A stretch of DNA of 64,000 nt from the NCBI GenBank assembly GCA_017506865.1, contig JAFCMP010000511.1, forward strand, positions 124,001-188,000. The letters run 5' to 3'. Position 1 is the first letter of the stretch. Each line of letters starts with the position of its first letter. The stretch comes from Tribonema minus (Eukaryota > Sar > Xanthophyceae > Tribonematales > Tribonemataceae). The position numbers and the translations under genes were made by a program. Shown here in pieces: positions 1-64,000 of the stretch. The notes under the pieces are model-generated. The model saw only the letters and a program-made list of their open reading frames with translations, did not search any database and had not been told where the DNA came from.

Positions 1-781
1 ATTGGTAAACGGTTGCAGCGATACGCACGTCCCAACCTGGCTTGCATCAATCAGCAAGCGTGGCATCGGCCGAATGCATCGGTACTGCGGAGAATCGCGC
101 GTGTAGTGTGATTTAAAAAGGCTCGCCCCCTGAAGATCCCCTCGCCTTTCACTGCAGGCTGTTGCACCATGCACTACTTCAAGAGGTGCAGGCTGACCTA
201 TCTCATGGACACGCATGACGCCTGCCCGCCAGTGCCAAGCAGGGCACAGAGTCCATGGCAACTGTAAGCACAAGGCGGTAAGACGGCGTATGCACAGAAG
301 GTGGCCGTGCCGCTCACTGTTACTGCGTGAACGCCGAATTCATCAGTGTACAAGGTAAGACACGAGTCCATCGCCACCAATAAGAAATGGCACCTGCTAC
401 TGTGATCGTCGCCGTACCGTGAGAAGGCATATCTGCCTTGCCACCTCTGTTGATTGTACAGGCATGACTGGCACGACACTTGAAAGCCAACGAGAGCTCA
501 CAGAAGAACCTGGTGTATAAGCAGTTTCAAAAAAAAGTGGCCTCTTTGTTCTTGAAGCTCCTGCTCTTCCTGCGTGAGGGGTACATAAGGCTCAAGCACC
601 GATATCAGCTGCTCCCGCCATACAAGTTCATCACGAAACCTGGTCTTCTGAGAAGGGAACCATGCGTGCTCGAGGTTGCACTTGGTCGTTGGCAGCTTGC
701 GTAGCGCCGTCGCACGGACCCGGCGAAACAGCCAGCGCAGGGCCAGCCGCCTGGCCAAGGCAGGGTCATCAGGTAAAGGTA

Positions 782-816
<35 letters not shown>

Positions 817-827
817 GCCTCCCTCAT
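1..827 (-). CDS. Unknown protein with N-terminal polyglutamine, 3' end outside window
   Basis: Proposed exons on the minus strand are 827..502, 432..318 and 129..1, and the gene runs off the left edge. An ATG at 827-825 opens a stretch of about eleven glutamines, encoded by a CTG-repeat tract on the plus strand. A charged, helix-like segment with Leu, Arg and Glu follows. The donor at 501 (GTGAGC) leaves two bases of a codon, completed by the acceptor at 433. The next donor at 317 (GTGAGC) is in phase 0 with the acceptor at 130 (CTTCAG). The spliced frame stays open across all three pieces and reads like protein (aromatic and Cys-rich, with an RYGDD stretch in exon 2). I recognise no domain. 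The choice of the second acceptor is the weakest point; an alternative at about 447 also keeps the frame open. Confidence 0.45.
781..816. repeat. (CTG)n trinucleotide tract
   Basis: About twelve CTG/GCT units in a row. It encodes the polyglutamine of the leftmost minus-strand gene. Confidence 0.85.
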
Positions 828-904
828 GTATTGACCATCAACAACTATAGGTCAATAGGTCTATCATCATCTTTATTCTGAAGCACTTGGGGAAGAAGTT
901 CTAG

Positions 905-1310
905 AAAACTGGTGACTCGCCTCTCCAAACCCACTAACTTTTTCGCCCACAAGCCGCGTTGGCTCGAACAACAAAGCACGCAACTACACCAAAACCCAGC
1001 GAGGACAAGCTGCTGCCATGCTACGGGCAAAAGGCAAGGAGAACCCTGACGGCTAGCCGTCAGGGTTCTCCTTGCTAGCCGTCGCTAGCCGTCGCTAGTC
1101 AGGGTTCTCCTTGCCTTTCGCCCGCAGCATGGCAGCAGCTTGTCCTCGCTGGGTTTTGGTGTAGTTGCGTGCTTTGTTGTTCGAGCCAACATACGGCTTG
1201 CGGGCGAGGGTGCCTGCACAGCGGTTGGCAGTCGGCGGGGTGCATCTGTGTGCTGGTTTTGGAGAGGCAAGTCACCAGTTTTCCCCGGGGGGTATACAAT
1301 TGTACAATCC
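905..1310. repeat. Imperfect inverted repeat with 40-bp perfect central palindrome
   Basis: The left arm (about 905-1054) is mirrored by the right arm (about 1055-1290). The core 1035-1074 is a perfect 40-bp palindrome centred on GGCTAGCC at 1051-1058. It is followed by 10-bp direct repeats of GCTAGCCGTC (1074-1100) that interrupt the right arm. Outside the core, the 60-bp stretch 959-1018 pairs with about 1135-1193 on the other strand. Farther out, the left arm lacks roughly 45 bp present in the right arm, yet the outer flanks (905-930 and about 1262-1290) still match. No open frame explains the symmetry. It could be a foldback or MITE-like element, or a cruciform-forming inverted duplication. 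Confidence 0.8.
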
Positions 1311-3178
1311 AAGTTGCAACTTGTGTATTTCGAACTACTAGAAGCTTCTACTGTAGTCTGTTGCCTGCTCCATGTACTGTAGGGGCCTACGCCTCACCTG
1401 TGGACTGCCACCTGCTCGTGGTCAGGCAACTATTCACCCTCCCGTGCGCAACCATTCGCTGTGGTGCATTGAGTGACTGAATGGAGTGTCGCAGTATGTG
1501 TGCGTGCAGCTTCGGTGCATACTTTATCTTGAAGTATGCCATTGAGGTGAACTTGGAGGTACTGAAGATGCGCTGCGATGGCATGCCTCACACCACAGAG
1601 GAGATGTGATTGTGGCTGTGGGTGAGTGAGCCACATGACCATTGTCACGCATATGGCTGCCGCCGTAGTGCTGAGCTTGCAACTCAGTCATTTACCCATC
1701 ACGAGCGCAGGTATCAGTGTGTATGTTTCATAGCACATGCGGCTGCGTGTTAGGCCAACAACCGTTTTTCGCTGCAAATATGTCTCGACGCACGGTCTGC
1801 TGCTTTGCTTCTTGAGAAAACGCAATTGTGCTTACAGCAGCCATGTATCACTCTGCAGAGATGCAGCAATGATCAGCCGCGGGCAGTGCTCCACGCCAGT
1901 GCTCAGTCTGCAACTGAATATGTGGCACAGGCGCCACATATGACACTCGACCCATTGATAACGTGCCGCGTTGTTTGTGTACCTTGCCTTCGGTGACTCG
2001 TTGCGCGGTCTGCCTCTATGCCGGTGTGAAAGAGTGCCATCCACGGACGCAGCCATGCGTTCATTTGGTAGTCTTGCAACGAGCGCTCCATCGCAATCGT
2101 GTTTATACATGTACATCCCTTGATGTATACACAAATATATATATATGGAGCTTAAACAGTGGCCTCGCATGTGCAGCTGATGCCGCCTTTCTCACACACG
2201 AAGAATACACAGCACGCAGCACATGCAGAAGCGAAGCCTCACAGACAGACAACACACCAGCAATGCATGGGTTTTCGCACTTTGTCTTCATTCTGCACAA
2301 AGCGCTGTGTGAGTGCCCTTGTCGACACTAGGATGACTTCAACGTCAGAAGTGCCAGTGCCCTAACTGACTGCAGATCATGCTCTGTATGACCTACTTCT
2401 ATATGCACAGCTGTGCCCTCCATCAGCACAGTTGCGACATAGAGCGAATTGCTGCTCACTTGCCTGTTGCTCCACACTGACAGAGGCAGACATCAAGGTG
2501 AAACACAAATGCAACCAGAAGACCGACACCAGTCGTGTGCTGCTAGAAGTGAATGAATTGTTGTTTGTCTATCGGCAATGCAACTGCCGTATCCGTCACG
2601 CCTGCCAACGGAACGAGCATGTGACTGCCATATGCTTGAACAAGCACACTTCGAAGTATGTTAATTTCTGACATCATGGTGCCTCCATACCGGTGCTCTG
2701 CTCGTGCGCTGCCACAGGCTCCGCGGCGCTCTGAATTGCCGTCACACGCAACAGATGGAACCTGCATAGTCGATGGTCGGAACGGTGTGCATCTGCTCTA
2801 CATCTGCGATGGCACACACTTGCGGCACGCATCGAGGGGTCAAGGCATAACTCGATGCTCTAGGGAGGCAAAAATTGCCAGCAAGCGCGCGCGCCGCCTG
2901 TGAAAGTACGCGCAGCATCCCCCCCCCCCCCCCTCTTCGCACTGAAGCAGCTGTGCACAACAGCATGGCGGCGCCTTTAGCGCTTCAGCAGGTGCTGCAA
3001 CGACTTGTGCGAGCCGTGATAGTGGGATGACTGGCCATCGCCACCTGAAAATGTTGAAGCTGAACTTTGATTTCATTGCCCCCCAGCTGGCCGCCACCTG
3101 AACATGTGGGAGTTGAACTTCGCTTTCATTCGCCCCCAGCGGACCAGAGCTTCAACGACCATCGAGCGTGCCTAACTT
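1311..3178. other. Intergenic region without a supported gene
   Basis: Only short, poorly coding frames are present. It holds a TATATA run near 2131-2144, a C run at 2921-2932, and a local near-duplicate (about 3056-3080 resembling 3113-3140) just past the 3' end of the channel gene that starts at 14261. Confidence 0.5.
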
Positions 3179-6100
3179 TCAGACGGCGGAAGGTGCGGGT
3201 GGTCCCTGCAGGAACCCGCGGACCGTTCCAAACAGCAGCGCTCGACGGTGTACGGGGAACTCAAGCGCGACGTTGAGGCGCTTGAAGGCCTGCTCGTCGC
3301 TCTGCGAGACGTTCAGGGAATGCATGGGGGGTAGGGGTAACAAAGTAGGTATGATGAGAATGGGCACACAGTAGCGTGGCGGCGGCTTGCGTGGCGTTGA
3401 CAACTCGGCATGTGCCGGTTTGGAAGCAGTGCAACAGTGCTCAAGCCTGCGCACATCGGGCGACGTCATCGCCTGCGATACTGCGGAGCTTCCTGGGGTC
3501 AGAGAGATGATACTGCAGAAGTTCCTGGGGTGAGAGAGATGTGCTGGTGTCCTGTTCAGAACCCCGCCGCTACTTCCACACACACAAGAGTGTGCGCTGT
3601 GGACCTTCTATCTGCACCAAAGCGTCACATGCCAGACAGCACATCGCACTTTCTATGTGCACTGCAGCATCACATGCCAGACGGTACATCGCTTTTCAAC
3701 AAGTCGCATGCCTCAAGTCTCTTTACAAGTGCACACCGTGCTCACACTTCAAGTTGAATTTCAGGAACGCGCCCGCCCTCGTCCTCCGGATGCAGCAGAT
3801 GCGGGTGGCGCTCATGCTCCTCGCACACTGCAAGAATGACTTCCAATGAAGTTCAAGAGTGACGTGCGCAATGAACTTCATGTGTGACGCGCGCACCTCA
3901 TCGTCCAGGTGCACCAGATGCGGGTAGTGCTTGGTGCGCAGATTGACGGCGTGGCACGCCACCAGCGAGCCCACGAGGTCGTCGCCGGGGTAGCCCATGG
4001 GTATGTATGTCTGCATCAGAGTTGAAGTTGGCATTGAGCATTGAAGTTGAGGCTTGACATGGAGAATGCTGGCCGCTGTAAAATACTGTTGTTGGTGTGC
4101 ATGCAAAGGCTGCAGCGGGGCATGTCACCGAAAGCGTTTACAAGAGCACTTGTTTGCGGCAACATGGACTGAGCGTCAAACTGGGGGGGGGGGGGCGGGG
4201 GGGGTAAGCTTCATGTGAGTCACGCACATGGTGGTGTGTCCATCTTTCAAGCTCATAGCACATTTGAGCAATGCTTGCGGGCGTCCTCTTCGAGCACGGG
4301 CGCACCCCAAGTTTATGTAGCCCTGGGCGCTGCAGAGAGCGGCGTGCGACGGGACTCTACACATTGCAGTGCACGTGCATGGGGCAGATTGCACCGCTGC
4401 GATGATGTGAATGAAGCACCTGTGATGCATGCGTGCAGCTGCACCTCAAGCCGCAATCACTGGCACGCACATCGGACAGAAGAGGCTGCCTGTGCAAACC
4501 CTTGCCTCAACCCCAACGCTACACCCATAGCGAACTTGAACCTCGAATCCCGACCGCTATGCTAAAGCTTACGCGTCAACAGCTTTGCGCGTACGACATG
4601 ACCCTAGCGCCAGCGCTACGCATGCATACTGCAGCGGGGCACAACAGTGCGCGAAAGCCATCCCCGCTTTGTGCCGATGCGCACGCTGTGAAATGACGCT
4701 CCAATGCGACAGCTCGCAAAACCGCGTCGAGCGCTGCAGACACCAGCAGCAGCGCTCCGCAAATGCCCCCCTGCCGAGGGGCGTGCCTAAAGCGACGCCG
4801 ATCAGTGCGCAGCTCCATCGCTCAGAACCCCAGCGAACGGCACGTGACATACGGCTACTGCAGAGCGTGGCGCAGCGCAAAAGCAGCATGAGCTGAGCCC
4901 TGCTGAAATCAAGGGAGTGCTGCGACCAGCGATGGCAGTGCTCGCCGTGCGTGCACCCGCGCACTTCTATCCGCGGCACGACCGCAGAGGCGATGCGCTG
5001 GTCCGCGTCGACGGGCTCGTAGTCCAGGCAATTGCGCAGCCTACTTGGATTGAAGTTTATGGGGGCGCACATACCGCAGGCACCGCCATCAACCGAGCGC
5101 TGCTGCCAGCTATGGCAGCGATCGTTGCGCGCACGCGGGGGCTCCGTCCTTGAGGTACCCTGCAGATGCGACAGCGATCGATGAGTGTTCCTAATAGCGC
5201 CCTTCTGCCTTGTGATGGGTACACAGACGCGCACCTCTATCCGCGGCACATCCGTAAACGCGATGCGCTGGTCAGCGCCGACGGGCTCATAGTCGCCGCG
5301 CACCAGTCTGCGGAACGCACGTGCGGCGCGTGACGATGCGAAGATGAGCGCTGACACGGCTACCACTGCAGCAGTGCTCCACCCATAGGTGACCAGCAGC
5401 GCGCGGTGCTCTGCGGAGCGGTAGCCGGAAGCGCTGGATCTGCGGTCCGTGGGGGGGGGCGGGGGGGGGAGCAGCAGCAGGGTTCAGGGAGAGGACTTTT
5501 TTTGGGGGGCAAGGTGGTGCTTGGGAGCGCGCGTCCCAGCAACACTCGGGCTAACCCTAACCCTAACCCTAAGAGTGCTTTCAACAAACCAGAAGTACTG
5601 GCTCTACAAGACATCAGTGCACGAGCACGGGCTGGGTGCGCTCCCCAATGGCGCTTGCCGCCTGCTACCGCGCTGCGCCTCAGCTCACTAATCTTCTTGC
5701 AGTTGCACATCCCACGAAGTAGCTACCAAACCCCCACCTAACGCACGCGTTCAACTCAGAGTCGGGTTTGGCTTCTGCATCGTTCTGCGCTCAGTCCACG
5801 GGGCATGCGGCGAGCGATGGGTCCCCGCGCCCCGCCAATAACACACTGAGTAGTGTGCCACGCTCGAAGCGTCTTGTAACTAGCTGCGACGCTGCAGACG
5901 CAACGCCATGTGTGCCGCACCATGGTACGCAAAACAGCTTGCCAGCGCGCGCGGAAGCTGCGTAGATTTGGGGGTGCGGACCAATACGCTGCACGAAGCA
6001 GTCCGTGTGCGACAGCGCTGACATCTTCTTCATGTACTTGAAGTACGGTTTTTACAGTCCTCCATGCAATCTATGCACCGCACCTCAAGTGGTCCAGCGC

Positions 6101-9100
6101 CTCTGTGACCAGGTTGGAGTTGTCGCTGTACGTGTAGGTGCCGTCCGCGTTGAGTATGGCATTGTCGAACGGCCACCCTGCAGGGCATGTATGCATGTAC
6201 AGAAAAATGGATGAGGACTTAGGGGGGGGAACATGCCATTCGGCGAAGTTGTTTAGAAGTGATCGCCGATCCGCTTTGAAACACTTTCAAACTTTGACAA
6301 TACATGTTGGCTTCCGGTAGCAAGCTGGACATCTACCGTCAGGGCTGTTTTTGCGTCCCAAGCGAGAATGAACAAGAAGTACACGCAGGCACGCAACGTC
6401 GCACCATCGATTCTGCAAGTAGTGAGCGGGCAGGGGCCCTTGCCCTTCCCTGTCTGTGTCACGACACGCTTGGGGCCAGATTGTCGCGCGGCGACACTCA
6501 AGAGGCGCTGACGTTGTGCGCAAAGCGACTTCTGAAGCCCAAACCCTGAGCTGTGTCCATGTAGGTGCACCCCTGCAGCACGTGTGCACGGGGGCGTGGA
6601 CGCTGGTTCTATCGTCAATGCGGCAACCAGTTAAGCGATGATGCGGGACCGTCCCTCAGATGGCACTGCCGTCCTTGCAGCGTCACAATGCGCACCTTGT
6701 CATGTGGTAGCACTCAAAAACGACCAGAGATGCTCAGCCGCATGGACGGTATTAGCAGTCGTTCGCCTCGCGGAAGCGTGCAATTCGGTCATACAATTGT
6801 ACCCGGGGGAGGGGGGTCACCGCAGCAGCAACTTTCAAGCCCCCCCCCCCCCCCCCCAAGAGCCGCGTCGTCTGCTCAGCAGCGCTCACCCGCGTACCAG
6901 CTGCTCGTAACGAGCAGGTGCAGGAGGATGCAGCCTATGATGACGTTGTGAGCGCGCCACGCCAGCTGCGCGTCGTACGCGGGCGCGCTGCGCCACTCGC
7001 GCACGAGCCTGGCACACGCCCGGCAGCAGCAGCAGCGGCGGTGGGCGGCAGCGGCGGCGGGCAGCAGCGGCGGCAGCAGCAGCGGTGGCGGTACGCTTTA
7101 GTATGTGCATGGGGCGCGCGGCAGCAGCGGCGGCGGCAGCACGCTTCAGCACGTGAATGAAGGGTGTGCAGGTGGAGCAGTGCGCAGGGGTGTGTGGGCG
7201 AGCGTGTGAGCGTGGTGTGCTCTCAGTGCATGATTGTTGGATGCTGTTGAGCGTGGCTGGCGTGAGTCGCAGGCGCCGCCAGCAGCAGCACGCGTGCGGG
7301 AGTGGCGGCGGGGGGGGCGGCGGCGGCAGCAGCGGGGGCGGCGGCGGCGGCACGCTTCAGCATGTGAATGAAGGGTGTGCGGAAGGAGTAGTGCGCGGGG
7401 CGCAAGCCTGAGTGCGCGGTGTGCTCGCAGTAAATGATATTGGTGGAGGCTGTTGAGCGTGGCTGGCGTGGATCCAACGTCTGAGCGGTGGCAGCATCTG
7501 GCACGCCGCAAGCAGCAGCGCTCAGGGGCATCGCTCGTGGTACGCCGCAGCGCCGCGGCACGGCTTTAACGCGAGCAACACGGCTGTTAAGGAGCACAGG
7601 GACGGGTGCGCGTCGCACTATGCAGCGCGCAACTGAGCAGGAGAGGAGTGCATCGCAGCGCTGCATGTGCGCCCCCCCCCCCCCCCCGTCCCCCCCCCCG
7701 CCGCGTTTGTCACGCAATTCGCAGAACAAACAAAGGGCGAATGCAAGCCGCGCGCGCCTCGGTGCGTGACTGAGCAATGCCGCCGTGCCAGCATTACACA
7801 GCGCGCGCACACTCACTTGTACCGATCGATGAAGAAGGTCGCGAGGAAGCAGAACAACGCGAAGAAGCAGCCCGCGGGGTACACCGCCGCTTACGACAAG
7901 ATTTGCAGAACACACGAAGGGGCGAGTGCAAGCCACGCGCGGCGCAGTATGCGACTGAGCAACACAGCCGCCGTGCGGCAGCGACGCGCGCACTCACTTG
8001 TAGCGGTCGATGAAGAAGGTCGCGAGGAAGCAGAACGACGCAAAGAAGCAGCCTGCAGGGTATATCGCGGCGTAGAACAGCGCCACGATAACGGTCTTGA
8101 GCATGGACGTGTAGCGTTCGCCCAGGTCCCACGCGGAGCCCAGAAAGTACGAGTTCATGAGTCGTTGAGTCGTGGAGGCGCGGCTCAGCACGCGGCGGTA
8201 GAAGCGCGGCACGGCGTCCACGATCGCCAGCGCGGGCGTGATGAACGCGTCCGATACCATCAGGGACTGCGGTGGCGGGGGCAGAGAGCGGGGGATGTAT
8301 CGCATGGCTCTCTGCTTGATTGAGTGATGCATGATGGATGTGAATTTAACCAGATGGAAAACAAATGCGAAATGTATCAAGCCTGAGCTGGAACACAGTA
8401 ATTATTAACCAGGGTGGCCAGCGCGGGCGTGATGAACGCGTCCGATATCATTAGGGACTGCGGAAGAGAGGGGGTGGGGGGGGGGGGTATGCGAAGAGCG
8501 GGGTTGATGGTGGTCCCGGCTCATTCATGGCAAAAGCTGGGTTCTCTCATCAATCGCAAGGTGTGTGAATTAACCAGATGGAAACAAACGAATTGTAGTA
8601 AATCTGAGCTGAAATGTAGTCACCACAAACTAGGATGACCAAGCTTGTGTCACACAAGTTGTGTGTGATGAACACGTCAGATATCATCAGCGAATGCGGC
8701 GGCGGCGGCGAGAGGCAGAAGGGGGGGGGGGGGGGGGGGGATGAATCAGGCATGTTGATGAAGAGCGACCAGAGTGCGGTAAACATGACTAGGGATGAGC
8801 GTGCCGTGCGCGTGCTAAGATATCCGTCGCGCACAAGCGCACCTGCCCCCATTCATTCAACTACACATCAATAAGTATTCACGCACCTGCACGGCCATGA
8901 GCCGCGTGTAGCTGAGCGTCTCCCCCGGCGGCGTGGTGAAGTAGCTGATGAGTGCCGTGTTCATTCATTCAACTACCGCATTAACATGAATTCACGCACC
9001 TGCACGGCCATGAGCCGCGTGTAGCTGAGCGTCTCCCCCGGCGGCGTGGTGAAGTAGCTGATGAGCGCCGTGTTCATGAAGCGCGTCGCGATGAGCTTCG

Positions 9101-12100
9101 CCATGAGCGCGCCCTGTCTGTCGCCGTGGTCGTAGAACGACTGCAGCGCGTTGATCGCGTAGCACGCCGTCGGCAGCGCGGCGTTGATGAGCGTCACCAC
9201 TATGGCGAGGCCGCTCGCATCGGCGTTGTCTGCGACAAGGTGGAAATGGCATGTCAGAAACCACAGTTTAGAGCAGCAGAGTCGGACCCGCAAGTCAGTA
9301 GTTACAACGCACCACCAACGTGACGGGGAGTTCGTCGCCGCATAGTACTGTGGGTAACCGCAGGGTTGAGCCAAGGCTCGCCTACTGTGAAGGGCAGCAG
9401 CACTGCATCGCACGCAATGGACAAGTGACCGTGCGCGCATGCACTCCCATGCGCCGCAACTGATTGCAGCGCGGCGTTGATGAGCGTCACCACTATGGCG
9501 AGGCCGCTCGCATCCGCGTTGTCTGCGATCAAGGCCAAATGACACATCAAAATCCCCGCTGAGAGCAGCAGTGTCGGCGTTGTCTGTGACATTGCCAAAT
9601 GACACATCGAAGGCACCGCTTAGAGCAGCAGTGTCGGACCCGCAAGTCAGTAGGTACATCACACCAAGTTGAAGGGCAGAACGTCGCCGCGTAGTATTGT
9701 GGGTCACCGCCGGGTTGAGCCAAGGTTCGCTTACAGTGAACGGCAGCAGCACTGCACCGCATGTGATGGACGCATGATCGCGCATGCAGTCCCAAGCACC
9801 GCGACAGATTGTAGCACGGCGTTGATGAGCGTCACCACGATTGCGAGGCCGCTCGCATTTGTGTTGTCTGCGCTCGTGCCAAAGGACACATCAGAAAGCA
9901 CCGCTTAGAGCAGAAGTCGGGCTTCGTGGCGGACCCGCGAGTCAGTAGCTACAATGCACTACGCAGTTGACGGGCAAAACGTCACCACCGATACTGTCGG
10001 TCACCGCCGCTGATAATGACGCGAAGCAGCACTGCATTGCACGCGATGGACACGTGATCGTGCATGCGATGCCGTGCGCCACGAGCATCACACCTACTGC
10101 AAAGCCTCTGCTCGCGCCTGCGCCGTCTATAGTCAGTCCGGGTGACACATCCACACAGAACACGCAAGATCACGATTTCAAGAACGAATGTGGGGTTTGT
10201 GCTACCTTGGGTCAGTCAGGAAGTACACGGCGTGAATCCCGTCGCACACCGCCAAATCAATGAACAGGGCGTCACCGCCAGTCCTGAGTGAGCCAGTTTT
10301 GAGAATGCTCTGAGTCTGCGCGCTCCATGCGTGACGTGTGTGGTAGGCTACTCTACGCAGACTTCATCACGCCTCACGGAACGCGCAGCTAGCAGTGGCA
10401 AAGGTCACCACCGGCTTGGCTCAAGACACGACCGTCATGACGTGCGGCAGCACCGCAGCAGACCGGCGGTGGCGCGCCGCACCGCCGGCAGCGCGGCGCC
10501 CAAATGAGCACTGCCACAGCCTCACGCAGTCATGCTCGCTGACGAGCGAACCGTAGCACAGAGCACCGTCACAGCATCACGTGGCCGTGCTCGCTGACGC
10601 GTGCGGAGCGCTGACGTGCGAAGCGCGCGAGCTCTCACCGTGCATGATGACGCCGAAGCCCCAGTAAGAGCCCGCAACGAGGCTTCAACCTGCCTCACAG
10701 GACGCGCAGCCTCAAGTAGCAACAGTCGCCTCCAGCTTGGCTCAAGATGCGCTCATCGCAACGAGCGGCAGCGCTGCAGCGAATCAGCAGCAGCGGCCAG
10801 CGCACCGCGCCGGCGGCAGCACAGAGCTCATGCGCACCGTCGCAGCATCCCGCAGACGTCGCTGCCGCACTCACCGTGCATGATGGCGTAGAAGACCCAG
10901 TACGAGCCCGCGACGACGGCGCCCGTGAGGAGCGTCGCGGCCAGCGACTGCAGCGCACGCGCGCGGTTCGGCACCTGCAGGCTGTGCCACACGATCTCCC
11001 CCGGCTCCGGCGGCTCCTGCGCGTGGAGTATGTTGCCGTTGAAGCTGAGCGCTGCTGCTTGCGCGCCGTTGGCGTAGTCCCAGCGCGCCTTGAGCTTGCC
11101 GGTGGAGAGCTGGTGGAGGCAGTTGCGCTGCGCGGCCTCCGTGTTGAAGACTGCGGCGATGGGGGCAGCAAGGGGGTGGGGGGAAGGGAGGGGGCGATCG
11201 TCAATCGCCGGGCTACACACGGTGGCAGTCATGACTGAGCGGTTCTGTGCCAGCACACAATCTCAGCTACTTCAACACTCACTGCAGTGCAGGTGTGGCA
11301 CAAGGTAGCTATCGCGCCCGCGCCCGCCATGGTGCACATCATGCGCGGTGCGATATCCATTTTAAGCTTTGCAGCTACTTCAACACTCACCACGCCATCA
11401 GGTAGCGCGCACCCGGGCGCGTGGCCCCTGCGGCGCCACGCACACGCGGTGCGTCGCGTGTCAACATCAAGCACCCACACAAACGGCGCAGCTATTTCAA
11501 CACGTACCGCAGTACACGCGGGTCACTGGGTAGTGCACGCCCGGACGCGAGAGCGCGGCCACCTCCGCGTCCGCACGCGCAAGCGCTGCCGCGGCGTCGG
11601 CGCGCGACGCCGCCAGCCCCAGCGCGTGCGCGAGGCGCCAGCCGCATGAGCGCTGCCTCGCCTCATCCTCCTACAAGGGTAGGGTGGGGGGATGGGGGCG
11701 AAGGGGGGGGGGGCGGGGGGGGGGTGAGCTGCTGAAGCAGGGGTGCTTCTGAGCAGCAGCAGCAGTGGGGAGGGGACACTGCTGAAGCAGGAGGGGGTGC
11801 TTCTGAACAAGCAGCAGTGGGGTGGCCGGGTGCATTGGGGAGGCTGGTGGTGAATGTCATGCAAATCGACTGTGCTTGACGTCACGACCCCCAACAACCT
11901 CCGCACCTCGTCATCGCTCTCGTCATCCGCCCCCGGTGGCTGAGCGCTGGCTCCGCCATCAGCGCTGCCTCCCGCTGCCGCTGCTGCCGCCGGTGCTGCC
12001 GCGGCCGGCTTCTTCCTCACGCCGAGCGCGACCGCCGGCGCCACCGCCGCAACGCCGCGCGCCGCCGCCGCTGCCTCTGCGCCGCCGCCGCCGTCCGCCC

Positions 12101-14261
12101 CCGCCGCTGCCGCAGCAGCCGTCTCCACCTCCGAGACCGCGCTGCGCAGCGCCAGCGCCGTCTGCGCGGCGCGGCGGCGCGCGAGCGCCGCGAGCAGCGC
12201 GGCGTTGGCGCGCACGACGGTGACGTAGGCGACGTCGCCGAAGCGCGCAAAGAAGCGCTGCCACGCGGCGGGGTCGTCGTCGCCGGCGCCGGGGTCGTTG
12301 ACGACGACGGCATCTGAGCAGGGGGGGTTTGGGCGTTGAAGTTGCAGCGCTTGAGAAGAGCATTGAGCCTGCCGCCCCTACCGGGTGTACTATATGAGTT
12401 TATGTGTGTACATTTGTCATGAGCGGCGCCCTAGGGATGGCAGATGCTGACACGCACGAGACCGCCAGAGAGCGCATGTGAAGGTGAGCGCTGGTGCATG
12501 GTAGGGTTATCGTCACCGACGCGGCAGCCAGGCTGAGGTCACAGCAGTGCTCCGGTGCCGTGCCAGTGCCCCCCCCTCCCCCCCGCGCCCTGCAGGCTGC
12601 ATGCCGTCAACAACAACTCCCTATCCCAACGGCCCCGGGGGCCTGGCGACCACGGTCCGCACATCTGAGTACTGTTTGGCAATCTTAACGACGCGAAGCC
12701 TGCCGCCTGCACGTGATGGCTACCACATACAGCGCACCGCCCTTCTGCAACCCTTCCCGCTCCTCTCTCCTCGCAATGCCCGCCACGCCAGCTTTCGGTC
12801 TCGACCCCTCACCGCCTCCGACTCCGACCCTGACTCTAACTCCGACTCACAGTCCTGCTGACTCCGACCCCAACTTTGACCCCGACTCACAGTCCTGCGC
12901 CGTCTGCACGCTCTCGTCGAGCTCGCGCCCCTCCCTCTCCAGCAGCCCCCCCAGCAGCAGGCAGTAGGCAAATAGACACGCAACGCCGACCAGATCCACA
13001 GCGCTCATCCGCGCGGACACGGCGCAGCCCGCCGTGAAGCGCGCCGCGCACGCCTCCGCGCCGTGCGGGCAGTCGCGCGTTGCGGTTACGGCGCGGTAGG
13101 CAGTGCACAGCGCGCTGCCGGGGAGCAGGCCGTCCGGCGCGTTGGCAGCGCTGGTGGCATGGCTGTTGTAGTCCGTCGCAAAGTAGCGCATGGTGTACAG
13201 GGAGATGGCGCCGTAGAGGAAGAACGCGCCGGAGAGCCTACGGCAGCAGGTGGTGGGGTTGGTAGGTTGTGTGGCATGGATGAGACGCGTGGAGAGCCAG
13301 TGCGGTTGGTGATCGCAGCGGGGGTTTGGTTGGCGTGCGATGCTGCTGACTTGAGGGATTGATTTGTGTGGATGGCATCAACCCCATGCAGAAAGGATGC
13401 TCCTCAGTACAGCGCTGTTATCCATGTCCTGACATGCAGAGCAGTGCCTAATGAAATGGGCTTTGTACAGAGCAAAGGGGTCTGCAGTGCCGTCGTGGCA
13501 CTGCACACACTCGCTTAACGCAAGATTGCGGCCAGCCATGCCCTCAGTTGCCGTCAAGTACCAGTGATTGTGCGGAAGCGGAAACAGGCCTCTCACGTTC
13601 GCCGCACGCCAAGACAGGCAGCCCAGCACTTGCAACAATCGGAATAAGGCGCGCCTGCCACTATGCTGGCACCAGAAGCATGTGCACTACAGCATGTGCG
13701 AGAACCTGCACATTTTTGGATGCATGTAGGTTGTCACCGCGCTGATCCAGGGAACGAGGGGATGCTTGGGTGCTGGCAGCACTTGTGTGCTCACCATAGC
13801 AATTGCTTGAAGTAGAGGCCTATGCCAACACCGAATGGTCCCAGGTCGTCCGCCCCACAAATCAGGGCCGGGTAGGGCTCCGCAGTCGGCTCCAGATGGT
13901 GAGCTTTCCTGCCACAATCGCAGCCGATGAGACGGCATCTTGGTTCATGTCAGCAAGATGACGTGATATCGATTTCGGCTTATCTGATCTGTGGCATACG
14001 TGTGACACACTCAGTGATGGCACCAAAGTACCAGGTCGCTGAGGCGATTTTCATTGCAACAAGCCGTCAGGAGTTCTCTGAGGTCTTGCTCGCAAGCATG
14101 ACAGGTGCAGTACAGCAGTAGTTAAAAGATCGTATTCAGTACCTCCACTTCTCTCGGCGAGCAGCTCCAGCTTCTCTGAGCCTCTGCTCTGCGGCACGGT
14201 CCCTGGCTCTGCGTGGCGTCAAGCGCTTGAAGAACTCATTGGCTTTCTGCCAGGACACCAT
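3179..14261 (-). CDS. OSCA/TMEM63 (CSC1-like, DUF221) mechanosensitive cation channel
   Basis: Thirteen phase-compatible exons: 14261..14143, 13908..13795, 13237..12891, 12313..11907, 11670..11508, 11150..10875, 9229..9000, 8266..7998, 7008..6890, 6177..6084, 5433..5235, 4010..3897 and 3301..3179, giving about 857 residues. Family marks in order are a Gly-rich first helix (13795-13908), the cytosolic VVVNDPG-type loop start (12313), an FNTE motif after a long helix (11150), a PEPGEIVW motif matching the conserved APEP-x-x-x-W of OSCA before the pore helices, then hydrophobic exons with the LINAALP and FIDRYK stretches and a WPFDNA motif. OSCA/TMEM63 proteins are tension- or osmosensing Ca2+-permeable channels of plasma or internal membranes. 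The cytosolic loop carries an Ala/Gly-rich, acidic insert. A further 5' exon ending at 14488 is in phase with the acceptor at 14247, so the N-terminus is uncertain. Most introns contain degraded copies of adjacent exon ends. Confidence 0.88.
4958..5316. repeat. Duplicated exon end with donor site (period about 271 bp)
   Basis: The end of exon 5433..5235, encoding the DYEPVGADQRIA stretch and its GTGCGC donor, is repeated at about 4958-5045 in the following intron. The copy lacks the upstream transmembrane part of the exon. Confidence 0.85.
5549..5572. repeat. Interstitial CCCTAA telomere-type repeat
   Basis: Three and a half perfect CCCTAA units lie inside the intron 5434-6083 of the channel gene, in the orientation that reads TTAGGG in the transcript. 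Confidence 0.9.
7813..8078. repeat. Duplicated exon end with donor site (period 183 bp)
   Basis: The 3' end of exon 8266..7998, with its donor, is repeated at 7813-7890 with about ten substitutions over 80 bp. The copy sits in the downstream intron of the channel gene. Confidence 0.85.
8881..9085. repeat. 113-bp-period tandem duplication of an exon 3' end
   Basis: Positions 8881-8964 repeat 8994-9077 with a single visible mismatch. The unit contains the last 28 or so codons of exon 9229..9000, its GTGCGT donor and about 30 bp of intron. It is the youngest-looking example of the splice-junction duplications in this window. Confidence 0.9.
9229..10150. repeat. Three to four direct intronic repeats of about 310-340 bp, each with an exon start
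   Basis: The 5' end of exon 9229..9000, its acceptor and about 250 bp of upstream intron recur at about 9482-9830 and 9823-10090, with a weaker trace to about 10150. The copies keep a CAG acceptor-like triplet and the ASGLAIVVTLINA reading, then decay. All copies lie in the same orientation within the intron 9230-10874. Confidence 0.8.
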
Positions 14262-14938
14262 CGGTGATCTGTTCTGTTGAGATCTTTCATGTTTTTAAAG
14301 ATTTGCAACATCAACTTGATGTTGAAGTGTTCGAGAGAGAAGGAGCATACAGAGCACACAGCACAAGCGTCAGGGAGCAAGACTGAGCACAGCAGGCAGC
14401 TGCGCCACAGCGCAGTCCACACAGGTAAGAATCACTGGAAAGTGAACACGACTCGCAGTGCAAGCAGCATTGCCAGGAGCAGAGTACCTCAGCAACAGCA
14501 TTAGCAGCAGCGTCATTGGCGTTATTCAAGGCCTTGGTTGCGCGTGCAAAGGAGGCCAGTTGTGAGCCATCGCCTTGCGAATGCGATGCCTCTTTCCTCA
14601 CCTCCTGTGTGAACGTTGATTGACGTGTTGACAGACCAACGTAAGTCACGCGGCCGTAGTCTCTTTCTGAGCCTGCTCTTCACGCGCGCGATTCAGACTT
14701 TGGCGGCACTGCAACCATCGCTGTTGTCGATGCATTACCTGTGACTGAGCATGTGCATCATGACGACCAGAACAGCCTTTTTTAACAGGTGGAAATGGAA
14801 ACAGTCAGCAATTCAAGTGCGTGCTGGCCACAGGGGCCCTTAATGATCCCTCTTCATGTTTAAGGTTCAGAGTCATGTTGTGGTCATCATTACAAAAAAC
14901 CAGTTGCCAACACCGGTTCTTGGTCTTGCAGGACGAGC

Positions 14939-16018
14939 ATGGACACATCTTTCGACGCTTTCCACCTAGCGACCGCCTTTCTTCACCTGAGGGATGCCGT
15001 CACCCGTAGTCGCCTGAGCCGCTCCCACAACGCAGCTGTGCGAGGCGCGCTGGGCATCGCAGCGGACGACGGAATCCACTTCACCGCCAACTCTCAGCGT
15101 CGCCCTCCATTCGGCCAGGCAGTGGCGACCACTACGTCGTCTTGTGGCGGGACGCGGTGCTAGTGCACAAGCTGTGCTCGGTTGCCAGAGCCGGCGGCCA
15201 GAACCCGGACCGATCTTGGTTCTTGCGCATTGCCGACGTCGCCCAGCAAGGCCAGTATGCCTCGGCGTCGCCCCATCTCCCCATTTGCATCGAACTGGAC
15301 TGGTCTGCTGACGCGGAGGAGGCTTTCTCAGCTCTCGCGCCGTCCCTGTCGGATCTGGTCATCAATCTGCGCGAGGACTTTGAGTCGTCGGCGGCCTTGC
15401 GCGCTCGGCGCATCCGCTTTCACGCGGAGGCTCCCGGCCTCCGCTTTGTTCTTCCCCTCGACATCGCATGCCGCGAGGTGATGGTCAGTAACGCGAAGTT
15501 GGCGCACCCCCCCGACCGGACGAGCATACCACATCTCCCACCAGCGACCGGCAACGCGGCTGGCCCAGGGGTCCAGAGCATCAACGCAGCTGCCAACGGC
15601 GGCATTCAATCAGCTCTCGGCGTTGGCAGTCGCATGGTGCGGGTCGGGTCGTGGGATTTGGTGTGCGACTTGCGCCACCTACCTGCTGTGCTGAGGCAGC
15701 TGCAGGACAGGAATGGCCCTGACCAGCTGTTCACTTCACCGACGTCTCGCGTGTCGTCAACCTCGACTGGGCAGCTGTGCTGCATGAAATGGAGCAGCTG
15801 GCGCCGCCGCCACTGGAGTCGCCGACACGCATAAAACTGTGGTGTGTCTCCCACCCGCTGCTCCTTCACCAGTGGCGGCGGCGTTGGACAGGGGGTACCG
15901 GCAGGTGCTCAAGCCGGGAAAGGTACTTTATGCCAAGCGGTTGTCAGAGTTAACACTGGTCGGAATCCGTATCACCGATCAATCGATTAACATGGCCGTG
16001 CTCAGGCGCTGTCAGTGA
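14939..16018 (+). pseudogene. Coding relic of unknown family broken by three frameshifts
   Basis: Reading starts at an ATG at 14939 and runs to about 15090. It continues in a second frame to about 15735 (open 15142-15834), in a third frame from 15735 to about 15870 (FTDVSRVV onward), and returns to the first frame from 15872 to a stop at 16016-16018. Each segment has convincing amino-acid composition and no room for an intron at the joins. All three shifts go the same way, as if one base were lost each time. The joined product would be about 350 residues with no motif I recognise. It may be a decayed gene or element ORF, or an intact gene damaged by assembly indels. Confidence 0.55.
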
Positions 16019-17389
16019 TAGTGAAGCCTTGCCCCCTCCTGTGCCCTACCAAGCACGACGCTTCACAAAAGAGAGCTTTTGATTTTGCACTAGGACCGAG
16101 GCCTTCAGACATAGTGCTTACTTGTTTGAGTCTCCCCATTGCGCACTTGGCTGCATGTTCTGAGGAAGTGACTCACGGCATTGCATTCAAGGTCAGGTCT
16201 CCAGGCAGTGAAGCTCCGGTGCAGAGCTTTCAGCCAGCGAAGCGAGCATGGTTTCAACTACACTGCAGTTCATTCATATATGCAACATTGTTTGGTCGAT
16301 CGGGCCTTCTGCTCCTCTGCCTCTCACGCGTTGTCAGATTTTGCGCCGCGCTAGCTGTATGTCACCTGCCGCTGGCATGTACGTCATTCATGGCATGCTG
16401 GATCCGTCATCTTTTGAACCAACGCTGTCTTCGCGTGCATTTCAGTGTGAGCAGCAGCAAGTTGTGCTGGCACAAGCAGCGGCCGCCATCACTTGCAGAC
16501 ACTTTCTGCAATGTTGTCACCACACACCGCGCCACAATTGCAGTGCTGCTTCTGATGCTTCCGTACATGCACTCATGTGCAACTTGCGGTAGCTTGCGCA
16601 ATGTCAAGGTGTGCTTGCCCTGTCAGCGCACGGATTGCTGATTGGTGTCAACGGACCAAAGTCGGGGCCTGCCTCAGAGGGAAGTCGGTCAGGCCCGCCA
16701 ACAACAAATCTGCTCTGCGTGTGTGCTCAGCTTATACTGGTGACTCTCCCGTAGTGTTCATACTCATGTTGTAAGTGTTCTTGTACAAGGTCGTGGGGTC
16801 CAGCGCAGTTCATCATCGGCAGACATGTGTGAGAGTGCAAGAGGGCACAAGGCTGCTCATATGGTCAAGATGTTTTCCGATGAGCTTTTTTCGTTCTATG
16901 GTTACTTGCCTGTTATTTGTAAGATGAAGGACTACTTGCCAGGCAGGCCTGACCGAAGGCCAGTCAACACCAAGTACCACTTCAGGCCCTGTTGGGGTGC
17001 GCTCATATGAATCCTATGAGCACAACATGGGAGTGAATCAGCCAAGTGGACAGGCAGCATGAGAAGTGGCTCAAAACAGCACATCAGCTCCAGAGCTCTC
17101 ACAGCACCAGCACGGTCTCAAAGGTATTTCAAATTTCGTCCAGTAGTGGCACTTTAGCACTTCAGTTTATTCTTGCTGTGACCGATGGGGGTTATTGCTT
17201 GCTTCGGACCTTGATGCGGAAAGTCGCCTTGCGCATCTGCAGCAGCCGCAACTGGGAAGCGAAGTCATAGCCAAGGAGGCCCGCTCCCATTATCGCGTCC
17301 AAATTCCTCTCGTGTGCCTGGGTTGAATTCAACTTCTTTGCGCGCTTGAAGTTTTCGATTTTTTGGCCACTTTCTGCTGCAGATGCATC
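16019..17389. other. No supported gene
   Basis: Open frames here (the longest is about 208 codons at 16015-16641, plus strand) have Cys/Leu-rich, non-coding-like composition. They show no splice sites that join to neighbouring exons. Confidence 0.4.
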
Positions 17390-18919
17390 ATGGCGGCAGC
17401 CGTGCAGAGCCCAGTGCAGTTCCAAACATCACCTGATAGCACGTCACGTTTCAGTGATCGCACAAGATCAGACATTCACCAGCAGGCAGCAGCGTCTGCC
17501 AATGGCAACGGTGCACTCGCGTTGCCACAAGCAGAGCCCGGTGCGCAGTCTGTAAGTGATAGCGCTGTGCATGTTGGTGCCCACGATGCGAAATCTGCGG
17601 GCATTGTCCTTATGGATGCCATGCGGTCGTTGGCTCAAAGTGCACCAGCTCCATCACTAGATGTGCCGGCGACGAATGGTGCAACAGCACCTGACTCCTC
17701 CTTCTTCAAGCATTCACGGGATGCAACGCAGAGGAACAAAGCAGCTGCTGGTCCCATATCCCCACCAAGCGCCCGCAGTAGCCAAACAGAGTATCATTGG
17801 CAGCATGTAGCGACGCAGGCGGCCGATGCGCTCTGGCTGGCCGGCGTCGATTCGTGGTCCACAGACGCAGCAGACTCCTGCGCCTCGGCGGTCAGCAGGG
17901 TCGCGCTGCTGTGGCGCAGCGTCGAGGACGCCCTGCCGCACCACCAGCTCACAGACTGGGCACGGGACGCAGCGCTGCTCAACCTCGTCGGCATGCGCGG
18001 CGGCGTGCTGGACGCGCTGGCCGCTGCCGCGCGCGCCGCCGACGCCGCGCACGCCTCCGCGCTGCAACACGAGGCTCAGCGCAGGCGGAAGGCGGAGAAG
18101 CGCGCGGCTGCCGCACGGGCCGGCGGCGGCGGCGGCGACGGCGGCGGCGGCGGCGGGGGCGGCGCGGACAGCGTCATCGAGCTGCAGGCGCGGCTGAGCG
18201 TTGCGGAGGCAGATGCGCGGTGCCTGCGCAAGCGCAACGCGGAACTGGCGGAGGAGCTGCGGCGCGCGCACGCGGCACTGGACCGCGTCGCGCATGTCGA
18301 GGCGCGCGCAGCGGCAGCGGCGGCAGCCAGCCACTCGCAGCCGCAGCGCTGCTGCTGCCGGTGCGGCGGCGGCGTCGCTGGAGACTCTGTTAGCGCAGCA
18401 GGAGCGGAGGCGGTGCGGGGTGCAGGGGAGCGGAGCGCCAATGACAGAGGAGAAGCGAAGGAGACATCGCTGGAGCACGATCTGAAACGCGTCAGATCTC
18501 GCAAACAAAAAGCGCAGGAATCTCCGGATCTCGGCCCGCCTCACGAGAGTCGTCATCAGGCAGCAGCAGCCAACGGTACTGTGCCAGCTGCGTCGCTGTA
18601 CAGCACCAATGAGGAGCCACACAGATGCAGCGTGGCGAGCGAGACCGCTGAGCGGCGGCAGGTGGAGATGCTGCGGCAGCAGCTCGAGGGCGCGCGTGCC
18701 GAGGCGCGCGCAGCTGCTGCGGCCAGAGCGGCTGCGGACGCGCGCGCGACGCGTGCGGCGGCGCGAACTGCTCAGCAGCTGGCGCAATCGAAGGGCGCGG
18801 CACCGGCGGGCGGTAGTGCGGCGATGTTCACGCTGACGCAGCTCGTGCTCGCGTGCCTGGTTTGCTGGCTAGCAGCATCCCTCGGCCCGTGGGCCGCTGC
18901 AGTTGTACATCGACGATGA
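17390..18919 (+). CDS. Tail-anchored coiled-coil protein, golgin-like organisation
   Basis: A single exon of 509 residues starts at the ATG at 17390, the first in-frame ATG of the long frame. The first 130 residues are Ser/Ala/Gln-rich and probably disordered. An Ala-rich helical region follows, with Gly-rich interruptions near residues 245-262 and heptad-like Leu/Ala/Arg/Glu stretches at roughly 265-320 and 420-470. A hydrophobic segment at about 481-506, Leu/Ala/Trp-rich, is followed only by His-Arg-Arg. One C-terminal membrane helix with a basic tail after coiled coils is the layout of tail-anchored golgins and other ER/Golgi tethers. I infer membrane anchoring with a cytosolic coiled coil; I see no sequence signature that fixes the family. 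A decayed copy of the last 90 bp lies downstream at about 19231-19310. Confidence 0.8.
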   Translation: MAAAVQSPVQFQTSPDSTSRFSDRTRSDIHQQAAASANGNGALALPQAEPGAQSVSDSAVHVGAHDAKSAGIVLMDAMRSLAQSAPAPSLDVPATNGATAPDSSFFKHSRDATQRNKAAAGPISPPSARSSQTEYHWQHVATQAADALWLAGVDSWSTDAADSCASAVSRVALLWRSVEDALPHHQLTDWARDAALLNLVGMRGGVLDALAAAARAADAAHASALQHEAQRRRKAEKRAAAARAGGGGGDGGGGGGGGADSVIELQARLSVAEADARCLRKRNAELAEELRRAHAALDRVAHVEARAAAAAAASHSQPQRCCCRCGGGVAGDSVSAAGAEAVRGAGERSANDRGEAKETSLEHDLKRVRSRKQKAQESPDLGPPHESRHQAAAANGTVPAASLYSTNEEPHRCSVASETAERRQVEMLRQQLEGARAEARAAAAARAAADARATRAAARTAQQLAQSKGAAPAGGSAAMFTLTQLVLACLVCWLAASLGPWAAAVVHRR

Positions 18920-19230
18920 CATTGTGTGCGTTTCCAGCATAGCTGCCAGTCTGTCTTTGTGGTGCGTTGTGGTGTGTTTCAATTGTTGGGTGTGGGTTCG
19001 TGAGTGTATGGTCTGACCGTAATGCTACGATTTGAGACAAAACCTTCACAATCTCCCTCTATCCTGCTGGTTTGCTGGCATGTTGAGCTTCAAGGCGCAA
19101 GTTGCTGCTGCAGGCAAGAAAGGCCGCAGCTACACGCGCAGCACAAGTTGCGGCGCGGTTGCCTCACCAGCGGCTTGGGGGTGCAGGCGAGGGCCACTGC
19201 ACAAACGAGCTAAAATCGGTTGATTGTGCA

Positions 19231-19310
19231 GCGATGGTCATGCTGATGCAGCCCTTGATTGCGTGCCTGGCTGCCTGGCAGCATTCCTTGGCTGTGGGCT
19301 GCTGCACTTG
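19231..19310 (+). repeat. Decayed copy of the 3' end of the upstream gene
   Basis: This stretch resembles 18823-18907 (GCGATGTTCACGCTGACGCA in the gene, GCGATGGTCATGCTGATGCA here) and follows the transmembrane coding segment with gaps and substitutions. It is a direct repeat about 400 bp past the original, in the 3' flank. Confidence 0.7.
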
Positions 19311-19680
19311 TTCGTTGGCTTGGACATGGTGTTGGCAGTCGTTTTGTGTTTTGCATTTGCCTTGGTGTCTGCATAGTGTGAGGCCATTGTGCGTGCGGCC
19401 CAGCTCCAGTATTGCTACAGCACCTATGATGCAATTCTTCTCGGCACACGTGGCCCTGCTTTTTGCCTACTTTATACTACGTAGTTATTCGGAGGACGTT
19501 CTTCAAGTGGTTGTTGAACTTTGATGTTCAAGTTCCTCATGTTTGACCACCAGTTGCAGGCAGCGGTATCTGCGCAGTGAACTTCGCCCTCCTCGATGCG
19601 TTCAACAAGCTGTGACCAGCACGCCTGCCACAGAGTTGCAGCAGCAGCTTTAGTGCCTCACAGGGGAAAATCGCTGTCGA

Positions 19681-20763
19681 ATGCCTCACCGGCAGCAACC
19701 GCTCACAGCGCATCCCATCACGATACTCTTTCAAGCCCCCACGAGACTGAAGGGGGAAGAGTTAGCGGTGACTGACGAGAAGACAAGCGATGGCCAGTTT
19801 GTGCGCTGCCTCCGCTTTTTGCGCGGCGGAGAGAGCGCGTACATCCAGAGCAGCGTCCCCGTGCGTACACCAGGCCAGCCCTCACAGCATGCCCTAGTGC
19901 TGCCGTACCACCGCGCGATGCTCGCGTGCTCAGCGCTGCTGCCCCCAGACCTGCTGAAGCGGAACCAGCAGCGCACTTCGCGCAGGCACGGGCAACGCCG
20001 CAAGCAGCAGCAGCAGCAGCCACCACCGCCGCGCCGTGTGCTCGTTATAGGCCTCGGTGCGGGGGCGCTGGCCAGCGCTCTTGACCAGGAGCTCGACGGT
20101 GGCGTGCTGATCGATGCCGTCGACATTGACGCAGGCGTTGTCTTTCTGGCGACGCGCTACTTTGGGTTCAGCCCCTCGCCACGCGTGAGGGTGGCCGTCG
20201 CCGACGGCATGGACTGGCTGCGCACACATGCTGGCGCGTACGACGCCGTATTCGTTGATGTCGACGAGAAGGCGCCCGCTGCTACTACAGTAACTACACA
20301 GTGCCGCAGGTCACGGCGCTGTGGCCACGACGATGGCGGCGCAGGCGCCAGCGGCAGCAGCAGCGGCAGCAGCACTTCTGGCGTTGCCGTGGGACAGCTC
20401 GCCGCTCCACCGGCATGTTTTCTCAGTGATGATGGCCTCGGCGCGCTTGCACGTGCCTGCGCATCGGCCGACGCCATGTGCGTCATCAACGTACTGCCGG
20501 GGCAGTCCATGAGTGAAAACGCCGCGACGGAGTGCATTAACGGTCTGTTGAGCCGCCGCGCAGATCACTTCGGCTCGTGTGCGGTCGCCACGTTTGCAGT
20601 TGCAGCGGGTCCAATAGAGAACAGGCTCCTGCTGCTGTGGCCAGGACAGCGACGGAGGCTTGCGCGGGGCGCGGCGATGGTGGCGCGCATACGGCAGGTG
20701 TTCTCGCACCGTGCTGATGTACAGAGCTTGACAGCGATTGCAGTGGTCGCTGGTGAGAGCTGA
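19681..20763 (+). CDS. METTL13/EEF1AKNMT-type SAM-dependent methyltransferase
   Basis: One exon of 360 residues from ATG 19681 to TGA at 20761-20763. Residues 40-60 contain VRCLRFL followed by YIQSS, the R-x-L-x-F plus QSE-like pattern that precedes the Rossmann fold in METTL13 C-terminal domains and spermidine-synthase-like enzymes. Motif I VLVIGLGAG is at about residue 120. The acidic loop DAVDID near 147 is followed by ATRYFGF, then an ADGMDWL motif, and YDAVFVDVD near 190. METTL13 methylates eEF1A at its N-terminus and at a lysine; this protein corresponds to one domain only. A His/Gly/Ser-rich insert sits at about 205-235. A polyQ-polyP run at about 110 precedes motif I. Whether the substrate is eEF1A cannot be read from the sequence, and a spermidine-synthase-like function is the alternative. 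Confidence 0.8.
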   Translation: MPHRQQPLTAHPITILFQAPTRLKGEELAVTDEKTSDGQFVRCLRFLRGGESAYIQSSVPVRTPGQPSQHALVLPYHRAMLACSALLPPDLLKRNQQRTSRRHGQRRKQQQQQPPPPRRVLVIGLGAGALASALDQELDGGVLIDAVDIDAGVVFLATRYFGFSPSPRVRVAVADGMDWLRTHAGAYDAVFVDVDEKAPAATTVTTQCRRSRRCGHDDGGAGASGSSSGSSTSGVAVGQLAAPPACFLSDDGLGALARACASADAMCVINVLPGQSMSENAATECINGLLSRRADHFGSCAVATFAVAAGPIENRLLLLWPGQRRRLARGAAMVARIRQVFSHRADVQSLTAIAVVAGES

Positions 20764-21292
20764 AGACTAGCAGGCGGCATGCACTGCGCACACCTGTCTT
20801 GAGTCTGTCAACACAGAGGCAATCAAGTCACTAATGGCATGCAAGATGACACATTGTGCCAGAAGTCTGCTGCAAAACCTGCTCAGCTAAATGATACATA
20901 CATTTACTGTCCAATGCCTCCGATGAAGCTGTATGTTTGTATGTATACGTAAACACTCATGCAGTCTGTGACTACTTCATGTATCTGCATGTAATGCATG
21001 TACCTGCTGGCAGTGACTGCATGGTTATGCTGCAGTGGCATTAGCTTCCCACCTTGAGGAAAAAGTGAAGATATCGACGCTTGCAAGCTTGCACAATGGG
21101 GCTGGCGCGCCGCATGCTTGTGCATGCTGCACTGACGCCGCATCGGCCATATTGCACACCGCCCCGCCCGCCCGCTAAGAGCATCATACTGCAAAACCTC
21201 GAACACGAATAATCCCACAGTTATGCCACTGCCGCAGCGAGACCTCTGTGCTCGTTGAAGCATACAACACTATCGAACTACACCTGAGTAGT
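20764..21292. other. Intergenic region, nothing recognised
   Basis: Only short frames with poor coding character. It separates two co-directional genes. Confidence 0.5.
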
Positions 21293-22404
21293 ATGGACGC
21301 GCTGCTTGCTAACATGGCTGCAGGGGCGGTCGTATTTGGGTCTTCGGCCTGGCCGCAGCAGCTGCCCACGGGCCGGCGATCGCCGCCCCCGTTCAAGGTG
21401 CGCTCGCGTGTGTTGACGATGATTGCACGCGCCTTTGCATCCCTTGGCGGCGCGCAGCGGGGTGCTTCACAGTTGTTATAGGTCAGTACGTCTCACAGGG
21501 AGGACGCGCATTGTGCATGAGGCTTGGTTCTCAAAAAGGAGGATCAGGCAGATTGGCGGCGGGCAGGAAATTTCATCTTTTGGCCGGCTGTGCTCCTCAG
21601 TAGCACAGCAGCGATGCTGTCGATGATTCTCGTAGTGGTGCCTTGTATTGGCCGGTCCCTTTGGTGGCATTTTGAAAGCGAAGCTGTTCAGAAGCAATAG
21701 CATAATCATGCCCTCTGCAGGTTGACTTATAGTTTGAACAGTGTGTGCCTTCGCAGGCGAAGACGAGGAGCGTCCCAGTGCGGGTGCCCTGCATGCACAT
21801 CAGCAAATATACTGGCCTGAGCCAAGCCCCGACCACTAGTAAAATCAGTGATAGATTCATCGCATGTGAGCGCGGTGCGTCCGGTTCGCCATCATGACAT
21901 CTCCCAGAAGGTGCCATCCTCAGTGGTTGTCGACACAAATGGTGGTCGTTACACAGCGCCCCACTCCTATTGCAGCACTTTTACGCGCCTGGGCGCTCAC
22001 ATCGGGCTCATGCGATCTGTTGCTGATCTCGCGCTGCGCTGACGTCCCCTCGCGCACAGGACGTCAGCATGACGCACCTCGAGTGCATCAGCGGCATTAC
22101 GACCAAAGGCATCGCGAGCGCGAGCGGCGGTGCAACAGACGAAGGCGCCATCGCGCGCGAACAACACGCCCACACCAGCAGCAGCGACCAGTTCTGGCCT
22201 ACAAAGCAGGACAGCCAAGCAGGCGCTGCTGCAGCCGCCAAAACCCTCCCGCCAGCATCCGTTGAGTGCCAGCAGCCTGAGCAGAAGGCGTGGTACCGGC
22301 GTCGGCCTTCGTGGGTGCGGAAGCTTGCAAAGACAGACACAGTTGAACACGAGGACGCGGGGCTGCAGCTGGCGCCCACGCCCACCAGCGTCGCTTCAAG
22401 CTGA
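21293..22404 (+). CDS. Small two-exon protein, unknown family
   Basis: Exon 1 is 21293..21397 (35 codons) with donor GTGCGC; exon 2 is 22060..22404 after acceptor CACAG. Both joins are phase 0, giving 149 residues. The N-terminus has a short hydrophobic Ala/Val/Phe segment (residues 8-18). The part spanning the junction, SPPPFK-DVSMTHLECISGITTKG, looks like a conserved core. The middle is Ala/Ser/Gln-rich and probably disordered, and the C-terminus carries a basic WYRRRPSW stretch. No known domain is recognised. The short hydrophobic N-terminus would allow organelle import or one membrane span, but this is inference. A shorter alternative would start at the ATG at 22069 inside exon 2. Confidence 0.6.
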
Positions 22405-23898
22405 AGTCGGGTCTCAGCGCATGACTTGTTGGAGCGGCGCTGGCCAGACACGTTTCGCGAACGGCCCCCCTACTCTTTCCTCCCCCCCAGCATCGGCGTA
22501 CGACTTCAAGTTGCCTGTCCTGTAAGTGTGACGTGCCGCACCCGCGGAGGCCCTACTAGGTGTACACTTTACAGTGCGTGCAGCAGAGCGCACAAGCACA
22601 CGGGGAGGAAGCTGGCGAACCAGACCCAAAAGCACCTTCGTCTGGCCCGGGCAGCCCCCCCTGCGCATACTATGTACTGTAGTACAGTAGGTCTTGTACC
22701 AGTTTCTTGTACTGATAGGTGGCCGGATCACCCTCTTGAGTCTCTACGTGCACTGTGTTCATGCCACGATTAGCTGCGGGCAGCACGATCACGTGTTAGA
22801 GAACCCCCTGATTGTTGTCCCCTCCGCGCCCCCTTACAGCAGCGTCCATCCAGTACTTGCCTGATAGCTGCTGCTTGCTTGATGCCACGGCTCATCTGTA
22901 CTAAGCACCAAACAAAAAATTCACAAAACAAAACACACACACACACATGCTTCGAACGAGGCCGTTGCTGTTGTCTACGCTTGCAGCTTGCAGATTGGCA
23001 TGTGTGCCTGCTTGCCACAGTGTTCACACCCGCAGATTGGTGATACTGGCCACATGCACAGACAGGTAATCTGACCAGGACTCCGAAGCGTACATAACTG
23101 TTGATACAGTTGGAAGTGCCTTCTGTCTGGCAAGTTGCCCCCTGCAGAAGGGGGTCATGCATTATCAGGTTAGAGGTTTGATGAAGCACGTGCTCGCCCT
23201 AGTGCGTCCACACCCCATGGCCGTGCATAGGGCACATGTGACATACGACAGACTGACAGCTGTAATACTAGCGGTCGCTGCACATAAACTTGAAGCTCTT
23301 GAAGATTCTTGAAGACATACCTCATCAATGAGTCATACCTCGTCAGGACTGCAGTGCATCTGACCAAAGAGTGCGCTCGCGGGGTAAGGGGTGCCCGAGT
23401 AGAGTGCGTTGAGTATTCTTCATGCGTATCAGCTGTCATCGGCATTCGAAGAAGCAGATCACCTGATGCGGTGAACTGACTTGAAGTTGCCACGTAGAGT
23501 CTCAGATTCTATCAACCAATGGCTTGCTGCATAATGTGTGCATCTACCTCATCAGATGAGTCTGAGATCACCAACACATCTATGGTGATTGTGCCCCGAC
23601 AAATGCATCGAAACGTTTGCCAACGAGCGTTGCAGAGCGATGCACAATTAAATCCGCACTTGCAATTTCGTGGGGCTGCGCTGCCGCTCAGCAGCATGAT
23701 GACTTGTGTTTTTACTCTAGTATTCACACAGCGACGCTCAGCATCTGCAGTTGAGCAAGTGCATACAAACACGGCAAGCCCCCCCCCCCCTTCCCCCCTT
23801 GTGCCAGGAAGCGCATACATACGCAACACCATGTCACGACCACGACTCGCCATGGAGCTCACAGGCGCAACGTCAATTCATGATTGTGAATTAATTCA
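22405..23898. other. Intergenic region without a firm gene
   Basis: Contains a (CA)n run near 22931-22947 and a C run at 23781-23790. A minus-strand frame at 23512-23862 ends in a peptide with an IDVLVISDSSDE stretch. No splice or start evidence supports it as a gene. Confidence 0.4.
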
Positions 23899-25245
23899 TC
23901 ATCCATGAAAGCCCAGCAGGTGCGCCGGAACCGCGCGGCTCACGCCGCGGCCGCTCTTCCCAGGCCGCAGCGCGCGCCCGCCCAGGAGCGCGGGCACCTG
24001 CGCCTCCACCGCAGCGCGCAGCTCGTCGGCGGCGCCGCGCGACAACGCCGCCGTGCGTGACGCGTAGGTTATCTCATATGCGCAGTTGGCGATGGCTGCG
24101 CCGCCGCTGCAGCCGCCGCTGCTGCTGCCGCCGCCGCTGCGTGCGCTGCCGCCGCCGCCTCCGCTGCCTGCCTGGCCGCCACTGTCGTGCTGCGGAAATA
24201 GGGGCTGCTGCGGGGGGGCGTAGGTATGTACCAGGCGCACCGCCAGAACGTTGCCGGCGCCGGCGACGCTCCGCACTGCGCGCGCCACCGCGTCCGGGTC
24301 CTCCGGCGGCGCGCCCACCAGGTGCAGCTCGTGCTGGTACGCGGGCGCATCACGCGTCGCGACGCCCCCCGCCGCCGCGCCGCCGTGCACGAACGTGTGC
24401 AGCAGCGGCGCGGCGCCGGGCGAGAAGGCGCCGCCGTGCGGGCGGTGGCACGCGAGCGCGTACCCCGGGAAGTCTGCCACGGAGAACAGCTCCACGGCGG
24501 CAAGCGTCAGCCCCGCCTCCGCGGCCTGCGTTGCGGCCTGCCAAGACTGCGTGTAACCGTCGAGCGTGCGCGCCTCTGCGGACGTGCCGCCCTGGCCGGT
24601 GACGAGGGCGACGCAGGCCTCGCCGCGCGCGCGCAGCGCGGCGCGCGCCACGCTTGCCAGCGTGTCGCACAGCAGCGCCCTGTTGCGCCGCGCGTTCTGC
24701 TTGCCGTTGACGTGCGGGAAGTTGTAGATGACGCGATCGAAGCGGCGCGCGCGCAGCGGCGGCGGCGGCGCGTCCGCGAGGCGCGTCGCGTCGACGCCGT
24801 GGAGCACGGTGCAGAAGTCGAAGGCGCTGAGCGCTGCCAGCGTGTCTGCGCCGCCGCCGCCGTAGAGCGCGCTGAACCACTCCTCGGAGTCCAGCGTCGT
24901 GGTGACGACGTTCGGCGGCGGGGTGTCCTGGTGCTGCCGCCGCAGCAATGAGCACAGGGACTGCGAGAAGCTGAAGTTCCCGTCTCCCAGGATCAGAATG
25001 TCGTTGACCTCGCCGCCGCACACCGTGTGGCGGCTGAGATACCTATGTAGTGGTGTATGCAGTGGAGAGTCTGGTCCATGAGACTGTTCCGGCGTCTGTT
25101 CGGGTCGCTGTGCGGATGCAGGTGTTCTCAACGGCAAGATGCGGCTCGAGCTCCCTGTTGCCCCCAGTGACCGATGTCTGAGCTGCTGCTGCAGAAAGTC
25201 ATAATGGCATACAAGTGCATATGACCTCCTCGCCAGAGCTATCAT
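23899..25245 (-). CDS. BMT5-like (DUF2431) rRNA uridine-N3 methyltransferase with FDX-ACB-like C-terminus (FDXACB1-like)
   Basis: A single exon of 448 residues starts at the ATG at 25245-25243 and stops at 23899. Residues about 82-93 read ILILGDGNFSFS, the hallmark SAM-binding start of the BMT5-like domain (yeast Bmt5 methylates U2634 of 25S rRNA). Residues about 165-180 contain FDRVIYNFPHVNGKQN, matching the family's conserved Asn-Phe-Pro-His block. The C-terminal 130 residues, with a CAYEITY stretch, LSRGAADEL and a variable Gly/Ser insert, are arranged like the ferredoxin-fold anticodon-binding domain of FDXACB1. The Arg/Ser-rich first 60 residues could be an organelle transit peptide. The gene is divergent from the selenoprotein gene, 307 bp between start codons. 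Confidence 0.85.
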   Translation of the reverse strand: MIALARRSYALVCHYDFLQQQLRHRSLGATGSSSRILPLRTPASAQRPEQTPEQSHGPDSPLHTPLHRYLSRHTVCGGEVNDILILGDGNFSFSQSLCSLLRRQHQDTPPPNVVTTTLDSEEWFSALYGGGGADTLAALSAFDFCTVLHGVDATRLADAPPPPLRARRFDRVIYNFPHVNGKQNARRNRALLCDTLASVARAALRARGEACVALVTGQGGTSAEARTLDGYTQSWQAATQAAEAGLTLAAVELFSVADFPGYALACHRPHGGAFSPGAAPLLHTFVHGGAAAGGVATRDAPAYQHELHLVGAPPEDPDAVARAVRSVAGAGNVLAVRLVHTYAPPQQPLFPQHDSGGQAGSGGGGGSARSGGGSSSGGCSGGAAIANCAYEITYASRTAALSRGAADELRAAVEAQVPALLGGRALRPGKSGRGVSRAVPAHLLGFHG

Positions 25246-25552
25246 GCAGCAGACCGCGAGAATATACAATGACGATGAGTGTTGGCGGAGCTGCTGCCCA
25301 TGCCTGCAGTCGCAGAGCACGAGCGCAGTTGCGCCTTTGACGCGAGATGAAACCCCGCTGCCGCACACTGTAGCCTTGCAGCGGCAGGCAGCTTGGTCCT
25401 GCCCCACAAAAGCGCGGACGCAAACTCACACTTCAACTATGCAACAACTTTCCAGAGTTGACGTTTGCCCAACTCTCGAGTGTGTGTGCGTGTGCTCGCG
25501 CTTCAAACGGCGACAGGACGTGCGCCATAGCATACGGCAACAGGAGTTGAGC

Positions 25553-27334
25553 ATGGGGCCAGGCAAGCCCCCGAACGTGCCTAACCTCTTGTCGGAGGCC
25601 TTCCACGCAGGCGTATCCCTCCTGCAACAGTATGGCTGGTGGCTTGTGCTGGCGCTGATTGTGTGGTACAACGTCAGGGATGCGGTATGGCAGCAGGTAG
25701 CCCATTTACAGAGGAGGCGATCTCTGGCTCAAGCCAATCGGCGAGAGAGGCGAGAGGTTCTGGACCCCCAGCTGTGGAGAATCAGGGAGGAGCAGCAGCG
25801 ACGAGCTGAGGAGCGGTGAGCCTGCTGTACTACGCTGTGATAACGATGAAATACGAAGTCTTCGGGAATTGCTACAGCACTTTGCGCAGCAGCAGGGTTC
25901 CTGCCCTGGCCATCTGTCGGCGAATTTTAAGAACTGGAGGCGCCATTGACTCTGCCGTCCGCAACATACAGGGTCAGTGGTACACTGACGATGTTGTTGT
26001 GCGGTTTGACAGCACCAATCATGCTGTGTTCGTGATTCATGTGTAGGCGCATGCCCGACCACAATTCTCCTCTGTCCTCGCACCACCCCCGTGGTTCAGC
26101 ACTGCCACCTCCTGCCCTTACCACACGGTCCCTGCAGCTCTCGCTAGCGCGCAACAACATATTTGCTGCGTTCACCTGAAGCAGGCAGTGGCCTCAGCGG
26201 CAAGCACCGCTTCTGCGCAGCTCGACATCCTACGCCAGATGTCCTGTGATGCTCAGATGCCTCTGTACATACATACCTTCATGCTTATTATGCATACTTG
26301 CTGCTACGATGGTGCCCTGCCACGCGGCTTGCGCCTTGTGTGCTTCTCCAGCGGACTATGTAGCAGTGCACTCCACCAGTCGCGCACGAGCACCGGGCGG
26401 CGTGGCGCGCGCCGCATTCGCCTTCAGCCGCCCGCAAGCTTCGCTGCAGTGCCGCATTTCCAGCCCCGGGCTCGTCTGTGGCAGCGGTGTTACAACCAAT
26501 GATGGGCATGCGATGTTCCCAAAGTTGATCTCAATGCAGCGCTGCTCTCCCTACGCTCGAACATTTCCGCCCAGCTCATCTTGCTGCTCCCGTCACAGCT
26601 CACCGCCGCCCGCCCTCCAACGCCAATCCAAGACCTCGCCTGTCCTAGATGCCGCTACTCAGTTGCCAAAGCTCCTGGCAGACCTTAACCATACACCTGA
26701 TCATCACATTCCAACGCCGCCCTCCCCCCCCCCCCCCCCCCCCAGCGTGGAGCAGTGGAAGCAGGAGGAGCGCGAGAGGGAGCGGCAGCGACGCTCAGCG
26801 GGGGGGCCCACGAGCGCACGGCGGCCGGCAGGGGGGGACAGGGCGCCGCCTGCGCGCGCCGCGAGCGGTTACAACCCGCTGCAGCCGGGCTCCAGCAGCG
26901 TGCAGAACTACCGGTGCGTCCGCGTCCGCTGCTCTCGCTGTGTGTGACTGTAGTTATACATGCGCGCTCGTGCCAGCGCGCGGTGGTGTTGCGGGGGTGG
27001 AGTTGCTTGCTCTCGCCGCCTGTTGCTAGCGCTATCGACGCGTGTAGCTATGCACGCATGCGTGGCGGAAGAGGCTGTGCGAGCGGCGTGCCGCGAGGGC
27101 GCCGTGGCGTTGCGCGCTGCTGCTGAGGGCGCCGTTGCGCCCAGCACCGCCGACGCAGGCTTGTCACTCCGTGTGCTTTGCACTGCACGACGCATATTCC
27201 TCACCGCTCCTGGTGTGTTGAAGTTGAAATTTTGCAAGTACCCTGGTTCAATGATGCTTCTGACATGCTCAAACGTGAACCACTGCAGGCCGAGCAACGA
27301 GCGCCGGCGCCCCCCCGGCGGCGGATGACGGTAG
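25553..27334 (+). CDS. SELENOS: Selenoprotein S (SELENOS/VIMP), Sec encoded by UGA at 27326-27328
   Basis: Exons 25553..25815, 26746..26913 and 27289..27334; joins match in phase (2+1 bases each), giving 158 residues. A short N-terminus precedes one membrane span at residues 27-41 (YGWWLVLALIVWYNV). A long Arg/Glu/Gln-rich cytosolic helix follows, then a disordered Gly/Pro tail containing SGYNPLQ, the conserved tail motif of selenoprotein S. The last exon reads RPSNERRRPPGGG, then TGA, one Arg codon and TAG. Selenocysteine as the penultimate residue is exactly the animal arrangement. SELENOS sits in the ER membrane, recruits p97/VCP and Derlins in ER-associated degradation, and its Sec forms a redox pair. 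If TGA is read as a stop, the product ends two residues short. The SECIS-like hairpin downstream argues for Sec insertion. Confidence 0.87.
27326..27328 (+). other. Selenocysteine codon (UGA)
   Basis: In-frame TGA between GGCGGCGGA and CGG TAG, at the penultimate position of the selenoprotein S frame. Confidence 0.78.
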
Positions 27335-27404
27335 GCGCTCGCTGTCGCGGCGGCAGCGCTGCGCTGAGGGCGGCGGCGATTGTGTGCAGGAATGGGGGAG
27401 GGGG

Positions 27405-27468
27405 GGGCGCAAATGACGCTCTTGCCGAAAACCCGGCGATCCGGGAGCGGCAGGGGCCGACAGCGCTC
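27405..27468 (+). promoter_or_regulatory. SECIS element, type II-like, in the 3' UTR
   Basis: About 80 bases after the Sec codon. Helix I pairs GGGCGC (27405-27410) with GCGCTC (27463-27468). The quartet is ATGA at 27413-27416 opposite GA at 27459-27460. Helix II pairs CTCTTGCC (27419-27426) with GGCAGGGG (27449-27456), all eight pairs allowing G-U. The AAAA of the apical internal loop (27428-27431) lies 11 bases after ATGA, and a mini-stem CCCGG/CCGGG closes on CGAT (27432-27445). These are the defining parts of a eukaryotic type II SECIS. One C-C mismatch sits next to the quartet. Confidence 0.83.
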
Positions 27469-28934
27469 AACCCGCGCACCGTCGCCGCGGCGCGCACAAC
27501 TCGGAGGGCGCATTGGTACTGCGCAGTAGCTGCGGCGGCGATGGCGGGCGCAGGCGGGGGCGCGGCGGCGCAGCAGCATGAGCAGCGGCAGCGGCGACAG
27601 AGCGTCCGATGCCGTGCGTCAATGCGCAGGCGGCACCACGTACCGCCCTCAAGCAGGGAAGGGCGGCAATGGGGGGGGTAGGCCAGCGTGATGCTGGCGG
27701 GCAGGCGCCCTTGTGGCGTGCGCTTGCCGCGCTGACAGCATGTATCAACAAAGCGTACATATGGTGTCGGCGATGAGGCATCCGCGGCGGCACGTGCGCA
27801 GTGGCGGCGGCAGCGGCGCGGCGTGCCTCCTGCCGCAGTGCGGAGTGCTTGCGCCAAGCCGTGTGCAGCGCAACCCGGCATGCTCAACATTTGTTGGTTT
27901 TATGTGGCGGAGTTGCGGGCAGACTTGTCGGAGCACCCCTTGGGCTGCTCTTCGACAACCTGTAACAGCAAACCTGGAGGGCATTATATGTGTTAAATAT
28001 GTGGGGGCAGGGCAAGGGGGGGGGGGCGCTCACAGGAGGGGGGGGGGGGGGGGGGGTCCCAGCATGACATTTCTGTTTGATGTATTTTTGTGTTTGTGGC
28101 ACAGATAACAAGGCTTGCACCCTGCACGCTTTCAACGGCAGTGCACGCAGCGTGCCTGTACAGTTCACCAGTGTGAAGGTAGACAAGTAAGTGGATACGC
28201 GTGCATCAGAGAGCTCGTGCATATACAACGCACATGGGCAGTTCAGCAATGACAGCACTGTCTGCATCCACCATGCCCTACGACCCTTTTAGTGACAACG
28301 CCCTGTGCTTTGGTCGGGGAGATGTATGCCCTGGCAATTCTGACTTTGTGCCATGTGTTCGTCCAGATGTTGTCAATACAATGCATCTTTGGTACCTGTT
28401 GACAGGTGTACGCAAATTGGCATCTGTGCGACAGGTGTTGTCAATACAACGCATCTCGTCACCTGCACGAGTGCCATACAACCAACATCAGTACCTGTAC
28501 GACACATGTGTTGCTGACATGACATACTTTTTGTTATTTCTCGCTTAGGGGCGCAAAAGCCCAGATGGTGGATGTGCAGCTTGCATCTTGGTGAGGTCCG
28601 TATGGTCATGCAACAAAAATAGATTGTCGCGGAGACATATCAGCCCCTGATCCTTACTAGGTGCTGTAAGTCAAACGCATCAACACCAAGACATCAATGC
28701 GCTCCCTCCCCAGCTCACCAAAAAGCGCGTCTATATCATTGCAAATGCAACTTCAACGTGTGTGTTTGTGTATGTGTGTGCTGTGCACATGCCACAATGC
28801 CACCATACTTCCGGCAGCAGCTGCTCGGCCAACGCGTGCGTGCACTCCAGTCCATGCGACCGTGTAGGTGTGTCTCACACCTCGCTGACAGCAGCAGCGG
28901 CGCCATTCACAATGTCTAAAGGCGTCTCTAGAGG
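27469..28934. other. Intergenic region between convergent genes
   Basis: Holds long G runs (28016-28025 and 28039-28056) and no frame with convincing coding character or joining splice sites. Confidence 0.5.
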
Positions 28935-30617
28935 TCATGACCACTTCACTGTGCGCCGCTTGGCAGCCGCGCCGCTGCTGCCTTCGAGGTCAGGCGCGGC
29001 CCGCTTGCGCGCGTCCGCAGCGGCTGCAGCATCGCTAGCGGTAGCAGAATAGAACTGCACCGCGTCGTCTGCGGCAACGAGCGCCGCTGCTGCTGCGCCA
29101 TCCGCCACGGGGTGCGCGCCTATCACGCTGCTGCTGCCGCCGCCGTCCATGGCCAAGGCCGAGAGCGCTGGTGCGCCGTTGGCGGCAGCGGGTGCGGCGT
29201 GGTACATGGGCTGCACGTGCAAAGCTGCAGGCTGCTGCAGCGACATGACGGCAGTGGTCGTTGCGGCGGAAGGCAAGTACGCGCAAGCAGCGGCATCGAG
29301 CGTGGAGGCAGGCGTCGCTGCTGCTGCTATTTCTGCTGCTGGTGAAGGTGAATGTGCTGAGTATCCTGCGGCTGCGGTGTGATTGAGAGGCACATGCCTG
29401 ACGTGCACAGCGCCAGCAGCAGCGGCGGCGGCACTCAACCCCCCGTTGGCCGCCGCATGTGCGGCAAGAAGTGCAGCTGCCGCGGCAGCATTGGCAGCTT
29501 GCGGGCTCGCCACTGGAACCGCCGCCGGCGCAGCAGCCGCAACTGCCGCCGCTGGCAGCGCAGACACCACCGCTGCTGATGCCGCCGCCACCGGAGCCGC
29601 TGCAGCCACCGTCACGACTACAGGCAGCGCAATAGCGGGAGCGGCAATGGCAGCTGTGGTGGCGCCAATGTTCGCAATGAGTCGCCAGGAGTCCGGCGCA
29701 ATGCGCGCGCTGCCGGCGGCGGCGCGGCGCACCTGCTCCCGTGCGTCCGCGACGTAGCGGCGCAGCGCAACGATGCCGCGCCCGTTCGGCAGCAGCTTCA
29801 GCTGCTCCACGAGCTCGTGCGTGCCGACCCAGTAATCGAGATCGGGCGTATTGTGCGCACTTGCGTGCAGCGCCGCCGTGCTGGCGACGTCGCCCTTGCC
29901 GCAGCCGCTGCCACCCCGCTTGCCGCCGCCGCCGCCGCCACTGCTGCCGCCGCCAGTGAGGTCAGCGGTGCTGCGGCCGCTGCTGCTGCCGCTGCCGCTG
30001 CTGCTGCCGCCGCCGCCGCCGGTGCCGTCGGCGGCTGCGCCGGGGGGCGCAGACGTCGGTGCGCGGCGCACTTGCGCAACGATGTTCTCAATGCAGCGCC
30101 GCGCCTGCTTGTCCAGGGCCACCCCCTCGCCGGGGAAGAAGGCAGCGAGCACGTGCGCGCGCACCGCGTGCAGCGTCAGCGCTTTGTCCGCCGCGAGCCG
30201 CCGCACCGTGCGCATGACCTCAGGCGTGAGGTCGATGCGCATGACGAGCCTCGCCGTCGCCGCCGCCGCCGCTGCGTCGCCGCCCACCTCCGCCGCCGCC
30301 GCCGCCGCCGCGGCCGCGCGCGGCGGCATCAACACCTGCTTTCGACCAAGCAGCGCAAACATGTTCAAGTCAGTGCCTCACACGGGGCTTTCAGCGTGTG
30401 CCAGTTGCGCAGTCCCATTGCTACCTCGCTGGTGAACGTACGTGATTGTGCTCGCCGTGCAGCCTGGTCACCGTCGCGGCGCCGCTGCCGCTGCCGCCGC
30501 CGCCACCGCCGTCGTCCTCCTCCACCTTGAGCGTCACGCGCCACTGGCAGCCGCACTTGATGGAGGGCGCGCGCTGCCGCAGGCGCACGCCGCCGCCGCC
30601 GCCGCCGCTGCCGCCGC

Positions 30618-30660
<43 letters not shown>

Positions 30661-33048
30661 CTTCTCGTCCAGCCTGCTCTTGTGCGTGCCGGTCCTGTGG
30701 CACACGAGCCAGTACGTGGCGGCGCCCTTTTTGGCGCAGTAGAGGTGGAAGCCGGACGCCTGCGCGCGCGCCGTGATGTGCGCGCGCGCCGCCTGCAGGC
30801 TCTCGAACGCGCGGCCCACAAAGAGGCCGCCCCAGCCCTCCGCCTGCGCACGTCGAGCGTACGTGTGCAGCACGCGATCAGCATACGTGCGGATGTTGAG
30901 ATGAGAGCACTCGCGCGCCGCGCCCAATGCCGTTTCGCATGGTTGTCCTGCTCCTCGGCGCCGCTTCTCGGCAGCGTGCGCTCTCGCGTATGCGTGTCGC
31001 TGTCGGTGACGCGTCGTGTCGTCTTATCAGGGCGTCAGGCGCCCCATGAAGCGGGGGCAGTGACTCGGCAGTCCGGACCGCAGCTCTTAAACTGCTATGG
31101 CGAGCTGTTACGCTGCGTGTTCACAGCAGCCAATGACCTGTAGCAGCGGCTTTCCCGCACATTAACCCCGCAGGCAGGCCGGGCGGTGGTCAGCCCCCAC
31201 TGACTTGCACACAAGGAGGCCCGCACTACTGGTATGCCGCGCAGCAGCCACTGTTGTTGGCGCTGAACCCTGAGGCTGAGCACTTGTACACGAGTATGCT
31301 CTCATGTTTGACACTGCGGTGGCGGCCAGGCTGAGGCGGCAGTTGAGTGCGGCAGGGGACGCTGCCGCTAGGGAGTACCAGTTGCTTGACAGCCACTGCT
31401 GCGCACTGCTTGCAGGTCGCACAGCGCAAACAACTGCCCACAGGCTCTGTGGCGTCCACCGCAATACCTCGACATGCGTCACATCAAGGGGGCAGGCTGC
31501 GAGGCCAGACGCACCTGCTCTCCCGCAGGCACCACCGGCACAGATGCTTCTAAGACACCGGCAGGCGCTGCTGGTCCCGCTGCTGCCGCAGCCCGCGCCT
31601 CTGCAACATGCGCCGCTGCCGCCAGTGGTGCCGCCGCTGCAGCTGCCAACGGCGCCGCCGCCGTTGCCGCCGCCGCCACCACCGCTGCCGTTGCTGCCGC
31701 TGGTGGTGTCACCGTCCGTGCTGCCTCCGAATCTGTCACCTCCTCAGTGCCAGTTCCCTGCGCCACCGCCGCCGCTGCTGCCGCAGCCACATGTGCCTCC
31801 ACACCTACTGCATGTGACCGCGCCACCGCCGGTTCTGCCCGCGCTGATGCTGCCGTTGTCACTGCTGATGTCGTCACCGTGGCCGCTGCCGCCGCGTCCG
31901 CCGCCGCCGCCGCCATCGCCGCGGCACTGTGCCGCAGCTCCGCGGCCATGAAGCTCGGCGGCGCTGCCTCCGCAGGTGCCAGCGCAGTGCGCTGCTGCTC
32001 GAAGCGCAGCTGCCGCTGCGCCGCGAGCTGGTGCTGCCGCTGCAGCTGCTGGTGCTGCTGCAGCTGTGCTTGCTGCTGCTGCAGCAGTTGGCGCCTCTGT
32101 TGCGGCTGCTGCTGCGGCGGGTGTTGTTGTTGCTGCTGCTGAGCACCAGCCGGTGTGGCGCTGCCGCCGCTGCCAGGGGGCACCGCAGGGTACGGCATCT
32201 GCCTCTGGTCCTGCTGCTGCTGCTGAAGGTAATGGCGCTGCAGCGGCAGCTGCTGCGTCGGCAGCAGCGGCATGAATGGCGCGCCCAGGAGACCTGCGCC
32301 CGCCCACCGCTCCGGCGAGTGCTGCAGCGGGTGGTGGTGGCCAAGCATAGGCCCCAACACCATGGGTGGCGGCGGCTGCGGTCACAAGCGGCGACAGTCA
32401 TGGAACGCGAAGTTTTAGAACCCCCGAGGAGGCTCTGCTCGGTGGCTACTACCTTGTGGAACGTGTTCCTCCACATTCCAAATCAGCACCATGGCAGTGT
32501 TCAGCACTCTGTTCACGCATGCGCGCTGCGAACCGCACACAGGCCTCTGACTCCCTTGCGTGCAGCCGCCGCACATGGAGTCTCTCGTACCTGAGTACCG
32601 TAGCCCGCGAGCATCAGAGGATGGAGTGGCTGTGGCTGTGGCTGGTGTACGCCTCTGTGGCGTGCAAGAGGGGGCGCTGCCTCGGGATGAGGGAAGCCTG
32701 CACAGCGGCGGCGGCAGCGGCGGCGGCAGCAGCACCATCACCATCAACAGCAGCGCGGACAAACAAAAATGGAGAACGACGGGCGAAAGGAAGAACATTG
32801 AACAGATTGCGTGACCCGCTGGTATGAGTAGTAGTTGATTGGTTGATGCATCGACTGCATGACAATTGTGATGCGCGTATGAGGTGCCACGCGCCAAGGT
32901 CGCGAAATGTCGACATCGCACCTCCAAACAGCGCGTCCATGGACGAGAAGGGCGGCAGCACGGCGTTGGACCTCATGGTGCTGGGTCCCAACTGGCGTTG
33001 CGCTGCAGATTCTGTAGTGACATCGGGTGAGGGCGATGCTTGCGACAT
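28935..33048 (-). CDS. Gln/Ala-rich protein with FAR1/MULE-type (WRKY-GCM1 fold) zinc DNA-binding domain
   Basis: Proposed exons: 33048..32922, 32697..32591, 32375..31515, 30999..30442 and 30335..28935; all phases agree, giving 1,017 residues. The N-terminal 375 residues are Pro/Gln-rich with several polyQ runs, then polyalanine. Exon 4 encodes the DNA-binding module: AFESLQAARAHITARA, GFHLY, a first Cys in LVCHRTG, a Gly-rich insert, IKCGCQWRV, then HGEHNH, the Cys-Cys-His-His arrangement of FAR1/FHY3 and MULE-transposase zinc domains. A basic helix region and a long polyalanine tail end in a KRR-type nuclear signal. I infer a transcription factor derived from a domesticated transposase DNA-binding domain. 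No ATG precedes the zinc domain in exon 4, which favours one gene. The joining intron 31000-31514 is the least certain; if it is retained, the first part ends at 31479. Confidence 0.68.
31217..31440 (+). pseudogene. Possible coding relic on the opposite strand, inside an intron
   Basis: A plus-strand frame (about 31217-31300, YWYAAQQPLLLALNPEAEHLY) continues after a one-base shift at about 31303 in a second frame to about 31440, with Ala/Arg/Leu helical composition. There is no start, no splice partner and no recognised family. The shift has the same direction as in the relic at 14939-16018. Confidence 0.25.
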
Positions 33049-33362
33049 TGCTGCTCTCACTCAACTCTTAGACTGCTCATGAAGCCTCCACCGAGTTGAC
33101 GCAGGCCATCATCCATGACATTCACGAAGTCTCAACCGAGTTGACGCAGGTCATCTTCCACCAATCACCACAGCAATGAATTTGAAGCCTCCACACGAAA
33201 CTTCAATGTTCAACAACGACAACTTCAGCTTGTAGACTAAAAAAAAAGATCCGGCTGTGTTTCCACTCGTGTTGGGTTGCTCCGGAAAAATATGGCCTCT
33301 TTGCGCGGCTTGTTGCCTGTCGGCGGCGAGGCGCAGCGAGCGCCTCGAGAGGCTTCGCGAAG
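33049..33362. promoter_or_regulatory. Putative bidirectional promoter
   Basis: 314 bp separate the divergent start codons at 33048 (-) and 33363 (+). The stretch has a local direct repeat (CTCCACCGAGTTGACGCAGG-like at about 33087 and CTCAACCGAGTTGACGCAGG at about 33130). No TATA box is evident. Confidence 0.4.
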
Positions 33363-35222
33363 ATGAACCTGTCACTGATACAGCCTGCTGTGGAGGTAGC
33401 TGCAGCGGGCGTTGGCTTTGGGGGTGGACCACTGCTGGACCTGCCCAAAACAAGTGAAAGCAAGGTAAGCAAGCTGATCGGCGAGCAGCAAGACATACAG
33501 CACAAATTAAACTTCATGCAATCTGCTTCTTTTAAAACTAAATACGGTCCCTCACCACGAAACATGCTGCACATCAACAGGCTTGAAAATCGGCCACAAT
33601 GAGGTGCGCCCTCACTGCAGTGCGACGTGCACTCACGTTGCTAGTCATCGGCTGCCAGAAGAGCATCGACAAGTCACATTTTTTACGTCCATCACATCAT
33701 CTGGGCATTGTCACGGACAGCTTGCGGAAGCTTGTTGTAAGTATCTTGATTTTGAACTGTCAGACTTTCTGGTGTTACCAGTGTGGAGGCTGGTCCGCAG
33801 CCATCACCACAAACAGTTATCTCAAGCGAAGGAGTGCCCAATTTCAGCACAAAGTCTTTGACTTCGTGATGCTGACTGACTGCCTTCTGTGTCGTGCTGC
33901 GCCTCACGTATGTTCAGGCCACCAAGGCTTTGCGCAAAACCGCAATTACAGCAGCAGCAGAGGAAGAGGCACACCCGGCAGCAGCGGCCCATGCTCGCGA
34001 CACCGTGACAGTGTATGCAGCACTGGTGCAGCACCTCCACGACACATACCCAGATGATGTGCAGGGCAAGCGCGTGCACGTGGCGCGTGTGCACGCGCTC
34101 GCCAGGGCGCTCCTTGTCCTCAACTTTCCGCCACGCCGCGATGGTGGCAACGGGCAGCACTTGGCCCCTGCCGCAATCAACCCCGTCACCGGCACCACCC
34201 TCTACTGCCGCACGTTCGCCTTCTTGGCGCGGCAGCTGGGACTGACACCTCAGCAGTTCCAGGACACGTACGCCATTGTCGATGTATTCCCCGTGGAGCG
34301 CCCCAGCCGCGACAACCCGCACCGTGGTGTCCGCGGGTTGGCGACCGACGACACCTACAGGCAGCTGTCGGCTGGGGTGCTCCACGGGGAATACATCGAC
34401 AATGGCGTACGTGTCCTCGTCGTGTACGTCGTGGCAGTGCGTGTTGAGGTGGCGTCCAACAGGGGCTGCCGCATCGAGGAGGTAGAGGTGTTCGTGCTGG
34501 GGGCTCCTGCGAAACGCGTCTGCGAGTGCCTCACCGTTGTTGGAGGTGAGTCCCACCCATTATTGGCAAGCCCCGGTAATTGGCCACGTGACTCAGCCAC
34601 TTGAGGTTGAATTGTTGCATTTCAGGTTGAGGACATGTCATTGAGCTGCTGTAGAGTGCCCTCACCATTGTTGGCCACGTGACCGATTGACAAGGTACGC
34701 TTGTGCGCGCAGCAAAGTGCTGACAGTTGCCAGGCACTTGGGGTGAGCACTGAGCCATCCACGGCGCTCCTTTGTTGTAGCAGTTGCATTTGAAGTTGAA
34801 GATTCAGTGTCCTCTGACGATCGGTTCGATGGCAGCAGCAGTGGAGGCGCTGATGCTCGTCTGAGGTTCAGCATCCTGCTGAAGTTGAAATCGTCATCAT
34901 GAGATACACGCTTGTGAGTACAGAACCTGATATGAGAGTACGTTAACCGCAAGGGGCAACTTGAACCGCAAGCGCCGCTTGAAGTCTTTCCGTTTTATCA
35001 GTCCCCGCAGACTCACACGATCGTTGCATGAACTTGCTGTCCCGCTCCACAGGCCAGAAGGCTCACGACCCCTACATCGACGCCAACGGCGTCACGCACA
35101 AGTACTCTAACTTCGGGCATGGCCTCTACGCGAAGGCGACCGCCGCCTACAAGTCAGGCAAGGTCCCGGCACCCAGTGAGGAAGAAGTGGCGGCGGCAGC
35201 AGCTGCACATTGCCATGTGTAG
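33363..35222 (+). CDS. Unknown three-exon gene forming the left arm of the large inverted repeat
   Basis: Exons 33363..33464 (donor GTAAGC), 33918..34545 (donor GTGAGT) and 35011..35222 (acceptor CCCCGCAG); phases are 0 then 1+2, giving 313 residues. Exon 2 encodes a helical, Ala/Leu/His-rich region (VYAALVQHLHDTY, HALARALLVLNF) and a block LYCRTFAFLARQLGLTPQQ. It then reads straight through a 46-bp hairpin, so part of the protein is encoded by both strands of a palindrome. Exon 3 encodes KAHDPYIDANGVTHKYSNFG and ends in an Ala run where the inverted repeat stops, so the C-terminus is probably truncated relative to the ancestral gene. I recognise no family. A mobile-element origin is possible but unproved. 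Confidence 0.6.
34264..34414. repeat. Hairpin: 46-bp arms, 59-bp loop, nested in the repeat arm
   Basis: 34264-34309 and 34369-34414 are reverse complements with one mismatch. The loop itself contains CAACCCGC and GCGGGTTG as a smaller inverted pair. The corresponding hairpin in the right arm (about 36250-36400) is more eroded. Confidence 0.9.
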
Positions 35223-35374
35223 GTAGCTCAGCCAACAAGCTCAACCATGGCTATCGCTATCAAAAGCACTCACCTCGTTTCCGCCGCTGCCGCTTGCTGC
35301 CGCCATGGTCAATGGTATGGACAGCGCCTACAAGGCCATGCTACCAGATCACCTGCTTACGACGAATGACTCAC

Positions 35375-36663
35375 CGTTGGCAGTCCTCTCCTCAGCTGCT
35401 GCCGCCGCCGCTTGTTCCTCACTGGGTGCCGGGTCCTTGCCTGGCTTGCAGGCGGCGGTCGCCTTCGCGTAGAGGCCATGCCCGAAGTTGGAGTACTTGT
35501 GCGTGACGCCGTTGGCGTCGATGTAGGGGTCGTGAGCCTTCTGGCCTGTTGAGCGGGACAGCAAGTTCGTGCAACGATCGTGTGAGTCTGCGGGGACTGA
35601 TAAAACGGAGAGAAGTGAAGAACCATAGATGTAGACAGCAGGCGTGCACATGAACAGGCACTCTCAGTCACTGTGGCGGCACGGAGACTTCAAGCGGCGC
35701 TTGCGGTTCAAGTTGCCCCTTGCGGTTGACGTACTCTCATATCAGATTCTGTAGTCACAAGCGTGTATCTCATGATGGTGACTTCAACTTCAACAGCATG
35801 CTGAACCTCAGACGAGCATCAGCGCCTCCACTGCTGCTGCCACCGAACCGATCGTGAGAGGACACTGAATCTTCAACTTCAAATGCCACAACAAACGAGC
35901 GCCGTGGATGGCTCAGTGCTCACCCAAGTGCCTGGCAACTGTCAGCACTTTGCTGCGTGCACAAGCTTGCCTTGTTGATCGCTCACGTGGCCAGCAATGG
36001 TGAGGGCACTCTACAGCAGCTCAATGACATGTCATCTAACGTGAATGCAACAATTCAACTTCAAGTGGCTGAGTCATGTGGCCAATTATCAGGGCTTGTA
36101 AACAATGGGCGGGACTCACCTCCAACAACGGTGAGGCACTTGCGGACGCGTTTCGCAGGAGCCCCCAGCACGAACACCTCTACCTCCTCGATGCGGCAGC
36201 CCCTGTTGGACGCCACCTCAGCACGCACTGCCACGACGTACACGACGAGGACACGTACGCCATTGTCGATGTATTCCCCGTGGAGCGCCCCAGCCAACGG
36301 CCGCCTGCAGGTGTCGTCGGTCGCCAACCCGCGGACACCATGGTGCGGGTCGTCGCGGCTGGGGCGCTCCACGGGCAATACATCGACAATGGCGTACATG
36401 TCCTGGAACTGCTGAGGTGTCAGTCCTAGCTGCCGCGCCAAGAAGGCGAACGTGCGGCAGTAGAAGGGTGCCGGTGACGGGGTTGATTGCGGCAGGGGCC
36501 AAGTGCTGCCCGTTGCCACCGCTGCGTGGCGGAAAGTTGAGGACAAGGAGCGCCCTGGCGAGCGCGTGCACACGCGCCACGTGCACGCGCTTGCCCTGCA
36601 CATCATCTGGGTATGTGTCGTGGAGGTGCTGCGCCAGGGCTGCATACACTGTCACGGTGTCGC
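35375..36663 (-). pseudogene. Frameshifted inverted copy of the 33363 gene
   Basis: Exon equivalents are about 36663..36120 and 35587..35375, with the same GTGAGT donor and CCCCGCAG acceptor as the left copy. Relative to the left arm, two bases are missing at the codons for the Thr-Leu-Tyr-Cys stretch (near 36470), which breaks the frame in exon 2. The upstream exon is absent. The second exon continues beyond the arm end into the spacer and reaches its own GTGAGT donor at 35374, so this copy keeps 3' sequence that the left copy has lost. Confidence 0.7.
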
Positions 36664-37355
36664 TGCAACATGGGAATCTTCAACGGCGGGCATGCTCAAC
36701 TGAAACCCTAATCCAAGTAGGGCAAGCTGTGAATGCAGGTTGGCCAATGGCGTCGGGTGTGAAGGCGAGAACTTCTCAGAGAAGGTCATAACCTACGGCC
36801 AAGCAGGGTTTGAAGTAGTTGATCACCAGCACCTGAGCAGGAGGCACGATGTGAGCAGGCCGTTGCAGCGAAGCAAAGGCAGTGCAGCATTGTGGGTTGT
36901 TGGCACAGCACCGAGCAGGGCGCGGTGACACGATGCAAAGCATAATGAGGCAGACATGCATGCATGCGGATGTTCGAATGATCATGCAAGGAGAACGCCG
37001 AACATGATCGCACAGGTACGGCGCAGCACGGTGATCGGGGACATGCTGTCGCCAGGACCGTTCATGGGCAGTAGGGAAGAATAGCCATGTAGTCAGCCAA
37101 TGCGCTGAGTCTTTGTGCTCAAACGCATATTGCAACTACACCTTCCTTTTTACAATTTCCCCATGCTGCATGCATGTCTCGATGCACTACACACTCATTG
37201 TTAGGTCGGGTAGGCAAGACTCGCCAAAGTTGCAGCTCTCGTCTACCAGGAAAATCATCAATTTTGTCCACAATTTGCACCAGTTCAAATTCATGATTTC
37301 TCGATTAGATTTCGGAGTATGATGTGAATGAGCAAATATTCAGGCTAGGTATCAG
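36664..37355. other. No supported gene; 5' exons of the next gene not found
   Basis: The FkbM-type gene must start upstream of 37356, but I could not identify an exon here with coding character and matching phase. Confidence 0.35.
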
Positions 37356-38989
37356 GAGCATCAGGCGTACGCGGCGCGTGGCTGGCACGTCGTCGTCCTG
37401 ACGAGCGCTGCCGCGAGCAACGCGCACGGCGCGCTGCAGTTCACGCACGAGGGCGCGAACCCCGTGCGCGGCAACGGCACGCGCGACAAGGAGCTGAGCA
37501 ACCGCACGAGCCTGTTCGGGTCGCGCATCCCCGGCGGGTCGAGGTAGGGCATGCACGCACATTCATCTTGCTTGAATGGCGGCTAGCCTTAATTTCAACC
37601 CTCATTTAGCCTTAGCCCTAGCCGTAACCAATCCCTCTCTCCTCCATAAGCTTTGGTGCGAGTGTGGCAGGGGTGCGGGGGTTCAGGTGAGGATGCGGGG
37701 GGGCGGAGCAGCAGCGCCAATGGCAACCTGGGCACACTAGTGGACTGGGGCTGTGCGTCTGAAGGTAGAGAGTCACATCACAACTTGTGATAACGATTCA
37801 CGAGCTTCACCAGACACAAGTAATGCTCAGGTCCGCATGCGCCGCCCGCAAGGTGCAGTTAGAGCCCCTACTAGTATGTGCGGTCCTCGCAGCGGCAATT
37901 GCCCGCCAACCGCAGTCACTAAATGCTACTGGCACTGAGCCCCCAACATAACATATGGATGTACTCAGGCAGCAGCGCTCGGCACAGCAATGCAGACCAG
38001 TGGCTGTAGCCTTGACCGCTGCATTACTCGCTGCAGGTCCCCCCCCCCTGCCCCCCCCCCCACCACCACACATTCAACTCAAAGCTGCGCGCGCTGTACT
38101 TCGGAGTGCCTCATACATACCCCAGCAGTTCAGATGCCAGCGCTCAGCACATGCGCACCGCACCGTCTCCCCGCTACGAACATGGACTCCTGTACGAACC
38201 CTGCATGCCTCCCCTCTGCACGACGCCATTGTGCCATCAGTTACACCGTCCAAGGCATCGACTTGCCGCACCTGGTAAAGACAGTGACGCGCCGCGTGCG
38301 GCGGCGCCATGCGGAAGGCGGCGGCAGCAGCGCGGACGCTGACGCGCCCAAGTTCGCCATGAAGATGGACATTGAGGTGCGCGGTGACATGCCAAAACAT
38401 ATACTTCTTGATGTACCTACTTGAAAGTACGCGACAATGATTCCCAATTACTGCAGGGGAGCCTGAGGAAACGTGCCCCACTCAGGCCACTTACACAGCG
38501 GCTGCTCGTCGGCCGGCAGGTGTCAGGAGGTTTTGTTTGCTGCGCGCACTGTGACTCTGCACTGCGTGATGTTGCTGTGCCCTTCCATCATTGTTCCATG
38601 GCAGCTGCCATGCATATGGGCACAACGGTTGCAACAACCAGGCCCTATTGTGCACGCGCTGCCAAAACTGCACAACCACTTCACTGTGACTGCGTGTTCT
38701 CACTGCCGTGACAATTCCTTATTTCTCTCTTCAGGGGGGCGAAGAGATCGTGATTCCCGCCCTCGTCGTGAGTGGCGCGCTCTGCGAGCTGGACGTTGCC
38801 TACATTGAGTTCCACGGTTTCTTCGGCGCCGTCCCGACGCCGACGAACATCAACTTCCAGGACCAGCTGCCGAAGCTCGTCGGCAGCTACCCGCACTGCC
38901 GCGTGCGCATCGTGGCGATGGATGACGAGACGTACTACGACGACGAGCAGCCACTGCCACACGTGAGAACTGGCCTGCTGCGCGCGTGA
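37356..38989 (+). CDS. FkbM-family SAM-dependent methyltransferase, 5' end missing
   Basis: Exons 37356..37543 (donor GTAGGG), 38241..38376 (donor GTGCGC) and 38735..38989; phases 2+1 and 0/0 agree. Exon 1 encodes GWHVVVLTSAAASNAHG. Exon 2 encodes YTVQGIDLPHLVKTV and ends KFAMKMDIE. Exon 3 opens GGEEIVIPALVVSGALC and continues CELDVAYIEFHG. The spliced MKMDIEGGEEIVIP matches the conserved K-x-D-(I/V)-E-G-x-E core of FkbM methyltransferases, and IEFHG matches the (I/V)E-W/F-H block that follows. The C-terminus has the acidic DDETYYDDEQP stretch common in eukaryotic members. These enzymes O-methylate sugars or other small acceptors; the substrate is unknown. The glycine-rich SAM-binding start of the fold is not included in the exons found. 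Confidence 0.75.
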
Positions 38990-38997
38990 GCTCCAGC

Positions 38998-39031
<34 letters not shown>

Positions 39032-39614
39032 GCTGCTGCCGTTGTGCTCACTGCCGCCACTGCTGCTACTGCGGCGGCGGTGGTGGCGGCGGCGCTGCTG
39101 CTGCGGCGTTGGCGGCGGGGGCGACGCCCACTGCTATTTGTGCGCAAACGCTGCTGTGCGCAATGAGCGTGCCGGCAGGGTGCTGCTGCTTCGCTGGGCG
39201 CATGTTGAGCGGTGCTGCACATATTTTGGTGGATCTGTGCGCAAAATGCACGAACCGTGACAGCGGGCAATCTTCCTGGACGTAATAAGGCAATCTTGCT
39301 CATGGAAAGCGGCAACTCCGCCTATCGACATAGTCCAATCAGTTGCGTGATTTGACACGTCTTCGTGAATAATGCTGTCAATCTGAAATCTTTCAACAGC
39401 CAGTGTCTGACTTCGTCATTGCTTGCTCGGCAGCTGTTGTGGCTATGCTGTGCACAATATCATTGGGTAATGCGATGCTGCGGTGAGTTGAGCAGCGTGT
39501 ACAACAGCATAACGCCACAAAGTAGGTCTACTCATTAACCAAAGTGGAACTTCAAGTAGTTGAGTTTCCTGAGTCCGAACACATCAAAGCAGCGTACTTA
39601 GTTAGGCCGCCAAC
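38990..39614. other. Intergenic, CCG/CTG-rich then unremarkable
   Basis: 38996-39120 is a low-complexity CCG/CTG tract. The rest shows nothing recognisable up to the transporter start. Confidence 0.5.
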
Positions 39615-42293
39615 ATGCGGCCAGCTGCATCGCCCAAACGGCTGGATGACGGCGCGGCAGCTGCAGGGAGGGAGGGAGAGGCGGCAGCGGGGGTTGATGG
39701 CAAACATCACCATCGAAAACTGGGAAAGACTACCATCTGCCCAGTCCAGCTCAGGCTCATCTTTTTCCTGGCCTGCTTCGTTGTCAGCAATGCGATACAG
39801 GCCCAGGTGTACCCCAAGGTGGTGCTGTCCTACTACGGTGGCGATGACGGCAAGACGGCCTCATTCCTGGGATGGGTCAGTGGGGGTTCCTCGATGCTGC
39901 AGTTCGTGCTGTCCCCAAGTCTGACAGCCTCCTGGTGAGTCTATCACTGCTGATGTGGCGCTTCTGCCGTGCTCGTCGTGCTGTACTGCTGTTTGGCACT
40001 GTCGCAATCGCTGATGTAGCCTGTGTCAAACCAGGTGATCGGCGATAACGGAAGGCCTGATTGCAGATGGGGCCGTCGTTACATTTCCTTGGAATTGTGA
40101 GCCTTTGGAGTACCGACCTGAGTGCAAAGCATCTGAGTGCAAAGCATCTGAAACGGTGCATTCACCAACACACACGTGCCAGGCAGATACCCATAGTCAT
40201 TGTATATGAGATGCGAGTGAGTCACCATCGTGAACCACGTGTCAAATCTCATAAATTCTCGCAGTCTCTGGGCACGCCCAGTGCTGCGCGCGAGCAGCAT
40301 TTTCTTGCAGAACTGCTGTGATTCAGGCTTGTTTCATGATGAGCTTAGCAGAGCTCCAATGGTGCCTGCCAGGAGCAAGCAGCCTGCTGGCTACCCTTCG
40401 AAGCTGTCCAGCCCCTTGCCGCCTGTTTGCAGCGCACATGTGTGGACTGTCGGCACTAGCTGCCATGACGCGCGAGTGTGCCAGTGAACGCAATGAATGT
40501 GCTTGACCTACCTACTTGATCTCATGGGCCGCGGGTTGCTGTAAGTGCTTCAAACATTGTGTCAGGTGGCACCACCTCACGGCTGGCATCGGCACGTGCA
40601 TGTGCGCATCCACGCTGTCGCGACATAACGGCAGAGGTGTGCGCTGCCGCTCGCTGCTGCGCACGAGCGCAGACCCGCTGTGCTTCACAGCGCAGCAATG
40701 TGGTCTTCTGCATCTATGGTCAGAAACCCGCTAGGTAGCAGCAGGCCTGTCAGCTGTCGCATGACATACACCCTCCCCCTCAATGCCTTGTGCCCATCGC
40801 AGCGACGTGAGGGGAAGGAGGGGGCTGCTGCTCGCTGCTGCGGGGGCGCAGGCGCTCATCTGCTTCATATGGGGGTTCAGCCCGAACAACATTGGGCTGG
40901 CGGCTGCAGTAGCGGTAAGTGCGCAATGCATCCCTCGTGACGTTTTCATGAGAGGCGACACATGCAAATTGCTAACCCTAACCCTAAGGTACTTGCCCCC
41001 CTTTGCTGGAGCATGCAAAATCCCGCGTCAACGCACTCATCTCAGCAGAATCTTATGTATTCGTCCACAGCTCCAGTCGCTGCACGCATGTGCAGAGAGG
41101 AGCGTGAGGTGGGGGGGGGGGGGGGGGGGGGGGGGGGGAGCCCGTGATCTGATCTGCTATGGCTACAGTGTGCGTGGTAGGTGCAGGTATGTGTTTGGGG
41201 GTATGTGTGTGGGGGTATGTGTGTGGTGTGTGTGTGGCGCTGATGTGCTACAGGGGGCTACTTTGTCATTGCCGCGCTTGCAGCAGGGCGGCGCGTCCGT
41301 TGATGGCGGAACCGCTGCAGAGGCGCTGCTTGCGCCGCCAGGGCATTCAAATTAGAGTTTCTATGCGCACCATGGCCGCTTCGCTCCTGAAAAAGATCAT
41401 GGAGTTACATATTTGACAACTTGGAGTCTAAGTCCGGCGCACGGTGCGTGCACCTTGCCGGAAGCACAACCACTCCCACGGGCATGACGCGCTGTCAGAA
41501 CCGTGTCCGCCATCCTAGGCTCGCACAGCCGGGCAGGTATGTAGTGCGCAACACGCATGCGTAGACGGCACGGTGCTTCCGTCCATGATGAGCCGCAGGT
41601 TTGGGTTAGGGTTGGGGTCAGGGATGGGTCCACGGCGCGCTGTCGGAGCTGTGTCTGCTCACCTAGATTTGTACAGCAGAGTACCGTATCATGCAACGCG
41701 TATGCGCGTTTGTTTGGTTGGGTACCTTGGTTCACAGGCCACGGCCGTTGGGCGCGCGCAGCGGATGTTGCGTGCTGATGGCTTCAAGCCCCTGCCTCCT
41801 TTACTACGAACGCAGAGCCATGCAAGGCACTACCGTTACGCGCTGCCGGCTGGTGCGGCCTTCGTTCGCCGGCGTGTCAGCGCCGCAGTAGTTTGAGGGG
41901 CGCCTGCGCGCTGTTGGCGCGCCTGCCTCTGCGCTGACGTCGTTGAGCACTGCTGCTGGACCTGAGCGCTGCTGCAGCTCCTGGCAAACTCTGCTCAGTG
42001 CAGTGATACGCAGGGGGCAGGCCGGCACATCGTCGGCGAAGTGCGTGACGGCCGCGCTGCTCGGCGTGCGATTGCCTTGAGCGCTGCCTGCACGCGTGAG
42101 CACTGCTGCTGCCCTTGACTGCTGTCTGCGCGCCGCCGCCTCTGAAGTCGCAACAATATCGCGAGTGATGCCGTGACACCCGCACGCCAGGCCAGCGCTG
42201 GCGACGCATAGATGCCATTCCGACAGCTCCTGCGCAACATGATCACCTCGAGCGCTGCGCCGCGAGTCTGTCGCTGACGTGCCTGAGCATTGC

Positions 42294-42332
<39 letters not shown>

Positions 42333-45300
42333 CCCTAAATGCTAAGGTCATCACGGGCATGTGCGGCGTGGTGATCCCCGTGTCACAGGCGATCATTAGC
42401 GACGTCACGCGCCACGACGGGGCGGCGGCGGCGCACGGCTTCGGCGTCATCGCCGGCACGTTTGGCCTCGGCCTGTGCATAGGGCCGTTGCTCGGCGGCT
42501 GGCTCACCAACGTGCACCGCCCCGCCGCATGCTTCACGGCAGCCGGTGAGAGAAGCATATGTGGCTGATGATTTGTAGCTGATGTTGGGCGTTTGAGGGA
42601 GGGCTGTGGTTCTAAAACCTCAAGTTGAAGTAGATGATGGCTCACCAACGTGCACCTCCCCGCGGCGTGCTTCACGGCCGCCGGTGAGTAACGTTCATGT
42701 GTTACTGTTATGATACATGCATACGCTGTTATTGCGGGGATGGTGCACACTCGCGGGCGTGCAGTGCCTGTGATAGTGATTTACAGAAGGTAATTATCCA
42801 TTTACTATAGAAAGTGGCTTTGAGACTTCAAGTTGGAGTGTAGGATGTGTTATTTTGTTGCCTTGGTGACTTTATACTTCAAGTTGAAGCGTATGATGCG
42901 AGGCTCATCACCGTGCACCGCCCCGCGGCGTGCTTCACCGCCGCCGGTGAGAGAAGCATATATGTCTGATGATTTGTAGCTGACGTGGGGCGCGTTCGAG
43001 GGCGGGCGGTTTTCGCGTTGGTGGTTCTAATACTTCAAGTCGGAGTAGATCATGGCTGACCATCGTGCACCGCCCCCGGGGCGGCGTGCTTCGCGGCCGC
43101 CAGTGAGCATAACCCTGCGTTACTGTTGTACTGCGTTGCGGGAAGGGTGCAAACTTGCGGGCGTGCAGCGCTTTTGACATCGGTCTATTGATTTGGTAGG
43201 TGGGTCATCAATTACTTCAAATTGAAGTACATGTTTAGTCGGATGTTGGCTCACCCACGTGCACCGCCCCGTCGCCTGCTGTACGGCCGCCCTGTGTTAT
43301 TGTTACCGTTATACTCTCATTGCGGGAACGGCGCGCACTTGGGGGTGTCGTGCGGCAACTCTCGCAGGTTGTGCCCAGCTCTTGATCACGGAGAGGCCGA
43401 CGCGAGCCTCCAACAGCATCATACCTACATACCCTTGCTTGCTGCGTCAGCTTACACATGCGCCTCCCCCGCCCGCCCGCGCGCAGGCGCGGCGCTCCTT
43501 GCGCACTGCTGGTGGCGATGGTGGGCGGGTATGTGTAGGTAGATGCAAGCGCGTAGCATACCTTCACAACCCTTTCTTGCAGAGTCTTCTGACGCATTTG
43601 CGCGCCCGAGCTCAGGCACCACGCTTTGAGCGCTGCTGGTGGCGACAGCGGGAGGGTAGGCAGATAGATGCGAGCGCGCAGCATACTCTCAATACCCTTC
43701 TTGCGGCATCAGCTCACACATGTGCCACCCCCCCCGCCCGCATCAAACACTGCTGGTTCACGGTCCTGAGCGCCGCTGCATGCAGCACCACATCGCTCAG
43801 CACGCATGCCCCCCCCCTGTGCTCGCGCGCAGGCACCGCCCTCCTGGCGCTGCTGGTGGCGACGGTGTGGGGCTGGGAGGAGACGTACGTGCCCGACGCG
43901 GCGGACGCGTCGCGCGCGGCGCTGCGGCGCAGCATGTCGTCCACGCGCTACCACTGGCAGGTCGTGAACCCCGTCGCGATCATCGGCACGGTGCTGCACA
44001 AGCGGCGCACCCGCAGGTGCGTGGCATGATTGATCTTTATTGGCGCGTCGCGCGACGTGCGCAGCAGTGCACGGCTTAACCGTTCATCCTAAGCAGGTTG
44101 CCCAGCGCAGCACAAGCGGCGCGCGCGCAAGTGGGTTGCTGGCTCCTTGTCGGAACGTCGTTGTTTTCCTGTCGCGGCGTCTGCCGTTGCAGACGGTGGT
44201 GTCCGGCCCACTGTCGGCAGCGGGCTGCACCAGGGTAGGGTTTGGATTATGTGCTAGGGTTAGGGTTACGGCGCACCATGTCGTCCACGCGCCACCACTG
44301 GCAGGTCGTCAACCCCGTGGCGATCATCGGCACGGCGCGGCACAAGCGGCGCACGCGCAGGTGCATGCGTTGCTCGCTGCTGCTCGTTGCGACGTGCGCA
44401 GCAGCGCACGGCCTTACCCTAAACCTGAGCAGTTCATGTGCAGCGCAGCACGGGCGGTGCGCGCGAAGGTGCGTTGCTTGCTCCTTCTCGCGTGACGGCC
44501 GCTGTTCAGCGAGTAGTGCGCAGCAGCGCGCGGCCTAAGTCTAGACTTTGAGCAGTTTTGCACGCGGCGCAGCACGAGCGGCGCGCGCGCAGGTGCTGTG
44601 GGTTGCTCGCTGCTGCTCGTTGCCGCGGCACGCGACGTCCGCTGCTGAGCGAGTTGTGCACAGCAGCGCTTGGCCCGTCGAACCCTAGCCCTGAACCCGA
44701 AGCAGTGTGCGCCCGGCGCAGCGCCGACGGTGCGCGTGTGTGTGGATTGCTTGCGCCTCGTCGTCATGTCGCAACTTCTGTTGTTCCGGACAGCTGTTGG
44801 CAGCGGGCCGCACCGGGGTAGGGTAGGCTTAGATATAGAGGCAGGGTTGGCGTTAGGGCCACAATTAAGGTTGGGGTTAGGGGGTGCCTGCAGTGGCAGT
44901 GCGTGGCACCGCTGTCAGGCGCTGACGCACTTGGCGATAAAAATCGTGGTTTCGCGCCAGCAGGGCATCCACATGCGGCAGTCCGTGAGGTGTTGACTTT
45001 GGGACCAGGGTGGGTGTATGTACTTTATTTGCTTCCGCTTGAGGAGCGTATGTACTACGCGGTGAGGGTCAGGGTGAGGGCGAGGGAATGACGCGGGCGC
45101 ACTGGCGCGGCGCCGCCTCCGCATTAGCACTGCGACTGCGGGAAAGGCACGGCGCTGCAAGGCAAGCGTGGTAGATTATCGTACGCAGCGCTCGAGCGCA
45201 GCATCAGTTTAGGCTCAGCGTTTGGGTTAGGCTTACATGTCATCAAGTGTTCTAAATATCATCTCAGCGGTCACAGCAACTAGGCACTGCTACCGCGCCT

Positions 45301-45638
45301 AAGGATATGTCAGCAGCACGAGCGCAGGGGGCGTGGCGCTGTCGTGGCAGTTAGTGGGGCTGCCAGGGTGCCGGGGGGGGGAGGTCAAGAGGGTTTGCAC
45401 GGAGGGGGGGGGGGGAGGGGAGGGAGCTTACGCGCCTCCACCCTCTGTTGCCTGGTGAGCATGCTCACGGATATACGGTAGGCTCTCCCACGCAACAGCG
45501 CGCCGCAGCGGCGCGCTGCCGGCCGGGGGCGCGGCTGCTATCATGCGCTACGTTTCTGGTGCTCGTCACCGCAGCGCACCGTTTTCTCCTCCCTCCCAGC
45601 CCTAAATTGTGTGTTATGGCAGCGCTTAGATGCAAACT

Positions 45639-45676
<38 letters not shown>

Positions 45677-48600
45677 CGCCCGCCCCCTCCCCTTCCCCCG
45701 CGCTGCGCAGGCTGGCGTGCGTGTACTTTTGCGCGTGCACCGCGATAGGCTCCTTCAACAGCTGGTACACACTGCTGGATTACCGCTTTGGCTGGGGGCC
45801 GGTGCAGATCGGCGCGTTCTGCGCCGCGTTCGGGCTCGGCATCACCGCCGTGCAGTCGCTGGTCATCAGGTACGAGATCACTGTTTGCTCGTGCCTTGTG
45901 TAACTTCAACTTCAATGCTGCAGGTGCGTCATGCGCCACCTCTGGGTTTCGCATCACTGCCGTGCAGTTATCTGGTGATCAAGTGCGCGCCGCTCGCTCG
46001 CTGTGAATCAGGTTTCTCCCGTGCAACTTCAACTTCAATGTAAACGTTGGCGCGATCCGCGCCGCGCCGCACCACCGCTGTGTCGCTGGCCATCACATGC
46101 ATGCTGTCGTATTTGCCTTGTGCAAGCGTTTCGCTGCTGGTACGATACCTGTGCTCCCTCATTCAGCAGCATTGGCAGCAAACAACTTCAACGGTGACCA
46201 TGCTGTGCGTCTTTGGGCTCCGCATCAGGGTGCTGGTGATCGTGGGGCGCACCACCCCTTTACGCTCAGCTGAGCTCCCTCCCCCCATGTACACAAAACC
46301 TGAAGTTCAAAGCCGACGATCGGCGTGGCTTGCGCCGCATTCAGGCTTGACATCATGTCTGTGCACTCGCTAATCATTGGTCGACAGCCCATCTCAATTG
46401 GCAGCGAAGCACGTGCTGCATATACATACGCCGATGATGCTACACACCGCTCAGAACATGTTTCCAGTTCAGTCACTGTCCGCAGCAAGAAAGCCGATCG
46501 AGACTTTTGGTAACTACGCGCATTTGCCATCACGCATCCAACGAGTCATTCAACTGTCGCGCCCCCAGTCACAGTCATAAACTCGGCACCTGCCACACCT
46601 CGCGCATGTCTGCACTCGCGCAGGGCGGCGGTGCCGCGCCTGACTCTGATGAAGACATACACGCTGAGTAGATGCTTTCAGTACAGTCAATGCGCACAGC
46701 GGGGGAGCCTGTGGTAGCAACACGCATCCGCTATCATGCGGCCAACGAGTCATACCATAGTCACTATTGTGCCCCTCAGTCATGGTCATAAACTTGACAC
46801 AGCGTCGCCTCCCGCATGTCTGCACGCGCACAGGGCGGTGGTGCCGCGGTTGATGACGCAGGCACGCGCGGTGCCGGTTGGCATGGCCATCCAGGCATTG
46901 GGGATGGGGCTCTTCGGCATCGCCAACAAGGGGTGGGAACTGTACGCCATCACGCCCATCAGCGCTCTCAGCTCGGTGAGCTTAGGGTCAAAGCTAGGTC
47001 TCGGGGTCAGCGTTAGTGTTAGAGTTAGGGTGAGGGTCAGGGGTTGGGTTAAGATTAGGGGGGTTAGGATTAGAGTTGAGGGTTAGGGGACTGTATGCCA
47101 TTCACACACGTGCACGCTGAGCTCGGTGAGGGGCGGCTTAGGGTTAGGTCTACGAGTCAGCATCAGACTTAGGGTTAGCGTCAGGGTCTAGGGTTTAGGG
47201 TTAGTGTTAGGGTTAGGATCAAGGAGCAGTACGCCATCACGTCCATCAGCGCGCTGAGCTCGGTGAGGGCCGGCTTAGGGTTAGGTCTACGAGTCAGAGT
47301 CAGTGTCAGGGTTAGCGCCAGGGTTCAGTAGGGCTAGGTATCACGCGGTTGCAGCAGGCGGTGCGGTGGTCGTATACGCCGGCGCTTGTCCGCCCTTTTG
47401 CAGCGCCGTAGTCTGTGTATGAGCGGTGTCACGCTCATACTGCATGTGCGCACGCAGTATTCCTCCGTGCCTTGGGTTAGGGACAGGGTTGGGGTCATAT
47501 GCGCACTGCGGCGGCGCGCCTATGGTTGCTTTTGCCCTGCTACTTTTTTGCATGCGACGTGCCCAGAGCTGCCTTCGTCCTCCTACAGAAGTTGGCACGT
47601 GAGCTTGTGCAGCTCGCTGTTCACGATGCGCTATATGGCCACGGCAACATGCCCGTCGTCGCGTCCGCCCACCCACAGTAGTCTGCGTGTGAGGCGGTTT
47701 AGGGCTAGCGTCAGGTAGCCTTGGTGCGGACACATCATGCCGCCGCCAGCGATCAACGGCTCGCAGCGAGTCCGCGTGTCATTAAGCGTTACGATTAGAG
47801 TTAGGGTCGGGTTGCAGTGCTGACGACTGGGCGACACGGGCTACGGAAGCGCGACCTCTCAATGCGCGCCATGCAACAGACAGCAGCCGAGAGGTGTACT
47901 TGCTGTCACAGGCAGGACTGCTGTGTTGCCGTGACCTCGCTTTGAAACCTATGGACACAGTCAGTTTCCAGTGTGCACGCTGTCTGAAGCACTGTTGGGG
48001 TTAGGGTCACGGTTACACTGGGGCGTACACGCTCATTGCTTGCACCATTTCTCCCGAAACCGTGTGTGTGGGGGATCAGTCTACACATTTCCCACCTGGG
48101 TCAGCTCCGTGGACTTGAAGTCCATCTACGGGCGCAGTGTACATACTTGCGGCAGTGCACCAGTATTGGTCTCTCAATGCACCCACGCGCCCTATGCTGA
48201 CCGCAGCGCTTTGCTGGCGCTATCTGTTCGTCCCCCCCTCCCCCCCCCCCCCCCCCCCCCCCGCTGTGCCACCCCTCAGATCGCTGAGCCATGTCTACAA
48301 GCCATGCTGGTGAGTGACGGCATACATCCCGCACTCGCGCTTAGCCTCGTGCGCTGCGCAGCATGCAGCGCTGCCCACCGCGCGCTGCCGCCTGGCTGTA
48401 GCTTAGACTTCGGTCGAGCATACAGGGTGTGAACACTTCAAGTATAGAAGTATAAGTTTAGGCTAAGTTTACTTTGGACCATGCGGCTGCACATGCGCAT
48501 GCACCTGCGAACTTCGGGAGCGGCCAGTGCGATGCGCTGCATTCGCGGCGTGGTCACCCCGTGCCACCGGCAGAGCGCTCGAGGGTCCAAAGAAGCGTTA

Positions 48601-49670
48601 CCCATCGATCGTAGGGCATTCCTGCTGGTGGCTGGAAGTATGCAGTGCTTGTCATCTGCACCGGCACCAGTGCCGGCCCCACGCCCCGCCGCCGGCAATG
48701 CTTGTTGCGGCGCGCAAGGTCACGGCGCTCGTGCTACGAGCTCAGGGTCATGCGTGCGCATGTTTGCTTGATGCGGTCCTCTGCAGTGCAGTCGCTGACG
48801 GCACTGAGGGCTAGGGTTAGGTCAGGTCTCCCCAACCCTGACTCCAGCGTGCTCGCGCTCCTGCGCTCGATGTACATGTTTGTGCTAGTATGTATGTACA
48901 CCACAATGTATGCGCATGTACCATACCCCCTCCCCACGCACACACACCCGCAACGGCCCCCCTTGCCTCCCAGCGCCCTCGCTACAGTACACTTCTCGAG
49001 GGCGCCAAAGCTTTTTCAGCGAATCTTTGTTCAATGATGCATGCTTCAACTCATCCCGAGCATGTGCCGTGTATGTACACTACGACGTAGCTTTGATGCA
49101 TTGATTGCCATACTCCCCCCCCACACACACACACCACCCCCCTAACCCCCCCCCCCATCCCCCCCCCCCCCCCCCCCCCCTCGCCAGGCCGCCGCCACCG
49201 ACGCGTCGCGCCTCGGCTCCCTGCAGGGTGCGCTTTTCTCGCTGCGCATCCTCTCGCAGGGCCTCGCCGGCCCGCTGTACGGCGCCCTCTTCAACCTCGG
49301 CATCAGCGACGCGCTGCGCGACGCGCTAGGCGGCACGCGCCTCCCCGGCCTCGCCTTCCTCGCCGCCGCGCTCGCGAGCCTCGCGGGCCTGGCCTTTGCG
49401 CTGTCGGTGCCGCCGGTGGCGATGCTCAGCGAGAAGGCGCTGAGCGGTGATGACGCCGCGCTGGCGGAGCCGCTGCTGCGCAGCGGCGGCGGCAGCGGCG
49501 CACGCGTGCCGCTGCACGAGGTCGGCGACGGCGGCGAGGGGGGGAGCGAGGGGGGGGCGACGGAGGGGGGCAGCGAGGGGAGAGAGGAGGGGGATGCGGG
49601 GGGGTTGGAGGGGGAGTTCAGCGCCGAGACGCAGCCCGCTGTCGTGCTGGGGACCTTGAACGCCGTCTGA
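39615..49670 (+). CDS. MFSD14/TetA-like major facilitator superfamily transporter
   Basis: Eight exons: 39615..39934, 40803..40914, 42347..42545, 43833..44016, 45711..45869, 46834..46975, 48280..48309 and 49188..49670. Every join is phase-compatible and the product is 542 residues. A cytosolic N-terminus precedes TM1 (LIFFLACFVVSNAI). The motif A region reads DVRGRRGLLL after TM2, the loop 2-3 signature of MFS carriers. GVVIPVSQAIISDV and GFGVIAGTFGLGLCIGPLLGGW form TM4-TM6, like the GPxLGG motif of tetracycline-type antiporters. A long central loop, TM7-TM12 and SLQGALFSLRILSQGLAGPLYG follow, the C-terminal block shared with MFSD14/HIAT1. The tail is Gly/Glu-rich. The substrate is unknown. 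Introns of 0.87-1.7 kb are filled with copies of exon ends, poly-C tracts before acceptors and telomere-like repeats. Confidence 0.9.
42294..42330 (+). repeat. Poly-C tract before an acceptor
   Basis: About 36 consecutive C in the sense strand lie just upstream of exon 42347. Similar runs precede the exons at 45711 (45643-45675), 48280 (48233-48262), 49188 (49147-49180) and, in the selenoprotein gene, 26746 (26726-26743). Confidence 0.9.
42508..43294. repeat. Exon end and donor of transporter exon 3 repeated four more times
   Basis: The sequence around the end of exon 42347..42545 (ACGTGCACCGCCCCGCCGCA, GCTTCACGG, GGTGAG) recurs at about 42637-42690, 42902-42990, 43055-43110 and 43249-43294. 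Each copy is preceded by an ACTTCAAGTTGAAGT-type palindrome. The second copy also keeps the following intron bases (GAGAAGCATAT, TGATGATTTGTAGCTGA). Confidence 0.92.
43481..43660. repeat. Two decayed copies of the start of transporter exon 4
   Basis: About 43481-43530 and 43611-43660 repeat the acceptor and first codons of exon 43833..44016 (CAGGCACC, GCTGCTGGTGGCGA), upstream of the real exon. Confidence 0.75.
44266..44740. repeat. Nearly intact copy plus decayed tails of transporter exon 4 end
   Basis: 44266-44362 repeats 43935-44020 with about ten substitutions, including the GTGC donor. Shorter decayed tails of the same junction follow at about 44447-44480, 44565-44600 and 44715-44745. 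Confidence 0.85.
45940..46385. repeat. Four decayed copies of transporter exon 5 end
   Basis: The GGCATCACCGCCGTGCAGTC stretch and its flanks (45800-45875) recur with substitutions at about 45945-45990, 46047-46130, 46200-46250 and 46316-46385. Several are preceded by ACTTCAACTTCAA. Confidence 0.75.
46595..47270. repeat. Copies of the start and end of transporter exon 6
   Basis: 46595-46650 is a decayed copy of the acceptor region at 46816-46870. The exon end with donor (46955-46990) recurs at about 47088-47135 and 47226-47270. After each donor copy comes a stretch of degenerate TTAGGG. Confidence 0.82.
46980..47335 (+). repeat. Degenerate TTAGGG-type telomeric repeats within an intron
   Basis: Many TTAGGG, TTAGNG and GTCAGGG units in sense orientation lie in the intron after exon 6. 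Smaller tracts occur at 40974-40988, 41596-41620, 44238-44266, 44808-44882, 47790-47812 and 47997-48008. Confidence 0.85.
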
Positions 49671-51609
49671 GGAAGAATTGCACAAACCTACGCCATCGCG
49701 GCACATCGCACAACACTGCTGGCTGTTGGCCGAAGTGGCAGCGCTAAATGCCGGTTGATATCCCTCGTTCGGCGCATTCGCCGAAACCCCCGCCCGTGGC
49801 GGGGGGCGGGGGGGCTGGGCGCCAAATGCAATGGTGTGCATTGGTCGATGGCGCAACTGGTCTGGCGGCGGCGGTAACTGTCGCTCCGGAGCTGCTGCTG
49901 CTGCGCAAGCGCAAGCGCGAGCGCGGAGTAATCTGCATTAGGCTCATTCGCTGCTCGATTCTATGTGTGAACGGGGGGGGGGGGGGGGGGGGAGGGCCGG
50001 CTGCGTCGGCCTAGGTGTACACAGCGCGTTAACGCGGTTCACTGTACGTACTTTGGAAGCAAGCAGCTCCCTTTCTGAGATGCATACAACACACAGGTGC
50101 TGGCGCCGCTTTCTGTAACATACCCCTAGGGGGGGGGGCGGGCCCGGCGTGTGCATACATTCATACACTTCGAACCTGCGTTTTGGAAACCCTCTGGCAG
50201 CGGAATGCAGCCACCTCACAAGGGCTCACACCATGTTCTTAGCAGTAATACTAATATATGAGTGGTTGCTTGTTGCACTGGGCCTTTGCAGTTCTGTTGC
50301 GTGCGTGCGTGTGTGTGATTGAATGGATGTCATTCGATCGATGCAAGTTCAGCTGCATGCGAAAAGCAAGTGTGTGTGTGTGCGGGGGAGGGGGGGGGCA
50401 CTGATCGCACGGACCTGCCCTGGTGAGGTTGTTGGGAATAGAATGCACCATCTAGCGTGGCTAGTCTTTATAGCGCCACACAGTCTGTGAGCTTAAAAGC
50501 GGATGCATCAGAGAGTCTGGGCTTGATCACCTGACGCTTCTTGCTTTGGTGCAGTAGTCACAGCACCAGTAGGTCTCTTTGCACTACTAGGTCTCTTAGT
50601 CGCGTTCTTCACCATTATTGCTGACACATGTGCACATTTCTCATGCCATGGCCAGTTCAATCATTGAACAGCTAGCTAGAACCCTTGTGGTATGCAAGCC
50701 TGCTGCCACATGAAGGGCTCTGACGCAATTGTCTAAGCGTTCACAGGTCAGTGCGCATGATACGTATGCAAATCACGATCAACACATTACTACTGTACCC
50801 GGTACAGTGCGCCAAATGGTGGTGACAAAACTGACATAAATTCCGCTGCAGGATGGACAACAAGAAGATCAGGCATACAAAGCATAGGGGTATTGTTGCA
50901 GCGGGGAGTGAATTTGGCCTCTCGTGTATCTCGTGTCGTATGCTTGACTGCTCAGATCTAAACTGCTCAGTGTGGCCGTCGTGCGGCGCAAAGAGCTTGT
51001 CAGCTTGTGTTGCCTCTCTGCAATGCCTTTGCCCTCCAAATGATTTGCCTCATTTCAATGTGCTCATGTGTGTGTCACCGCCCGGTATTCCAACGTGCTG
51101 ATTCTTGTGGCATTGCCCTGTATGCTCCGCTGCAGCAGTTGCTGCTGACAATGCCTGCGTGATCCGTTCATGTTGCTAGTGATGTACAAACTTTGAGTGC
51201 TGATGTGGCCGGAATAACATTGCGACACGAATGCAAGAGCACCCATGCGCAGCTGCATCCATACCTCTCGTGTACTTCCAACACACTTGCTGACATCCAC
51301 CACAACAGAATGCCTGAACCCACTCCACTCCATACCCACTTGTCGAAACCATCGCTGTGTGTGTCATCGCTGCCTCTCTGCACTGCTCGCTGCAAGAGTG
51401 CCAGTTGCACGAGTCAAGCGAGTTGTAATGACCAGCAACTCCCCGACCTCCATCTGCCACCAATGCATGCCCGCCCCTGTTCGACTGCAATTTGTGCTCC
51501 AAAACGCTGCACCGCCGCCACAAAACGGCATGCCTGATTCACTTGGGCGTGCAGGCTCAGTTGCCGACGCCATTGCGCCCGCTTCTTCCATGCCAATAGC
51601 AAGCCTGAT
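49671..51609. other. Intergenic region between convergent genes
   Basis: Contains a G run at 49973-49992 and GTGT repeats near 50371-50382. No supported gene. About 51533-51590 is a decayed copy of the end of the next minus-strand gene. Confidence 0.5.
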
Positions 51610-54600
51610 TCACCTGGGCGCGGCAGGCCCACCGCCCGACGCCACCGCCGCCTGTAGCTGCCTCCCCCTGCTGGCTGTTCCCGCCTTCTGGTAAGGGTTC
51701 CTCGCGGCGTGCGATCCGGGCGCGCCGCCAGCAACTGCAGCGCTGCCGCCACCGGCCACTGGCAGCGGCGGCGGCGGCGGCGGCGCCACCAGCGGCACCG
51801 CAAAGAGGTCGCTGGCCCACGCCACCTGCTCCGCTGCCGCCGCATTTTCGTCCGGCGCCGCTGCGGCTCGCGCGGCCCTCTTCTTGCTGCGGCCTCCGGA
51901 CGTCACTGGCCTCACCCGCGGGGCTGCGACCGTGTCGCCGGTGCCGCTGCTGCCGTTGCTGCTGCGACCTCCAGAGGTGCGGCCTGCGGTGCTGGCCGCG
52001 GCAGCGGCAGCGGTCGTCTCGCCAGCTTCATCTGGGGGCGCTGCCGCGTCCTCTGCCCTCCTCTTCTTTCCGTGTCCCTGGCCCCTGCTTCCCGTGGCAG
52101 CATCCTGTTCCGCGCTGTCTGCTGAGACCGCCAAGGGCGCCACTGCTGCCGCCTTGGCAGCGGCCGCCGCCGTCGCTGCTGCTGCTGCTGCTGCTGCTGT
52201 TGCGCTTTCCGCCGGCTCTGCAGCTGCAGTGGCAGGTTTGAGAGCTTTTTTGGATGCAGCCGCACGGGGCCTTGCTGGCACACCAGCGCTGGTTGCTGCC
52301 GCAGCGGCGCCTTTCTTGGCCCTCGATGCTGTAGGCGCAGCGGCGGCGCTGGCATGCTCCAGAGCCACATGGCCATTGGCAATGGGCCCACCGCCCGCTG
52401 CTCCCACATCCCCATCCGCCGACGCACTGGCAGGTGCACGGCTGGCGGCGGTGGCGGCGGCGGCGGCGCTGGCGTTTGCAGCCGCGGGGCTTCGGAAGAG
52501 CGGCCTGCGCGCGCCGCGGTGCAGCGCTTGCGCCGCCAGCATGGCAGCAGGCGCCTCATGCTGATCGGCGTTGATGCCAATAGGTGAAGCATCCGCCGCT
52601 AGCGCCAGGCGATCTGCAGTGTCTCCGTCCGCTCCCGCTGCATCTCGGCGGACGGGCGAAGCCTCGACACGCGCGCTGCCGGGCGGCGTGGCGGCAGCGG
52701 CGGCGGCGGCGCCGCCGGGCCCGCTGCGCAGCAGCGCACGCGGCCGGATGCTGCGCGGCGCCGCAAACGCCTGCCGCACGCCGCCGCTGCCGGGCGAGGC
52801 CAGCCCCCTGTTCACCCGAGGGGGTGTCGCGCCATCAATCCGGTGCACGTTCGCGATCGCAGCATCGTCCGCTGCCGGCGCTGCACCGCCGCCGCCGGCG
52901 CCGGCGCCGCCGCCTCCGCCGCCTGCGCGCAGCTGCGCGATCTCGCTGCGCAGCGCCTCCATCTCCATTTCATGGCGCACCTCCGCGAGCAGCACGGCCT
53001 TCTCGTGGTCTGCCTCTAGCTCCGCCTGCAGCTCGCGGCGCAGCGCGTCGCGCTCGTCGCGAAAGCCCGCGCTGCGCTCTGACAGAACGCCGCGCCGCAG
53101 CGCCTCCATGCTGGCGCGGTGCTCCTCCTAGATAGTACATATGTCAGCAAGCGTGAGTGGAATGACATCAGGCTCGATGTGGGCAGAGACTCGATGAAGT
53201 TGCGCAAATACGTCAGCAAGCGTGAGTGGAATGACATGAGGGCGTGAGGCGGGCGGAGGTTGCCTGTGACGCGATGAACTCTCAGGGCACGGTCGATATT
53301 GCCGCACGCACGCAGGGGAGGTGGAGGCATGGTGACAGTACTTATCGCATCCAGCCTGTCATGCAGTTGAATGCGCTTGTACGTTGTGATCAGTGCATGG
53401 CAGAGTGAGCAGGCTGTCAGAGCCTCCTGAATATGTGTTGCAACAAGAGATCATTCAAAAACACCAACTGTCAGCCACACTGCCATCGCACACACCACCA
53501 TGTCGCAGCCACAACGATGCAAAAGTGACTTGACACAACGCATGGAGATGTACCACCATCCGTGCCATCAAATCACAATGGCACAATCAAAAGTAAACTT
53601 CAACTTAAAAGGTGTATTGAGAGTTGGGCCATCAGCATTGCCATCACATCACAACAGCACCAGCACAATTCCTTTGAACTTCAATATGAAGTTGCAGCAT
53701 ATGGCAGGTTTCACCTCCAGCTGTCCACGCATGGCCTCGACCAGCACCAGCACCTCCCTCTGCCCCTTGAATCCGCTGCGGATGATGTCGTCGACGCTGC
53801 GGCGCTCCCGCTTCCACTGCTGCCTAAGCTCGCGCGCTGTGAAAACCATCACAACAACAAAGAATAGTCAACTTCAACAGTGCCCAAGGGCTCACCAGGC
53901 CACCAGCAAGCAAAAGCTGTACGCAACGTCATGATGGAATTCAAATGCGTACATGCCCTCGTGCACACGACATTGCTCGCGATGACATGCTCTCGCGGTC
54001 ATAGCACACAAATAACGCTTTCCCTCAGTGCTCACATTTGTCTTGCGTGCGTTCAAAGTAAGATGCCGTGAAGAACTTCAACTTGAAGCACCTCAAAACA
54101 CATGATACGGTGGACCTGACAGAGACACTTTGGATGTGACGACCTTCTCAATGCTGCTCCACTCGAACGAGACAATGGTTTAGGCTAGCTGAATCATCGC
54201 TGCCCCTATTGAGCTGCCTGTGAAGCGGCCAGGGGCATCATATGCGACCGATGATTGCTCGTCGCACAAGAAGCGCGCACAGCATGGGACCAAGACACAA
54301 AGCAAGTGTAGTCAGGGTCAACTTGACCCTAGCACGGCGTGCCCCTGAGTCGTGACTGCCCATGTCGCGAAAACACATATTGTGCCGCACTCTCGTGCTG
54401 CAGCACACCACCAGCACGTCAGTGCTCAGCGCAGCAGAGCACAGCGCTCAACTGCTGCCACAGGCACGGACCTGCCTCCGCCACCTCCGCCTGGCAGCCG
54501 GCGAGCGCCTCCGCGGCCGCCGCCCTCTCCTCATACAGCGCGTCCATGGGTCTGCGCTGCTGCTGCTGAGCTGTGTCACCGCCGCTGCCTTCGGCACCGT

Positions 54601-57600
54601 CACTCTCCGCCTCGGCGTCCATGTCGGCGTGCGCCTGTGCCTGCGCTGCCGTCGCGAGCGCGGCCTGCGTGACGGCCGTTGCCTGAGGCCGCAGCATGGG
54701 GCAGCGCGGCGTTCGTGTCAGGGGCATGCATGCGGCGTCTGCAGTTGTAATGAGCAGAAGGCATGTTTACGATGTGGACTTGCAGGGGACATCATAGGCT
54801 GGTGGTGCACTTTGCCTCATCGCTGGCGCAAACGGTATCAGCATACACTACCCTGGAAGTGAGCACAGGTGATTGGGCCTACTTGTGCATGTACATGTCA
54901 ATTATAGCAGGACATTGCGACTTCAACATAACCACAGAATGAGTAAGCTGCAATATAGTTGCGCCACAACCAAGTACCTGCAACATACTTCAAATGATGA
55001 AAACAGTACTTCAAGTACAATTGTCAGAAGCGCCACAACCAAGTACCTGCAACATACTTCAAATGATGAAAACAGTACTTCAAGTACAATTGTCAGAAGC
55101 CTGTGATGCTGCTCTTCTACACCCATTGCACTGCTAGAGCCCCTAGTGAAACCGCCACGGTACCTGCCGTAAACCCAGCCAATCACGTAGCTCGTGTACC
55201 TCAGAAATGGCGCGCTCCAGCTGCGATGCGAACTGGCGCTCCACCGCCGTGATGGCGCTCGCGCTCTGCTTCGCCGCTTCCTCCATCACCGCCGCCACCA
55301 GCAGGCGCCGCTGCCGCTTGTGCTCGCGCACGTCCGCGCGCAGCGCCGCCACCTCCGCCCTGGCCGCCTCGAGCTCCGTCCGCTGAGCATCACCCTCCGC
55401 GCCCGGCGGTGCGGGCTCGCTGCGCGCCTTGCGCTTGGCCAGCGCGCTGCGCGCGCGCAGCGGCGCCAGTGGCGACGGCGTAATGACCTCCGGCCGGGGC
55501 GGCGGCGGCGGCCGCGGCGGCAGCGTTGCGCTGGCGGCGGCGCCCGGCGACTGCGGCGGCGCGTCAGCGCCGGCCTCCTCTCCTGGAGCGCTGCTGTCGC
55601 CGCCAGGCGCTGCGGCATGTGTAGACGCGCCGCGCTCGCCTGCAACATCTGGGCTCCCCTGCGTCAGCGCCGAGGCGGCCGTGAGCACGACTGCCGTCTC
55701 CGGTGGCGAGGAGTGCTCGGCGGCGGCGGCGGCAGCGTCCGCTGGCGCTGCTCCGCTGCCCTCGGCGGTGAGCGTTGCTGGCGACGTGTCGCCAGTTGAG
55801 GCGTCGATGCCTGAGTCGACATCCATGTCCACAAGGGCTGCGCCCGCAAGAGCGGTACTGCCCACTTCGCCTTGTCCGCTGCTGCCGCTTCCGTCGCTGC
55901 TGGCGCCGCCGCCGCCGCCGCCGCCGCTGCCGCCGCCGCCGCCGTTGCAGCTGCCAGTGTCGCCGCTGCTGCCATCGTCACCGCCGCTGCTGCCGCCGTT
56001 GCTGCCGCTACTGCTGTTGGTTGAGGAGGCATCTGCGGCACCGGCGGCTGCCTCCATCGCCGTTTCGGTTGTAACGCTGACGCTAGGTGCTGCGGCCGGC
56101 GTTGGCTCGTCATGGCCCGGCGGCGAAGCGTCGCCATCACTTGAAGTGGCAGGCTGAAGCGCACCGCCGCCATCGTAACGATTGCCGACTGCAGCTGATG
56201 AAGCTGGAGACTGCTCTGCGGCGGCGCTGTCGTCGGCACCCAGCTGAGCGTTGACACTCTGCGGGGCTCCTTCGCCCTGAGGCACTGTTGTCGCGTGCGC
56301 TGGGATGGCCCTGCATCGGCACCAGCTATGGATTGTGGGTCAATCAGTGAACGCACTGCTGGCCTCTTACCAGGACGTCCAAGCATGCATACGGGTATGC
56401 AGTTGACAATGACATGATTTGCAGACTTCAGCTTTGGTGTATTGGATGGGACGCGTTGTATGTTGCCTGCATGTGCACAAGGAGAAAAGTGGGCCTTAAC
56501 CAGGTCCTTGAGCTCTGCAATGAGTAATGAATACAGGGATGTGTTCAACAATCAAGTCATCATGGATGCAATATTGATGCCATGCGTTCGCCATAAACTG
56601 CATTTTGAGCAGGGCCGCTGCCACTGCTGCTCTCTGGAAATCATATAGTCCTTGACATTGAAGATGGTGACATGCGATTCAGCCATGCCAGCAGCTAGAA
56701 ATTGGTGACCTCATGCTGAGAGTAATACAAAAAAAATGCCTCCCTGCTGCCATTTACTCACCAACCTTGGTGCGCTCGCTCGTCATCAGAGAAGACAAAA
56801 TCACTCACACGGAAGCGATGACATAATTGGACCACTGGCGGCACTCGGACAAGCATACCTGCCGCAACTGCCAACAGCATCACTGCACAACTGCATCGCG
56901 TTCAGATCCATAATGTGATTGTCACCGACTGCATCACTCCTTGGCTCAAGTGACAATGTGACAGAGGGTTGTCCTGAACTGCCCAGCAAATGCATTCGTA
57001 CTCACTTGGTGTCCGCATCTGTTGGCATGGAAGGGAGTGGAGCCTTCGGTAAGTCGTCGCTGCTGCCAATGCTGCCATTGAAGATGTTGCTGCTGCCGGT
57101 GACGGCATCGACGTCGCTGCTAGAGCCGTGCCCAATGCCGCTAAGCCTGCTGCCGCCGCCGCTGCTGCTGTTGCTGGTTGTGCTGAAGCCGCTGCTGCTG
57201 CTGCCGCCGCCGCCAGCGCCGCCGTCGCCGCCGCCGTTGTTGCGGCCGCCGCCGCTGCCGCCTCTGCCGCCATCGCCATCGCAGACATCGCCGCTGCCAC
57301 TGCTGCTCGTCTCACTGAATGGGGCGGCAGTGCTACTCTCGGGCTGTTCAATGTTGCTGCTGCCGCCATTGCTGAGTTGACCGCCACTGTCTCGCACTGG
57401 TGCTGCTGCTGCGAGAGTGACCGCTGTCAGTTCCGCTGCTGCCGTAGGCTCCGCTGCTGCGCCCGCTGCATCGGCGCCGGCAGTGCGGTCCGCGTCGACG
57501 AGCAACGGCTGCGCGAGCGCTGCTGCCATCTGCTCCAAACTGCCAACGATAGGCGGCGCCGCGCTTGCAGCCTCCGCTGAGCGCTGCACTGCTGCCGACG

Positions 57601-59551
57601 CCGCGCGCAGCCCCGGCTCGCTGCGCGGCGGCGGCAGCGGCGGCACTGACACGGACTCTACTGGCGTAATCGTGAACCTGCCAACCGTCTTGGCCAAGGG
57701 CGAGTGTGGCGCTGCGCTGCTGCCGCCCTCGCGCTGTCGCACCGTCGCCGCCGCCGCTGCGGCTGCATCGAGCGCCTGCTGCTCAGAAGCTGGCGACACA
57801 GCGGGCACCACTGCGGCAGTCGCGGGGCTGGCCGTTGCGACCGTGGTCGAAGCGGCGGCGCCTGTGGCAATCCGCTCATCCGCTGCTTGCGCAGTCTGCG
57901 CCACAGAAGGCTGGGCGGCGCCGCTCGTGCTGACTGGCACCGTGCGGCTATCACTATCCGCAGCGCGCTCCGCTGTCTCTGCCTGGGCCGCAGCGCTGCG
58001 TGCTGTGCTGCGCCCCGCGCCTGCTGCTGCCGCATCTGCCGACACGTCGCCGATGTTGAGGGCGTGCACCGGCTGATGCCCATTGGCTGCGACAGGTGCT
58101 GCGAGCAGCGGCAGCTGCTCAGCGGTGATGCTGCTAGCCTGAGCCTCGCTCTGATCATCCTGAACTGCAGATTCGAGAGCCGCTGTGTTGGCTCCAGCGC
58201 CGCCGCCTTCGCTGCCGCCGCCGCCGTCGCCGCTTTCAACTGCACCTGCTGATGTGCTGATGATGTCTGACTGAGGTGGGGCGGTGCGCACTAAAGTCTT
58301 GGGCGAATCGCCGCGGGCTGTGTGCACCAGCCAGTCATGCGGCAGTTGCCGCTTTTCCGGTGTGATGGCGGAGGCCGCGGCGTCATGGACTGTCGCATGC
58401 ACAGGGCTGCGTGCATTGCTGCTCAGCGGCTGGTAAGCGTCAGCGCCGTCGCCATCTGCTGTTGCCGTTCCGACGGTGGAGACAGGCGCGGCCGCCGCCG
58501 CCGCGATCACCCGCTCTGCAAATCCGCTGTCAACGGGCGCCTGGTCCATCTCCGCTGGTGCTTGCTGCGCTTCGCGGCCCTCTTCTCCATGAGCGCCGCC
58601 GCCGTCGTCGCCGCCGCCGACGGCGGCGGCGCTCTGCGTCAGCAGCAGCAACTCGTTGCCGTCGTCGCTGCCGCTGCTGCTGCCGCCATCCGTATCGCCT
58701 CCGCCGGCCACCCCGTTGGACTCCGAGCTGCGCGACAGCGCCGCCGCATGCTCGAAAGCCATGTCCGTGATGCTGCGCGTGCGGCTGAGTGGTCTCGCGT
58801 GCGGGATGGGCAGCCTGAGAGAGGGCTGGTTGCCGGCGGCGGCGGCGGCAGCAGCGCCCGCACTTGCGCCGCGGGCGCTGTACTGCGCCATGTAGTCGGG
58901 CGGCGGGCTGTATGCGCGGTTGGCTGCGAAGTTGAAGGTGACGCTTTTGTGGCGTGCACCGCCGCCGAGGCCTGGCTGCGGCGCGAGCATCTCTGATGGC
59001 GGCGCATGCAGCGAATCCGCAGTCAGCTGCGGCGCCGCTTGCCACAGCTGTGGGGGGCTGCTGGTGTCGTACAGAGGGTACTGGTGTTGAGGTGGTGGAG
59101 TAGTAGCGGCCGCCTGCATCTGCTGCTCAGGCTGCTGAGTTCGGTGCACCTCCTGTTGCTGCTGGTGCGCTGTCCCGGTGAAGCCGAGGTCGGGACTGTC
59201 AAGTTGCTGCTGCTGCTGCTGCTGTTGCTGCTGTTGCTGCTGCTGCTGCTGTTGCTGCTGCCGCTGTTGCTGCTGCTGGTGCTGCAGCAAGCAGTGGAGC
59301 TGCTGCGCCTCCTCTTGCAGAGTCATTGGAACCATGGGACCAGCTGCTGCACCGACGCCGCTGTCGCCTTGTGGCTGCAGGACCCCGCGGAACTCATTGA
59401 CTGGCACGGGTCTCGGTGGTGGCGATCCAAGTGGATCCGCTCTAGCAGGCTGCTGCGGCGGCGAAGCGTGCGACGGCCAGTGCATTGACGGCCGGCGTGG
59501 CCGGCCGACGGCATCTTGAGATGTTGGTCGATCAGGCCCGGGGCTGGGCAT
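51610..59551 (-). CDS. Very large Gln/Ala/Gly-rich coiled-coil protein, unknown family
   Basis: Five exons: 59551..57006, 56310..55164, 54682..54472, 53836..53715 and 53127..51610. All phases agree and the product is 1,847 residues. The start is the ATG at 59551, preceded by a CT-rich leader. Residues about 84-120 are polyglutamine. The rest of exon 1 is Ser/Ala/Gly-rich and probably disordered, with short conserved-looking islands: KSVTFNF near 200, and GRFTITPV near 622, resembling the RFx(V/I) docking motif of WNK-pathway proteins (inference). Charged heptad regions, probably coiled coils, lie at about 1160-1231 and 1285-1400. The C-terminal 450 residues are Ala/Pro-rich with Lys/Arg clusters. 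No catalytic domain is seen. It could be a scaffold or nuclear protein. The last exon might instead splice onward at the GTGAAT donor at 51613. Confidence 0.75.
54961..55098. repeat. Two exact 69-bp tandem repeats
   Basis: 54961-55029 and 55030-55098 are identical. The stretch CGCCACAACCAAGTACCTGC in each resembles the exon end and donor at 55150-55170 (CGCCACGGTACCTGC), so the units look like copies of that splice junction. Confidence 0.95.
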
Positions 59552-60805
59552 AGCAACCCAGATCCCTGCAGCGACAAGCGGATGATTGCACAAGATCCCG
59601 CACGTCAACAAATAGGAACAATTCAAGCCGGAGAGAGATGCACACGTCAACTGACAAGAGCATGGTGGTGCAGCCTCGGCAATCGCACACACACACGGAC
59701 AAGTTGAACCTCTCAGCAAGCCAAAAAGAGGCAAAGTGGCATCGCACCTCGTGGCCGGCGCCTAGCAGGCACTCCCGACCGCTGTGGCTCCTAGATTCTC
59801 TCCTCTTTGCCCAGCAATCTTTCCAGCCCAGCCCAGCGCTCTCTCTCTCTTCTCTCTGTTCTCTTCTCTCTTCCGAATCGTTAAAATCGAATAGTTGAAG
59901 AAGAGTGAGAAAGCGTGTGTTTGGATTTAGCTCCGGCAGCAGATTGCAGTACAACCAATTACGCACCAACTTGCTCCAAAAGCACGTCCGCTCGCTTCGC
60001 CGCTGATCATGCCTGACTGATCCACAGCTTTGCGTCTCTGTTTGGATTCGCCTCAAAGTCAAATCAAATGCCAATCTTTGACACACATCAATGTTGGCTG
60101 ACATTCATGTTGGCGATGGACTCATGTCTCTCAATGGTGCTGATGCACTGAAACAAGCAACAAAACAAAACTAACACTGCAGCAGCAAGAAGAAGGTTTG
60201 GAGCAGTGTGGTGAGCAGTGTCTGTGGTGCCATTTACCAAACGTGAGACGCTGAGCAGCACTGGCCCGATTGTGTTGAGCACCCAGACGAGAACAAAGCG
60301 AGAAGTGTCTATGAGGGCGCACTGGAGCCGCCGCCCCCCCGCCCCGCGCTTGCATGTAAAAATCGACCGCCCAGCCGCCGCTACGTGCGCGTCCTCTGCG
60401 CAGCCTGACACACACACCACATGCCGCAACTGTCCCTGCGCCGTATGCACAAGACGGCCAGGCCCCCCTTGCCCGCCGAGCTGTGCGGGGCGTACAGTCA
60501 GTCGCTTAGCGTAGAAGCGAATGCTGCCGCCGCGGCTGCCGCTGCGGCTGCCGCGGAGGTCATGTACCCGTACAACAACAAGCGCTGCGGCACACACACT
60601 GCAGCACATGCGCAACGCCGTGCGCTGGGGAATGAGAAGTTCAGGCTTCAGGTCCCCGCCTGCCGCCGCCCATGCGCGCTGGCACTGAGAGAAGCTGCAC
60701 ATGCCAGCTCGCGACGGCGACACAGGAGTGGATATGGAGATGATAGAGAAGGACAGGTGGAGGCGAGAGCAAGCGAGCCGCTGCGCGTGTGCACACAGCG
60801 CGTGA
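59552..60805. other. Intergenic region and untranslated leader
   Basis: 59838-59880 is CT-rich (CTCTCTCTCTTCTCTCT) and may be leader or promoter of the minus-strand gene starting at 59551. Frames on both strands up to 60805 lack splice partners, and I do not call them. Confidence 0.4.
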
Positions 60806-63024
60806 CTAGCTGCGCCCCCACGAGTCCGTGCTGCCGTACTGCCCGTACGGCTGCTGCTGTGCGCCCATGCCCGACCCCAGCGGCGCCTGCTGCGCGCCTG
60901 CGTGGTGGTAGTGCGCCTGCGGCATGCTGCCGCTCGGGCCGCCGCCCCCCTGGCCCGCCTGCGCGCCGCCGCCGCCGCCCTGCATCATGCCGGCGCCGCC
61001 CCACCCGCCGACGCTGCCGCCGACGCCGCTGGGCGCCTGCGACGCGGGCGCGCCGCCGTGGTGCACGCCGCCCACGCCGCCGGCGCCGGCGCCGCCGATG
61101 CCGCCGCCGCTGCCGTACGCGCCGCCGCCCTGCGACCAGCCGCCGTGCGTCTGCGCCGCCGCCGCCTGCGCGCTCAGGTCGCTCGCGCCACTCATGCCGT
61201 GCTGCCCGTACAGCCCCACGCCCGGCTGCCCGGCGCTGAGGTGGCCGTACATGCCGAGGCCGGGGTGGCCGCCGCCGAGGCCCGGCGCCGGGTGCTGCGC
61301 GCCCGCCTTGTCGGGGGTGCCGAGGACGCCCAGCGCGCTGCCGCCGCCGCCGCCGAGCGCGCCGCTGGCGCCGGCCTGCGGCTGCTGCGGCTGCGCCTGG
61401 CCCATGGCCATGCCGTAGTCCTGCAGATGTCAGGGGAGCAACGGGTTTAGCATGCGAGCTCGGAGACATTGCATGCGAGTCTAACATGTGCGTCACTCGT
61501 GAGTACAGCATAAGAGTACAGCATAAGGGCAGTAGTTGCACACTATCAGGTGTCAGCATGCGAGCTCGGCGGCATAGCATGCACGTCTCAGGTGCGGGTC
61601 AACCGTGTGTTTAGGAATGTGGCTGCGGCAGCAGCGGTCTGGTGTGATCAAGCCACCGAAAGTCATGTGCCTCATGAAGGCAGTAGGTGCAAGCTATCAT
61701 CGCTGATGGTGTGGAGTCAGCTGTCTCACCAAACCAGCAGACGTTGAAGCCAATTAAGTGCCAACACAAGACCATGCGCTGCTGTGCGCGAGCAATATCT
61801 CAGGCTGTATGTTGAGGCCTCTAACAACACAGAGGTCAAGCTCAAAAACCCGCTATGCTAGCCAACACGTAGGCAGCAACTGTTGTGATGATACATAATG
61901 CCTGTAAATGGTCAACAATAGCAATATAATGCCCTGTCGCAGCAGAATCACTGCTGACACACATCAATAGAGTAGTATGGTCCCAAACATGTCACAAGCA
62001 GCACTGTTCTGACACCGCAGATCCAGCGAACTGCGTTGAGTGCAAAATCAGCTGTGATATGAACGCACACCGTACAACACCCAGGGGACGCTGCACTTGC
62101 TGTCAAGTCGCCAAGCCCCCGCTGCAATGATCAAGCCTGCATGAATGTCCTACAGTAAGGTCACCTCATCCTGGATTCTTGGATGGGTAGCCTCAACAGG
62201 GCCAAAGCAGCCAGTGCATCTATCACTGATAAGCACTGCTGTGCACACGTCTGTTGCCTGTGAGGGTAGCACTCGTGCCTTAGGAGGGAGGGGGGGTGCT
62301 GGCAACTCGAGACTCATGACTTGAGGGACTCGCAGAACATGAGCGCCTCATCCGACCATTCATGAGACCTGTTTGCAACAACAGGCTGAAGGCACTTCCT
62401 ACCCCCCCCGAGGTCAACCTGCAAATACAACATTTCTGTGCCGCAGGCGCAAAGGCTTGCAAAGCAGGGCAATGTATAAACCATCCCTTGTCACCTAGAG
62501 CTCAACGATCTTTTGATTCGTTTTTCATATATCATCTCAGTGTGGCTGAGAGACCGGAGCGAGCACAGGTTGTCAAGCACGTCTATTCAAACTGCGCAGC
62601 GTCTCGTCCGTACCTGTCCGTACTGCTGCTGCGACGGCACGCCACCCGCCGCGCCATACTGATCCATGCCGCCGTAGCCCATCATGCCCGCCGCCGCCGC
62701 GGCGTTGCCCCCGTACTGGTCCGCGCCCGGGTACCCGCGCGGCCCCCCCATAGGGTACACACCCCGCCCCCCCTGCGCCCCCTGCTGGCCGTAGCCGCCC
62801 GCCGCGCCGGGGTACTGGTGCTGCTGCGGGAAGTAGTACGGCTGCTGCTGGTAGCCGCCGTACAGGCCGTAGTTCTGCGTGTAGGGCGAGTAGCCCTGCT
62901 GCAGCGCGCCCGGCATGCCCGGCGGCGGCACGCCGTACGCGCCTGCCTGCTGCTGCGGCAGCCCCGCGCCCGCGCCGCCCATGGTGTGCTGCGGCGACGC
63001 CTGCTGCTGGCCGTACATGCCGCC
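60806..63024 (-). CDS. Gly/Tyr/Gln-rich prion-like protein, 5' exons outside or unresolved
   Basis: Exons 63024..62614 (donor GTACGG) and 61420..60806, joined in phase 0, give 341 residues to the TAG at 60806-60808. The acceptor at 63025 (GCCAG) shows the gene starts farther right. The sequence is dominated by Gly, Tyr, Gln, Pro and Met, with many MYG, QQQ, YGGY and GQQ motifs and no catalytic domain. Such prion-like tails are typical of hnRNP-, FUS- or KH-type RNA-binding proteins that form condensates; the RNA-binding part would be encoded upstream. No coding exon was found at 63025-64000. Tandem copies of the region just before the acceptor (63040-63120 and 63133-63215) lie in the upstream intron. 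Confidence 0.7.
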
Positions 63025-63039
63025 CTGGCGGCGCGCGCG

Positions 63040-63215
63040 AGAGCAACAAGAGATGATGGGGGATTGAGCGTGCGCGTCGAGAGTGGGCTTGACTGGCGAC
63101 AGGCGCATCAGAGGTGTTCATTGGGGGAGCGGCGGCGCGCGTCAGCGGCAGATGATGGGGGGTTGAGCGTGCACGTCGCGACGGGCGTGATTGACGACAG
63201 GCGCGTCAGAGGTGT
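63040..63215. repeat. Tandem intronic duplication (about 85-93 bp units)
   Basis: 63040-63120 and 63133-63215 share GATGATGGGGG-TTGAGCGTG and GACAGGCGC-TCAGAGGTGTTC in the same order. Confidence 0.85.
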
Positions 63216-63684
63216 TCCTTGAATAGCTGAGCATGTGTGAACTTTGAGCCATCAGACTATCGGGTATCATGTAGCTGGCTGACTGACTCTGCCCCCCGGG
63301 CAATGCACTGAAGACTGGGTTGGAATCACAGCCCAACAGGAGCCGTGCGCAACATCGTGCAGTGTCAAACACTGACCAAAGCTACCGATCACGCTGTCCG
63401 TTACATGCCAGCCACCTGCACGCCCCTGTGACATTGCTACTATGACATTGCTACTAAGATTTCTCACTAGCTGCTGCCAATGCGTATTGTTATGGCACGG
63501 CCAAGCACAGCATCGGAGAATGCGGCACAATGGCTGTGTAAGGTTTCAGTTTATGTGTATCAGTAACCAGAGGCTGGGGAGGTACAAGGCGATCGCTTTG
63601 CTGCTGATGTTGACTGAAGTCAAGCAATGCCTGAACACCTGCAAAAGCCTACATATGCATCAGACGCGCGCGCTCAAAGAAGCA

Positions 63685-63780
63685 GAGTGGTACCCGAAGC
63701 GTTTATCAAAGCATGTCATCCCACTACTGTGCAGAGTGGTACTTGAAGTGCTTCTCAAAGCATGTACTCCCACAGTGTGA
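63685..63780. repeat. Two 48-bp direct repeats
   Basis: The unit CAGAGTGGTACCCGAAGCG at about 63684 recurs as CAGAGTGGTACTTGAAGTG at about 63732, with TCAAAGCATGT downstream in both. Confidence 0.8.
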
Positions 63781-64000
63781 ATAGCCGGAAGATGCAAACC
63801 ATGAATGAATTGACGCTTCTTGCCTCATGCCTCATGCTCTGATTGCAATCATTCCAGGTGACCAAGATCTATATGGTTTATCACAACAATGCTCAAAGCG
63901 CCGAGGTTCATGCCTGACTGTCGCCTGCTGCTGGGGTATGCCCACACCAGTATACATACCCTCCAACTGAATGATACATACCCACCACTGCATAACATCA

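Follow-up and report, generated by a model that had tools for sequence, protein, structure and literature searches.

Introduction

The origin of intron length is usually unanswerable, because the source sequence has decayed. Here we study a stretch of 64,000 nucleotides of the Tribonema minus genome (the window), in which an earlier note had described introns that hold repeats of their own exons. Where the neighbouring exon is the source, its conservation lets each copy be traced back to it, and the size, position and relative age of the duplications can be read from one genome. Do introns here grow by duplication of exon ends, and do such duplications prefer exon-intron borders? We find local, same-orientation copies that cross junctions, are of graded ages, exceed what a uniform model predicts and are unevenly spread over genes. 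We think it probable that repeated small tandem duplications, preferring borders in a subset of genes, lengthen introns and leave the protein unchanged.

Copies of exon ends in the window

In the window we count 14 copies of exon termini, including one at a tail-anchored protein gene and a weak one, which is fewer than the more than twenty announced before. Admitting families whose source is a probable decoy exon raises the count to 19 copies in 15 families. Exonic identity ranges from 98.7% (8850-8964) down to 75%.

In the gene that had been read as a channel (predicted 3179-13713, minus strand, as are all its copies), independent gene models confirm the exon-end copies in the introns. The label itself does not hold: there is no Pfam match at 0.001, and the best PDB relative (E 0.91) is unconvincing. 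The source unit at 8962-9077 joins the final ~78 bp of exon 9000-9229, with the donor, to ~37 bp of intron. It is abutted by a tandem copy at 8850-8964 (unit 112 bp; 94% identity, 98.7% exonic and 86% intronic). The acceptor end of the same exon recurs at 9466-9577, with the initial 57 bp of the exon and intron (98.2% exonic, 79.6% intronic), where the gene finder predicts part of the copy as exon 9445-9522, and again at 9813-9920 (89% exonic). Exon 7998-8266 is copied at both ends: the initial ~49 bp and the acceptor at 8409-8463 (91%), the 3' end with donor and intron at 7753-7898 (85% exonic). Further copies derive from the 3' end of exon 10875-11150, with donor and intron (10574-10683, 87% exonic), and from the 3' end of exon 5225-5433 (4948-5024, 85% exonic). 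Dispersed repeats lie at 6207-6392, inside the predicted span of the gene. A paralogue was suspected on contig C1, but the match there is only 99 bp long.

The MFS transporter gene (predicted 37004-49670, plus strand, as are its copies) likewise has exon-end copies in its introns. Exon 42347-42545 is the source of four, through its final ~46 bp and donor: 42638-42734 (with the donor, 91% exonic), 42902-43007 (87% exonic, 90% intronic; partly predicted as exon 42890-42946), 43053-43138 (85% exonic) and 43239-43291 (83% exonic). The 3' end and donor of exon 43833-44016 recur at 44281-44412 (92.5% exonic, 71% intronic), and a weak copy at 46563-46666 (75% exonic) resembles the acceptor end of predicted exon 46834-46975, a model made uncertain by the adjoining satellite. 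The direct repeats at 46935-47324 had been counted with the exon copies, but 46982-47217 matches a subtelomeric satellite found near many contig ends; this array is therefore not exon-derived and falls outside the phenomenon.

The other two genes of the earlier note fared less well. At the tail-anchored gene a decayed copy (19226-19332, plus strand, 75%) of the coding 3' end (18816-18927) is real and lies in the 3' flank, but no splice site is involved; the end of this gene is misread by the gene finder. In the coiled-coil gene the repeats are within introns only, and none of its 12 junction tiles is duplicated. Its introns hold a kindred duplication without exon, a perfect 69-bp tandem (54961-55100, minus strand, 100% identical), and close to one of its acceptors is an intron-only pair of 34 bp (53139 and 53208, 69 bp apart, spanning 53139-53241, minus strand). 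Pfam had no match to raw reading frames from parts of the window; queried with the predicted proteins, it confirmed MFS, histidyl-tRNA synthetase and TMTC.

Own-exon matches across the genome sample

For the tests we used 237 kb of the genome from several contigs, reaching past the window. Exons and junctions are predictions of an HMM gene finder from the DNA sequence. Contig C300 (satellite) was left out of the tile and junction tests before counting, and pairs with more than 30% low complexity were excluded. For counts of spacing, identity, junction spanning and splice dinucleotides, 11 of the 57 families were excluded: 7 on probable decoy exons and 4 in a CAG-repeat exon.

The earlier note expected introns to match their own flanking exons more than others, and in the same orientation. 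Both expectations are borne out. A match to the own flanking intron is found for 35 of 279 exon ends, against 0/279 for the reversed sequence, 5/5,580 for introns of other genes and 1/2,710 for introns of the same gene that do not flank the exon. In a second search the counts are 42/356 for own introns, 5/356 reversed and 0/788 on other contigs. Direct repeat pairs at most 1 kb apart outnumber inverted ones by 156 to 19. Chance is excluded by this excess of direct pairs together with that of own-exon matches over controls in both searches. Long introns are favoured: matches occur in 19 of 70 introns of at least 600 bp and in 4 of 83 shorter ones.

The copies hold an exon terminus, the splice site and the edge of the intron, with a median exonic identity of 87%. 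The duplicated units span exon-intron junctions, and 61 of 70 copies align over at least 14 bp to each side of an existing junction. The unevenness between genes is large, as some are saturated with copies and others are without any. Histidyl-tRNA synthetase has 18 copies at 12 of the 14 junctions in the aligned part of the gene, and an independent synthetase locus on contig C533 is also saturated, with identities up to 94%. Without its copies the histidyl-tRNA synthetase protein aligns to solved relatives (PDB 3hrk, E 1.9e-141) with two single-residue gaps. The copies are therefore probably absorbed as intron, as had been proposed. No new spliced intron or exon was found in this gene, the one tested by protein alignment. 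Dispersed repeats were seen in an intron beside it.

That the repeats stem from dispersed elements (introners, MITEs or satellites) is highly improbable. The transporter array is indeed satellite, the dispersed repeats mentioned above for the channel and synthetase genes exist, and contig C1 has a single isolated copy of the channel unit. Against this, two exon-terminus units searched singly match only locally except for that C1 copy, and introns of other genes hardly match; the earlier distinction from an introner family is thus upheld. Dispersed repeats filled most of the 40 candidates scored, so the absence of dispersed exon-unit copies among these is weak evidence.

A probable preference for exon-intron borders

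The simplest rival is uniform neutral tandem duplication: events that damage exons are purged, those in introns or at junctions survive, and copies at junctions can be recognised for longer because their source exon is constrained; no border preference exists. We regard this as possible, though rather unlikely. Several observations agree with it. Intron-only and intergenic duplications also occur (53/682 and 19/313 tiles), junction and intron-only duplications have similar spacing (medians 157 and 140, KS p 0.74; the middle half of spacings is 111-236 bp), junction copies have a visibility bias of 1.28-1.30, and contig C200 alone is without excess, with a junction/interior ratio of 0.63. We had expected this model with the visibility correction to suffice, but simulations on random and real sequence disagreed.

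Duplicated junctions stand to duplicated intron-interior tiles in a ratio of 2.72 (95% 1.43-5.02). Planting uniform duplications into real genes predicts 0.72-0.80, and the whole range from forward simulation and planting into duplication-poor real genes is 0.35-0.80. Under a strict rule the observed ratio is 1.91 (0.95-3.42) against 0.43-0.73 when planted; as this gene-bootstrap interval touches 0.95, the strict junction excess leans on the comparison with the model. Shuffling labels within genes gives 30.5 expected (sd 4.2) against 57 observed. Relative to intron-interior ones, junction-crossing duplications are about 3-4 times commoner than the uniform model expects.

The earlier claim that duplications are anchored at splice sites stands in one part, the border excess over the uniform model, but the breakpoints lie away from the splice site, since 11-92 bp (5-95%) of a junction pair is exonic. 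A border preference without fixed breakpoints is thus partly supported. Predicted gene ends show no enrichment of duplications (2/38). Only some genes show the border effect; of the four first described as examples, two do not.

Age and decay of the copies

The decay of the copies is roughly neutral, and the source exon remains under constraint. Between exon and copy, in 36 of 65 pairs, divergence is 0.122 in the exonic and 0.203 in the intronic part (ratio 0.60, 0.50-0.70), and differences by codon position are 49:49:144. Some over-similar exonic parts had prompted the idea that copies are conserved; comparison of copy with copy argues instead for near-neutral decay, with differences at 290 of 1,572 exon-derived and 242 of 1,106 intron-derived sites. 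Divergence is graded across copies, in agreement with the recurrent events proposed earlier. The gradation and the skew to third codon positions also make an assembly artefact highly unlikely, as does agreement across several contigs, despite the perfect identity of the 69-bp tandem at 54961.

A small residue beyond neutral decay remains in exonic indel and splice-dinucleotide counts. Among the 36 pairs, the rate of exonic indels (0.006 per bp) is about 4 times below half of the intronic one (0.053 per bp), and in a wider set it is near half (0.016 vs 0.037 per bp). Splice dinucleotides are kept in 55 of 62 cases, slightly above the 46.1 expected, and in 50 of 61 under a stricter spanning rule. 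A few pairs combine 98% exonic identity with a badly diverged intron (for instance at local position 45232 of contig C100). This exceeds what constraint on the source exon gives, and hints at gene conversion or a composite history.

Such a residue could be taken to mean that alternative splicing uses the copies, as alternative exon ends or cassette exons, and that they have been kept for it. The gene finder predicts several copies as exons, the splice dinucleotides are in slight excess, and a few copies have 98-99% exonic identity beside diverged intron. Yet 39 of 41 exonic indels break the frame, being no multiple of 3, divergence between copies is near-neutral, and histidyl-tRNA synthetase requires none of its 18 copies. 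Further, exon ends are copied, and not whole exons with the frame kept, as mutually exclusive or cassette exons would be. We consider this reading very improbable.

A proposed model of intron growth

In the model we favour, growth by border-preferring tandem duplication, a small tandem duplication would arise across an exon-intron border, with a unit that joins an exon end, the splice site and the adjoining intron, or the same elements in mirror order at an acceptor. Splicing would keep using the outer, functional site and ignore the copy; the protein would therefore be unchanged and the extra copy become intron, where it would decay. Repeated events would lengthen introns and fill them with relics of their own exons in graded stages of decay. 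Because many aligned copies fall short of the full spacing of their pair, a true tandem origin of each copy is presumed. The duplications may come from fill-in and end-joining repair of staggered breaks. The breakpoint evidence consists of three abutting pairs of at least 85% identity, with overlaps of 2, 3 and 7 bp, one of which crosses a junction.

A more specific idea is that exon-intron borders of certain genes suffer recurrent staggered breaks repaired by the telomere machinery, through CST/Pol alpha-primase fill-in and sometimes telomerase addition. On this view a single process would yield the junction duplications as well as the interstitial TTAGGG repeats, and would be what chiefly makes introns grow here at present. 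We hold this to be improbable. Almost all telomeric repeats are in introns (39 in 138.6 kb of intron, 2 in 46.9 kb of intergenic sequence, 0 in 66.6 kb of exon) and track junction copies across 24 genes or parts of genes (Spearman 0.56, p 0.005). They were predicted at duplicate boundaries, but 8 of 38 are within 60 bp, against 14.3 expected.

If true, the border excess would mean a mutational bias of intron growth tied to gene structure. The copies bring splice sites with them; alternative exons could be built from them, and gene annotation can be misled by them, as our gene finder was.

Comparison with known systems

Single boundary-crossing duplications are already known. In the literature searched, with partial coverage, none of the papers listed described recurrent lengthening of introns through duplication of their own exons. 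Internal gene duplication involving exons and introns is reportedly ubiquitous (Gao and Lynch, in 2009). As cited, such duplications contain entire introns, unlike the units in Tribonema minus.

CST-guided Pol alpha-primase gives small tandem duplications at breaks with 3' overhangs (PMC8355091). The short tandem duplications at such staggered breaks may be likened to those in Tribonema minus; the evidence described there is from mouse and human cells at Cas9 breaks.

In Drosophila, novel intron positions are described as arising by intron sliding or tandem duplication (PMC2891723). As in Tribonema minus, exonic sequence is duplicated and one copy intronised, but the Drosophila positions are new, only some are duplications, and they are not serial growth of old introns. 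In the Rogers-type gain described for ATP2A1 and fission yeast, tandem duplication of an AGGT-bearing exonic segment yields an intron (PMC4974935). There too tandemly duplicated exon sequence becomes intron and the protein is unchanged; the Tribonema minus units, in contrast, already hold a junction and intron bases and make no new intron position between copies of an exonic AGGT segment. In the potato RdRp gene, described in the same paper, a single tandem duplication crossed the intron-exon boundary and carried the splice signals along, as here. In potato a new intron and a new exon arose from that event, whereas in Tribonema minus many events in several genes appear to have lengthened existing introns, with the coding sequence unchanged.

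Introns contain copies of their own exon ends

The genome of this eukaryote comprises 158 Mb in 554 contigs, and the window, with a G+C of 61%, belongs to contig C508. Codon use and splice sites may suggest a green alga. Besides the window, 173 kb from other contigs and later five aminoacyl-tRNA synthetase loci were sampled, giving an uneven total of about 256 kb of the 158 Mb. Exon borders throughout are predictions of a small unsupervised gene-finding HMM, trained on the window and the 173 kb, where it placed 206 exons and 186 introns with the splice consensus CAG/GTG at donors and GCAG/G at acceptors.

When 237 kb was compared with itself (at least 45 bits), the repeat pairs up to 1 kb apart were mostly direct: 156, versus 19 inverted. 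The earlier note proposed testing whether introns are enriched in matches to their own flanking exons, and in the sampled contigs they are: the first or last 100 bp of an exon matches the flanking intron above threshold in 35 of 279 cases, against 0/279 for reversed introns, 5/5,580 for introns of other genes and 1/2,710 for non-flanking introns of the same gene. A second search found a copy at 42 of 356 junctions, versus 5/356 reversed and 0/788 on other contigs.

The window holds 14 copies, families anchored on decoy exons excluded. In the clearest case, a unit of exon end, donor and intron edge at 8962-9077, in the gene labelled a channel, recurs in the abutting 8850-8964. On another contig (C1:2078050-2078148) lies an isolated 99-bp copy, 93% identical, of this unit (window 8967-9065); among the 40 candidates scored, no other part of the channel gene matched there.

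On several examples the earlier note was wrong. The repeats of the coiled-coil gene sit within introns, the copy at the tail-anchored gene is located in the 3' flank, and the repeats at 46935-47324 are not exon-derived: 46982-47217, in an intron of the transporter gene, match a subtelomeric satellite that also occurs close to many contig starts and towards the ends of C100 and of C508 itself.

Apparent preference for exon-intron borders

Junction-centred tiles of 130 bp were compared with intron-interior tiles that are not exon-derived and with intergenic tiles, excluding contig C300. Duplicated were 57/270 junction, 53/682 interior and 19/313 intergenic tiles, as well as 2/38 predicted gene ends; shuffling labels within genes gives 30.5 junction tiles (sd 4.2) versus the 57 observed. 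The junction/interior ratio is 2.72 (gene-bootstrap 1.43-5.02), rising to 3.61 with C100 removed and 7.06 in the window alone (14/73 and 5/184); contig C200 alone shows 0.63 (1/19 and 5/60). A uniform duplication model yields 0.35-0.79 by forward simulation, and 0.72-0.80 when planted into real duplication-poor genes of this genome (9/141 and 8/340 before planting); the visibility bias is 1.28-1.30. If only matches extending 10 bp past the junction on each side are counted, the ratio is 1.91 (0.95-3.42) versus 0.43-0.73 planted, and simulation reaches 1.41-2.31 once intron-only events are thinned 6- to 10-fold.

Since the observed ratios exceed those of the uniform model, duplications appear to favour exon-intron borders, the strict excess resting on comparison with that model. 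The proposal that they are anchored at splice sites is partly supported by this junction excess, but the breakpoints vary in position rather than sitting at the splice site itself: the exonic part of junction copies spans 11-92 bp (5-95%). Spacing is alike for junction and intron-only duplicates (medians 157 and 140, KS p 0.74).

Fate of the copies

Source and copy could be compared on either side of the junction in 36 pairs with sufficient sequence. They diverge by 0.122 in the exonic and 0.203 in the intronic part, a ratio of 0.60 (0.50-0.70); neutral decay of the copy under full constraint on the exon would give 0.5. Exonic substitutions in these pairs fall 49:49:144 by codon position, and 1/13 exonic indels has a length divisible by three (2/41 in all 65 pairs). 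Over query residues 2-405, the alignment of the predicted histidyl-tRNA synthetase (HisRS) with PDB 3hrk contains two single-residue gaps; the eight exons encoding this part carry 18 copies at 12 of their 14 junctions. Between copies of 19 families, 290/1,572 exon-derived and 242/1,106 intron-derived sites differ. Together these results indicate that the exon stays functional while the copy decays as intron and would be removed with it in splicing.

Three observations count against simple neutrality. In the 36 pairs the indel rate is 0.006 per bp in exonic versus 0.053 in intronic parts, below half, although in a wider set it is close to half (0.016 versus 0.037). Splice dinucleotides are retained in 55/62 copies versus 46.1 expected, and in 50/61 with at least 14 bp aligned on each side; this small surplus could be an effect of the alignment. 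In a few pairs exonic identity is 98% but the intron badly diverged. Some gene conversion or a composite history is possible.

Distribution over genes and introns

In the own-exon test the distribution among genes is very uneven: copies mark 8/12 exon ends in a TMTC gene, 16/30 in the predicted gene containing HisRS, 5/21 in the transporter and 3/23 in the channel, but the largest two genes of contig C10 have none (0/80 and 0/23). Matches occur in 19/70 introns of at least 600 bp versus 4/83 shorter ones. Among the five synthetase loci, picked by family, one (on C533) is saturated with copies; among the pairs listed for the other four none crosses a junction, and that on C512 lacks any listed pair. 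The share of intron taken up by visible copies is 3.4% for the window, 10.6% in C100, 1.1-1.2% in C10 and C200, 34% at the C533 locus and zero at the other four.

On contigs C445 and C4, tRNA-synt_1 profile matches overlap in range a few hundred bases apart (12-58 and 25-60 on C445; 51-102 and 20-75 on C4, where the second match contains a stop), possibly further exon-end copies.

Other repeats were also seen. Window 6207-6392, in a channel intron, is a dispersed repeat with more than 25 matches of 73-79% on other contigs among those listed; a MITE, a SINE or an introner are candidate identities. An intron of the HisRS-containing gene (sampled sequence L019:968-1138) holds a dispersed element of about 170 bp with at least about 40 matches of 80-93%, three of those listed lying 1,048 bp apart on C179. 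The window has a large inverted repeat (33997-34987 / 35685-36663, arms about 990 bp, 94%) with inner arms at 34985-35205 / 35393-35613, internal palindromes and related predicted ORFs. Nested tandem repeats, spaced at about 143 bp and 1.23 kb, make up the end of the 23-kb contig C300 (L014).

Possible mechanism and telomeric repeats

Staggered breaks, if filled in and joined, would leave small direct duplications. This fits the orientation, closeness and unit size of the copies and the slight overlaps (2, 3 and 7 bp) in the three pairs that abut and are 85% or more identical. PMC8355091 describes CST-guided Pol alpha-primase as one route demonstrated in mammalian cells.

The start of contig C2 carries CCCTAA/TTAGGG arrays. 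Interstitial CCCTAA repeats number 39 in 138.6 kb of intron, 2 in 46.9 kb of intergenic sequence and 0 in 66.6 kb of exon; they occur in many of the sampled introns, for example at window 5555-5572, and reach their highest density in the HisRS and TMTC genes and at the C533 locus. Gene by gene they track junction copies (rho 0.56, a relation looked for after the fact) but avoid duplicate boundaries, so that a common origin in break repair is no more than a lead.

Comparison with known systems

In a partial literature search, of titles and the starts of abstracts, we found no equivalent of serial intron lengthening by own-exon duplication. In potato RdRp a single duplication over an intron-exon boundary produced a new intron (PMC4974935), whereas the sampled genome shows serial lengthening of existing introns. 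The Rogers-type gain described in the same paper duplicates an AGGT-bearing exonic segment; here, in contrast, existing introns are lengthened. HisRS was the only gene to allow a check of the coding sequence, and there the predicted exons indicate that serial lengthening is without coding change.
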